Assembly (NCBI GenBank): GCA_009760855.2
Contig: WPIO01000036.1
Span: forward strand, 481,001-545,000
Reading direction: 5' to 3'
Length of the DNA stretch: 64,000 nucleotides
Origin: Cristatella mucedo
Taxonomy: Eukaryota; Bryozoa; Phylactolaemata; Cristatellidae
Part shown: positions 1-64,000 of the stretch, piece after piece
Position numbering within the stretch: the first letter of the stretch is position 1
How the letters are laid out: the number at the start of each line of letters is the position of its first letter
Made by a program: the position numbers and the translations under genes
The notes under the pieces: generated by a model
What the model was told of the DNA's origin: nothing
The model's input: the letters and a program-made list of their open reading frames with translations, nothing else
The model's database searches: none

Positions 1-695
1 TGGTACCTGCAAGTTCAACGTTTATATATCTAGTTTTCCAAAACATCTTATAAGATGAAGAAATCATCCCATTTTATGCGAAAGTTGAAATCCACATACT
101 CGTATTCCTCTGAAATGATGACCGAAGCTTCGAACTTAATTTCTCGGGATTTTGACTGGCACCTTCACCTGGAATATTCGGCCTAATCTAGCCTCCGACT
201 GGAGAGCAGGATAGCTGCAGGTGTGACCAAGTGTGTCACGAATATTTGCTGCATCAATAGTGCGATTGCACTACCAGCTATCTAGCTACTGCCAGCTCAG
301 CACGTTTCCCTGGGTGCTTTAAAACTAGGCTTACGATTGTAAAACGTATACCGTAAATTATGCTGCCACTGCTCCTGCTGTGAACATAACGTATTAAGAC
401 CAAAGACCTGTTCGTATACTAGCACTGACCGCCGCAGCCGGCTTTTAAGCACAAGTTTAGAAAAGACCTCGATGAACAGGTCTCAAAAAAGCAGTCGTAG
501 AAGCACAGCACCAAGCTGCCCCTTCAAAGCAACACATTCCAGCCAGATGCCACCGACAGCTCCGATTAAATCAATATAACGAAGTGTGATTGTAAACAAG
601 AACATTGCTCGAAAGATTTTGGCTTATTTTATTCAGGCGTCATTTAGACTGATGTTCAGCTACTGATAACACGTAGATGCTTATTCCATAAAACA

Positions 696-701
696 TTTAT
701 T
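696..701 (-). terminator. Polyadenylation signal of array gene copy 1
   Basis: AATAAA on the minus strand, about 120 bases past the TGA at 822-824. A second AATAAA follows at 628-633. The same pair is present in the other units. Confidence 0.5.
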
Positions 702-821
702 TACAGATTCCACAGGACAATTAAAGAAGCATCTACAAGGTGTGACACACCCGCCAAGCATGGAACAATGTGATTCACAAATGCTTCAACAGCAGACAGC
801 CGAGAAAATTTCACTTGGTCA

Positions 822-1746
822 TCACCGTCTGCGGACACAGGCAGCACTGTTCAATTCCAGGTATGAATTCGGCTCAGGAGTCACGCAAATCGGCATTCCA
901 CCGAGAGCAGTAGTACACGTTCCCCAGACACGGTCCTGGAAAGAATAACAATGGATCGTGACGTTGATTTATACTAGAGCGTTCAAAGGCAGCCCTGCCG
1001 AAATATTTACTTGGTCCCTTACCGATTTTCTGTAACCGAAGGTGCATGGACGTGGCGACGAGCTCGTTGTACTATTCCCAGTCACCTGAAAGGCACGGAC
1101 GGATATCTAGCCTTGGATTGCCTAGGCATCACAGCATCACTCAACAGCCACAGTTTCCACCAACGCTCACCGTAATGGGACAATCTCGAGTAGAAACTAC
1201 GCTGAGCGTGTCCGTTCCATTGATTAGTCCTCGACAGATGGGGACAGCTTCGTTTAGTACGCCTTGGCAACTGCCGCTCACTGTTAGCTGTTTGCAAAGG
1301 AGCAATAAAGAGTTCAAGTGCGCCGATTCAAAAGCTATACGATATCAATTGAAGGGAGTTGCGCGCGTTGACAGCTATTCCACTAGGATTCTTACGTAAT
1401 TAGTTATCCAAAATGAGCAGCTCCTAGCGCTCCTTGCTTCTCGGCCGCCGCCATCATGGCCGCCGTCAGGTAAGCGATTCGTTTCGTGCTGACCCTGCAA
1501 ATGCCACTGCACCAAATGAATGCTGCTTTTGCGAATACTGCCATCCGAGAGAATCAATTTGGCTACGGCGATTGTTAGAAAATACGCCCTTAATTTCCGA
1601 AAAGTGCGTGAAAAGGCACGAGCTAAGCACCGCAGCTGATGACTGCTTACCCCTTCTGAGATATCCAGCGGCAACGTCTGGCTCAAAGCCGCCCATAGTA
1701 GAAGCAACGAGACCACTCGTACATTCATCGGAGAAGCGGCCATCAT
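822..1746 (-). CDS. Secreted cysteine-containing 129-residue protein, array copy 1
   Basis: Join of complement 1651-1746, 1171-1287, 1023-1085 and 822-935 (32, 39, 21 and 37 codons plus TGA). Every intron is GT-AG (gtaagc/aacag, gtgagc/ttcag, gtaagg/tccag) and every junction is phase 0. Exon 1 is a signal peptide: basic MNVR, then the core VVSLLLLWAAL, with likely cleavage near SQT/LP. The mature chain has seven Cys spaced C-x10-C-x17-C-x16-C-x13-C-x9-C-x15-C and the sequons NGT and NST. Exons 2 and 4 share G-[ST]-C...L...PIC. An acceptor (ttaattacag) abuts the first ATG. A 5' UTR exon probably ends at 1930 before gtaaga, and a TATA box lies at 2016-2021. AATAAA (minus strand) is at 696-701, with another at 628-633. 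The structure is seen directly; function and family are unknown. Export from the cell is inferred from the signal peptide. Confidence 0.75.
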
Positions 1747-2015
1747 CTGTAATTAAAGTTCACTCCGTCTTACCGTACCATCAAGCAAATTAGCCTGTTG
1801 CCTCCTCAATTTCGACGCCTATGTCTAAAACCACCTTTCACCACTGTACATGTGTCCCACATTCAACAGTATGATGCAAAGGCTGAAGCACAGCGTCACA
1901 GCCAGAAAGCCACGCACGACGAGTCTTACGGTTTGCAAAATCAGCAGCGACAAGACAAGCGAAGGCCACGTAGTCTGCAAAGGTGAAGATGCAGCCAGCC
2001 TTTGTCGAACACCAA

Positions 2016-2021
2016 TTTATA
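2016..2021 (-). promoter_or_regulatory. TATA box of array gene copy 1
   Basis: The minus strand reads GCTATAAATTGG. About 90 bases downstream, after a short non-coding exon ending at 1930 (TTTGCAAACC, then gtaaga), an intron of about 183 bases leads to the acceptor at 1747-1749. The start of transcription would be expected around 1985-1992. Confidence 0.55.
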
Positions 2022-2904
2022 GCCGTTAGTATCCATGGAGGTTGAATGGGCCGTTACGCTTCTTGGACCTGTATGGATGCTGCAATGTGAGCTTAGCGCT
2101 AAGCTGCATATGCCGCACAGTAACAGCGCCGACGCGAGCAGGCGTCGAAGCACAAGCACAATAACTAGTTTTGACAGTGTTACAAAGGCCCTGTAGCGAC
2201 AGTGGCTAGTGAAGTGCAATCCATGGTTACAAAAACGCAGCGCGCCTCGCGACGCTACGCCCCTCACAAGCACCGCTCACACCAGTCGTACTATAGACTA
2301 GAAGCGATGTTGACGACGACCCATTCTTGTCGCACGAAACGATGGCATGCAGGCGGTAGCAGAGCGCCCACTGTAAGCAAGAGCGCAAACTCTTTGATAT
2401 TGCAAACACATGTCATTCCATAAGACCAGTCTATCCCATGCAGCAGAGACGCGAGAGCACAGCACAAATCAAACATAACTGCTGCAAACCCGCTCAAACG
2501 GTCAGAGAGATGGGGTTCTTTGTGACAAATGATGCTGATCTGCAGGCGCTAGACGTTTACAAACTCGCAAGAAGTACTGTCAAGTTCACACCTCAAAAGA
2601 AATGCTCACTGGTGCCCCTCGGTCTCAACCCAGGTGTAAGCTGGTCGCCCTTCACGACCCAGGTCATGACTTCGAGTCCTGGGACGTGACGACGAGCACT
2701 CCTTCAATGCCCACAACAAGGTAGGATAGCTGTACAGGCTCTTCGGTCGATATGAAAACGAGGACGCTAATTCCGCCAACTATTTTCTTACTGAGTCGTC
2801 GATGCCACGCTAACACACGCAGGGACACCTATGCAACTTACGTATGCAATAAAGCTCGGTAGGAATCAACAGAGCTATAGACGAAATGTAAAAATGTTTA
2901 GTTC

Positions 2905-3203
2905 GCTCGGACAACTTAATCTCTATTCAGGCGCTTCACACTTGCAACCGAGATTAGGCCCGCGACTTCGGTCGTCTAATACACTCGCCTTCACCTCGGT
3001 CGCTACAGGCGATTGCCTTATCCATGGGACGAACTTTCGTGTCGCCATTAACCATGAACTATGGCACGTTGAGTGCATGCCGAGCTGGTTTGGTCCAGGG
3101 GTTAAGGTGCTCGGCCCGACCAAGGTCTGTCTGAGGTCGCACGCTCGAGCCCTGATGCATATGTGCATATATGCATATATTCAGTTCTCTTGGGGCGCTA
3201 TAG
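2905..3203. repeat. Inverted pair of SINE-like elements, unit 1
   Basis: The left part reads actta-atctctattcaggcgcttcac, the SINE tail on the minus strand. The right part (about 3085-3203) reads tggtccagcggttaagg (A-box-like), then cgctcgagccc (B-box-like), and ends in gttctcttggggcgctata, a SINE on the plus strand. The two halves face each other around a middle of about 100 bases. The right part matches the elements at 51044-51181 and 54493-54632. Confidence 0.75.
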
Positions 3204-4436
3204 AAAGGAAATATATATATAACAATTATAATCACGAGCCGCTATCAATCTCAAACACTGCTAACCTCAAAGCACATCGGTATAGACATGTTTCACTGCT
3301 GCTTGCTTAGCTTAAATTAGGGCCGTTCTGCATCAGGCTTTTAATCAAAACCAACCGCCTCGAGCTCTAGGAGGTTTCGACACTCGACTTCGCCACCTCG
3401 TCTGGGTCCGAATTCAGTAACTAACATCGAGCTACGGAAGCCTTCTTCGCAGGCGTCCCTTTCGTTCGTTCATTCTTTATATTCCTAGAAAAAACTGATG
3501 TGGCTGTATAGCGTCTTCTGAAGCACAGGCTTTTCATGCGTTCGCATCATCAGCACATCACTTGGCTTAAGGTGGTCTGTCTTGACCTGCAGCTAGTTCT
3601 CAATTTATACCTGAAGAGAATTCAAATTAAAGCATGTTTCGGAAACACAGCTGAAATAGCCGCAGACCTTCTGTGCAGCTGCACGTAAGACTGCCAATTC
3701 GATTTATTTCCATCGTTGCTGGCCTGGCCTCATCTAGGCAGTCTCGTTAGCACTAAAGTCACTCATTTGATCTACGCCTTATGTTAGTCATCCAACATAC
3801 CTTCCTTGAGCTTGTACGCACAGACAGACTTGCAAGATCGACTGAACAGTATAGTTACTAAAATTCGAACATTTTAATGCCTACGCTATTACTATATGCT
3901 GCTGATTCAGCAGCGTTAGAATAGTTCTAACCGCACGAACGTCAATGACATGCCTGCCCGAGCGAAGAATGTCACTGCGTTCACCAAGTGTCCAAGTTAG
4001 TGAAATCGTAGCCGAAAAAGCCGCACAGATGATATATCAGCGAGAACAGCGGACTTACCACAGCAGGCACAAACCTGCAGACGAGTTGTGAAAACGTGGA
4101 AACTCAGAACTCTTTGGACACAATCACCTTTTACTGGATCTCATCATCGATTGTCACCCATCAAACCAGCCGTGACCCGTGACGAGAGGCAGCCAGTCAG
4201 GCCGACTAGAGTTGAGCGCCAGTTGATAGATACTCTTTGTCAATTGCCTCGGGGCCCTTCAATTACAGTTTCATCAAGAAAGAGCACTTCGCACCACGAT
4301 ATGTAAATATTCAAAGTGAGCAGACATTTATTGCAACTAGAAGAAATGCTCAGCCCTATTACTGCTTGCTGAATGTGCACTAGACTGGGAAAAGCAGTCA
4401 GCCTAAGGAGGCAGGATGGAAGCGGCTGCAGGAGCA

Positions 4437-4442
4437 TATAAG
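4437..4442 (+). promoter_or_regulatory. TATA-like element on the plus strand of the unit
   Basis: gcatataagtactcc has TATAAG in a typical context, but no coding exon can be placed just downstream. The same site is in every unit. It may be chance. Confidence 0.2.
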
Positions 4443-4802
4443 TACTCCATAAACTAGTCTCTGCACGCAACTAACTAGTAAATTGCCGAGACCTTGGGTC
4501 CGCCCCAACGACGGCCTTCCAAGAAGTACTAATACGGATGAAGAGTGTTGCTACTCTCTAGCTCAACTCGTAGTTATACTCAGCTCATATCGATACCGGA
4601 TTCAAAGGAGGCACGAAAAAGTAGACGCTGGCTGATTGGACAGCCTCACTACTATCGCGGCCAAAGAGCCTCGGTGGCCATAAAAGTGACTTCTATACGG
4701 AATTAAAAAAAATAAAATCCTAGCTGATTTAACAGAATCTTTTTTATAGCGACAGAAGTGCCTTCACGGCTGTCGCCACCGCTTGCAGTAGCGATAAGGA
4801 AT

Positions 4803-4890
4803 CGCCCACAGCAGGAATCGAACTCACGACCTCGGAACAGAGAGGTCGTGAAAGCGACCGCCTTACCTAGCCTTACCTAGCCTTACCTAG
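4803..4890 (-). repeat. tRNA-like SINE head with ccttacctag subrepeats, unit 1
   Basis: On the minus strand it reads ggctaggtaaggcggtcgc, then a strong hairpin with stem cgacctc/gaggtcg, then gagttcgattcct, a good Pol III B box. A cloverleaf cannot be drawn, so it is a tRNA-derived element and not a tRNA gene. The right end has three ccttacctag repeats. This copy has an extra ga in the hairpin loop. Confidence 0.6.
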
Positions 4891-5681
4891 CGTGCCATCA
4901 CGGAAAGATTACCAGCAGTTTCAGAGTAACAATACCATCAGCAAAATATATCAAAGGCAGAATACAGGCTACAAAAGTTCAACCACTGTAAGTGGCTTAG
5001 AAACAACGACGAGATTCTTAGCGTGTCTGTATTGAGTTTCTTTCAATCCGCCCAAGAGCGCTGACAGATTAATCAACTCGAGAAAGTCAAATCGACATTA
5101 GCCCGGCGGACAATTCTAACACAAATTCGTTTAAGCCGCTACGAACGAAGGCGTTGTACGCCAAGAAGTAGCCAGTGTCAATGAAAAAGCGTTGCGTAAA
5201 GCTTAGAAAAGCCAGCTACAGCGTGAAAGCCTCACACACGGAATAGCGCACACAAGTGCACGGAAAGAAGCTGCGGGCCACAGGTCAGTAGTGCCGCTGG
5301 TTTTTCAACTGAACCACACCGCGCTCCGGTGAGCGAAGTAAGCGCGGCCGAATAAATACCGAATCTCACGGTACAGACGAATAGCTTAGCGAAACGGGTG
5401 CATCTTTGTATAAACCGTAATCATGCAAATTCGTTGCATTTGCGGCTAGTAGCAAGAAGCGCGTTTCCATTTTTTGGCGCGAACGGCCGGCGGCGCCATC
5501 ACCAAAAGTGTACTCGTCTAAGCCTGGGACCATGTAGTCTTTACCGTCTCGTTTCACGAACCGCTACAAGCTTCGAGCATTGTCACAGGCTGAGTTGGAG
5601 TACACACGTGTCACTATGCTCACCTTCAGTGCCACAGCGAACGATTAAAAGCTTTCGCGGCGGTCAGCCGGTCCCCGGTTA

Positions 5682-6542
5682 ATGCCGGCGTCGATTGCAC
5701 GGAGCTCCGCTACCGCTATGCCAGCGCAAAATGCAACTCCTTACAGTCCTTCCAAGCTTACGCTGCACTGCAAATGTATTATAATGCACAAAAGTAACAA
5801 ATACTTCGGTCTGCCCACAACAGTAAGCGGTAGACGGAGGGCAGGCTGACCCTGAACCGGACGTAAAAAGTAATGCTCGTGGTTCTTCGTGCCACCTAAA
5901 AGTAACTTTAAAGGCTCCGTAGTGCTGCAAATAGAGACAATATTTCACTATCATAATTCATTTGGTTCACATTGCGTTGAAACTTCAACGTAAAGAGATT
6001 GAGGCTAAGATGACCTGTGTGCTACGTTACCACAGTGCACATCCGGCCGTAGCTAGGTATTGAGCCCAGCCGAAGTTGCTCCTTCTCGACTTCGGATTTG
6101 TGAAGCTTCCACTGATACCTGGTTTCCAGTTTTGCAATGGACACTTGCGCGGAGGTCAATCTTGCTTTAAAAGAGGGTTTTTTCCTCATTGTAAGTAAAG
6201 TTCTAGCGAGCCGGCGTTTTAGTTCGGGTTCGCAAAGCGATAGGAACAGCTATCAGGGAAGTGCCGCACAGCCTTAATCTGAGCAGCTAGCAGCAAAATA
6301 CTGTGCAACCTTGTTCTTAGCACCTGGCACACACTGTTGTGTATCCTTGACGACCGGACAGTGCGTGTAAGGGCCCTGGCGTGAAGATTTGGATGAAGAG
6401 TTTCAACTCATGTGCCAGATTCGCATAAAACAATGAAAACATGAGGTTTTTCTCTGCTAATTTTCGCCGCAGCATAGCTCTATCGACGACCTCATGCATA
6501 GCCATTGCAGGGAGGCTCGGAGTCGTAGCGGCTTCTAGCTGA
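5682..6542 (+). CDS. Possible cysteine-rich protein gene on the plus strand, unit 1 (5' end unresolved)
   Basis: Four short segments with fair splice sites join in one open frame: 5747-5822 (acceptor ccttacag, donor gtaagc), 6130-6190 (gtttccag, gtaagt), 6321-6366 (gttcttag, gtaagg) and 6473-6542 (a pyrimidine-rich stretch then cgccgcag; ends in TGA). Phases match across all junctions. The chain has eight Cys, ordered C-x-C, C, C, CC, C, C, which recalls small disulfide-rich secreted proteins. A later acceptor at 6510 would give a shorter tail. Weaknesses: no convincing signal-peptide exon upstream (the frame extends back to ATG 5682 without a hydrophobic core), no clear AATAAA, and such short frames can be open by chance. 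A TATA-like TATAAA lies at 5408-5413. Function unknown. Confidence 0.27.
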
Positions 6543-7661
6543 CCGGCGACGCACCTGACGAGGTAAGCAACTTAGACATTTACGAAGCCACACAGCTCCA
6601 AGCAAAACTACAAGTTCGCCGTAAGCTTTGAATGAATCAAGCAATAATGTGGGCAACTGAACGTTTCATATTGTAGCATAGTCTCCGGTGTATTTGCTGA
6701 CTTCAACTGAAATGGTTGGCACCCTACGCCCAGGGAAACTTTGTCAGTAGTTTTCCGTTCGTCCGCAAAGCGTGATCACTTCACCACGTTCTCAAATCTC
6801 GGCAGCCCACTAAGCCAATTCTGTGATGGTGTTGAACGGTACGATGGTACCTGCAAGTTCAACGTTTAATATCTAGTTTTCCAAAACATCTTATAAGATG
6901 AAGAAATCATCCCATTTTATGCGAAAGTTGAAATCCACATACTCGTATTCCTCTGAAATGATGACCGAAGCTTCGAACTTAATTTCTCGGGATTTTGACT
7001 GGCACCTTCACCTGGAATATTCGGCCTAATCTAGCCTCCGACTGGAGAGCAGGATAGCTGCAGGTGTGACCAAGTGTGTCACGAATATTTGCTGCATCAA
7101 TAGTGCGATTGCACTACCAGCTATCTAGCTACTGCCAGCTAAGCACGTTTCCCTGGGTGCTTTAAAACTAGGCCTACGATTGTAAAACGTATACCGTAAA
7201 TTATGCTGCCACTGCTCCTGCTGTGAACATAACGTATTAAGACCAAAGACCTGTTCGTATACTAGCACTGACCGCAGCCGGCTTTTAAGCACAAGTTTAG
7301 AAAAGACCTCGATGAACAGGTCTCAAAAAAGCAGTCGTAGAAGCACAGCACCAAGCATCCCCTTCAAAGCAACACATTCCAGCCAGATGCCACCGACAGC
7401 TCCGATTAAATCAATATAATGAAGTGTGATTGTAAACAAGAACATTGCTCGAAAGATTTTGGCTTATTTTATTCAGGCGTCATTTAGACTGATGTTCAGC
7501 TACTAATAACACGTAGATGCTTATTCCATAAAACATTTATTTACAGATTCCACAGGACAATTAAAGAAGCATCTACAAGGTGTGACACACCCGCCAAGCA
7601 TGGAACAATGTGATTCACAAATGCTTCAACAGCAGACAGCCGAGCAAATTTCACTTGGCCA

Positions 7662-8586
7662 TCACCGTCTGCGGACACAGGCAGCACTGTTCAATTCCAG
7701 GTATGAATTCGGCTCAGGAGTCACGCAAATCGGCATTCCACCGAGAGCAGTAGTACACGTTCCCCAGACACGGTCCTGGAAAGAATTACAATGGATCGTG
7801 ACGTTGATTTATACTAGAGCATTCAAAGGCAGCCCTGCCGAAATATTTACTTGGTCCCTTACCGATTTTCTGTAACCGAAGGTGCATGGACGTGGCGACG
7901 AGCTCGTTGTACTATTCCCAGTCACCTGAAAGGCACGGACGGATATCTAGCCTTGGATTGCCTAGGCATCACAGCATCACTCAACAGCCACAGTTTCCAC
8001 CAACGCTCACCGTAATGGGACAATCTCGTGTAGAAACTACGCTGAGCGTGTCCGTTCCATTGATTAGTCCTCGACAGATGGGGACAGCTCCGTTTAGTAC
8101 GCCTTGGCAACTGCCGCTCACTGTTAGCTGTTTGCAAAGGAGCAATAAAGAGTTCAAGTGCGCCGATTCAAAAGCTATACGATATCAATTGAAGGGAGTT
8201 GCGCGCGTTGACAGCTATTCCACTAGGATTCTTACGTAATTAGTTATCCAAAATGAGCAGCTCCTAGCGCTCCTTGCTTCTCGGCCGCCGCCATCATGGC
8301 CGCCGTCAGGTAAGCGATTCGTTTCGTGCTGACCCTGCAAATGCCACTGCACCAAATGAATGCTGCTTTTGCGAATACTGCCATCCGAGAGAATCAATTT
8401 GGCTACGGCGATTGTTAGAAAATACGCCCTTAATTTCCGAAAAGTGCGTGAAAAGGCACGAGCTAAGCACCGCAGCTGATGACTGCTTACCCCTTCTGAG
8501 ATATCCAGCGGCAACGTCTGGCTCAAAGCCGCCCATAGTAGAAGCAACGAGACCACTCGTACATTCATCGGAGAAGCGGCCATCAT
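7662..8586 (-). CDS. Secreted cysteine-containing protein, array copy 2
   Basis: Exons complement 8491-8586, 8011-8127, 7863-7925 and 7662-7775, with all splice sites intact. The only protein change against copy 1 is Glu45 to Gly (GGA at the codon near 8091). A Thr codon in exon 2 is ACA here and ACT in copy 1, a silent change. AATAAA is at 7536-7541 on the minus strand. Confidence 0.75.
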
Positions 8587-8855
8587 CTGTAATTAAAGTT
8601 CACTCCGTCTTACCGTACCATCAAGCAAATTAGCCTGTTGCCTCCTCAATTTCGACGCCTATGTCTAAAACCACCTTTCACCACTGTACATGTGTCCCAC
8701 ATTCAACAGTATGATGCAAAGGCTGAAGCACAGCGTCACAGCCAGAAAGCCACGCACGACGAGTCTTACGGTTTGCAAAATCAGCAGCGACAAGACAAGC
8801 GAAGGCCACGTAGTCTGCAAAGGTGAAGATGCAGCCAGCCTTTGTCGAACACCAA

Positions 8856-8861
8856 TTTATA
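8856..8861 (-). promoter_or_regulatory. TATA box of array gene copy 2
   Basis: Same GCTATAAATTGG context as copy 1, with the same downstream 5' UTR exon and donor. Confidence 0.55.
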
Positions 8862-11540
8862 GCCGTTAGTATCCATGGAGGTTGAATGGGCCGTTACGCT
8901 TCTTGGACCTGTATGGATGCTGCAATGTGAGCTTAGCGCTAAGCTGCATATGCCGCACAGTAACAGCGCCGACGCGAGCAGGCGTCGAAGCACAAGCACA
9001 ATAACTAGTTTTGACAGTGTTACAAAGGCCCTGTAGCGACAGTGGCTAGTGAAGTGCAATCCATGGTTACAAACGCAGCGCGCCTCGCGACGCTACGCCC
9101 CTCACAAGCACCGCTCACACCAGTCGTACTATAGACTAGAAGCGATGTTGACGACGACCCATTCTTGTCGCACGAAACGATGGCATGCAGGCGGTAGCAG
9201 AGCGCCCACTGTAAGCAAGAGCGCAAACTCTTTGATATTGCAAACACATGTCATTCCATAAGACCAGTCTATCCCATGCAGCAGAGACGCGAGAGCACAG
9301 CACAAATCAAACATAACTGCTGCAAACCCGCTCAAACGGTCAGAGAGATGGGGTTCTTTGTGACAAATGATGCTGATCTGCAGGCGCTAGACGTTTACAA
9401 ACTCGCAAGAAGTACTGTCAAGTTCACACCTCAAAAGAAATGCTCACTGGTGCCCCTCGGTCTCAACCCAGGGGTAAGCTGGTCGCCCTTCACGACCCAG
9501 GTCATGACTTCGAGTCCTGGGACGTGACGACGAGCACTCCTTCAATGCCCACAACAAGGTAGGATAGCTGTACAGGCTCTTCGGTCGATATGAAAACGAG
9601 GACGCTAATTCCGCCAACTATTTTCTTACTGAGTCGTCGATGCCACGCTAACACACGCAGGGACACCTATGCAACTTACGTATGCAATAAAGCTCGGTAG
9701 GAATCAACAGAGCTATAGACGAAATGTAAAATCCCCATGTCAATAAAGGAAGAGCACTCTTTACCACGTCCTCAGAGAGAGAGGGCAACATCATCATAGA
9801 ACCAGCTCCAGTATAACACTCTCACGGATAAAGCCTAAGCTTCAGCTAACCACTGTCCAACACGGAATTGTATGGCCTGAGTATTGATGTATGGCCTGAG
9901 TATTGATGTCTTTTACTTGTTTAGTTCGCGCTATAGAAAGGAAATATATATATAACAATTATAATCACGAGCCGCTATCAATCTCAAACACTGCTAACCT
10001 CAAAGCACATCGGTATAGACATGTTTCACTGCTGCTTGCTTAGCTTAAATTAAGGCCGTTCTGCATCAGGGTTTTTAATCAAAACTAACCGCCTCGAGCT
10101 CTAGGAGGTTTCGACACTCGACTTCGCCACCTCGTCTGGGTCCGAATTCAGTAACTAACATCGAGCTACGGAAGCCTTCTTCGCAGGCGTCCCTTTCGTT
10201 CGTTCATTCTTTATATTCCTAGAAAAAAAACTGATGTGGCTGTATAGCGTCTTCTGAAGCACAGGCTTTTCATGCGTTCGCATCATCAGCACATCACTTG
10301 GCTTAAGGTGGTCTGTCTTGACCTGCAGCTAGTTCTCAATTTATACCTGAAGAGAATTCAAATTAAAGCATGTTTCGGAAACACAGCTGAAATAGCCGCA
10401 GACCTTCTGTGCAGCTGCACGTAAGACTGCCAATTCGATTTATTTCCATCGTTGCTGGCCTAGCCTCATCTAGGCAGTCTCGTTAGCACTAAAGTCACTC
10501 ATTTGATCTACGCCTTATGTTAGTCATCCAACATACCTTCCTTGAGCTTGTACGCACAGACAGACTTGCAAGATCGACTGAACAGTATAGTTACTAAAAT
10601 TCGAACATTTTAATGCCTACGCTATTACTATATGCTGCTGATTCAGCAGCGTTAGAATAGTTCTAACCGCACGAACGTCAATGACATGCCTGCCCGAGCG
10701 AAGAATGTCACTGCGTTCACCAAGTGTCCAAGTTAGTGAAATCGTAGCCGAAAAAGCCGCACAGATGATATATCAGCGAGAACAGCGGACTTACCACAGC
10801 AGGCACAAACCTGCAGACGAGTTGTGAAAACGTGGAAACTCAGAACTCTTTGGACACAATCACCTTTTACTGGATCTCATCATCGATTGTCACCCATCAA
10901 ACCAGCCGTGACCCGTGACGAGAGGCAGCCAGTCAGGCCGACTAGAGTTGAGCGCGCCAGTTGATAGATACTCTTTGTCAATTGCCTCGGGGCCCTTCAA
11001 TTACAGTTTCATCAAGAAAGAGCACTTCGCACCACGATATGTAAATATTCAAAGTGAGCAGACATTTATTGCAACTAGAAGAAATGCTCAGCCCTATTAC
11101 TGCTTGCTGAATGTGCACTAGACTGGGAAAAGCAGTCAGCCTAAGGAGGCAGGATGGAAGCGGCTGCAGGAGCATATAAGTACTCCATAAACTAGTCTCT
11201 GCACGCAACTAACTAGTAAATTGCCGAGACCTTGGGTCCGCCCCAACGACGGCCTTCCAAGAAGTACTAATACGGATGAAGAGTGTTGCTACTCTCTAGC
11301 TCAACTCGTAGTTATACTCAGCTCATATCGATACCGGATTCAAAGGAGGCACGAAAAAGTAGACGCTGGCTGATTGGACAGCCTCACTACTATCGCGGCC
11401 AAAGAGCCTCGGTGGCCATAAAAGTGACTTCTATACGGAATTAAATAAAATAAATCCTAGCTGATTTAACAGAATCTTTTTTTATAGCGACAGAAGTGCC
11501 TTCACGGCTGTCGCCACCGCTTGCAGTAGCGATAAGGAAT

Positions 11541-11626
11541 CGCCCACAGCAGGAATCGAACTCACGACCTCGGAACAGAGGTCGTGAAAGCGACCGCCTT
11601 ACCTAGCCTTACCTAGCCTTACCTAG
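11541..11626 (-). repeat. tRNA-like SINE head with subrepeats, unit 2
   Basis: Same element; three ccttacctag repeats. Confidence 0.6.
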
Positions 11627-12420
11627 CGTGCCATCACGGAAAGATTACCAGCAGTTTCAGAGTAACAATACCATCAGCAAAAATATATCAAAGGCAGAAT
11701 ACAGGCAACAAAAGTTCAACCACTGTAAGTGGCTTAGAAACAACGACGAGATTCTTAGCGTGTCTGTATTGAGTTTCTTTCAATCCGCCCAAGAGCGCTG
11801 ACAGATTAATCAACTCGAGAAAGTCAAATCGACATTAGCCCGGCGGACAATTCTAACACAAATTCGTTTAAGCCGCTACGAACGAAGGCGTTGTACGCCA
11901 AGAAGTAGCCAGTGTCAATGAAAAAGCGTTGCGTAAAGCTTAGAAAAGCCAGCTACAGCGTGAAAGCCTCACACACGGAATAGCGCACACAAGTGCACGG
12001 AAAGAAGCTGCGGGCCACAGGTCAGTAGTGCCGCTGGTTTTTCAACTGAACCACACCGCGCTCCGGTGAGCGAAGTAAGCGCGGCCGAATAAAAACCGAA
12101 TCTCACGGTACAGACGAATAGCTTAGCGAAACGGGTGCATCTTTGTATAAACCGTAATCATGCAAATTCGTTGCATTTGCGGCTAGTAGCAAGAAGCGCG
12201 TTTCCATTTTTTTTGGCGCGAACGGCCGGCGGCGCCATCACCAAAAGTGTACTCGTCTAAGCCTGGGACCATGTAGTCTTTACCGTCTCGTTTCACGAAC
12301 CGCTACAAGCTTCGAGCATTGTCACAGGCTGAGTTGGAGTACACACGTGTCACTATGCTCACCTTCAGTGCCACAGCGAACGATTAAAAGCTTTCGCGGC
12401 GGTCAGCCGGTCCCCGGTTA

Positions 12421-13282
12421 ATGCCGGCGTCGATTGCACGGAGCTCCGCTACCGCTATGCCAGCGCAAAATGCAACTCCTTACAGTCCTTCCAAGCTTAC
12501 GCTGCACTGCAAATGTATTATAATGCACAAAAGTAACAAATACTTCGGTCTGCCCACAACAGTAAGCGGTAGACGGAGGGCAGGCTGACCCTGAACCGGA
12601 CGTAAAAAGTAATGCTCGTGGTTCTTCGTGCCACCTAAAAGTAACTTTAAAGGCTCCGTAGTGCTGCAAATAGAGACAATATTTCACTATCATAATTCAT
12701 TTGGTTCACATTGCGTTGAAACTTCAACGTAAAGAGATTGAGGCTAAGATGACCTGTGTGCTACGTTACCACAGTGCACATCCGGCCGTAGCTAGGTATT
12801 GAGCCCAGCCGAAGTTGCTCCTTCTCGACTTCGGATTTGTGAAGCTTCCACTGATACCTGGTTTCCAGTTTTGCAATGGACACTTGCGCGGAGGTCAATC
12901 TTGCTTTAAAAGAGGGTTTTTTTCCTCATTGTAAGTAAAGTTCTAGCGAGCCGGCGTTTTAGTTCGGGTTCGCAAAGCGATAGGAACAGCTATCAGGGAA
13001 GTGCCGCACAGCCTTAATCTGAGCAGCTAGCAGCAAAATACTGTGCAACCTTGTTCTTAGCACCTGGCACACACTGTTGTGTATCCTTGACGACCGGACA
13101 GTGCGTGTAAGGGCCCTGGCGTGAAGATTTGGATGAAGAGTTTCAACTCATGTGCCAGATTCGCATAAAACAATGAAAACATGAGGTTTTTCTCTGCTAA
13201 TTTTCGCCGCAGCATAGCTCTATCGACGACCTCATGCATAGCCATTGCAGGGAGGCTCGGAGTCGTAGCGGCTTCTAGCTGA
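12421..13282 (+). pseudogene. Plus-strand cysteine-rich candidate, unit 2, one-base insertion
   Basis: Segments 12486-12561, 12869-12930, 13061-13106 and from 13213. The second segment has seven Ts instead of six before cctcatt, which breaks the frame. This is either a real frameshift or a homopolymer error in the assembly. Confidence 0.22.
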
Positions 13283-14400
13283 CCGGCGACGCACCTGACG
13301 AGGTAAGCAACTTAGACATTTACGAAGCCACACAGCTCCAAGCAAAACTACAAGTTCGCCGTAAGCTTTGAATGAATCAAGCAATAATGTGGGCAACTGA
13401 ACGTTTCATATTGTAGCATAGTCTCCGGTGTATTGCTGACTTCAATTGAAATGGTTGGCACCCTACGCCCAGGGAAACTTTGTCAGTAGTTTTCCGTTCG
13501 TCCGCAAAGCGTGATCACTTCACCACGTTCTCAAATCTCGGCAGCCCACTAAGCCAAGTCTTTAATGGTGTTGAACGGTACGATGGTACCTGCAAGTTCA
13601 ACGTTTAATATCTAGTTTTCCAAAACATCTTATAAGATGAAGAAATCATCCCATTTTATGCGAAAGTTGAAATCCACATACTCGTATTCCTCTGAAATGA
13701 TGACCGAAGCTTCGAACTTAATTTCTCGGGATTTTGACTGGCACCTTCACCTGGAATATTCGGCCTAATCTAGCCTCCGACTGGAGAGCAGGATAGCTGC
13801 AGGTGTGACCAAGTGTGTCACGAATATTTGCTGCATCAATAGTGCGATTGCACTACCAGCTATCTAGCTACTGCCAGCTCAGCACGTTTCCCTGGGTGCT
13901 TTAAAACTAGGCTTACGATTGTAAAACGTATACCGTAAATTATGCTGCCACTGCTCCTGCTGTGAACATAACGTATTAAGACCAAAGACCTGTTCGTATA
14001 CTAGCACTGACCGCAGCCGGCTTTTAAGCACAAGTTTAGAAAAGACCTCGATGAACAGGTCTCAAAAAAGCAGTCGTAGAAGCACAGCACCAAGCTGCCC
14101 CTTCAAAGCAACACATTCCAGCCAGATGCCACCGACAGCTCCGATTAAATCAATCTAATGAAGTGTGATTGTAAACAAGAACATTGCTCGAAAGATTTTG
14201 GCTTATTTTATTCAGGCGTCATTTAGACTGATGTTCAGCTACTAATAACACGTAGATGCTTATTCCATAAAACATTTATTTACAGATTCCACAGGACAAT
14301 TAAAGAAGCATCTACAAGGTGTGACACACCCGCCAAGCATGGAACAATGTGATTCACAAATGCTTCAACAGCAGACAGCCGAGCAAATTTCACTTGGCCA

Positions 14401-15325
14401 TCACCGTCTGCGGACACAGGCAGCACTGTTCAATTCCAGGTATGAATTCGGCTCAGGAGTCACGCAAATCGGCATTCCACCGAGAGCAGTAGTACACGTT
14501 CCCCAGACACGGTCCTGGAAAGAATTACAATGGATCGTGACCTTGATTTATACTAGAGCGTTCAAAGGCAGCCCTGCCGAAATATTTACTTGGTCCCTTA
14601 CCGATTTTCTGTAACCGAAGGTGCATGGACGTGGCGACGAGCTCGTTGTACTATTCCCAGTCACCTGAAAGGCACGGACGGATATCTAGCCTTGGATTGC
14701 CTAGGCATCACAGCATCACTTGACAGCCACAGTTTCCACCAACGCTCACCGTAATGGGACAATCTCGTGTAGAAACTACGCTGAGCGTGTCCGTTCCATT
14801 GATTAGTCCTCGACAGATGGGGACAGCTTCGTTTAGTACGCCTTGGCAACTGCCGCTCACTGTTAGCTGTTTGCAAAGGAGCAATAAAGAGTTCAAGTGC
14901 GCCGATTCAAAAGCTATACGATATCAATTGAAGGGAGTTGCGCGCGTTGACAGCTATTCCACTAGGATTCTTACGTAATTAGTTATCCAAAATGAGCAGC
15001 TCCTAGCGCTCCTTGCTTCTCGGCCGCCGCCATCATGGCCGCCGTCAGGTAAGCGATTCGTTTCGTGCTGACCCTGCAAATGCCACTGCACCAAATGAAT
15101 GCTGCTTTTGCGAATACTGCCATCCGAGAGAATCAATTTGGCTACGGCGATTGTTAGAAAATACGCCCTTAATTTCCGAAAAGTGCGTGAAAAGGCACGA
15201 GCTAAGCACCGCAGCTGATGACTGCTTACCCCTTCTGAGATATCCAGCGGCAACGTCTGGCTCAAAGCCGCCCATAGTAGAAGCAACGAGACCACTCGTA
15301 CATTCATCGGAGAAGCGGCCATCAT
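14401..15325 (-). CDS. Secreted cysteine-containing protein, array copy 3
   Basis: Exons complement 15230-15325, 14750-14866, 14602-14664 and 14401-14514. The protein is identical to copy 1. Two changes in intron 2 (near 14720) remove the stop codon that would follow read-through of the exon 2 donor; the splice sites are untouched. AATAAA is at 14275-14280 on the minus strand. Confidence 0.75.
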
Positions 15326-15594
15326 CTGTAATTAAAGTTCACTCCGTCTTACCGTACCATCAAGCAAATTAGCCTGTTGCCTCCTCAATTTCGACGCCTA
15401 TGTCTAAAACCACCTTTCACCACTGTACATGTGTCCCACATTCAACAGTATGATGCAAAGGCTGAAGCACAGCGTCACAGCCAGAAAGCCACGCACGACG
15501 AGTCTTACGGTTTGCAAAATCAGCAGCGACAAGACAAGCGAAGGCCACGTAGTCTGCAAAGGTGAAGATGCAGCCAGCCTTTGTCGAACACCAA

Positions 15595-15600
15595 TTTATA
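15595..15600 (-). promoter_or_regulatory. TATA box of array gene copy 3
   Basis: Unchanged TATAAA on the minus strand, with the 5' UTR exon and donor conserved. Confidence 0.55.
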
Positions 15601-16650
15601 GCCGTTAGTATCCATGGAGGTTGAATGGGCCGTTACGCTTCTTGGACCTGTATGGATGCTGCAATGTGAGCTTAGCGCTAAGCTGCATATGCCGCACAGT
15701 AACAGCGCCGACGCGAGCAGGCGTCGAAGCACAAGCACAATAACTAGTTTTGACAGTGTTACAAAGGCCCTGTAGCGACAGTGGCTAGTGAAGTGCAATC
15801 CATGGTTACAAACGCAGCGCGCCTCGCGACGCTACGCCCCTCACAAGCACCGCTCACACCAGTCGTACTATAGACTAGAAGCGATGTTGACGACGACCCA
15901 TTCTTGTCGCACGAAACGATGGCATGCAGGCGGTAGCAGAGCGCCCACTGTAAGCAAGAGCGCAAACTCTTTGATATTGCAAACACATGTCATTCCATAA
16001 GACCAGTCTATCCCATGCAGCAGAGACGCGAGAGCACAGCACAAATCAAACATAACTGCTGCAAACCCGCTCAAACGGTCAGAGAGATGGGGTTCTTTGT
16101 GACAAATGATGCTGATCTGCAGGCGCTAGACGTTTACAAACTCGCAAGAAGTACTGTCAAGTTCACACCTCAAAAGAAATGCTCACTGGTGCCCCTCGGT
16201 CTCAACCCAGGGGTAAGCTGGTCGCCCTTCACGACCCAGGTCATGACTTCGAGTCCTGGGACGTGACGACGAGCACTCCTTCAATGCCCACAACAAGGTA
16301 GGATAGCTGTACAGGCTCTTCGGTCGATATGAAAACGAGGACGCTAATTCCGCCAACTATTTTCTTACTGAGTCGTCGATGCCACGCTAACACACGCAGG
16401 GACACCTATGCAACTTACGTATGCAATAAAGCTCGGTAGGAATCAACAGAGCTATAGACGAAATGTGTAAAATCCCCATGTCAATAAAGGAAGAGCACTC
16501 TTTACCACGTCCTCAGAGAGAGAGGGCAACATCATCATAGAACCAGCTCCAGTATAACACTCTCACGGATAAAGCCTAAGCTTCAGCTAACCACTGTCCA
16601 ACACGGAATTGTATGGCCTGAGTATTGATGTCTTTTACTTGTTTAGTTCG

Positions 16651-16946
16651 CTCGGACAACTTAATCTCTATTCAGGCGCTTCACACTTGCAACCGAGATT
16701 AGGCCCGCGACTTCGGTCGTCTAATACACTCGCCTTCACCTCGGTCGCTACAGGCGATTGCCTTATCCATGGGACGAACTTTCGTGTCGCCATTAACCAT
16801 GAACTATGGCACGTTGAGTGCATGCCGAGCTGGTTTGGTCCAGCGGTTAAGGTGCTCGGCCCGACCAAGGTCTGTCTGAGGTCGCACGCTCGAGCCCTGA
16901 TGCATATGTGCATATATGCATATATTCAGTTCTCTTGGGGCGCTAT
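16651..16946. repeat. Inverted pair of SINE-like elements, unit 3
   Basis: Same structure as in unit 1, here with the preceding 180-base block that unit 1 lacks. Confidence 0.75.
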
Positions 16947-18549
16947 AGAAAGGAAATATATATATAACAATTATAATCACGAGCCGCTATCAATCTCAAA
17001 CACTGCTAACCTCAAAGCACATCGGTATAGACATGTTTCACTGCTGCTTGCTTAGCTTAAATTAAGGCCGTTCTGCATCAGGGTTTTAATCAAAACTAAC
17101 CGCCTCGAGCTCTAGGAGGTTTCGACACTCGACTTCGCCACCTCGTCTGGGTCCGAATTCAGTAACTAACATCGAGCTACGGAAGCCTTCTTCGCAGGCG
17201 TCCCTTTCGTTCGTTCATTCTTTATATTCCTAGAAAAAACTGATGTGGCTGTATAGCGTCTTCTGAAGCACAGGCTTTTCATGCGTTCGCATCATCAGCA
17301 CATCACTTGGCTTAAGGTGGTCTGTCTTGACCTGCAGCTAGTTCTCAATTTATACCTGAAGAGAATTCAAATTAAAGCATGTTTCGGAAACACAGCTGAA
17401 ATAGCCGCAGACCTTCTGTGCAGCTGCACGTAAGACTGCCAATTCGATTTATTTCCATCGTTGCTGGCCTAGCCTCATCTAGGCAGTCTCGTTAGCACTA
17501 AAGTCACTCATTTGATCTACGCCTTATGTTAGTCATCCAACATACCTTCCTTGAGCTTGTACGCACAGACAGACTTGCAAGATCGACTGAACAGTATAGT
17601 TACTAAAATTCGAACATTTTAATGCCTACGCTATTACTATATGCTGCTGATTCAGCAGCGTTAGAATAGTTCTAACCGCACGAACGTCAATGACATGCCT
17701 GCCCGAGCGAAGAATGTCACTGCGTTCACCAAGTGTCCAAGTTAGTGAAATCGTAGCCGAAAAAAGCCGCACAGATGATATATCAGCGAGAACAGCGGAC
17801 TTACCACAGCAGGCACAAACCTGCAGACGAGTTGTGAAAACGTGGAAACTCAGAACTCTTTGGACACAATCACCTTTTACTGGATCTCATCATCGATTGT
17901 CACCCATCAAACCAGCCGTGACCCGGACGACGAGAGGCAGCCAGTCAGGCCGACTAGAGTTGAGCGCCAGTTGATAGATACTCTTTGTCAATTGCCTCGG
18001 GGCCCTTCAATTACAGTTTCATCAAGAAAGAGCACTTCGCACCACGATATGTAAATATTCAAAGTGAGCAGACATTTATTGCAACTAGAAGAAATGCTCA
18101 GCCCTATTACTGCTTGCTGAATGTGCACTAGACTGGGAAAAGCAGTCAGCCTAAGGAGGCAGGATGGAAGCGGCTGCAGGAGCATATAAGTACTCCATAA
18201 ACTAGTCTCTGCACGCAACTAACTAGTAAATTGCCGAGACCTTGGGTCCGCCCCAACGACGGCCTTCCAAGAAGTACTAATACGGATGAAGAGTGTTGCT
18301 ACTCTCTAGCTCAACTCGTAGTTATACTCAGCTCATATCGATACCGGATTCAAAGGAGGCACGAAAAAGTAGACGCTGGCTGATTGGACAGCCTCACTAC
18401 TATCGCGGCCAAAGAGCCTCGGTGGCCATAAAAGTGACTTCTATACGGAATTAAATAAAATAAATCCTAGCTGATTTAACAGAATCTTTTTTATAGCGAC
18501 AGAAGTGCCTTCACGGCTGTCGCCACCGCTTGCAGTAGCGATAAGGAAT

Positions 18550-18635
18550 CGCCCACAGCAGGAATCGAACTCACGACCTCGGAACAGAGGTCGTGAAAGC
18601 GACCGCCTTACCTAGCCTTACCTAGCCTTACCTAG
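18550..18635 (-). repeat. tRNA-like SINE head with subrepeats, unit 3
   Basis: Same element; three ccttacctag repeats. Confidence 0.6.
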
Positions 18636-19426
18636 CGTGCCATCACGGAAAGATTACCAGCAGTTTCAGAGTAACAATACCATCAGCAAAATATATCAAA
18701 GGCAGAATACAGGCAACAAAAGTTCAACCACTGTAAGTGGCTTAGAAACAACGACGAGATTCTTAGCGTGTCTGTATTGAGTTTCTTTCAATCCGCCCAA
18801 GAGCGCTGACAGATTAATCAACTCGAGAAAGTCAAATCGACATTAGCCCGGCGGACAATTCTAACACAAATTCGTTTAAGCCGCTACGAACGAAGGCGTT
18901 GTACGCCAAGAAGTAGCCAGTGTCAATGAAAAAGCGTTGCATAAAGCTTAGAAAAGCCAGCTACAGCGTGAAAGCCTCACACACGGAATAGCGCACACAA
19001 GTGCACGGAAAGAAGCTGCGGGCCACAGGTCAGTAGTGCCGCTGGTTTTTCAACTGAACCACACCGCGCTCCGGTGAGCGAAGTAAGCGCGGCCGAATAA
19101 AAACCGAATCTCACGGTACAGACGAATAGCTTAGCGAAACGGGTGCATCTTTGTATAAACCGTAATCATGCAAATTCGTTGCATTTGCGGCTAGTAGCAA
19201 GAAGCGCGTTTCCATTTTTTGGCGCGAACGGCCGGCGGCGCCATCACCAAAAGTGTACTCGTCTAAGCCTGGGACCATGTAGTCTTTACCGTCTCGTTTC
19301 ACGAACCGCTACAAGCTTCGAGCATTGTCACAGGCTGAGTTGGAGTACACACGTGTCACTATGCTCACCTTCAGTGCCACAGCGAACGATTAAAAGCTTT
19401 CGCGGCGGTCAGCCGGTCCCCGGTTA

Positions 19427-20287
19427 ATGCCGGCGTCGATTGCACGGAGCTCCGCTACCGCTATGCCAGCACAAAATGCAACTCCTTACAGTCCTTCCAA
19501 GCTTACGCTGCACTGCAAATGTATTATAATGCACAAAAGTAACAAATACTTCGGTCTGCCCACAACAGTAAGCGGTAGACGGAGGGCAGGCTGACCCTGA
19601 ACCGGACGTAAAAAGTAATGCTCGTGGTTCTTCGTGCCACCTAAAAGTAACTTTAAAGGCTCCGTAGTGCTGCAAATAGAGACAATATTTCACTATCATA
19701 ATTCATTTGGTTCACATTGCGTTGAAACTTCAACGTAAAGAGATTGAGGCTAAGATGACCTGTGTGCTACGTTACCACAGTGCACATCCGGCCGTAGCTA
19801 GGTATTGAGCCCAGCCGAAGTTGCTCCTTCTCGACTTCGGATTTGTGAAGCTTCCACTGATACCTGGTTTCCAGTTTTGCAATGGACACTTGCGCGGAGG
19901 TCAATCTTGCTTTAAAAGAGGGTTTTTTCCTCATTGTAAGTAAAGTTCTAGCGAGCCGGCGTTTTAGTTCGGGTTCGCAAAGCGATAGGAACAGCTATCA
20001 GGGAAGTGCCGCACAGCCTTAATCTGAGCAGCTAGCAGCAAAATACTGTGCAGCCTTGTTCTTAGCACCTGGCATACACTGTTGTGTATCCTTGACGACC
20101 GGACAGTGCGTGTAAGGGCCCTGGCGTGAAGATTTGGATGAAGAGTTTCAACTCATGTGCCAGATTCGCATAAAACAATGAAAACATGAGGTTTTTCTCT
20201 GCTAATTTTCGCCGCAGCATAGCTCTATCGACGACCTCATGCATAGCCATTGCAGGGAGGCTCGGAGTCGTAGCGGCTTCTAGCTGA
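19427..20287 (+). CDS. Plus-strand cysteine-rich candidate, unit 3
   Basis: Segments 19492-19567, 19875-19935, 20066-20111 and from 20218. The frame is intact; one Thr to Ile change (ACA to ATA) in the third segment is shared with units 4 and 5. The same doubts apply as for unit 1. Confidence 0.25.
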
Positions 20288-21411
20288 CCGGCGACGCACC
20301 TGACGAGGTAAGCAACTTAGACATTTACGAAGCCACACAGCTCCAAGCAAAAAAACTACAAGTTCGCCGTAAGCTTTGAATGAATCAAGCAATAATGTGG
20401 GCAACTGAACGTTTCATATTGTAGCATAGTCTCCGGTGTATTTGCTGACTTCAATTGAAATGGTTGGCACCCTACGCCCAGGGAAACTTTGTCAGTAGTT
20501 TTCCGTTCGTCCGCAAAGCGTGATCACTTCACCACGTTCTCAAATCTCGGCAGCCCACTAAGCCAAGTCTTTAATGGTGTTGAACGGTACGATGGTACCT
20601 GCAAGTTCAACGTTTAATATCTAGTTTTCCAAAACATCTTATAAGATGAAGAAATCATCCCATTTTATGCGAAAGTTGAAATCCACATACTCGTATTCCT
20701 CTGAAATGATGACCGAAGCTTCGAACTTAATTTCTCGGGATTTTGACTGGCACCTTCACCTGGAATATTCGGCCTAATCTAGCCTCCGACTGGAGAGCAG
20801 GATAGCTGCAGGTGTGACCAAGTGTGTCACGAATATTTGCTGCATCAATAGTGCGATTGCACTACCAGCTATCTAGCTACTGCCAGCTCAGCACGTTTCC
20901 CTGGGTGCTTTAAAACTAGGCTTACGATTGTAAAACGTATACCGTAAATTATGCTGCCACTGCTCCTGCTGTGAACATAACGTATTAAGACCAAAGACCT
21001 GTTCGTATACTAGCACTGACCGCAGCCGGCTTTTAAGCACAAGTTTAGAAAAGACCTCGATGAACAGGTCTCAAAAAAGCAGTCGTAGAAGCACAGCACC
21101 AAGCTGCCCCTTCAAAGCAACACATTCCAGCCAGATGCCACCGACAGCTCCGATTAAATCAATATAATGAAGTGTGATTGTAAACAAGAACATTGCTCGA
21201 AAGATTTTTTTGGCTTATTTATTCAGGCGTCATTTAGACTGATGTTCAGCTACTAATAACACGTAGATGCTTATTCCATAAAACATTTATTTACAGATTC
21301 CACAGGACAATTAAAGAAGCATCTACAAGGTGTGACACACCCGCCAAGCATGGAACAATGTGATTCACAAATGCTTCAACAGCAGACAGCCGAGAAAATT
21401 TCACTTGGTCA

Positions 21412-22336
21412 TCACCGTCTGCGGACACAGGCAGCACTGTTCAATTCCAGGTATGAATTCGGCTCAGGAGTCACGCAAATCGGCATTCCACCGAGAGCAG
21501 TAGTACACGTTCCCCAGACACGGTCCTGGAAAGAATTACAATGGATCGTGACCTTGATTTATACTAGAGCGTTCAAAGGCAGCCCTGCCGAAATATTTAC
21601 TTGGTCCCTTACCGATTTTCTGTAACCGAAGGTGCATGGACGTGGCGACGAGCTCGTTGTACTATTCCCAGTCACCTGAAAGGCACGGACGGATATCTAG
21701 CCTTGGATTGCCTAGGCATCACAGCATCACTCAACAGCCACAGTTTCCACCAACGCTCACCGTAATGGGACAATCTCGTGTAGAAACTACGCTGAGCGTG
21801 TCCGTTCCATTGATTAGTCCTCGACAGATGGGGACAGCTTCGTTTAGTACGCCTTGGCAACTGCCGCTCACTGTTAGCTGTTTGCAAAGGAGCAATAAAG
21901 AGTTCAAGTGCGCCGATTCAAAAGCTATACGATATCAATTGAAGGGAGTTGCGCGCGTTGACAGCTATTCCACTAGGATTCTTACGTAATTAGTTATCCA
22001 AAATGAGCAGCTCCTAGCGCTCCTTGCTTCTCGGCCGCCGCCATCATGGCCGCCGTCAGGTAAGCGATTCGTTTCGTGCTGACCCTGCAAATGCCACTGC
22101 ACCAAATGAATGCTGCTTTTGCGAATACTGCCATCCGAGAGAATCAATTTGGCTACGGCGATTGTTAGAAAATACGCCCTTAATTTCCGAAAAGTGCGTG
22201 AAAAGGCACGAGCTAAGCACCGCAGCTGATGACTGCTTACCCCTTCTGAGATATCCAGCGGCAACGTCTGGCTCAAAGCCGCCCATAGTAGAAGCAACGA
22301 GACCACTCGTACATTCATCGGAGAAGCGGCCATCAT
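21412..22336 (-). CDS. Secreted cysteine-containing protein, array copy 4
   Basis: Exons complement 22241-22336, 21761-21877, 21613-21675 and 21412-21525. The protein is identical to copy 1, with the silent ACA Thr codon seen in copies 2 and 3. AATAAA is at 21286-21291 on the minus strand. Confidence 0.75.
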
Positions 22337-22605
22337 CTGTAATTAAAGTTCACTCCGTCTTACCGTACCATCAAGCAAATTAGCCTGTTGCCTCCTCAAT
22401 TTCGACGCCTATGTCTAAAACCACCTTTCACCACTGTACATGTGTCCCACATTCAACAGTATGATGCAAAGGCTGAAGCACAGCGTCACAGCCAGAAAGC
22501 CACGCACGACGAGTCTTACGGTTTGCAAAATCAGCAGCGACAAGACAAGCGAAGGCCACGTAGTCTGCAAAGGTGAAGATGCAGCCAGCCTTTGTCGAAC
22601 ACCAA

Positions 22606-22611
22606 TTTATA
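22606..22611 (-). promoter_or_regulatory. TATA box of array gene copy 4
   Basis: Unchanged TATAAA on the minus strand, with the 5' UTR exon and donor conserved. Confidence 0.55.
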
Positions 22612-23661
22612 GCCGTTAGTATCCATGGAGGTTGAATGGGCCGTTACGCTTCTTGGACCTGTATGGATGCTGCAATGTGAGCTTAGCGCTAAGCTGCATA
22701 TGCCGCACAGTAACAGCGCCGACGCGAGCAGGCGTCGAAGCACAAGCACAATAACTAGTTTTGACAGTGTTACAAAGGCCCTGTAGCGACAGTGGCTAGT
22801 GAAGTGCAATCCATGGTTACAAACGCAGCGCGCCTCGCGACGCTACGCCCCTCACAAGCACCGCTCACACCAGTCGTACTATAGACTAGAAGCGATGTTG
22901 ACGACGACCCATTCTTGTCGCACGAAACGATGGCATGCAGGCGGTAGCAGAGCGCCCACTGTAAGCAAGAGCGCAAACTCTTTGATATTGCAAACACATG
23001 TCATTCCATAAGACCAGTCTATCCCATGCAGCAGAGACGCGAGAGCACAGCACAAATCAAACATAACTGCTGCAAACCCGCTCAAACGGTCAGAGAGATG
23101 GGGTTCTTTGTGACAAATGATGCTGATCTGCAGGCGCTAGACGTTTACAAACTCGCAAGAAGTACTGTCAAGTTCACACCTCAAAAGAAATGCTCACTGG
23201 TGCCCCTCGGTCTCAACCCAGGGGTAAGCTGGTCGCCCTTCACGACCCAGGTCATGACTTCGAGTCCTGGGACGTGACGACGAGCACTCCTTCAATGCCC
23301 ACAACAAGGTAGGATAGCTGTACAGGCTCTTCGGTCGATATGAAAACGAGGACGCTAATTCCGCCAACTATTTTCTTACTGAGTCGTCGATGCCACGCTA
23401 ACACACGCAGGGACACCTATGCAACTTACGTATGCAATAAAGCTCGGTAGGAATCAACAGAGCTATAGACGAAATGTAAAATCCCCCCATGTCAATAAAG
23501 GAAGAGCACTCTTTACCACGTCCTCAGAGAGAGAGGGCAACATCATCATAGAACCAGCTCCAGTATAACACTCTCACGGATAAAGCCTAAGCTTCAGCTA
23601 ACCACTGTCCAACACGGAATTGTATGGCCTGAGTATTGATGTCTTTTACTTGTTTAGTTCG

Positions 23662-23965
23662 CTCGGACAACTTAATCTCTATTCAGGCGCTTCACACTTG
23701 CAACCGAGATTAGGCCCGCGACTTCGGTCGTCTAATACACTCGCCTTCACCTCGGTCGCTACAGGCGATTGCCTTATCCTTATCCATGGGACGAACTTTC
23801 GTGTCGCCATTAACCATGAACTATGGCACGTTGAGTGCATGCCGAGCTGGTTTGGTCCAGCGGTTAAGGTGCTCGGCCCGACCAAGGTCTGTCTGAGGTC
23901 GCACGCTCGAGCCCTGATGCATATGTGCATATATGCATATATTCAGTTCTCTTGGGGCGCTATAG
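23662..23965. repeat. Inverted pair of SINE-like elements, unit 4
   Basis: Same structure, with a six-base duplication (ccttat) in the central part. Confidence 0.75.
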
Positions 23966-25470
23966 AAAGGAAATATATATATAACAATTATAATCACGAG
24001 CCGCTATCAATCTCAAACACTGCTAACCTCAAAGCACATCGGTATAGACATGTTTCACTGCTGCTTGCTTAGCTTAAATTAAGGCCGTTCTGCATCAGGG
24101 TTTTAATCAAAACTAACCGCCTCGAGCTCTAGGAGGTTTCGACACTCGACTTCGCCACCTCGTCTGGGTCCGAATTCAGTAACTAACATCGAGCTACGGA
24201 AGCCTTCTTCGCAGGCGTCCCTTTCGTTCGTTCATTCTTTATATTCCTAGAAAAAACTGATGTGGCTGTATAGCGTCTTCTGAAGCACAGGCTTTTCATG
24301 CGTTCGCATCATCAGCACATCACTTGGCTTAAGGTGGTCTGTCTTGACCTGCAGCTAGTTCTCAATTTATACCTGAAGAGAATTCAAATTAAAGCATGTT
24401 TCGGAAACACAGCTGAAATAGCCGCAGACCTTCTGTGCAGCTGCACGTAAGACTGCCAATTCGATTTATTTCCATCGTTGCTGGCCTAGCCTCATCTAGG
24501 CAGTCTCGTTAGCACTAAAGTCACTCATTTGATCTACGCCTTATGTTAGTCATCCAACATACCTTCCTTGAGCTTGTACGCACAGACAGACTTGCAAGAT
24601 CGACTGAACAGTATAGTTACTAAAATTCGAACATTTTAATGCCTACGCTATTACTATATGCTGCTGATTCAGCAGCGTTAGAATAGTTCTAACCGCACGA
24701 ACGTCAATGACATGCCTGCCCGAGCGAAGAATGTCACTGCGTTCACCAAGTGTCCAAGTTAGTGAAATCGTAGCCGAAAAAGCCGCACAGATGATATATC
24801 AGCGAGAACAGCGGACTTACCACAGCAGGCACAAACCTGCAGACGAGTTGTGAAAACGTGGAAACTCAGAACTCTTTGGACACAATCACCTTTTACTGGA
24901 TCTCATCATCGATTGTCACCCATCAAACCAGCCGTGACCCGTGACGAGAGGCAGCCAGTCAGGCCGACTAGAGTTGAGCGCCAGTTGATAGATACTCTTT
25001 GTCAATTGCCTCGGGGCCCTTCAATTACAGTTTCATCAAGAAAGAGCACTTCGCACCACGATATGTAAATATTCAAAGTGAGCAGACATTTATTGCAACT
25101 AGAAGAAATGCTCAGCCCTATTACTGCTTGCTGAATGTGCACTAGACTGGGAAAAGCAGTCAGCCTAAGGAGGCAGGATGGAAGCGGCTGCAGGAGCATA
25201 TAAGTACTCCATAAACTAGTCTCTGCACGCAACTAACTAGTAAATTACTCAGCTCATATCGATACCGGATTCAAAGGAGGCACGAAAAAGTAGACGCTGG
25301 CTGATTGGACAGCCTCACTACTATCGCGGCCAAAGAGCCTCGGTGGCCATAAAAGTGACTTCTATACGGAATTAAATAAAATAAATCCTAGCTGATTTAA
25401 CAGAATCTTTTTTATAGCGACAGAAGTGCCTTCACGGCTGTCGCCACCGCTTGCAGTAGCGATAAGGAAT

Positions 25471-25546
25471 CGCCCACAGCAGGAATCGAACTCACGACCT
25501 CGGAACAGAGGTCGTGAAAGCGACCGCCTTACCTAGCCTTACCTAG
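25471..25546 (-). repeat. tRNA-like SINE head with subrepeats, unit 4
   Basis: Same element; two ccttacctag repeats. Confidence 0.6.
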
Positions 25547-26340
25547 CGTGCCATCACGGAAAGATTACCAGCAGTTCCAGAGTAACAATACCATCAGCAA
25601 AATATATCAAAGGCAGAATACAGGCAACAAAAGTTCAACCACTGTAAGTGGCTTAGAAACAACGACGAGATTCTTAGCGTGTCTGTATTGAGTTTCTTTC
25701 AATCCGCCCAAGAGCGCTGACAGATTAATCAACTCGAGAAAGTCAAATCGACATTAGCCCGGCGGACAATTCTAACACAAATTCGTTTAAGCCGCTACGA
25801 ACGAAGGCGTTGTACGCCAAGAAGTAGCCAGTGTCAATGAAAAAGCGTTGCGTAAAGCTTAGAAAAGCCAGCTACAGCGTGAAAGCCTCACACACGGAAT
25901 AGCGCACACAAGTGCACGGAAAGAAGCTGCGGGCCACAGGTCAGTAGTGCCGCTGGTTTTTCAACTGAACCACACCGCGCTCCGGTGAGCGAAGTAAGCG
26001 CGCGCGGCCGATAAAAACCGAATCTCACGGTACAGACGAATAGCTTAGCGAAACGGGTGCATCTTTGTATAAACCGTAATCATGCAAATTCGTTGCATTT
26101 GCGGCTAGTAGCAAGAAGCGCGTTTCCATTTTTTGGCGCGAACGGCCGGCGGCGCCATCACCAAAAGTGTACTCGTCTAAGCCTGGGACCATGTAGTCTT
26201 TACCGTCTCGTTTCACGAACCGCTACAAGCTTCGAGCATTGTCACAGGCTGAGTTGGAGTACACACGTGTCACTATGCTCACCTTCAGTGCCACAGCGAA
26301 CGATTAAAAGCTTTCGCGGCGGTCAGCCGGTCCCCGGTTA

Positions 26341-27203
26341 ATGCCGGCGTCGATTGCACGGAGCTCCGCTACCGCTATGCCAGCGCAAAATGCAACTCCT
26401 TACAGTCCTTCCAAGCTTACGCTGCACTGCAAATGTATTATAATGCACAAAAGTAACAAATACTTCGGTCTGCCCACAACAGTAAGCGGTAGACGGAGGG
26501 CAGGCTGACCCTGAACCGGACGTAAAAAGTAATGCTCGTGGTTCTTCGTGCCACCTAAAAGTAACTTTAAAGGCTCCGTAGTGCTGCAAATAGAGACAAT
26601 ATTTCACTATCATAATTCATTTGGTTCACATTGCGTTGAAACTTCAACGTAAAGAGATTGAGGCTAAGATGACCTGTGTGCTACGTTACCACAGTGCACA
26701 TCCGGCCGTAGCTAGGTATTGAGCCCAGCCGAAGTTGCTCCTTCTCGACTTCGGATTTGTGAAGCTTCCACTGATACCTGGTTTCCAGTTTTGCAATGGA
26801 CACTTGCGCGGAGGTCAATCTTGCTTTAAAAGAGGGTTTTTTCCTCATTGTAAGTAAAGTTCTAGCGAGCCGGCGTTTTAGTTCGGGTTCGCAAAGCGAT
26901 AGGAACAGCTATCAGGGAAGTGCCGCACAGCCTTAATCTGAGCAGCTAGCAGCAAAATACTGTGCAGCCTTGTTCTTAGCACCTGGCATACACTGTTGTG
27001 TATCCTTGACGACCGGACAGTGCGTGTAAGGGCCCTGGCGTGAAGATTTGGATGAAGAGTTTCAACTCATGTGCCAGATTCGCATAAAACAATGAAAACA
27101 TGAGTTTTTTTTCTCTGCTAATTTTCGCCGCAGCATAGCTCTATCGACGACCTCATGCATAGCCATTGCAGGGAGGCTCGGAGTCGTAGCGGCTTCTAGC
27201 TGA
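26341..27203 (+). CDS. Plus-strand cysteine-rich candidate, unit 4
   Basis: Segments 26406-26481, 26789-26849, 26980-27025 and from 27134. The frame is intact and carries the Ile variant. The pyrimidine tract before the last acceptor has a longer T run (27105-27112). Confidence 0.25.
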
Positions 27204-28322
27204 CCGGCGACGCACCTGACGAGGTAAGCAACTTAGACATTTACGAAGCCACACAGCTCCAAGCAAAACTACAAGTTCGCCGTAAGCTTTGAATGAATCA
27301 AGCAATAATGTGGGCAACTGAACGTTTCATATTGTAGCATAGTCTCCGGTGTATTTGCTGACTTCAATTGAAATGGTTGGCACCCTACGCCCAGGGAAAC
27401 TTTGTCAGTAGTTTTCCGTTCGTCCGCAAAGCGTGATCACTTCACCACGTTCTCAAATCTCGGCAGCCCACTAAGCCAATTCTGTGATGGTGTTGAACGG
27501 TACGATGGTACCTGCAAGTTCAACGTTTAATATCTAGTTTTCCAAAACATCTTATAAGATGAAGAAATCATCCCATTTTATGCGAAAGTTGAAATCCACA
27601 TACTCGTATTCCTCTGAAATGATGACCGAAGCTTCGAACTTAATTTCTCGGGATTTTGACTGGCACCTTCACCTGGAATATTCGGCCTAATCTAGCCTCC
27701 GACTGGAGAGCAGGATAGCTGCAGGTGTGACCAAGTGTGTCACGAATATTTGCTGCATCAATAGTGCGATTGCACTACCAGCTATCTAGCTACTGCCAGC
27801 TCAGCACGTTTCCCTGGGTGCTTTAAAACTAGGCTTACGATTGTAAAACGTATACCGTAAATTATGCTGCCACTGCTCCTGCTGTGAACATAACGTATTA
27901 AGACCAAAGACCTGTTCGTATACTAGCACTGACCGCAGCCGGCTTTTAAGCACAAGTTTAGAAAAGACCTCGATGAACAGGTCTCAAAAAAGCAGTCGTA
28001 GAAGCACAGCACCAAGCTGCCCCTTCAAAGCAACACATTCCAGCCAGATGCCACCGACAGCTCCGATTAAATCAATATAATGAAGTGTGATTGTAAACAA
28101 GAACATTGCTCGAAAGATTTTGGCTTATTTTATTCAGGCGTCATTTAGACTGATGTTCAGCTACTAATAACACGTAGATGCTTATTCCATAAAACATTTA
28201 TTTACAGATTCCACAGGACAATTAAAGAAGCATCTACAAGGTGTGACACACCCGCCAAGCATGGAACAATGTGATTCACAAATGCTTCAACAGCAGACAG
28301 CCGAGAAAATTTCACTTGGTCA

Positions 28323-29250
28323 TCACCGTCTGCGGACACAGGCAGCACTGTTCAATTCCAGGTATGAATTCGGCTCAGGAGTCACGCAAATCGGCATTCC
28401 ACCGAGAGCAGTAGTACACGTTCCCCAGACACGGTCCTGGAAAGAATTACAATGGATCGTGACCTTGATTTATACTAGAGCGTTCAAAGGCAGCCCTGCC
28501 GAAATATTTACTTGGTCCCTTACCGATTTTCTGTAACCGAAGGTGCATGGACGTGGCGACGAGCTCGTTGTACTATTCCCAGTCACCTGAAAGGCACGGA
28601 CGGATATCTAGCCTTGGATTGCCTAGGCATCACAGCATCACTCAACAGCCACAGTTTCCACCAACGCTCACCGTAATGGGACAATCTCGAGTAGAAACTA
28701 CGCTGAGCGTGTCCGTTCCATTGATTAGTCCTCGACAGATGGGGACAGCTTCGTTTAGTACGCCTTGGCAACTGCCGCTCACTGTTAGCTGTTTGCAAAG
28801 GAGCAATAAAGAGTTCAAGTGCGCCGATTCAAAAGCTATACGATATCAATTGAAGGGAGTTGCGCGCGTTGACAGCTATTCCACTAGGATTCTTACGTAA
28901 TTAGTTATCCAAAATGAGCAGCTCCTAGCGCTCCTTGCTTCTCGGCCGCCGCCATCATGGCCGCCGTCAGGTAAGCGATTCGTTTCGTGCTGACCCTGCA
29001 AATGCCACTGCACCAAATGAATGCTGCTTTTGCGAATACTGCCATCCGAGAGAATCAATTTGGCTACGGCGATTGTTAGAAAATACGCCCTTAATTTCCG
29101 AAAAGTGCGTGAAAAGGCACGAGCTAAGCACCGCAGCTGATGACTGCTTACCCCTTCTGAGATATCCAGCGGCAACGTCTGGCTCAAAGCCGCCCATAGT
29201 AGAAGCAACGAGACCACTCGTACATTCATCGGAGAAGCGGCCATCATCAT
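28323..29250 (-). CDS. Secreted cysteine-containing protein, array copy 5
   Basis: Exons complement 29152-29250, 28672-28788, 28524-28586 and 28323-28436. One extra ATG codon at the start of exon 1 (MMM instead of MM) gives 130 residues; otherwise identical to copy 1. The insertion is a three-base slippage next to the splice acceptor and should not harm the signal peptide. AATAAA is at 28197-28202 on the minus strand. Confidence 0.75.
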
Positions 29251-29519
29251 CTGTAATTAAAGTTCACTCCGTCTTACCGTACCATCAAGCAAATTAGCCT
29301 GTTGCCTCCTCAATTTCGACGCCTATGTCTAAAACCACCTTTCACCACTGTACATGTGTCCCACATTCAACAGTATGATGCAAAGGCTGAAGCACAGCGT
29401 CACAGCCAGAAAGCCACGCACGACGAGTCTTACGGTTTGCAAAATCAGCAGCGACAAGACAAGCGAAGGCCACGTAGTCTGCAAAGGTGAAGATGCAGCC
29501 AGCCTTTGTCGAACACCAA

Positions 29520-29525
29520 TTTATA
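29520..29525 (-). promoter_or_regulatory. TATA box of array gene copy 5
   Basis: Unchanged TATAAA on the minus strand, with the 5' UTR exon and donor conserved. Confidence 0.55.
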
Positions 29526-30571
29526 GCCGTTAGTATCCATGGAGGTTGAATGGGCCGTTACGCTTCTTGGACCTGTATGGATGCTGCAATGTGAGCTTAG
29601 CGCTAAGCTGCATATGCCGCACAGTAACAGCGCCGACGCGAGCAGGCGTCGAAGCACAAGCACAATAACTAGTTTTGACAGTGTTACAAAGGCCCTGTAG
29701 CGACAGTGGCTAGTGAAGTGCAATCCATGGTTACAAACGCAGCGCGCCTCGCGACGCTACGCCCCTCACAAGCACCGCTCACACCAGTCGTACTATAGAC
29801 TAGAAGCGATGTTGACGACGACCCATTCTTGTCGCACGAAACGATGGCATGCAGGCGGTAGCAGAGCGCCCACTGTAAGCAAGAGCGCAAACTCTTTGAT
29901 ATTGCAAACACATGTCATTCCATAAGACCAGTCTATCCCATGCAGCAGAGACGCGAGAGCACAGCACAAATCAAACATAACTGCTGCAAACCCGCTCAAA
30001 CGGTCAGAGAGATGGGGTTCTTTGTGACAAATGATGCTGATCTGCAGGCGCTAGACGTTTACAAACTCGCAAGAAGTACTGTCAAGTTCACACCTCAAAA
30101 GAAATGCTCACTGGTGCCCCTCGGTCTCAACCCAGGGGTAAGCTGGTCGCCCTTCACGACCCAGGTCATGACTTCGAGTCCTGGGACGTGACGACGAGCA
30201 CTCCTTCAATGCCCACAACAAGGTAGGATAGCTGTACAGGCTCTTCGGTCGATATGAAAACGAGGACGCTAATTCCGCCAACTATTTTCTTACTGAGTCG
30301 TCGATGCCACGCTAACACACGCAGGGACACCTATGCAACTTACGTATGCAATAAAGCTCGGTAGGAATCAACAGAGCTATAGACGAAATGTAAAATCCCC
30401 ATGTCAATAAAGGAAGAGCACTCTTTACCACGTCCTCAGAGAGAGGGCAACATCATCATAGAACCAGCTCCAGTATAACACTCTCACGGATAAAGCCTAA
30501 GCTTCAGCTAACCACTGTCCAACACGGAATTGTATGGCCTGAGTATTGATGTCTTTTACTTGTTTAGTTCG

Positions 30572-30869
30572 CTCGGACAACTTAATCTCTATTCAGGCGC
30601 TTCACACTTGCAACCGAGATTAGGCCCGCGACTTCGGTCGTCTAATACACTCGCCTTCACCTCGGTCGCTACAGGCGATTGCCTTATCCATGGGACGAAC
30701 TTTCGTGTCGCCATTAACCATGAACTATGGCACGTTGAGTGCATGCCGAGCTGGTTTGGTCCAGCGGTTAAGGTGCTCGGCCCGACCAAGGTCTGTCTGA
30801 GGTCGCACGCTCGAGCCCTGATGCATATGTGCATATATGCATATATTCAGTTCTCTTGGGGCGCTATAG
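30572..30869. repeat. Inverted pair of SINE-like elements, unit 5
   Basis: Same structure and length as unit 3. Confidence 0.75.
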
Positions 30870-32466
30870 AAAGGAAATATATATATAACAATTATAATCA
30901 CGAGCCGCTATCAATCTCAAACACTGCTAACCTCAAAGCACATCGGTATAGACATGTTTCACTGCTGCTTGCTTAGCTTAAATTAAGGCCGTTCTGCATC
31001 AGGCTTTTAATCAAAACCAACCGCCTCGAGCTCTAGGAGGTTTCGACACTCGACTTCGCCACCTCGTCTGGGTCCGACGTCAATAACTAACGTCGAGTTA
31101 CGGACGCCTTCTTCGCAGGCGTCCCTTTCGTTCGTTCATTCTTTATATTCCTAGAAAAAACTGATGCGGCTGTATAGCGTCTTCTGAAGCACAGGCTTTT
31201 CATGCGTTCGCATCATCAGCACATCACTTGGCTTAAGGTGGTCTGTCTTGACCTGCAGCTAGTTCTCAATTTATACCTGAAGAGAATTCAAATTAAAGCA
31301 TGTTTCGGAAACACAGCTGAAATAGCCGCAGACCTTCTGTGCAGCTGCACGTAAGACTGCCAATTCGATTTATTTCCATCGTTGCTGGCCTAGCCTCATC
31401 TAGGCAGTCTCGTTAGCACTAAAGTCACTCATTTGATCTACGCCTTATGTTAGTCATCCAACATACCTTCCTTGAGCTTGTACGCACAGACAGACTTGCA
31501 AGATCGACTGAACAGTATAGTTACTAAAATTCGAACATTTTAATGCCTACGCTATTACTATATGCTGCTGATTCAGCAGCGTTAGAATAGTTCTAACCGC
31601 ACGAACGTCAATGACATGCCTGCCCGAGCGAAGAATGTCACTGCGTTCACCAAGTGTCCAAGTTAGTGAAATCGTAGCCGAAAAAGCCGCACAGATGATA
31701 TATCAGCGAGAACAGCGGACTTACCACAGCAGGCACAACCTGCAGACGAGTTGTGAAAACGTGGAAACTCAGAACTCTTTGGACACAATCACCTTTTACT
31801 GGATCTCATCATCGATTGTCACCCATCAAACCAGCCGTGACCCGTGACGAGAGGCAGCCAGTCAGGCCGACTAGAGTTGAGCGCCAGTTGATAGATACTC
31901 TTTGTCAATTGCCTCGGGGCCCTTCAATTACAGTTTCATCAAGAAAGAGCACTTCGCACCACGATATGTAAATATTCAAAGTGAGCAGACATTTATTGCA
32001 ACTAGAAGAAATGCTCAGCCCTATTACTGCTTGCTGAATGTGCACTAGACTGGGAAAAGCAGTCAGCCTAAGGAGGCAGGATGGAAGCGGCTGCAGGAGC
32101 ATATAAGTACTCCATAAACTAGTCTCTGCACGCAACTAACTAGTAAATTGCCGAGACCTTGGGTCCGCCCCAACGACGGCCTTCCAAGAAGTACTAATAC
32201 GGATGAAGAGTGTTGCTACTCTCTAGCTCAACTCGTAGTTATACTCAGCTCATATCGATACCGGATTCAAAGGAGGCACGAAAAAGTAGACGCTGGCTGA
32301 TTGGACAGCCTCACTACTATCGCGGCCAAAGAGCCTCGGTGGCCATAAAAGTGACTTCTATACGGAATTAAATAAAATAAATCCTAGCTGATTTAACAGA
32401 ATCTTTTTTATAGCGACAGAAGTGCCTTCACGGCTGTCGCCACCGCTTGCAGTAGCGATAAGGAAT

Positions 32467-32542
32467 CGCCCACAGCAGGAATCGAACTCACGACCTCGGA
32501 ACAGAGGTCGTGAAAGCGACCGCCTTACCTAGCCTTACCTAG
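32467..32542 (-). repeat. tRNA-like SINE head with subrepeats, unit 5
   Basis: Same element; two ccttacctag repeats. Unit 6 has lost it. Confidence 0.6.
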
Positions 32543-33336
32543 CGTGCCATCACGGAAAGATTACCAGCAGTTCCAGAGTAACAATACCATCAGCAAAATA
32601 TATCAAAGGCAGAATACAGGCAACAAAAGTTCAACCACTGTAAGTGGCTTAGAAACAACGACGAGATTCTTAGCGTGTCTGTATTGAGTTTCTTTCAATC
32701 CGCCCAAGAGCGCTGACAGATTAATCAACTCGAGAAAGTCAAATCGACATTAGCCCGGCGGACAATTCTAACACAAATTCGTTTAAGCCGCTACGAACGA
32801 AGGCGTTGTACGCCAAGAAGTAGCCAGTGTCAATGAAAAAGCGTTGCGTAAAGCTTAGAAAAGCCAGCTACAGCGTGAAAGCCTCACACACGGAATAGCG
32901 CACACAAGTGCACGGAAAGAAGCTGCGGGCCACAGGTCAGTAGTGCCGCTGGTTTTTCAACTGAACCACACCGCGCTCCGGTGAGCGAAGTAAGCGCGGC
33001 CGAATAAAAACCGAATCTCACGGTACAGACGAATAGCTTAGCGAAACGGGTGCATCTTTGTATAAACCGTAATCATGCAAATTCGTTGCATTTGCGGCTA
33101 GTAGCAAGAAGCGCGTTTCCATTTTTTTTTGGCGCGAACGGCCGGCGGCGCCATCACCAAAAGTGTACTCGTCTAAGCCTGGGACCATGTAGTCTTTACC
33201 GTCTCGTTTCACGAACCGCTACAAGCTTCGAGCATTGTCACAGGCTGAGTTGGAGTACACACGTGTCACTATGCTCACCTTCAGTGCCACAGCGAACGAT
33301 TAAAAGCTTTCGCGGCGGTCAGCCGGTCCCCGGTTA

Positions 33337-34199
33337 ATGCCGGCGTCGATTGCACGGAGCTCCGCTACCGCTATGCCAGCGCAAAATGCAACTCCTTACA
33401 GTCCTTCCAAGCTTACGCTGCACTGCAAATGTATTATAATGCACAAAAGTAACAAATACTTCGGTCTGCCCACAACAGTAAGCGGTAGACGGAGGGCAGG
33501 CTGACCCTGAACCGGACGTAAAAAGTAATGCTCGTGGTTCTTCGTGCCACCTAAAAGTAACTTTAAAGGCTCCGTAGTGCTGCAAATAGAGACAATATTT
33601 CACTATCATAATTCATTTGGTTCACATTGCGTTGAAACTTCAACGTAAAGAGATTGAGGCTAAGATGACCTGTGTGCTACGTTACCACAGTGCACATCCG
33701 GCCGTAGCTAGGTATTGAGCCCAGCCGAAGTTGCTCCTTCTCGACTTCGGATTTGTGAAGCTTCCACTGATACCTGGTTTCCAGTTTTGCAATGGACACT
33801 TGCGCGGAGGTCAATCTTGCTTTAAAAGAGGGTTTTTTCCTCATTGTAAGTAAAGTTCTAGCGAGCCGGCGTTTTAGTTCGGGTTCGCAAAGCGATAGGA
33901 ACAGCTATCAGGGAAGTGCCGCACAGCCTTAATCTGAGCAGCTAGCAGCAAAATACTGTGCAGCCTTGTTCTTAGCACCTGGCATACACTGTTGTGTATC
34001 CTTGACGACCGGACAGTGCGTGTAAGGGCCCTGGCGTGAAGATTTGGATGAAGAGTTTCAACTCATGTGCCAGATTCGCATAAAACAATGAAAACATGAG
34101 GTTTTTCTCTGCTAAATTTTTCGCCGCAGCATAGCTCTATCGACGACCTCATGCATAGCCATTGCAGGGAGGCTCGGAGTCGTAGCGGCTTCTAGCTGA
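33337..34199 (+). CDS. Plus-strand cysteine-rich candidate, unit 5
   Basis: Segments 33402-33477, 33785-33845, 33976-34021 and from 34130. The frame is intact and carries the Ile variant. Two extra bases lie in the tract before the last acceptor. Unit 6 lacks this region. Confidence 0.25.
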
Positions 34200-35318
34200 C
34201 CGGCGACGCACCTGACGAGGTAAGCAACTTAGACATTTACGAAGCCACACAGCTCCAAGCAAAACTACAAGTTCGCCGTAAGCTTTGAATGAATCAAGCA
34301 ATAATGTGGGCAACTGAACGTTTCATATTGTAGCATAGTCTCCGGTGTATTTGCTGACTTCAATTGAAATGGTTGGCACCCTACGCCCAGGGAAACTTTG
34401 TCAGTAGTTTTCCGTTCGTCCGCAAAGCGTGATCACTTCACCACGTTCTCAAATCTCGGCAGCCCACTAAGCCAATTCTGTGATGGTGTTGAACGGTACG
34501 ATGGTACCTGCAAGTTCAACGTTTAATATCTAGTTTTCCAAAACATCTTATAAGATGAAGAAATCATCCCATTTTATGCGAAAGTTGAAATCCACATACT
34601 CGTATTCCTCTGAAATGATGACCGAAGCTTCGAACTTAATTTCTCGGGATTTTGACTGGCACCTTCACCTGGAATATTCGGCCTAATCTAGCCTCCGACT
34701 GGAGAGCAGGATAGCTGCAGGTGTGACCAAGTGTGTCACGAATATTTGCTGCATCAATAGTGCGATTGCACTACCAGCTATCTAGCTACTGCCAGCTCAG
34801 CACGTTTCCCTGGGTGCTTTAAAACTAGGCTTACGATTGTAAAACGTATACCGTAAATTATGCTGCCACTGCTCCTGCTGTGAACATAACGTATTAAGAC
34901 CAAAGACCTGTTCGTATACTAGCACTGACCGCAGCCGGCTTTTAAGCACAAGTTTAGAAAAGACCTCGATGAACAGGTCTCAAAAAAGCAGTCGTAGAAG
35001 CACAGCACCAAGCTGCCCCTTCAAAGCAACACATTCCAGCCAGATGCCACCGACAGCTCCGATTAAATCAATATAATGAAGTGTGATTGTAAACAAGAAC
35101 ATTGCTCGAAAGATTTTGGCTTATTTTATTCAGGCGTCATTTAGACTGATGTTCAGCTACTAATAACACGTAGATGCTTATTCCATAAAACATTTATTTA
35201 CAGATTCCACAGGACAATTAAAGAAGCATCTACAAGGTGTGACACACCCGCCAAGCATGGAACAATGTGATTCACAAATGCTTCAACAGCAGACAGCCGA
35301 GAAAATTTCACTTGGTCA

Positions 35319-36243
35319 TCACCGTCTGCGGACACAGGCAGCACTGTTCAATTCCAGGTATGAATTCGGCTCAGGAGTCACGCAAATCGGCATTCCACCG
35401 AGAGCAGTAGTACACGTTCCCCAGACACGGTCCTGGAAAGAATTACAATGGATCGTGACCTTGATTTATACTAGAGCGTTCAAAGGCAGCCCTGCCGAAA
35501 TATTTACTTGGTCCCTTACCGATTTTCTGTAACCGAAGGTGCATGGACGTGGCGACGAGCTCGTTGTACTATTCCCAGTCACCTGAAAGGCACGGACGGA
35601 TATCTAGCCTTGGATTGCCTAGGCATCACAGCATCACTCAACAGCCACAGTTTCCACCAACGCTCACCGTAATGGGACAATCTCGAGTAGAAACTACGCT
35701 GAGCGTGTCCGTTCCATTGATTAGTCCTCGACAGATGGGGACAGCTTCGTTTAGTACGCCTTGGCAACTGCCGCTCACTGTTAGCTGTTTGCAAAGGAGC
35801 AATAAAGAGTTCAAGTGCGCCGATTCAAAAGCTATACGATATCAATTGAAGGGAGTTGCGCGCGTTGACAGCTATTCCACTAGGATTCTTACGTAATTAG
35901 TTATCCAAAATGAGCAGCTCCTAGCGCTCCTTGCTTCTCGGCCGCCGCCATCATGGCCGCCGTCAGGTAAGCGATTCGTTTCGTGCTGACCCTGCAAATG
36001 CCACTGCACCAAATGAATGCTGCTTTTGCGAATACTGCCATCCGAGAGAATCAATTTGGCTACGGCGATTGTTAGAAAATACGCCCTTAATTTCCGAAAA
36101 GTGCGTGAAAAGGCACGAGCTAAGCACCGCAGCTGATGACTGCTTACCCCTTCTGAGATATCCAGCGGCAACGTCTGGCTCAAAGCCGCCCATAGTAGAA
36201 GCAACGAGACCACTCGTACATTCATCGGAGAAGCGGCCATCAT
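35319..36243 (-). CDS. Secreted cysteine-containing protein, array copy 6
   Basis: Exons complement 36148-36243, 35668-35784, 35520-35582 and 35319-35432. The protein is identical to copy 1. The truncation of this unit lies about 2.8 kb upstream of the gene's promoter, so the gene is complete. AATAAA is at 35193-35198 on the minus strand. Confidence 0.75.
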
Positions 36244-36512
36244 CTGTAATTAAAGTTCACTCCGTCTTACCGTACCATCAAGCAAATTAGCCTGTTGCCT
36301 CCTCAATTTCGACGCCTATGTCTAAAACCACCTTTCACCACTGTACATGTGTCCCACATTCAACAGTATGATGCAAAGGCTGAAGCACAGCGTCACAGCC
36401 AGAAAGCCACGCACGACGAGTCTTACGGTTTGCAAAATCAGCAGCGACAAGACAAGCGAAGGCCACGTAGTCTGCAAAGGTGAAGATGCAGCCAGCCTTT
36501 GTCGAACACCAA

Positions 36513-36518
36513 TTTATA
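36513..36518 (-). promoter_or_regulatory. TATA box of array gene copy 6
   Basis: Unchanged TATAAA on the minus strand, with the 5' UTR exon and donor conserved. Confidence 0.55.
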
Positions 36519-37566
36519 GCCGTTAGTATCCATGGAGGTTGAATGGGCCGTTACGCTTCTTGGACCTGTATGGATGCTGCAATGTGAGCTTAGCGCTAAG
36601 CTGCATATGCCGCACAGTAACAGCGCCGACGCGAGCAGGCGTCGAAGCACAAGCACAATAACTAGTTTTGACAGTGTTACAAAGGCCCTGTAGCGACAGT
36701 GGCTAGTGAAGTGCAATCCATGGTTACAAACGCAGCGCGCCTCGCGACGCTACGCCCCTCACAAGCACCGCTCACACCAGTCGTACTATAGACTAGAAGC
36801 GATGTTGACGACGACCCATTCTTGTCGCACGAAACGATGGCATGCAGGCGGTAGCAGAGCGCCCACTGTAAGCAAGAGCGCAAACTCTTTGATATTGCAA
36901 ACACATGTCATTCCATAAGACCAGTCTATCCCATGCAGCAGAGACGCGAGAGCACAGCACAAATCAAACATAACTGCTGCAAACCCGCTCAAACGGTCAG
37001 AGAGATGGGGTTCTTTGTGACAAATGATGCTGATCTGCAGGCGCTAGACGTTTACAAACTCGCAAGAAGTACTGTCAAGTTCACACCTCAAAAGAAATGC
37101 TCACTGGTGCCCCTCGGTCTCAACCCAGGGGTAAGCTGGTCGCCCTTCACGACCCAGGTCATGACTTCGAGTCCTGGGACGTGACGACGAGCACTCCTTC
37201 AATACCCACAACAAGGTAGGATAGCTGTACAGGCTCTTCGGTCGATATGAAAACGAGGACGCTAATTCCGCCAACTATTTTCTTGCTGAGTCGTCGATGC
37301 CACGCTAACACACGCAGGGACACCTATGCAACTTACGTATGCAATAAAGCTCGGTAGGAATCAACAGAGCTATAGACGAAATGTAAAATCCCCATGTCAA
37401 TAAAGGAAGAGCACTCTTTACCACGTCCTCAGAGAGAGAGGGCAACATCATCATAGAACCAGCTCCAGTATAACACTCTCACGGATAAAGCCTAAGCTTC
37501 AGCTAACCACTGTCCAACACGGAATTGTATGGCCTGAGTATTGATGTCTTTTACTTGTTTAGTTCG

Positions 37567-37864
37567 CTCGGACAACTTAATCTCTATTCAGGCGCTTCAC
37601 ACTCGCAACCGAGATTAGGCCCGCGACTTCGGTCGTCTAATACACTCGCCTTCACCTCGGTCGCTACAGGCGATTGCCTTATCCATGGGACGAACTTTCG
37701 TGTCGCCATTAACCATGAACTATGGCACGTTGAGTGCATGCCGAGCTGGTTTGGTCCAGCGGTTAAGGTGCTCGGCCCGACCAAGGTCTGTCTGAGGTCG
37801 CACGCTCGAGCCCTGATGCATATGTGCATATATGCATATATTCAGTTCTCTTGGGGCGCTATAG
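37567..37864. repeat. Inverted pair of SINE-like elements, unit 6
   Basis: Same structure; one substitution (cactcgc for cacttgc) near 37602. Confidence 0.75.
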
Positions 37865-39317
37865 AAAGGAAATATATATATAACAATTATAATCACGAGC
37901 CGCTATCAATCTCAAACACTGCTAACCTCAAAGCACATCGGTATAGACATGTTTCACTGCTGCTTGCTTAGCTTAAATGAAGGCCGTTCTGCATCAGGCT
38001 TTTAATCAAAACCAACCGCCTCGAGCTCTAGGAGGTTTCGACACTCGACTTCGCCACCTCGTCTGGGTCCGAATTCAGTAACTAACATCGAGCTACGGAA
38101 GCCTTCTTCGCAGGCGTCCCTTTCGTTCGTTCATTCTTTATATTCCTAGAAAAAACTGATGTGGCTGTATAGCGTCTTCTGAAGCACAGGCTTTTCATGC
38201 GTTCGCATCATCAGCACATCACTTGGCTTAAGGTGGTCTGTCTTGACCTGCAGCTAGTTCTCAATTTATACCTGAAGAGAATTCAAATTAAAGCATGTTT
38301 CGGAAACACAGCTGAAATAGCCGCAGACCTTCTGTGCAGCTGCACGTAAGACTGCCAATTCGATTTATTTCCATCGTTGCTGGCCTGGCCTCATCTAGGC
38401 AGTCTCGTTAGCACTAAAGTCACTCATTTGATCTACGCCTTATGTTAGTCATCCAACATACCTTCCTTGAGCTTGTACGCACAGACAGACTTGCAAAGAT
38501 CGACTGAACAGTATAGTTACTAAAATTCGAACATTTTAATGCCTACGCTATTACTATATGCTGCTGATTCAGCAGCGTTAGAATAGTTCTAACCGCACGA
38601 ACGTCAATGACATGCCTGCCCGAGCGAAGAATGTCACTGCGTTCACCAAGTGTCCAAGTTAGTGAAATCGTAGCCGAAAAAGCCGCACAGATGATATATC
38701 AGCGAGAACAGCGGACTTACCACAGCAGGCACAAACCTGCAGACGAGTTGTGAAAACGTGGAAACTCAGAACTCTTTGGACACAATCACCTTTTACTGGA
38801 TCTCATCATCGATTGTCACCCATCAAACCAGCCGTGACCCGTGACGAGAGGCAGCCAGTCAGGCCGACTAGAGTTGAGCGCCAGTTGATAGATACTCTTT
38901 GTCAATTGCCTCGGGGCCCTTCAATTACAGTTTCATCAAGAAAGAGCACTTCGCACCACGATATGTAAATATTCAAAGTGAGCAGACATTTATTGCAACT
39001 AGAAGAAATGCTCAGCCCTATTACTGCTTGCTGAATGTGCACTAGACTGGGAAAAGAAGTCAGCCTATGGAGGCAGGATGGAAGCGGCTGCAGGAGCATA
39101 TAAGTACTCCATAAACTAGTCTCTGCACGCAACTAAGTAGTAAATTGCCGATACCTTGGGTCCGCCCCAACGACGGCCTTCCAAGAAGTACTAATACGGA
39201 TGAAGAGTGTTGCTACTCTCTAGCTCAACTCGTAGTTATACTCAGCTCATATCGATACCGGATTCAAAGGAGGCACGAAAAAGTAGACGCTGGCTGATTG
39301 GACGGAGGGTGCACACT

Positions 39318-39480
39318 CCATTGCAGGGAGGCTCGGAGTCGTAGCGGCTCCTAGCTGACCGGCGACGCACCTGACAAGGTAAGCAACTTAGACATTTACG
39401 AAGCCACACAGCTCCGATCAATGCCACAAGTTCACCGTAAGCTTGCAATCAATCAAGCAATAATGTGGGCAACTGAACGT
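39318..39480. repeat. Diverged end-of-unit fragment at the array edge
   Basis: Begins ccattgcagggaggctcgg and runs to caactgaacgttt, matching the last part of the unit with several substitutions, such as ctcctag for cttctag and gacaag for gacgag. It is the most diverged array sequence in the window and marks the right boundary. The duplicated retroelement module starts about 30 bases later. Confidence 0.85.
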
Positions 39481-40160
39481 TTAATATTTTATAATAGCGT
39501 GCTGAGCATTTTTCTGGCCGAGCGTTTCTAACTTTATCAATGCTATTGAAACGTCCTATAAGTAATAGTTCTGATCAGCTAGTTAAGGTACTCCTTGAGC
39601 GAAGCTCTTATTTCACTGGTCTTAGAAACCCTGTATTGCCGGCTTACTGACCACATCGCGTGGTGGACTGCATTTTTGAAATATCAGCGTCCAAATAGTA
39701 GTGCCACCATTTCATAAATAGAATAAATATAAGAACACTAATAAATTCGTGTAATGGTATCAGATAACTTAATCTCTTTCTGGGCTATCTGGGCATATTT
39801 TTCTCGAAGGAAGCATGATTTAATAATTAGTAATAGCATTTGCAATGTAAACAAGCCTTTCACTGAGTGACTTCATTAATCCCTGTGAGACAGCGAGTTC
39901 CGAGAGTCATGAAAACTAGGTACCTGCTCTGCCGTTTATTACGAAGCCCGGGTCAACCGACCACCTGCCGATGGCAACGGCAGAAGGACGCTTTGCCCAG
40001 CCACTGGCGTCAGGATAAAGCAACAAGAATTTATGACGAGTTTTAAAAAGATGCTTTTCGGTTACTGACTTGCCCCTATCAATTCGACATGCTGCTGTCT
40101 CATGTAGCTTGTCCGAGGCTGAGAAATCTGGTTCCCAGTTTATCGGGTTCCGCCGAATAA

Positions 40161-40433
40161 GTGTTGGACGCTTTGTCGCATTCAGATATAAAAAAAACTG
40201 GCAGCTTGGCACACGGACTGAATGCCAGCTGCTTCGGACGTGAAACATATGCGACCCGATGTAGGGAGCAGCTGGTAGAAAGGGTTAGGCGTATTTATGC
40301 ACGTGTAGGGTGCTTGCTTAGTAAAGAGCGGTGTGATATAGGATATATTGCAGCCCCCAACATCAACAACGCAAGGAAACAATTCCCGACAATATTTGAC
40401 GCCGGTTCGCAGTCGTCGCGTTTGCAGCCCTAA
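40161..40433 (+). pseudogene. LTR-retrotransposon gag/protease remnant (first protease motif, copy A)
   Basis: One open stretch carries a degenerate zinc-knuckle-like run (Cys-Phe-Gly-Arg ... Thr-Arg-Cys) followed about 60 residues later by Phe-Asp-Ala-Gly-Ser at 40395-40409. The second motif looks like a retropepsin active site (normally Asp-Thr/Ser-Gly) with Ala in place of Thr/Ser. A zinc knuckle followed by a protease is the usual gag-pol order. Stops and frame changes on both sides show it is dead. Confidence 0.45.
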
Positions 40434-40589
40434 TTTCACGAGTCTCTACAAACCAAGAGAGGCCTCAAAACGTTTATTTATGTCGCGGGACACCCAAGTA
40501 AGTCTAAAAATGGTCCTAGAAGCTCGCGTACAGCCTCAAATGACAGGGAACGGTCAAACTATATCCAATCAGGGACAAACCGATAAGCC

Positions 40590-40740
40590 AATCAAATATC
40601 CTGCTGGTTCGAGGGAAAATTGGGGGGAAAACATGCCTTGCGGTATTCGACGCCGGCTCCGAGTTGTCGCTTTCTGGCGCTAATTTTAACGAGTCTTTAC
40701 AAAGCGGCAGAGGAATTGAAGCGTTCGTATGATGTCATGG
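40590..40740 (+). pseudogene. LTR-retrotransposon protease remnant (second motif, copy A)
   Basis: Carries Val-Phe-Asp-Ala-Gly-Ser (DAGS codons 40649-40660). The following ~80 bases are clearly homologous to those after the first motif at 40398, so the protease fragment is tandemly duplicated in copy A. It is disrupted by a stop at the end of the segment. Confidence 0.45.
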
Positions 40741-41574
40741 GACACTGCACCAAGATACGGGGCCGTAAGTAGGGTGTCTTGAATATCATTGTCGAGAACC
40801 AACGCCATGAAACTTTTACAGTCAACACAAATGATGCCTGCATCCAGCGTATAGCTTACTATATGCTCAGGTGAGCTAAAATGAGTTTCTGTAATATTTG
40901 GTCGCCAGTCTATAGTTGTGTAGTCAATCTAGAGGTCAGCGCGGCTGAGAGTAGAATGTAGCATCTCATTATCAGCCGTAGGTTGCCGAAGCTGAGCACC
41001 TCCGTCATGATCACCTTCGCAGTTACGCATCACTTCTCACGCCACACCTAAAGCTGAATTATTGCACTCACGCGTGGATAAGAAAGAAGAGGACTAGGAG
41101 ATTGACTGATGGTCATGCTGAGGAATCAGAGAAATCTAACGCGGGACTTGTTCTACTTGAGATACCACGCGTGGCAGGATTGAAGCCCAACAGAACGCAA
41201 GGGACGAGTGCCCTTCTATGGACCAAGACACACAAGGAGACTTTGGAAGTAAGGAAGACTGGCGCATGTCAAGCAACGAAAAAAGTGACCATCCGCCATT
41301 TTAATTTTTAATTTTAATTTAATTTACCAAGCCGGACAGCGCGTCTAAGCTATGCGCATCGTACCTATTTAGAAAACGTGCTTTATTCGGGTACTTTTTT
41401 AATTATGCCGCAAATATTTCACGATCGACTAAATTACATGTCCTCTAAACCTACTCTGATCGAAGGAAGAAGAATTTATCTCATGACCATTATTACCTGC
41501 ACGCGGTCACAAACAGATATGATGTTATGGCACTGCCGCCGACCACCTGACCTAATAGGATTATCCAACACTGG

Positions 41575-41925
41575 TTGACCGTGTCCTTGGAGTTGTACAC
41601 ATGTGGTTGGCTAGGAAACTACACTGTCTTAGTGCGTCATGCCAATTGTCACTTCGAGCAGCTAATTCTTCGTCATATTAAAACGGATTGCGATCACAGT
41701 TGGACCGTTTCCGTCGATTGCAATGCATTGCTCAAGATTGAATTCGCAAAATGTGTTGACATTATCTGCATGCGAAGTGAACTTCGTGTGGCATGCTAGT
41801 CGGAGCTTCAAACAGCTAACCTGTAGGAAATTCAGCGGCCAAGCGTGGTTCGCAATCGTAATTAAGCTGTTAACCTCATCGTAAACCTCCCCTCACCTTG
41901 CTGGCCTACCGGCATGTGCATTCAG
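41575..41925. other. No recognised feature
   Basis: Between the duplicated module and the LINE fragment; short open stretches only, with no motif recognised. Confidence 0.5.
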
Positions 41926-41929
41926 GCGA

Positions 41930-42560
41930 TTAAAGCTGGTGCAAAACTCCGAAGCTAGGCTTGTCTGTCGTGAGCATTGCAGTTGCCACATCACACCACT
42001 TCTCGCCGACCTGCACTAGCTACCAGTCAAGCAACGGATCGATTTCAAGGTTTTGTCGCTCACTTTTAGGTCACTTCATTTTTTGGCTCCTGCCTATCTC
42101 TTAGATCTACTCCCCCACCAGGCCAAGCATCGTACCACCCGCTTTTCGGAACCCAAGAGTCTACCAATTCCTCAAACAAACCTGAAATCCTTTTGAGACC
42201 AAGCATTTAGTTCGTAAGCTCCCAAAGCCCGGAACTCCTTCCCGACTTGCGTTACAGCGTCCCCTGACTTGACCACATTTAAAAAGAACTTAAAAACACA
42301 CCTATTTAGAACAGCATTTAGTGGGTCCCTGTGATTCGTCCTTCATGTGCTTATTCGTGCTGACACTGCATGCTGCCACTAACCATATTTGCATGCTGAC
42401 CCTGTGCATGTCACCCCTAACCATGTTATTCATGTTGTTTATCAAGCATGACATTACTCACAATTCAATCGCGTTTCCCTTTGCAGCAAGTATAAAGTGC
42501 CTAGAAAGAGATTGAGTTCTCTGAGGGCGCTTTATCAAGTGCATTATTATTATTATTATA
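41930..42560 (+). mobile_element. Non-LTR retrotransposon 3' end with reverse transcriptase C-terminus remnant
   Basis: One frame from about 41934 to 42330 reads the familiar C-terminal region of LINE reverse transcriptases: NSEARLVCR, then HITPLLADLH, LPVKQRIDFK, LAPAYLLDLLP, and finally FKKNLKTHLFRTAF. Three in-frame stops show decay. The 3' UTR follows, with aaagtgcctagaaagag and ttctctgagggcgc near 42492, and the element ends in an att microsatellite at 42543-42558. The clade is probably CR1/L2-like, inferred from this C-terminal pattern. Confidence 0.85.
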
Positions 42561-43960
42561 TCGTACATAATCGTGGAAAATTGCACAATCGCATTCTTTT
42601 TAATACATGTTCATTCAATATTGGTACATCCACAAGTTTGAGGTAACTGTAATTTGACATAGAGCCATCGTGGCAGAGTTTGGCACTCTGCAAATGCATT
42701 CCTCATTTTTCATCGACGAAAAATTTGACGGATAGCTATTGCAACCGTTGTTACGCTCACTATCCTTCACATTCTCTTCTTCGCAGCCAGTGGCAGTGGA
42801 TTAGAGCACTCTGGGAAAATTGTGTAGCTTGCACTAACCAATTTCGACAGGCTTTAAAGGAGTGCGCTCAAACACATCACCGTCCGAGATTACCAGCCGC
42901 GATCGCGACACGAGAGTATTAGGCGTCACGTTGGCTTTTTAGCTTTATTGTCGATTCGCACCGAAGGTCGAGGTCGAGGGAGGAGCGTCTTTGGCCTTGG
43001 TGGAAAGCTCCCTGTTCGCTCTCAAGATGAAATCTCGGGTGATCACCTAAAATGTAGTAGTAATACATTTGTATAGGCTCTTACCTCCCCCCCCCCGCTG
43101 AGCACTGAATATCCGTTTAGGCACTTTGTACACGCTGCAAAAAACGCGTCTTAGCTTGTGTCGCTGGTACCACCGTGTCACCCTGTTAACGGGAAATGAT
43201 GACTTCTATCCTAGTGTAGCAAAATCTATGAGGAAATACAAATGAAAACGCAGCAATTTTAAGGCGTCTAGAAATAGAATAAGTTCTGCGAGGGCATGTT
43301 TTATTGAATTTAATATTAATAAAATGTACGAACAATTCCAAATATAAATTCGAAAAACTTTATTATTTTATTCTCGTGCAAACTTCAACCTAATTTTCTA
43401 ACGAAAGACGTGGATTTTTCCTAATGTAGCGAAATCTACGAGGAAATAAAAATTAAAATGTATTGATAATTTCAGGTAATAAATCCAAAAACTATTATAT
43501 TTTATTATCTTTCAAATAATTTTAGCCTAATTTTTCGAATTTGCTATGACTGCTAACTCACCGCCAGTGCTGACTTTGGAAAGATAGACTGCGAAAATTA
43601 ATTTCAACGGGAATAGTGACGCCCAAGTTAGCAATTCAAAATTTCATTTATTCATAACTTGAAAATACATTGGCTTTAAATAGCGTTTAAAGTCAGATTT
43701 TAATTGTATCGCTGAGCCTGCTTCTTGGCGTTCCAACTCATATCAGCAGTTTCATGGGCTGTCTTCCCATTAGATACGTCCAGCAAGTGAATTTCCAGCC
43801 GCGACATTTATTTACAGGACGCACTTACGTAGGTTAAGCGTGCCTTCAAGTTGATATCCACTAGATAGCTGGAGCCAGTGCTAGTCACGCAGGCGTCGCC
43901 AATTATTCCATTAGCCGTGGCCGCGACATTGATTGCAGCTATATTTTGGTCGGTCTTTGT
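42561..43960. other. No recognised gene; AT-rich sequence
   Basis: Includes two loosely similar AT-rich stretches (around 43190-43380 and 43420-43510, both with tagcgaaatctatgaggaaata-like text, second copy diverged) and a run of Cs at 43088. No coding signal found. Confidence 0.5.
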
Positions 43961-43964
43961 GATT

Positions 43965-44130
43965 GATTCGTTCTCCTTGTGCATTTACCTGCTCACACTG
44001 TGCCTGATGCTTGCGGACGGTGCCGCCATACGTGTGGTAATGCTTTCTGTACGGCATCCATAAAGTGCCTAGAAAGAGACTTTCAGTTCTCTGAGGGCGC
44101 CATATTTATTATTTATTATACGAGCGCGTT
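43965..44130 (+). mobile_element. LINE 3' UTR fragment
   Basis: Shares cataaagtgcctagaaagag and cagttctctgagggcgc with the LINE end at 42490 and terminates in an AT-rich tail (atttattatttattata). No coding remnant is left. Confidence 0.7.
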
Positions 44131-45800
44131 ATTATCGTTTTCAACTATCGGTCGCTTGTCGTGTCTACCACTCGTCAGCCGAGCCTTGCGGCACCTTCGT
44201 TTCACCGCACGCCATCGTACCCCTTATAATACTTGGTAAGAGGGGTCCGAAGCCATTATGAACGCTGCGGTACCTGTTGATTTTAAATGCTGAACAAAGT
44301 AGTCAAGCCTTAAGCGTTCGTTCCCCGCGTTGAATCTTGCCTCCTTGCAGACGTAGCTGGCTGTACCCTAAGCATGTTCTCTAGGAATAAAGAAGATAAT
44401 TTTCTTTAACCATAAACGCTGACATAAAATGTAAGCCAACCCTGTTTCGAGGACATCTCTTGTGCCATGGACGATAGCAGGCTAGTCTCGTAAATTGAGA
44501 CAACAAGCTACCGCATTGCCTAATGCGTCATTTGGGCCGAAAAGAGAAGAGAAATTAGCGGAATGCATCAGCAGAATAACACTTCGTCCCATATAAAACG
44601 AACAATGTCGGCACGTACACGGAGATATTTTAATATTGGGTGGTTTGTTTAGTGCCATAAGATGATCACATCAGCATTCAGATTTGCTAAAAGGGAAGCA
44701 GTAACCCAGAGTGAATTACTTGAAAGGTATTATTCTTATGCAAATATGCGAAGCGCACTAGATTTTAGTCACGGTCCCTCGTTAGTAGTCCCCTAGTTAG
44801 TGGCTTGCACTGAACAAGGCCCGGACAAGCACGCAACGGCCACACGAACAAACAACGGGGAGACTGAATTGAAGTTAAAAAAGGGGGCTGGCTAGAATCG
44901 ATGCGCGTTACCTAAGACTTAATTAATGCCGCAGGCCAGTGGCCGGTGGCATTTGTGGCGGACATGGACGCTGTTATCATACCGTACGGCTCGATGTCGC
45001 GTGTTTGTTGATGCATGTCGTGTGTGGCGCTTACGCATAACTGAGGCCCTGATGTGACTGGCTCATCGTTTTATGAGGGAGATGGGCCACGGTTTTGGGT
45101 GACCGTGGGCGCCAGAAGGAGGCAGCGCTAGTCCACAAAGCCGCTCAAGGCCTGTTCTTTTGGGAGAGCGAGGTAACACGCATTCAGTAGGTGCTTGCGA
45201 CTGAGCTGCATGTCTGCCTCGCTTTGCAGGTGGCAACAGAAGCCGGAGGCCAATTTCAGACTTACTACTGCAGAGGCTACTTAAGGAGGCGTCGTAGAAT
45301 TACCGGCGGCAAGCAGTGTCCGTCATAGCGTGGAATTCAGAAAAAAGTTCACTAAAAATGGGTTTGCTACTTTTCCACGGTTAAGATAGGACCGAACGGG
45401 CAGACTTGGCCGAATAAATGGGTCACTACGAATATTTTCTTCGAATGTAAGGCACTGCATTTGAACTGACATTGTTTACTGCACGTAGCTAGTTGCTCGT
45501 TCTGGAAAACTCCTGCACCTAATCAGCCTTACCGTAAAGTAAAAGGAGATTAGTTTCCTAGGCGTGCCAGACTTGGCTTCGATACGAGTAGAGAGGGCCA
45601 CGTCATTCCGGAATTGGGGCAGCAGGCTTGATGCATGCAGAACCTATTGATACGATACAACCAAAGGGTCTTTGTTACAAAGCACTCGAAGCTTGCCGTT
45701 ATAGATGAAGACACTGGAAGCTTAGGCATAATCTGGATGTGCCGCATTCTTATCCTTTGTGCAAGAACAAAAGAGTTCTGTAGTGAGCATTCAATGCACA
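44131..45800. other. No recognised feature
   Basis: Short open stretches only. No splice-linked coding signal, tRNA or known repeat recognised. Confidence 0.5.
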
Positions 45801-45823
45801 CACACACACGCATATTTCAAGTC

Positions 45824-45831
45824 TATATATA
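45824..45831 (+). promoter_or_regulatory. TATA box for the secreted-protein exon at 46080
   Basis: TATATATA in gtctatatatactaaatg. A short 5' UTR exon would end at 45881 before gtgagt, and a 198-base intron leads to the acceptor ctcttccag at 46079. The layout matches that of the array gene. Confidence 0.4.
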
Positions 45832-46079
45832 CTAAATGAAGATATAGCCTGCCTGCATTCGAATCGCTGTGCTGATAGACTGTGAGTATAATGCAAAAGC
45901 AAGCGTTTGCCTCGCATTGTAACATCGGAAGCAGCGTTGATCCAATTCTACGGTAGCTACGAATTTGAGGTGCAGCTGCAAACGTTTCCGATCGTCGAGT
46001 GTCGAAATTCCAAGCCTTTGGGCTGACCGACATTGCTGTGTGCTCCATCAAGCCTCAAACTACTTTAATTCTCTTCCAG

Positions 46080-46168
46080 ACGGCACCATGTTCGCCCTTC
46101 GCCTCCTCGTCGTTTTCGCTTGCGTTTGGATGCTGGTTGAAGCAGCCCAGCTGCCAGAGAACACTGTG
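46080..46168 (+). CDS. Signal-peptide exon of a small secreted-protein gene (downstream part unresolved)
   Basis: The exon follows a good acceptor (ttctcttccag). It has eight bases of leader, then ATG at 46088 in context ggcaccATGt. It encodes a textbook signal peptide: MFALR, then the core LLVVFACVWMLVEAA, with likely cleavage near AA/QLP. It ends in phase 0 before gtaggt at 46169. The array gene has the same plan: TATA, tiny non-coding exon, intron just under 200 bases, acceptor at or next to the ATG, signal exon ending in phase 0, mature chain starting near LP. The best continuation is 46636-46794 in phase 0, but it shows no similarity to the array protein, so this could also be an orphan exon left by rearrangement. 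Confidence 0.42.
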
Positions 46169-46635
46169 GTAGGTGGCGCTCCTGCCTTATTGTCAGTGCG
46201 AGGCGATTGCATGTGGCCCGGCGATCTGCATCGTTTAGCGAATGGACTCAAAAAGAGAATACGCACTCGCCATTCAAAAAGCAAAACATGTCGCGCCTAT
46301 CCCGAGAGGGTAGATCGGTGATTAAGATTCATGCAGGAGAGGATAAACCTAATGAGCGTCTTAAATTTATTGACGGTCGAGTGCCAAGCAATATTTATGC
46401 CCATTGCGATATGATGCATTTCATCGTCCCTAGGAATTGACCTGGATATGAGCAGCCGTATGGTATTTCACGATCTATGAGTCGTCGACTCGAGTCCGTC
46501 ACCAGCAATTTCCTCGGACTCGATCGCTTTTAATTGCTACCCAGCAGAGGCGGCGATTGAATGCGCTCGTCGCTGTCTTGCAGCGTGAGGACCGTTTAAA
46601 ACCGACAAAACTCGTTTCACGAATCTTAGCTGCAG

Positions 46636-46692
46636 GGCATCATGCTGCGAACGAAGCTCGAAGAATTCGTTCGCTTTCGACGAGAGGAACGA

Positions 46693-46756
<64 letters not shown>

Positions 46757-46794
46757 TCGAGTGCTCCTTCGAGATTGACCCAAAGAACCCAAAT
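46636..46794 (+). CDS. Possible second exon, with a 20-residue alanine run
   Basis: Starts after cttagctgcag and ends before gtaagt, in phase 0 at both ends, so it would join 46168 in frame. It encodes about 19 mostly charged residues, then 20 Ala from pure GCC repeats, then TIECSFEIDPKNPN. Reading on without splicing gives a stop at 46807-46809. A further in-frame stretch after an acceptor at 46845 runs to TGA at 46963-46965, but that intron would be only 51 bases. The product is not recognised. The other two frames through the repeat are also open, which weakens the case. Confidence 0.22.
46693..46752 (+). repeat. (GCC)20 trinucleotide repeat
   Basis: Twenty uninterrupted GCC units. Confidence 0.97.
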
Positions 46795-46965
46795 GTAAGT
46801 GCTCAGTAGCTCGTCATCGCCGCATGAGCTGCTGCGGCTTTCCAGCAAAGACGGTCTGGCGAGAGTGGCGAAATGCAGGATCTCCTTACGCCTTCAGGAA
46901 ATAGTACCTGGACTGTGCGGGATCGCGGTGGAAGGCCTGAGCGTGTGCATCGGCACGGATTCTGA

Positions 46966-47390
46966 TTGGCTGCAGCTAGGGCATCCCGACTGCCCTATTT
47001 AATAACGGCCGCTGACGTCAAGTCAAGGAGCTACGTCCGCTGAAACAAAGAGGGTTGCACGGTCAATAGCCGCATGCTTTAGGAATTATAACTTGCCGAA
47101 TGGCATCGCTAGGCATTGAGATCTCTTCGTGCTGGAGCACGGCTCGACGAGTGGCCGCATGCGTTCGTGAAACGCGTTCGTGCGGCAGGGCGTATTCGCG
47201 TTGCTGCTATGTACTCGGCGTTGCTTTCGATATGAATAAAAATTTACGCTGCATTTACACTCTTTGCGCACATTTTTATGCTCCAATTCATCACGAGCAT
47301 GAGAAATGACTTGTGTACTACACCGCCAACTATAGCGACACAATTCCTTGACAGCAAATTTCAAGTGTATATTTTTTTAGAATGAGACTC
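46966..47390. other. No recognised feature
   Basis: Only short open stretches on both strands; nothing with splice or motif support. Confidence 0.5.
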
Positions 47391-49727
47391 GTTTCTCTGA
47401 TAGAGCGTTGCTAATTTTGTTACTGCTATTGAAATTTCCTATTAGTAACATGTTTGATCAGCTACTTAAGGTACCGCCGCACCCAAGCTCTTATTTTGCT
47501 GATCTTAGACAAACTGCGTGGCCGGTTTATGGACCACATCGCGTGGTGGACTGTTTGTACGAAATATAAGCGTCCAAAAAGTACCTCTAACTTACCGCAA
47601 TCAGAATAATTATAATAACACTATTAAATTCGTGTAATGGCATCAGATAACTTAATCTCTTTCTGGGCTATCTAGGCATATTTTTCGTGAAGGAAGCATG
47701 ATTTAATAATTAGTAATAGCATTTGCAATGTAAACAAGCCTTTCACTGAGTGACTTCATTAATCCCTGTGAGACAGCAAGTTCCGAGAGTCCTGAAAACT
47801 GGGTACCTGCTCAGCCGTTTATGACGAAATCCAGGTTACCCGGCCATCTGCCGATGGCAGCAACGGCGGAAGAACAGTTTGCCCAGCCACTGGCGTCAGG
47901 ATAAAGCAACAAGAATTTATGACGAGTTTTAAAAAGGTGCTTTACGGTTACTCATTTGCCCCAATCAATTCGACATGCTGCTGTCTCATGTAGCTTGTCC
48001 GAGGCTGAGAAATCTGGCTTTCCAGTTTATCGGGTTCCGCATAATAAGTGTTGGACGCATTGTCGCATTCAGATATAAAAAAAACCATGGTAGCTTGGCT
48101 CCCGGACTGGATGCCCGCTGCTTCGGACGTGAAACATATGCGACCCGATGTAGGGAGCAGCTGGTAGGAAGGGTTAAGCGTACTTACGCACGTGTAGAGT
48201 ACTTGCATGGTAAAGAGTGGTGTGATACAGGATATTTTGCAACCCCCAAAAATTAAAAATTCATGTATAATATATAAATGTCGGCCGAATTTGACCGAAT
48301 CAATTTTGGTGTCCTGTCTGGGCCTCAGCTAGAACTGGTGAAAAGTAGTAACAAAGAAGGCACATCCAGCGAGCGGCTGTTTTGTTGTCGATTGTATCCC
48401 GCAGCGGCTTTGTAAGACTAGCGGCTTTCCTGATAGTTTGAGACTTGAAAATAAAACCACCAGCTGTCATTTTCGCAGTGCCGGATTTTGGAAGAATCAC
48501 AGAAGTTACGAGTTTAATAACAGATAAGGTTACGAAATAATGACAGGCAGGAAAATAATTGGAGACCGAGTACTCCAAAGGGTCATGTTACCCTATACTA
48601 GAGGGGCAAGACAGGAAGCGTGTGTACCGTGCTTTTGATTGCAATAGAAAGTGACACTTTAAAAGGGGAATTTAGACACCCAAGTAAGTCTAAAAATGGT
48701 CCTAAAAGCTCGCGTACAGCCTCAAATGACAGGGAATGGTCAAACTATATCCAATCAGGGACAAACCGATAAGCCGATCGAATATCCTGCTGGTTCGAGG
48801 GAAAATTGGGGGGAAAATACGCCTTGCGGTATTCGACGCCGGCTCAGAGTTGTCGCTTTCTGGCGCTAATTTTAACGAGTCTTTACAAAGCGGCAGAGGA
48901 ATTGAAGCGTTCGTATGATGTCATGCGACACTGCACCAAGATACGGGGCCGTAAGTAGGGTGTCTTGAATATCATTGTCGAGAACCAACACCATGAAACT
49001 TTTACAGTCAACACAAATGATGCCTGCATCCAGCGTATAGCTTACTATATGCTCAGGTGAGCTAAAATGAGTTTCTGTAATATTTGGTCGCCAGTCTATA
49101 GTCGTGTTGTCAATCTAGAGGTCAGCGCGGCTGAGAGTAGAATGTAGCATCTCATTATCAGCCGTAGGTTGCCGAAGCTGAGCACCTCCGTCATGATCAC
49201 CTTCGCAGTTACGCATCACTTCTCACGCCACACCTAAAGCTGAATTATTGCACTCACGCGTGGATAAGAAAGAAGAGGACTAGGAGACTGACTGATGGTT
49301 ATGCTGAGGAATCAGAGAAATCTAACGCGGGACTGGTTCTACTTGAGATACCACGCGTGGCAGGATTGAAGCCCAACAGAACGCAAGGGACGAGTGCCCT
49401 TCTATGGACCAAGACACACAAGGAGACTTAGAAAGTAAAGAAGCTTGATTTATCTCAAAAACAAAAAAATTAACATCGACCATGTCATTTATCAAGCCGG
49501 ACAGTCAGTCTAAGCTGCACGTATCTTATCTATTTAGAAAACGTGCTTCAGTCGAGCACTTTTTTTTATTCCACAACGATATCATGATCGACTAAATGAC
49601 ACGTCCTCAAAGCCTATTATGATCTAACTAAGAAGAACTCGTCTCAGGATCCTTGTCACGTGCAGCGGTCAGAAACGGAGATCACGCTTAGCCAATGTCG
49701 TCGACATGACCTAATAGGATAAATAAC
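47391..49727 (+). repeat. Duplicated retroelement module, copy B
   Basis: Second copy of the module at 39510-41572, in the same orientation about 7.9 kb away. It carries an extra or replaced stretch at 48248-48673 that is absent from copy A, and only one protease motif. Confidence 0.9.
48736..48918 (+). pseudogene. LTR-retrotransposon protease remnant, copy B
   Basis: An open stretch with Val-Phe-Asp-Ala-Gly-Ser (codons 48835-48846) preceded by basic, glycine-containing residues, consistent with the start of a retropepsin domain. It ends in a stop about 24 residues after the motif. Both module copies have Ala at the residue after the catalytic Asp. Confidence 0.45.
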
Positions 49728-50095
49728 CATCGTCAATTTCATGCTGTGTCCCAGCAAAATATCAGCTATAGCAACTCACTGCCTCAACTGCTCTCCTGAC
49801 TCTGCTATGCTTCCCACTTTCTCTTTGTTGCGTGAGACGAAGTCTGTTGTGTCTGCCGAATGCGTACCGAAAGCCGCTTAGGTTGCGAGTGCGCTATACA
49901 AAACTCTCCTGCGTAACACCCACATGGTCTTTATGACTTTGTGGAGTCACAGACGGAGATACATTACATTAGTTCGGCGAGGCGACCTTGTAAACCTGCA
50001 ATGTTGCCCCCTACGTTGTAACCTGGGCCTTAGTCTTAGCAAAACATGACCAGCACGATTCGCTCCACTTCTACTAAGCGGAAACGCTGCCTCGG
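49728..50095. other. No recognised feature
   Basis: No coding signal or known repeat recognised. Confidence 0.45.
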
Positions 50096-50222
50096 ATGAC
50101 TACGTGTCTACTTCACCCCTTACGGGACCACCAGAACGCTTATCACCCACCAGCTTCAGTCGTAGCTCAGTGGAAGGGTCTACATTGTCTAGTTACAACC
50201 TTTTCTCTGAGTTCCCTATCAG

Positions 50223-50439
50223 GCACTTCTTGGACAACGCGCACTTCCTTCTCCTGCGATCCTCAAACAATTCTCTATCCTGGAGCTCAATCCTGGTAAC
50301 CAACTACTATACAGGACGCTATTGTGGAACGTTGGTGTGCCGTCACTTTGAGGCAGGAAAAAGAATCGCGGATCGAGCTCGAGATCAGGAAAGTGACGCC
50401 GGCGATTGCGAGCAGCCAAGTTCTACGGCTCTACCGTAG
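50223..50439 (+). other. Possible exon of unknown identity
   Basis: Preceded by a pyrimidine-rich acceptor (ccttttctctgagttccctatcag) and followed by gtaagc. One frame is open over the whole length and ends exactly with TAG at the donor. The text looks protein-like, with a hydrophobic LLLRSS run and an acidic tail, but has no family I recognise and no partner exons. It may be part of an old transposon. Confidence 0.18.
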
Positions 50440-51043
50440 GTAAGCATATCCCATTGCCATCCGTAATAGCTTGTGCCTTGTGTATGGCGAGAACTCTTCT
50501 CCCGCGCCGGATGCGACCTGCTTTTTCCTATTTACTCAATCGGTGGCTGAAGGTCCTTGCCCACCACCTGCTTACGGCAAGCAGCAGCACAATATCTGAG
50601 ACTTGAGCCTTCGCAGTTCCCGCGGGCCATTCCAGCTCTACGCTGTATCTCATAATCGTATTTTTTCCAATCGAATCCGAGCAATCGGCCCCTCTGGGTA
50701 TTTTGGTGTGCGCAGCTATTTCAGAGCCAGCCGATCAGTGTGGACCGGCAAAATAGCCCCATTCAGGTATGGATGGACATCTCCCAGACGTTTTATAGTT
50801 GATAACAGTTCTTCCTCGTGGCGCAGAAATTCCATCTGGACCACTGAGGACCTTACAGAAGTAAGCCACCACCCACTCATACCGTGCTGGATCGAAATCG
50901 TGGGGAGGCGAGTATTTTTATTTTTCTGCTATTCGTTCTCCGAAAACGCAGTGTTTCTTCCCACCACGGTCTTTATGCAGTCCATTTCTAATTTCCACAG
51001 CTCCTTAAAATCGCCAATTCTTTACTCTGCGGATTGTACATAT

Positions 51044-51181
51044 TATATAATTCATTTATATAGCGCCCCAAGAGAACTGAATCTCTATTCAGGCGCTTCA
51101 CATATGCCTCGGGGCTCGAGCCCACGACCTCAGTCAGACCTTGGTCGGGGCGAGCACCTTAACCGCTGGACCAAACCAGCG
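51044..51181 (-). mobile_element. tRNA-derived SINE
   Basis: On the minus strand: A-box-like tggtccagcggttaagg, B-box-like gggctcgagcccc, then a body ending in gattcagttctcttggggcgctata and an AT-rich tail. The 3' part resembles the LINE 3' end at 42490. Confidence 0.8.
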
Positions 51182-52030
51182 CCAAGATCTGCGTAAAGAA
51201 CTGCCGACTGCGTCCGTAGCCCATTCAGCTCCGAGGACGTAACCGTCAATTGTGCATTTCTATCAGAAAACCGTCCATTCTCTTTTAGTTTCTGAGACTT
51301 CCGATATATAATTTCTTCTAAAAAAAATTACTCTAATACAGATGGCACCCACTGGATGGCAGAATCCTCTATCCAAGGCCTAAGCGCCGGCACAGAGGGC
51401 CACCATGTAGCTTCCTCTTCCGCAACGGTCCGCCCAAGCTGATTGACATCACCTCGTACCAAGTCTTCCGCTAGTTCCAACGACCGCTTTTCAGCGTCAG
51501 CCAGCTTACTAACTTGGCTGCGAGTCACAGCACCGAACGTCTGCACACGATCCGCTATTGCAAACGACGCGGCAGACCGCAAGGCGTGAGCAGAAGACTA
51601 ATCCCAAACTTCCGGCGCAGAATTACACAACCACGCGACCCTCACTAGTTTTGGTAGCGGGACAGACAATGCGTGCAATGCGCAGAAATCTGGAGTTGGG
51701 AATACACCGGCGGTAAAGACACAGGGCTCGATATTCTGCACGCGGCGCTAGCAACAGCACCGATGTTAGAAAAAGCACAAACAGTAGCCTTTGTACTGCG
51801 GTTGATACAGCAGGCGACCTCTAACAGATTTGTGTGCGTGCATATAGGTACGCTCACGCTCAGCTCAAGGACTCACCGACCGGCAGACCGTTACTCACTC
51901 CAAGAGAGCGACTGCGACCAGGCCTCTACTGGCCAGGTCGCAAGCCATACACTAATCTCGCCCATACCTAATTATAAATTAATCTACTCAGAAGACATGG
52001 CTAATTGTGGCTACTTCACTAGAGGCTCTT
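51182..52030. other. No recognised gene
   Basis: A minus-strand open stretch at 51328-51582 would encode a helix-prone acidic/basic sequence, but it has no splice or family support. Nothing else is seen. Confidence 0.4.
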
Positions 52031-52187
52031 GGTCATAATCCAGCGGCCAAGCTCGTAGCTGTCATCAAGGACTGACGCCGCTAGGAGCGCTGCTTTTTTG
52101 GCTTAAGGACGTTAATGCACAAGCCGCTGCAACGCGTTTGTAGCAGTGCGGCGCTGCAGTACATAGACGTAGCTACACCAATTTACC
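52031..52187 (+). repeat. 157-base direct repeat, copy upstream of HM13 exon 1
   Basis: ggtcataatccagcggccaag through caccaatttacc matches 53580-53737 with about 20 differences. The two copies flank the first coding exon and the promoter of HM13. Confidence 0.85.
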
Positions 52188-52686
52188 CCAAGCTTTCGGC
52201 GTTATGTTTCAATTTAATTAGAGCAAATAGAGCGCCGAGCTGCGTGGCGGCGGTCGGCCGTTACCGACTGGTCCCATTCCGAAGTCTGTCCTCAGCTCCT
52301 TACACGCGACGGCCAACGGATTGATTGCGCACTCGCTTCCGACCGAGATCTTAGCTTGTCAACCGACCAAGGTAGGGGAAAATGCGGACGTGTAGCATGC
52401 CATGCACGCTGGGGGCATGCGCAGCAGGCAATGTGGCTGCTCAGCACCAGGCTACTACGTTCGAATCCATTATCGTCCGTACAGCGAGTCGGCGCTAGCC
52501 GCGCTGATGCCAGCTGCTACGGTCCGCCGAACTGTTTCGATTTGTCGAGGCTGCTGGTTCTCTGGTAAGCATGTTTAAAAACTTGTCATTAATTTAAATA
52601 TCTGGAATTTTAAATAAAATCGATCATTGGCACCTCCAGCACGAGCCATAGCCGCAGCGCGGCTACTTCGTGCCTAGTTTTATCCA

Positions 52687-52797
52687 GCCAATGAGGGAAT
52701 AGCTTGTTTGCCTACGGGGTGGGGGAAAGTCGTTCATTACTCGGAAACTCTTAGCAGTTGTGTGACCCACGGCAAGGTCATTTGTTGTAACTTCCGG
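52687..52797 (+). promoter_or_regulatory. HM13: Candidate HM13 core promoter region
   Basis: A CCAAT box (gccaatgagg, 52687-52696) lies about 120 bases before the start codon, and an ETS-like site (acttccgg, 52790-52797) lies 12 bases before it. No TATA box is seen. This fits a housekeeping-type promoter. Confidence 0.4.
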
Positions 52798-52808
52798 CCG
52801 ACTTGGGC

Positions 52809-55331
52809 ATGGCTGACGTGGAGAACGCGAGCGGCTCTGCAGCCCCTGGTGACTCTTCGCCTTCTGGACAGAATGCCACCGCCAAGATCCCCGCCACACC
52901 AGAAGGCTTGGCTATTGCGTACGGCAGTCTTTTTGTTATGGCGCTGATTCCAATCTTCGTCGGTGCGTTTCGCTCGGTGAAGCATCAGAAGACCCAGAAG
53001 GTACACTCGCCGGCTTCCTCCTTGCGCCGGCTATTCGCTTCTCTGTTGGTCTCGGAAAACTATTGGCAGGAACTCGTTCAGATATGTTTTCAAATGTTCT
53101 GATGACCGGCGCGCGTGCGACTTCCGTCCAGATTGCGTGTGCACGGGCAAACATATGGTGGTCTCTGCTACCCTGCGATCTCTTATTTTGAGCTTAACGT
53201 GATTACTGCTTCCGATAATTGTACCGGAGGTGTCCGCTATATTTGCGTTCTTAATTATTTTATGTATTTGATGTTAAAGCGGTGCGTTCCTTATCTCCAA
53301 CTAACTCCTGAGTCAGTCTGACAAGTTGGCGACTTGCTGAGTTTTCTCTCAGTGGAGATCCCTGGCTTCAGTTCGATACGATGACGAGAGCATTTCGCCC
53401 TCAGGTCGTCGTTATCGGGAGGGGGTAACAAGAAATTTCATTCGTAGCAGCATTTTGTCGTGCGTGCGTGCACCGCGGCTAGCATACGGTGACTCCTCCT
53501 GTTCCCAATTGGCCCCCCCCCTAGACGAAATAGTTCATTCCCACACTTGTTTTCCTCAGGCGTGCATAGCACTGCACTCGGTCATAATCCAGCGGCCAAG
53601 TTTGTTGCTGTCATCAAGGACTAGCACCGCTTGAAGCGCTGCGTTTTGTAGCTGAAGGACGTTAATGCACGAGCCTCTGCAGCTCGTTTGTAGCAGTACG
53701 ACGCTGCAGTACATCGACGTTGCTGCACCAATTTACCTTTAAAGTTGCAGTCAGTTGATTTTTAGTGAAACTGTACTTTCCTGGGCTACTTTGGATTGGT
53801 TTGGCTGCTTCTAGTTTTTATTGGAGCGCTTCTAGCAGACCGTAAGTTTGATGAAGCATCTTTTACCTACGGGGGGGGGGGCTTGTCTGGATCGCCTCTC
53901 AGCTAGAACTCTATTCTCCTGCACCGAGGATCTGTCTGCATGCCATGGCATACCTTGCACACCACCAGTTCGATTAAGTATACACGATTTCCTATTGCAC
54001 CGATCACTGTGGCTGCACCAAATATGTGTGATTGCGATCTTCTGTTCTTTGTCCTGGTGTGTTTTGCCGACACAGTGCTGATGTGGCTGCCTGAGATCGA
54101 AGAAAAGTTACTATTAAAATTAAAATTACCATTAAGATTATATAGATATATATTAGAATTACTATTAAGACTGCTGCATTGCTACGTCTTACTTGGCATG
54201 CATACCCCTGTGTACCCGAACGCGCTTGCAAATACATCTTGTAAGCAAGGTGGTAGCGATTTCCTGGCAGCTGTTGCCTAGCCGGTGCTACCTAGTGGTT
54301 GCTAGTTACTGCTTACGTATGTCACTTCAGTTTGTGTAATAAGTCAGGCTGATTAGCCTTTAAAGCCTCGGGCAGGTTTACTAAGAGCAACAATAATGTG
54401 ATATTCTGTTGATAATTGCTATAAAAAAAGAAAAATTCGTTTGTAGCACCCTTAGAGAGCCCAATCTCTATCCAGGTGCTTCATACAGATAAAAATATAT
54501 AATTCATTTGTATAGCGACCTAAGAGAACGTAATCCCTATTCAGGCGCTTCACATATGCCTCGGGGCTCGAGCCCACGACCTCAGCCAGACCTTGGTCTC
54601 CGGGGCACCTTAACCGCTGGACCAAACCGGCTTCATGCGAGCAGCCCGGCTCGAGCCCTCGAGACCTCGGTCGTCAAAGGCGAGCACCTTAACACAGCCT
54701 TGCTCCATGGTCAGTGCCTGAGCCTGTCAGGTCTGTCCCCGGCATGTATGTACTTTAACTGACTTCACAGATGTAATAACTCCCAAACGGAGCATTTGAG
54801 CCTTGAATACCACTTTTCTCGGCCAACGGGGATTTGCTTGGTGCTGGTGCAGTGGCTCAGCAAGTCGCCTGATCTGAACCCCGTTGAACGATTATTGAGT
54901 GATATCGACAGGCGGCTGAGGAGGCCGAGTGTTCGGCCTGCACCAGTAGCCGAGCTTTTTCAGTAAAACCCATGCTCTTTGGAGTGTGCTACAGCAGCCC
55001 GTAGAACGATTATTGAGTGATATCGACAGGCGCCGAGGCACCAGTAGCCGAGCTTTTTCAGTAAAACCCATGCTCTTTGGAGTGTGCTACAGCAGAAGAG
55101 AAAGCGCAGGAACTCTATTCCTGGCCAGACAAGGAAGGCCATTAAGAATAGTGGTGGGATGACGTCACACTAAATGCATACACGTCATCAGCATGTGTTT
55201 GTTTTTGGGTCGTCGAGAAATATCGTCATATGCCTCACATAGCTTTAGGGTGCCTGGCGTTGTAAAAAATCCTCTTATTACCCGAACGAGTTTACAGCCG
55301 CTGCAGCGGCAGCCATACTGTGAGCATTTTT

Positions 55332-55401
<70 letters not shown>

Positions 55402-55407
55402 CGCGTG

Positions 55408-55497
<90 letters not shown>

Positions 55498-56535
55498 TGA
55501 AAGAGAGCATGCTTAATGCATTGCATTCAAGGGTTGCACATTATCAGAAGGCCCTTTTGTCGACCAGGTAAGCTCCTAATTGGCTTGATTGGCCATCCCG
55601 TCTTCATGCAGGAGTCTTCTTCTTCGTTTGCAGGAGTCTGGGGAGCCGGCCGAGCGGATGACAGGAAAGGATGCGGCCATGTTCCCATTGATTGCCAGCG
55701 GCTTCCTGTTCGGTATATACCTTCTCTTCACGGTATGCCGTCATTTTCTCTATTTACTTTTTTCGTGGTAGGGACTGTTCGGTAGTGAAGGCACCGCCGG
55801 TCGTGTGTCCGCAGTCGCTGGCATGCTGCTGTTCGGCTGCACTAGCACGCCTTCTCGTTGCTGATTTAACCTTTTTTTTGCAGTATCTGTCCAAAGAGTA
55901 TGTCAACCTGCTGCTCTCCGTGTACTTCTTCGGCCTCGGAGTCCTCGCGCTCGCTCACATCGTGGAGTAAGGGCGCGCGAGCGCCGCGTCGTCTGCTGCC
56001 CCTGTCGACGAACTTCCTCTAATCAATGCGCCTTCTTCGTGCCACTTTGAATGCCAGCCCTCGTGTTTACAGCTGTCCCTTGTTTTTTCAGGCCTTTCGT
56101 GCGTAAAGCTCTACCCGACATTTTCCCAAATAAGCCGTATCACTTGTCTCTGACTCAAGGTGCAGAAGATTCAAAAGAAGGTACACTCCACAGTCTGACA
56201 GCACGATGTGTGCGCTTCCTGTATGTTCTACGATGTGACGCCTAAGCTTAAAGAAATGGACTGCAAGTTTGTTTGCAACTTTGTGGAACTGATAGGCCTG
56301 ACCTGAGACAAGCTTGACAATGAGCAGATATTTGACTCGCTCAATTGTGGGTTTTTTTACGGCAGTGTTCATATGCTAGATGGTGCCCAAAAAGAATTTA
56401 AATCGCTCTCCAGTACTTCACAAAAACTCCAGGGTTCGAGCCCACGGCCTCAGCTATTAAATGCCAGCACCTTACCTCCCCAAACCGATGATGACTGTAA
56501 TGCAAGAAATTATTGTTAGTGAATGTGCACACGTG

Positions 56536-56601
<66 letters not shown>

Positions 56602-59600
56602 ACGCACTAGCGTGCATGATGTGTGTAGTGTGCTCTCTTTCACATGCACTCTCATCTCTATTTGCGAGCGCCACGTGCTGTGTCTGTGGACTCTTCATGA
56701 TAACCAATAAATTTGAATTCGATCGATGTAGTACTACCACCATCTTGAGTTAAGCTATTGTTCCGTTAGGGAATTCGGTGGTGGTGTGCCTCTGGACTGA
56801 CAATGTGAACGAAGCCAGTCATCTCCTATTCTTCTATTACTTTGCTCAGACTGGCACCAATAGTTTTCCCCACCGATCTCAAGTCCATTGCCATTCTGAC
56901 ACTTACTTTCACCTATTTTTACCCTTGGCGCTGTTCTTCTTCGTTTATAAATCCTCGCTTCCATTGACAGCGGGATAGTACTAAGCTATTAAGTTGTGCT
57001 CGAGACGTGTGCTTCAAGCTTAAGGACAGCTCAAGCCTCCTTGAGCTGCCTTGCCACTCCAAGCAACAGACTCGCTTGAGGCAACTATGGTGTCTCGCTA
57101 CAGTGGCCATGTTGCAGATATGACAATGTAATACTCTAGCATCATCGAGACTTGCGTGCCGGCTTATTGCTGTCGATTACGTGCTGGCTATACGTGACAA
57201 AATCAGCCTACCATACATAACGTTGAATGTACATGAATCCTGTTCATACATCCCGTAAATGGAAGTCCCTGCCGACTTTAGTTCATTTGATAGTAAAAGC
57301 ATTAAAACAAACTGTTTTGAACATTGTATCTCCTGTATATATATATATATATTTTTGCTACGTCACGAGAGAACTGCTCAGGAGATCGGTCAGCGGAAAT
57401 TCACTCCTGCCTCACGAAGCAAAGTTTGAGCTGACGTGGCTTTATGGATATATGTTAATATGTAATATAGCGTTGCAAAACATTTGGGCATTTTTGGATA
57501 AGGATACCACAAGCCAGATTAGCACTGCACATATATTTTTTCCCATACAAACCTGTGTAACTCTCTCCTCGAAGATCTTTCTTCCTGCCTGTGCGATACG
57601 ATACACGTGATAAAAAACACGGCAGCTAGGCTTGTGTGTCGCAAAGGTCACTACTGTCGAATTGCACTTCTGTCCAACCTGTGCGCTCCTCTCCCCCCTC
57701 CGTCAAGCAGATCGACGACTTAAAGACTCCTTTAACTTGCTTTGATGCCCTTTCATTCTCTTGCCCGGCCTATCTGAAATGACCATCTATACCTAGCATA
57801 CCCTTCTGAAATTCTTGCACTGCAGCAGGCTTTCTGTCGACCAGCTTACTTCCTCTTACTTCGGTGCCTCTAACTATCCTCAAATCCTTTGTAGACCTTG
57901 AGGGCTTGAGCTCCTGTGCATCTACAGCCTGAAATTGTCTACCCCTACTATGTTTCGACATAAGCTAAAACCGCCACATGCCTCACAGCGCTTGGTTTCT
58001 GTGTGCACTGTTTGTTATGTTCTCATTCAAGCTGAAACTGTGCCGTGCTATTGTCACTCGTAAAAGCTCCTATGCTTCCTTTCCAGCTCACATAAAGTGC
58101 CTTTGAATATCTCGGGGTGGGATACGACGTATTATTAATATTATTGCAGTGTTGCTGGACTATCGATTTGATAGAAAAGACCTCGTTTGCCTTGGGTTGT
58201 GCAGCATATTTGGTGGCTGGTATCTGGTAAAGAAGGTGAGTTGCTGCTGCCGTGCTCGTGATGATCTCGGCCTGTATAGGATACGAGTGTGCAGCGGTTG
58301 CATGCGGCGATGCCCCATCCACCTTTCCCCTTTGTAGCAGCCTTACAAGGTGTGTGCCAAATGCCTACTGCCGACTCCTTTACTGCTGTTGCTATCAGCT
58401 ACTGCCGCCTGCTCGTTAAGGTGTTGTGCAGAGTGTAGGCGATCGTCGTATGCTCGTCGGTCTGCAGACAGTGCTTCGTGAATAATCAACCTTTGCATGG
58501 CATGTGCTACTTTGCATCGACTTGCAGGAGCTAACCCAGTGTTCTGCTAATGTGTCGGTCGCTTGCTTGCTTGCAGCATTGGGTCGCCAACAATATACTG
58601 GCTCTGGCATTCTCCGTTAACGGCATCGAGCTGCTGCAGCTGAACAGTGTGTCGACCGGCTGCATCCTGCTCTCCGGCCTCTTCGTGTACGACATTTTCT
58701 GGGTAGGGCACACTGATGATCTGTTGCTCACGATGGCACGTGCATCATTCGCTGGTCTCTCACCTGTCCGACTGCAGTCTGGAATTATCTCCCTAAACTG
58801 AAGCTTAACTTATTTATCGGAGAGGAGGGGGGGGCATGAGCTCCCAATGTAATCCCGGCCTGGGATCGATGGCACTTCTCGCCTGCTTCGTCGTGTAGTC
58901 TCGATCGGGGGGGGGGGAGGAGGGGGCTCTCTCGCATTGAAAGGATTACTTAATTTCAGAGCAGCTGGTTGGTTTTCGTGCTGTCACTTTAGGTTAAATC
59001 TCCTCAAATTGCTCCTCGGAAAGGTCCCCTGCCTTAGATGCATCAGCTCGAAGCCACTGCGAATCCATTTGCGCTGAGCGTTCCGTTTGACTTGGTAAAA
59101 GCGGTACCTTTTGAATCTGTCGCCTAGTTACTTTACAGTCATCACCGGATTTATTATCGAACAATGAAGTATGTTTACGACATTGCAGCCTATAAATAAT
59201 GTGGGGGCTGTCTGCTAGCCAGCTAGCCTGCCTGGTTTGCTACTACAAGAGCCTGCTTGGCGTCATCAATCCTGTGAAGTAACTAGCTATTCCGGTCAGC
59301 TGTATCGAAATAATTGCAGACGGTCGGACGCCCATTTCTTGCCTTTCGTGCTATTGTGCCGTGTCGTATACAGATCTAGCTCTTCGTCGAGCGCTCCAGA
59401 CTATCTTGGAGAGTTTAACTTGAACTTTTTATGGCAAGTAGGACCTCTGCTCGGGCACTGCAGCAACGTTTACTGAATGAGCCCAATGAAAAGAAAAGAA
59501 ATATTCACTACATTCGAAAAGAAAACAAGGCAGAAAAATGTGCATCAAAATCCATTTGTCGTGCAGGGGCAAGATTTGGTCCCCTTGCTTAAATCTTTGG

Positions 59601-60639
59601 CAATAGTTGATCCTTTTAGCATAGACTGTTCTTATTGAACACGTTTGTAGCTACTGAAATGCTAATCAGTGAGACCATTTTTCCAGGTGTTTTATGCGAT
59701 ACCTCTTCGCTGTGGAGCCTTTCAGATAGATCTGGATAAGTATATGGGGTAATTTATTCCCGTCGTTACTCATTGATGCCAGCCTACCAAAGTGAAAGCA
59801 CGGATGTTACCTGTGGTGGCATTAGCAGAGACAGTATCTGTCTGGCTCCCCCCCCCCCCCACTTGGGCAGGGTCATTGTGCAACATCGTGAAATTACCGT
59901 GTCTCGACGGCGGCTGCACGGGAACCTCTCCATTGGGCTTGTATGCGCAGCAGCAGCCAGCATTTCGACCGTAGGTTACCAGCATTTTTACGAATATTTT
60001 GGGTTTAAGCATAGTGTGCTCTAGCTGGCTTAGATGGTCGTTCAGAACACTCTGGATGCAGCATGCACATTAATAATAATAATAGTAATAACACTTGATA
60101 CAGCGATCTTAGAGAACTCAAATCTCTTTCTAGGTGCTTTACATTTGCTGCAAAGGAAACATGATCGAATGGTTTGTGGTAGCATGTTCAATAAACAACC
60201 AGAATAACATGGTTAGGAGTGACATGCTCAGGCTGAGCATGGAAGTATGGTTAGTGGTAGCATGCATGGTGTCATCACGCATAAGCACATAAAGGACGAG
60301 TCACTTGGACCTATTAAATGCTGTGATAAATAGGTGCATTTTAATTTCTTTTTAAATGTGGTCAAGTGAGAGGATGTTGTGACGGACATTGGCATTTCAA
60401 CTTCGACCAAATGAGCTATAACTGGGAATTGCGTAGGCCCACGCTTTTGTCCCATGCTTGTCACTGGGATGAGCTCGAACGTACCGGGCACGGCGATTGG
60501 AAATTTGGAAATTGGGAAAAAGCAGGAACACCTACTGCATGCCGCAGTAACGTGGCTATCGGTCACTGCATGGATTGCCTCGCGGTGGGTCCCTGCCATG
60601 CTCACTGGTTGCAGGGCTCTGGTCGAATGCAATGCTAGC

Positions 60640-60709
<70 letters not shown>

Positions 60710-63576
60710 TGGTACAGGCCTAGCTCTTCAGGTGCGTCTCACCCACCACGATTGGTCGACTGGATTAGGTCAAGGTTCTGCTAGTTGAAACGTGCGGCCC
60801 TCTTCATGAATGCATGCATGGCCTGCTGCATACGTGTCGGTAGAGCATGGCTGTGAGTTAGCAGACCTTTTAAGGTGTAAAAGTTTGCATGCTCTTTGTC
60901 CGGTCGCTCGTGTGTACTTATATTGGTGTTGATCGGTCGAGTTATGCCTTCGTTACCTCGTGCACTCTCGCTAACTTGCTGCAGGTCTTCGCAACCAATG
61001 TGATGGTGACCGTTGCCAAATCATTCGAGGCACCAATCAAGCGTGAGTGACCTCGGAGCCCGCAGATCACCCAGGCAGCCAGCATGGCGGCAGCTGCCTT
61101 CGGTGTGCACCCACTTGCAAGCCCGGGCAAGCGCTGCACCGTTCTCGCTGCTGCCGGGCTGCACGAAAAATCGAAACGTAAATATTAGCTCAACCGTCGG
61201 TCAGAACCACCGCAATTCCCAGAAAGGCTACTGTAGTGCTCAAGAGGGGAATAAATATCTGGTGACGTCATTAGGAGCCGAACCGTTACCCTGTAAATCA
61301 GTCGATTAGTAGAGTGCGCTTACCATCGTCAGTTACCTTCCTCTACTTACCCTGCTGCTGCATGCTACAGCTGGTGATTGGCAGAGGTGACAACGGCAGC
61401 ACTATATGGCCGTTAAACACTTTTGCCATTCTCGGATTGCGCTGTGCACCTTTTGCCACTGTCACCTGTGAATGCTCGGTTGGCCCGGACAGGCACTGCA
61501 GTGCTGGCTGCATGCATCCTTGACACCAGGGGGAGGGTGAGCCGTGCAGTCTGCATTCATCGCCTCTCTCCTTCTACACACGTCGTTGCCGCACTGCTGC
61601 ACGGATGTGTTGCAGTGATATTCCCGCAGGATGTGCTCGAGAAAGGACTCGAGGCTAACAACTTTGCCATGCTGGGCCTTGGTGATATCGTCGTGCCTGG
61701 CATATTCATAGCTCTCCTGCTGCGCTTCGACTACAGGTGGGTGTGCACTCTGCCTGCTGCTGCTGCTGCCATTGTCAGCCGCCGTTTCTGTGTGGCCGGA
61801 GCTCCTGCGTACTCGCCGTGCGTGGCAGCAGCAGCATGCTCCGTATGCCTCGAGTTAGTGCTGCTGCTTCTGAGTCGGCTGCATTTGTTTTTTCACTGCT
61901 GCTACAGCTGTGGTTGCCATGTGCATCACCATGTCCGTGCATGCCCTGTTTTGAAGACCCTGTGCTCAGGTTGCGAGTAGTCTGGTTTTTATCCTTAACC
62001 GAGCCACTGTCACGTTGCAGCCTGGGAAAGAACAGCAAGACCTATTTCTACACAAGCTACGCTGCCTACATCTTTGGCTTGGTGCTGACGATGGTCGTCC
62101 TTCACTACTTCAAGCACGCTCAGGTGTGATTGCTGTGCAACTGGCTTGGGCTACCGGCGGCAGCCCCTAGCCACAAGGAACTGCTGGCACTAAGCAAACC
62201 GACATTAGCCATGGTCCCGAAAATCTGCTCAACTGGCTGCTCAACTCGCCCACTCGTCCTCCGCAGACTCTGACTTGCAGACGACCGGCTGAGCTGTTTC
62301 GGTAGCTTCAGGCTAGCTAGCACTGGCTTGTATAGCGCCTTGAAAGAACTAAACCGTTATAGGGGCTTAACATGGGCTGGAAAAGAAGCATATCATCTGA
62401 TTAGTGACATTAACATTCATAATTGCAGCACACCTAGGCAATAAAGGTCGATTCAACTGCGGAGGGAAACTTGTGATCTTTTGCATCACTTAAAGTGCAT
62501 ATGTTAAGGAAGTACTGGAAAAATTTGTTTAACTATCGAATTTTTCTGTAGGATACTTTTCAAAAGACTTAGAAATGGGATCGGAAGTTGTTAAGCTTTT
62601 TATTGACAGTAGACTGTTCTCGTGAAGGTCTTATAAGTAATGCCCATTTTGGAGCTAAGAGTTTTATTAAGCCAAACTGTCTGGGCCATGCGTTCACCTG
62701 TTGGATCCTGCTGATCCTTTACCAAATGGCGGGCCGCCAATACCAGCGGCCACCCCTCCCCCACCTACCCACCCGCAGGACTCGTGCAGTATATTCCCAG
62801 AAGTAACCCGTGAGCACGTTCGATTAGCATTGGCCGTCTTCTCCACCAGCCTCCCAGCAAGTGCAGATCCTGCTCATATGCAAAACTGCTCTAACTCCCC
62901 AGCTACTAATTCATGCCGGATTAATGGACTGCAAAGCAGCAGCACTAGCAGAGAGGGGAGCTCAACCCCCCCCCCCCCCTGCTGCCTGATCGCCTGGCCA
63001 CCTAGGGTGCGGCAGTCGTGCGGCGAAGTGCTATCATTCCCTCATTTCGTTTGCAGCCAGCTCTGCTCTACCTGGTGCCGTCCATCATCGTGGCACCGCT
63101 GGGTACAGCCGTGCTCCGGGGCGAGACCAAGCTGATGTTCGCGTAAGTGCAGATCTGCTCAGTGCTACCCCCCCCCGCACGTGCGGCTCTTGCACCGATT
63201 GACAGGCAGCTGCGCTGCTCACGCGCCCCCACCCCACCCCACATCCCCCGGTCTCGCATGCTGCCTTAAGCAAGGTGAGTCCTTCCCCGGGCGGCGAGTG
63301 CTGGCTTGCAGGCTCTGCGGTGCCACCCCGGTCCATTGCCGCCGACGCCCCCTGGCACTGTCCGCAGCCTAGATAGTGGTCCCAGAGGACAGTCGGCAGC
63401 TGAACGCCGGTGATGGCCCGGCCCGGCCCCCTGCTTGACCTCGGTAGCATACTTTTTTTTTATTCCCGGGCAGCTACGAGGATAACCCGGAGGAACCGAA
63501 GGCCGACGAATCAAAGGAAGCCTCCGGCAGACACGAATCTGAAGACAAGACTGGTGCCAAAGAGAAAAAAGCCTAG
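52809..63576 (+). CDS. HM13: Signal peptide peptidase (intramembrane aspartyl protease)
   Basis: Eleven exons: 52809-53000, 55634-55732, 55884-55966, 56092-56180, 58150-58235, 58577-58702, 60985-61042, 61616-61736, 62021-62123, 63057-63142 and 63474-63576. All introns are GT-AG, and phases match to give 381 residues (human HM13 has 377). The enzyme sits in the ER membrane and cuts leftover signal peptides and other type II membrane segments. Seen here: sequons at Asn6 and Asn22; first membrane segment about 32-57; catalytic YD at 221-222 (exon 6); LGLGD ending at Asp268 (exon 8); QPAL at 319-322 (exon 9/10 junction); and a C-terminal KEKKA, a KxKxx ER-retrieval signal. The start ATG has G at -3 and +4. 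All key residues are present and no frame break is seen, so it should be active. Donors of exons 1 and 4 are unusual (gtacac). Confidence 0.97.
53580..53737 (+). repeat. 157-base direct repeat, copy in HM13 intron 1
   Basis: Partner of 52031-52187; same orientation, about 1.55 kb apart. Confidence 0.85.
54437..54486 (-). mobile_element. SINE/LINE tail fragment
   Basis: tagcacccttagagagcc and aatctctatccaggtgcttc match the shared SINE/LINE tail on the minus strand; no head is present. Confidence 0.6.
54493..54632 (-). mobile_element. tRNA-derived SINE in HM13 intron 1
   Basis: Near copy of the element at 51044-51181, including the cctcggggctcgagcccac and ttaaccgctggaccaaacc stretches. A second partial tRNA-like head (ctcgagcc ... 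gcgagcaccttaac) follows at 54640-54695. Confidence 0.8.
54841..54966 (+). pseudogene. Tc1/mariner transposase C-terminal remnant
   Basis: One frame reads QWLSKSPDLNPVERLLSDID, the hallmark SPDLNP(I/V)E block before the last acidic catalytic residue in Tc1-like transposases, then stops at 54964. Downstream text near 55120-55160 in another frame (KNSGGMTSH) resembles the transposase end. The fragment is inactive. Confidence 0.8.
54883..55095 (+). repeat. Partial tandem duplication inside the Tc1 remnant
   Basis: 54883-54997 and 55001-55095 share gaacgattattgagtgatat and gtagccgagctttttcag. The second copy has lost about 20 central bases. Confidence 0.9.
55338..55495 (+). repeat. (TG)n microsatellite, HM13 intron 1
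   Basis: About 158 bases of TG with a short interruption (ctcgcgtgtgtgtgcg) near 55400; it ends about 140 bases before exon 2. Confidence 0.97.
56378..56500 (-). mobile_element. Degenerate tRNA-derived SINE, HM13 intron 4
   Basis: gggttcgagcccacggcctcag and ccagcaccttacctcc match the head of the SINE at 51044-51181 on the minus strand; the tail is diverged. Confidence 0.6.
56537..56600 (+). repeat. (TG)n microsatellite, HM13 intron 4
   Basis: About 32 TG units. Confidence 0.97.
57616..58148 (+). mobile_element. LINE 3' end inside HM13 intron 4, abutting exon 5
   Basis: Starts with a reverse transcriptase C-terminal remnant (NTAARLVCRKGHY in frame, then many breaks). It ends with cataaagtgcctttgaatatctcgg and the tail attattaatatt, directly before the exon 5 acceptor (attgcag). 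Confidence 0.65.
60085..60400 (-). mobile_element. LINE 3' end in HM13 intron 6, reverse orientation
   Basis: On the minus strand it reads HLTTFKKKLKCTYL and then a 3' UTR like that at 42330-42540 (agtgactcgtcctttatgtgc, taaagcacctagaaagag), ending in an att/ata tail at 60070-60085. Confidence 0.8.
60641..60706 (+). repeat. (AC)n microsatellite, HM13 intron 6
   Basis: About 33 AC units. Confidence 0.97.
62328..62430 (-). mobile_element. LINE 3' UTR fragment in HM13 intron 9
   Basis: tatagcgccttgaaagaac and aagaagcatatcatctgatt parallel the reverse LINE tail at 60105-60170. Confidence 0.6.
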
Positions 63577-63673
63577 TCCGCTTGTAGATTTTTGTTGTAT
63601 TTATAAACTTTGCTGTAGTTTTCTACTGCCTCGCGTTGCACTGTGATGCGCTTGGCCAATGCGTAGCGCGCTG

Positions 63674-63679
63674 AATAAA
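63674..63679 (+). terminator. HM13: HM13 polyadenylation signal
   Basis: AATAAA, 98 bases after the stop codon, followed within 40 bases by a T/C-rich stretch. Confidence 0.8.
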
Positions 63680-64000
63680 GTGGATTACTGACTGTCACAT
63701 CGACCCTCTTGCTGACAGCCCGCCTCAAAGCGCCCCCTGAGGGGCGAGAGTAGCACCAGTGAATTTCCTATCCGGTTGCCCTATCCGAGGCTTGGTGTGG
63801 GTCGCTTGCTTTGGACGCGCAGTGAGTCGTCGAAACAACAAGCCTGGTCGCCTGAAAGGCCGCAGCAATTCAGCCACTATTTCAGTCACCATATCAGGTC
63901 GTGGTTGTGCTCGGTAATAAATCTCTTTTCCGTACAGCCACCCCGCAAACCGGGCAACTCTTCTGGTCCTATGAAGGAGCAATGCAAAACAGTAGTGATC
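63680..64000. other. No recognised gene downstream of HM13
   Basis: An 85-codon minus-strand open stretch (63725-63982) is mildly protein-like, but no family or splice support was found. Confidence 0.4.

Follow-up and report, generated by a model that had tools for sequence, protein, structure and literature searches.

A recent tandem array of six copies of a probable spliced gene for a small, putatively secreted, seven-cysteine protein

The window, by which we mean the whole 64,000-nucleotide stretch of DNA analysed here, opens inside a tandem array whose copies differ from each other by 0.20-0.44% over aligned bases. The left edge of the array lies beyond the window, at C299:479101, where a partial unit does not carry the gene described below. 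Six near-identical tandem genes had been predicted here, and all six copies indeed share one gene model, with a TATA stretch, four in-phase coding exons, a stop and an AATAAA:

1..39303, no strand: part of the tandem array inside the window (self-comparison and unit alignment)
1-6844, 6845-13583, 13584-20592, 20593-27505 and 27506-34501: the five full units, of 6844, 6739, 7009, 6913 and 6996 bp (self-comparison and unit alignment)
34502-39303: last, partial unit (self-comparison and unit alignment)
39318..39497, plus strand: older, 90-92% identical remnant of unit positions 6502-6681, next to the array on its right
2012..2024, minus strand: TATA stretch of copy 1, GGCTATAAATTGG, identical in the other copies at 8852-8864, 15591-15603, 22602-22614, 29516-29528 and 36509-36521
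1747..1929, minus strand: possible 5'UTR intron of copy 1 (GTAAGA ... ACAG), predicted from sequence
1651..1746, minus strand: coding exon 1 of copy 1, with a signal-peptide-like start
1171..1287, minus strand: coding exon 2 of copy 1, with Cys 1-3 and the first sequon, NGT
1023..1085, minus strand: coding exon 3 of copy 1, with the second sequon, NST, and Cys 4
822..935, minus strand: coding exon 4 of copy 1 with the stop and Cys 5-7, showing the strongest codon-position bias of the exons
679..702, minus strand: AATAAA-bearing stretch of copy 1 (others at 7519, 14258, 21269, 28180 and 35176)
7662..8586, minus strand: coding region of copy 2, with Glu45Gly (exons 8586-8491, 8127-8011, 7925-7863, 7775-7662)
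14401..15325, minus strand: coding region of copy 3 (exons 15325-15230, 14866-14750, 14664-14602, 14514-14401)
21412..22336, minus strand: coding region of copy 4 (exons 22336-22241, 21877-21761, 21675-21613, 21525-21412)
28323..29250, minus strand: coding region of copy 5, with an extra Met (exons 29250-29152, 28788-28672, 28586-28524, 28436-28323)
35319..36243, minus strand: coding region of copy 6 (exons 36243-36148, 35784-35668, 35582-35520, 35432-35319)

The three coding introns of copy 1 (1650-1288, 1170-1086 and 1022-936) lie exactly where the original prediction had placed them, and the two variants that it listed, Glu45Gly in copy 2 and the extra Met in copy 5, were both seen. All three introns are in phase 0 and have GT-AG ends in the six array copies, each of which also carries the GTAAGA donor motif of the predicted 5'UTR intron. 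The predicted product contains seven cysteines in 129 residues (130 in copy 5). Its N-terminus is hydrophobic and, judged by eye, signal-peptide-like, and the product is probably an exported, cysteine-bearing protein. If transcribed, it would be secreted, folded by disulfides and glycosylated at its sequons. Monomeric proteins folded by disulfides seldom have an odd number of cysteines.

The claim that this protein belongs to no recognised family held up: there was no credible relative in Pfam, NCBIfam, PDB or protein searches, and the Pfam search with the product gave no match at E<=10. Evasin class A proteins (PF19429), an early candidate, resemble the array protein in being small secreted glycoproteins with several cysteines. 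They were rejected for want of a match: the product had none in Pfam, and a PF19429 search of this genome gave none, but its control also matched nowhere. The cysteine spacing is also unlike the evasin pattern. Two weak genome matches, C549 (E 0.74, 35% over 61 residues, most cysteine positions not kept) and C1 (E 1.5, 40% over 40 residues), each lie in one frame spanning exon boundaries. Both are Ser/Thr/Gly/Ala-rich with no DNA similarity to the unit; unproven and probably due to chance, they are not counted in the family. Elsewhere in the window, a signal-peptide frame at 46.1 kb was considered as a cystatin and discarded, the plus strand of the window containing no Q-x-V-x-G-like motif and the frame having no database match.

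It is true, as first claimed, that all six copies are intact (6/6 open, with canonical coding splice sites). This is weak evidence for a gene because the copies have diverged so little: across the 390 coding bases, the expected number of substitutions per copy is below one. Intactness would be expected regardless in a neutral array, where a once-functional gene was carried along by a recent segmental duplication and has no present dosage role. Among copies 1-5, two of the 46 unit SNPs are coding, about as many as length predicts, which also suits a neutral array. Against it, none of the 46 SNPs falls in unit stretch 1500-2500, which comprises the upstream region, promoter, 5'UTR, exon 1 and part of intron 1 (Poisson 1.2e-3, for a stretch picked after the counts were seen).

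Better evidence for a gene comes from older paralogs in the same genome, of which we found eight (C299b-e, C332a-c and C673). Three of them form a second tandem array on a different contig, C332; its units measure about 9.64 kb and its copies are 99.2-99.5% identical. Only C332a and C332b are intact, both without Cys 4; the other six are broken or probably broken, so that the whole family of 14 loci comprises eight intact and six broken or probably broken members. Exon lengths of 96/117/63/117 (the final 117 including one codon beyond the stop) are retained in nine of 13 aligned copies, six of these from the array, and not in C332c, C299c, C673 and C299d. The intron 1 donor GTAAGC is present in 13/13 aligned copies; C299b has lost one acceptor and C673 the intron 2 donor. 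In the distant paralog C299e, exon 2 (117 nt) and exon 4 (38 codons with the stop) match those of the array gene. Over these two exons C299e is identical to the array protein at 32 of 76 residues (42%) and retains all six cysteines, three of them in exon 2. The rough chance of six cysteine codons surviving at 57% nucleotide identity is 1.5e-4, if sites are assumed independent.

The promoter is also conserved in the paralogs. The TATA motif TATAAATTG is retained in C299b, C332a-c, C299c and C673 and altered in C299d, and divergence at 2001-2250, where the promoter lies with its TATA stretch, is 5.2% in C332, 3.6% in C299b and 3.2% in C299c. Outside 1001-2250 it reaches 8.0-18.5%, 8.0-16.6% and 11.6-29.3%, respectively. 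In C332 the promoter is not the lowest, the least-divergent window being intron 1 (5.0% at 1251-1500). Promoter conservation and a second tandem amplification in the same family both speak against a neutral array, the many broken loci (6/14) for it; on balance we regard neutrality as unlikely, though it is the most serious of the alternatives.

We tested the reading frame by comparing the synonymous excess in the predicted frame with a neutral simulation (P values uncorrected). Against the distant paralog C673 the excess was significant for A1 (P=0.006 for all exons, 0.0035 for exons 2-4), C332a (0.0025 and 0.001) and C299b (0.002 and 0.001). When the frame was moved by 1 or 2 in these exons, six of six tests were non-significant (P 0.086-0.98); they covered three pairs, one of them with C673 (A1-C673). 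A codon model on six rows gave lnL -1022.82 with omega free and -1026.10 with omega fixed at 1. Over all exons, the younger paralogs were not significant (A1-C299b P=0.48, A1-C332a 0.13, C299b-C332a 0.096). Exons 2-4 reached P=0.04 among these pairs in C299b-C332a alone, and exon 4 by itself 0.03 and 0.009 in two pairs. For A1 against C299e, exons 2 and 4 gave P=0.13, and codon-position bias is absent from exons 1 and 3. On these tests, the coding signal exceeds chance in the C673 comparisons, and not in most of those between younger paralogs. Frame constraint between diverged copies and conservation of splice sites and phase among paralogs, both marks of a protein-coding gene, are present. 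Past coding constraint is indicated by the comparisons with the broken C673 and by the cysteines that C299e, also broken, retains; such constraint in paralogs that are now broken leads us to read the family as one of gene birth and death.

The same data make it improbable that the array is non-coding, a satellite or a source of regulatory RNA, with open frames that arose by chance at the exons. The best-conserved parts include intron 1 and the promoter, no database relative is credible, and most comparisons between younger paralogs lack significant frame constraint, all as a non-coding array would have it. It would not account for the frame-specific constraint on exons 2-4 against C673, nor for the exon lengths and cysteines of C299e; splice sites are mostly retained, and the window has no Rfam match (nor any match in tRNA scans).

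Intron 1 is better conserved than any coding exon in C299b, C332a and C299c, and this bears on a further alternative, a product retaining it. A 123-codon frame that shares the ATG of the spliced model (complement 1746-1375 in copy 1) is open in all six array copies and C332b and mostly open in C299b, C332a and C299c. Its changes by codon position favour such a product in A1-C332a (4/4/8) and show no consistent bias elsewhere (A1-C299b 5/1/6, A1-C299c 5/12/11, A1-C673 18/22/16). Given also the early stops near its end in C299b, C299c and C332a and the GTAAGC donor retained in all 13 aligned copies, we think such a product very improbable, the least probable of the alternatives.

We therefore favour, as the likely reading, one spliced gene per unit for a secreted seven-cysteine protein, from a lineage-restricted, fast-turnover family amplified for dosage. 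Each unit would hold one gene of four coding exons, read from the TATA promoter, with a small, N-glycosylated product. The family would multiply and decay fast; one member was recently duplicated in tandem, probably through unequal exchange, into the six copies here and a sister member into three elsewhere. These six plus three near-identical copies make more of the same product the likely benefit. More tentative is a fuller version, with lineage-restricted secreted effectors not known beyond this animal group, two chains possibly joined through the odd cysteine, a strongly conserved promoter and intron 1, and two separate tandem amplifications that both raised dose. To our knowledge, effectors of the host's animal group are little studied.

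The real spliced gene, the probably secreted product and the recent array of the original prediction all stand; the suggested salivary or silk role is unsupported, because the genome has no candidates for arthropod RR cuticle proteins (PF00379) or tick lipocalins (PF02098), negatives obtained without a positive control in another genome, while the control family PF04258 was detected in this one. An arthropod host is thus improbable, and these results and the mitochondrial contig, which suggests a lophotrochozoan, count against tick saliva. Tick-only salivary families, as outlined in PMC7396615, are lineage-specific, multiplied small secreted proteins, and the array protein resembles them in its signal-peptide-like start, short cysteine-bearing mature part, fast evolution and expansion by gene duplication. 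Unlike the families outlined there, it has no credible Pfam, NCBIfam or PDB-chain match, and its host, probably a lophotrochozoan, has no tick lipocalin candidate. The family is plausibly a young, fast-turnover one with a defence purpose. As to its job, our tentative first choice is a marine invertebrate's extracellular defence or surface protein, and a component of matrix or mucus would come next.

Genes like this one, whose short exons lie within a recently formed repeat array, are easily missed through repeat masking and assembly collapse. With loci of graded divergence, this family offers a compact case, within one genome, of how genes arise, are amplified for dosage and decay and, if expressed, would be a new extracellular protein family for an animal group.

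An articulate brachiopod, with one-strand mitochondrial protein genes, TGA for Trp and little A+T as the expected marks, was considered as the host. On the mitochondrial contig, C688, the six frames recognised (COX3, ATP6, COX1, ND3, ND1 and ND6) all lie on one strand, with an A+T content of 54% over 9 kb; ARAGORN placed some tRNA calls on the opposite strand. In the genomes covered by PMC2678162, one-strand coding is described for all three brachiopods (A+T 57.2-59.1%), and also for eight of eight annelids and for other groups.

Contig C299, which bears the window, belongs to a 572-Mb genome. Self-comparison and unit alignment resolve the array (1-39303 of the window), whose tandem units each carry one minus-strand gene for a predicted secreted, Cys-bearing protein, into five complete units (6.7-7.0 kb each) followed by a partial one. 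Its left edge lies outside the window, at C299:479101, where a further partial unit lacks the gene; the entire array therefore spans ~41 kb and holds six gene copies. Searching the whole genome at the DNA level, which gives lower bounds, found at least six array copies at 99-100% identity, the next-best match being at 93%. Over aligned bases, with gaps left out, the six units differ pairwise by 0.20-0.44%, and the left partial unit, which does not overlap the last partial unit, differs from units 1-5 by 0.53-0.74%; the longest gap in the unit alignment (296 bp) is in unit 2. None of the 46 SNPs among copies 1-5 lies between 1500 and 2500, a stretch picked once the counts were seen. Interspersed repeats at unit positions about 2900-3220 and 4700-4870 recur several times at other loci, and the second, inspected by eye, contains A and B boxes like those of tRNA genes.

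All six gene copies lie on the minus strand and share one layout: a TATA stretch, then four coding exons separated by three phase-0 GT-AG introns, then an AATAAA. The coding exons of copy 1 measure 96, 117, 63 and 114 nt (the last including the stop), and their originally predicted boundaries proved correct. As predicted, all six copies translate; copy 5 yields 130 residues and the others 129, and copy 2 carries Glu45Gly. Inspection of the product by eye recovered the other predicted features: a hydrophobic, signal-peptide-like N-terminus, two N-glycosylation sequons, and seven Cys. The Cys spacing is C-x10-C-x17-C-x16-C-x13-C-x9-C-x15-C. A further intron is predicted in the 5'UTR (1929-1747 in copy 1) from its GTAAGA donor and ACAG acceptor. 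The original prediction had also reported all six copies as intact; all six models are, but this is weak evidence, because at a divergence as low as 0.20-0.44% the copies should be intact whether or not selection acts on them. Neutral amplification of the array, with which such copies are compatible, seems to us unlikely.

Eight further family loci, named after their contigs, occur in the same genome: C299b (93% identity), C332a, C332b and C332c (91-92%), C299c, C299d, C299e and C673. The C332 loci form a second tandem array, with a unit of about 9.64 kb and copies 99.2-99.5% identical. C332a and C332b are intact, without Cys 4, and C332c has a frameshift in exon 1. In C299b the acceptor AGs preceding exon 3 and the start codon are both lost, most of exon 2 is replaced in C299c, and C673 and C299d are each broken in several places. 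By eye, C299e lacks the GT donor that should follow exon 1, and its exon 3, of 70 nt, is out of frame. Among the 14 family loci, eight are intact and six broken or probably broken. Two weak matches, on contigs C549 and C1, are unproven and were excluded from this count.

By the Nei-Gojobori method, array copy 1 (A1) has dS 0.476 and dN 0.208 against C673, 0.132 and 0.069 against C332a, and 0.068 and 0.056 against C299b. The synonymous excess was tested against a neutral simulation whose substitution spectrum was taken from the alignment's own non-coding columns; the P values are nominal, without correction for multiple testing, and several comparisons have sequences in common. Against C673, P was 0.006 (A1), 0.0025 (C332a) and 0.002 (C299b) over all exons, and 0.0035, 0.001 and 0.001 over exons 2-4. 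For the younger pairs A1-C299b, A1-C332a and C299b-C332a the excess was weak over all exons (P=0.48, 0.13 and 0.096), with P=0.53, 0.17 and 0.04 over exons 2-4 and 0.28, 0.03 and 0.009 in exon 4 alone. Shifting the frame by 1 or 2 positions led to P 0.086-0.98 (six tests; pairs A1-C332a, A1-C673 and C299b-C332a). A codon model of six rows (A1, array copy 2, C299b, C332a, C332c and C673, with stops and gapped codons masked; C299c, C299d, C299e, C332b and the remaining array copies left out) gave lnL -1022.82 when free versus -1026.10 at omega 1 (P about 0.01). Among A1, C299b, C332a and C673, changes at codon positions 1/2/3 number 11/9/8 in exon 1, 11/10/16 in exon 2, 6/5/6 in exon 3 and 6/8/18 in exon 4. 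In C299e, exons 2 and 4 match those of the array gene in length, with 32/76 residues identical, 6/6 Cys retained and 57% DNA identity; the synonymous test of these two exons against A1 was not significant (P=0.13).

Divergence in 250-bp windows falls to 5.2% (C332), 3.6% (C299b) and 3.2% (C299c) at unit positions 2001-2250, the promoter and TATA stretch, versus 8.0-18.5% (21 windows), 8.0-16.6% (15) and 11.6-29.3% (22), respectively, beyond 1001-2250. This window is the lowest for C299b and C299c; that for C332 is 1251-1500, in intron 1 (5.0%). C299b, C332a and C299c are better conserved in intron 1 than in any of their coding exons; this does not hold for C673. Regulatory constraint or gene conversion may account for the low divergence of promoter and intron 1.

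The secretion-type start and conserved Cys point to an array product acting outside the cell. A defence-type or other dosage-driven secreted protein would fit the fast protein change, the many broken relatives and the two separate recent amplifications; the fit of a matrix or mucus protein would be almost as good. The array product had no Pfam match, that of C332a had two sub-threshold ones (E 0.1 and 0.23), and NCBIfam gave none. The PDB yielded no match to a single-sequence search and one, at E 4.9, to a small profile. Among 5.8 billion proteins, 21 candidates had words in common with the query, none at E<=10.

A tick host is not supported: profile searches of the genome found no candidate RR cuticle protein or tick lipocalin; signal peptide peptidase, the control, matched at two loci. 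One, with exons at 52791-62130 (+), lies right of the array, and the second family member is on C663. The features of the former are:

52.8 kb, + strand, signal peptide peptidase first exon (by eye)
58535-58798 and 61417-61977, + strand, PF04258 profile matches

Near the older family members, at C299 about 1.03-1.04 Mb, lie an open frame of 624 codons, transposase-like by eye, and a DnaJ-like gene without introns. The latter matches a contig without species label at 82%; among the best 120 of 7992 matches, many without a name, the named ones (<=60%) come from molluscs, a brachiopod, annelids, a nemertean, echinoderms, nematodes, vertebrates and others, with no arthropod name among them.

Contig C688 is mitochondrial, its COX1 being read with TGA as Trp. 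One strand carries, in order, cox3, atp6, cox1, nad3, two 2.1-kb repeats, nad1 and nad6 (by eye), with trnK, trnA and trnN between cox3 and atp6; the tandem duplication, of about 2.1 kb, includes the nad3 end. The cox3-K-A-N run resembles the mollusc-type mitochondrial order. The one-strand coding and the A+T of 54% are like those of the brachiopods described in PMC2678162, which gives one-strand coding for annelids as well. The host is probably a lophotrochozoan; a brachiopod would be a guess. COX1-like stretches with stops at C166:4375626, C83:2826-3735, C549:2641741 and C299:634220 are possibly nuclear copies of mitochondrial DNA.

Elsewhere in the window, a lone frame at 46088-46170 (+) starts like a signal peptide, has possible donors after it, and gave no family or database match. 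Two direct repeats, each ~2 kb long (39509-41561 and 47392-49720, 87-90% identical), flank it, and 20 perfect consecutive copies of GCC occupy 46693-46752.
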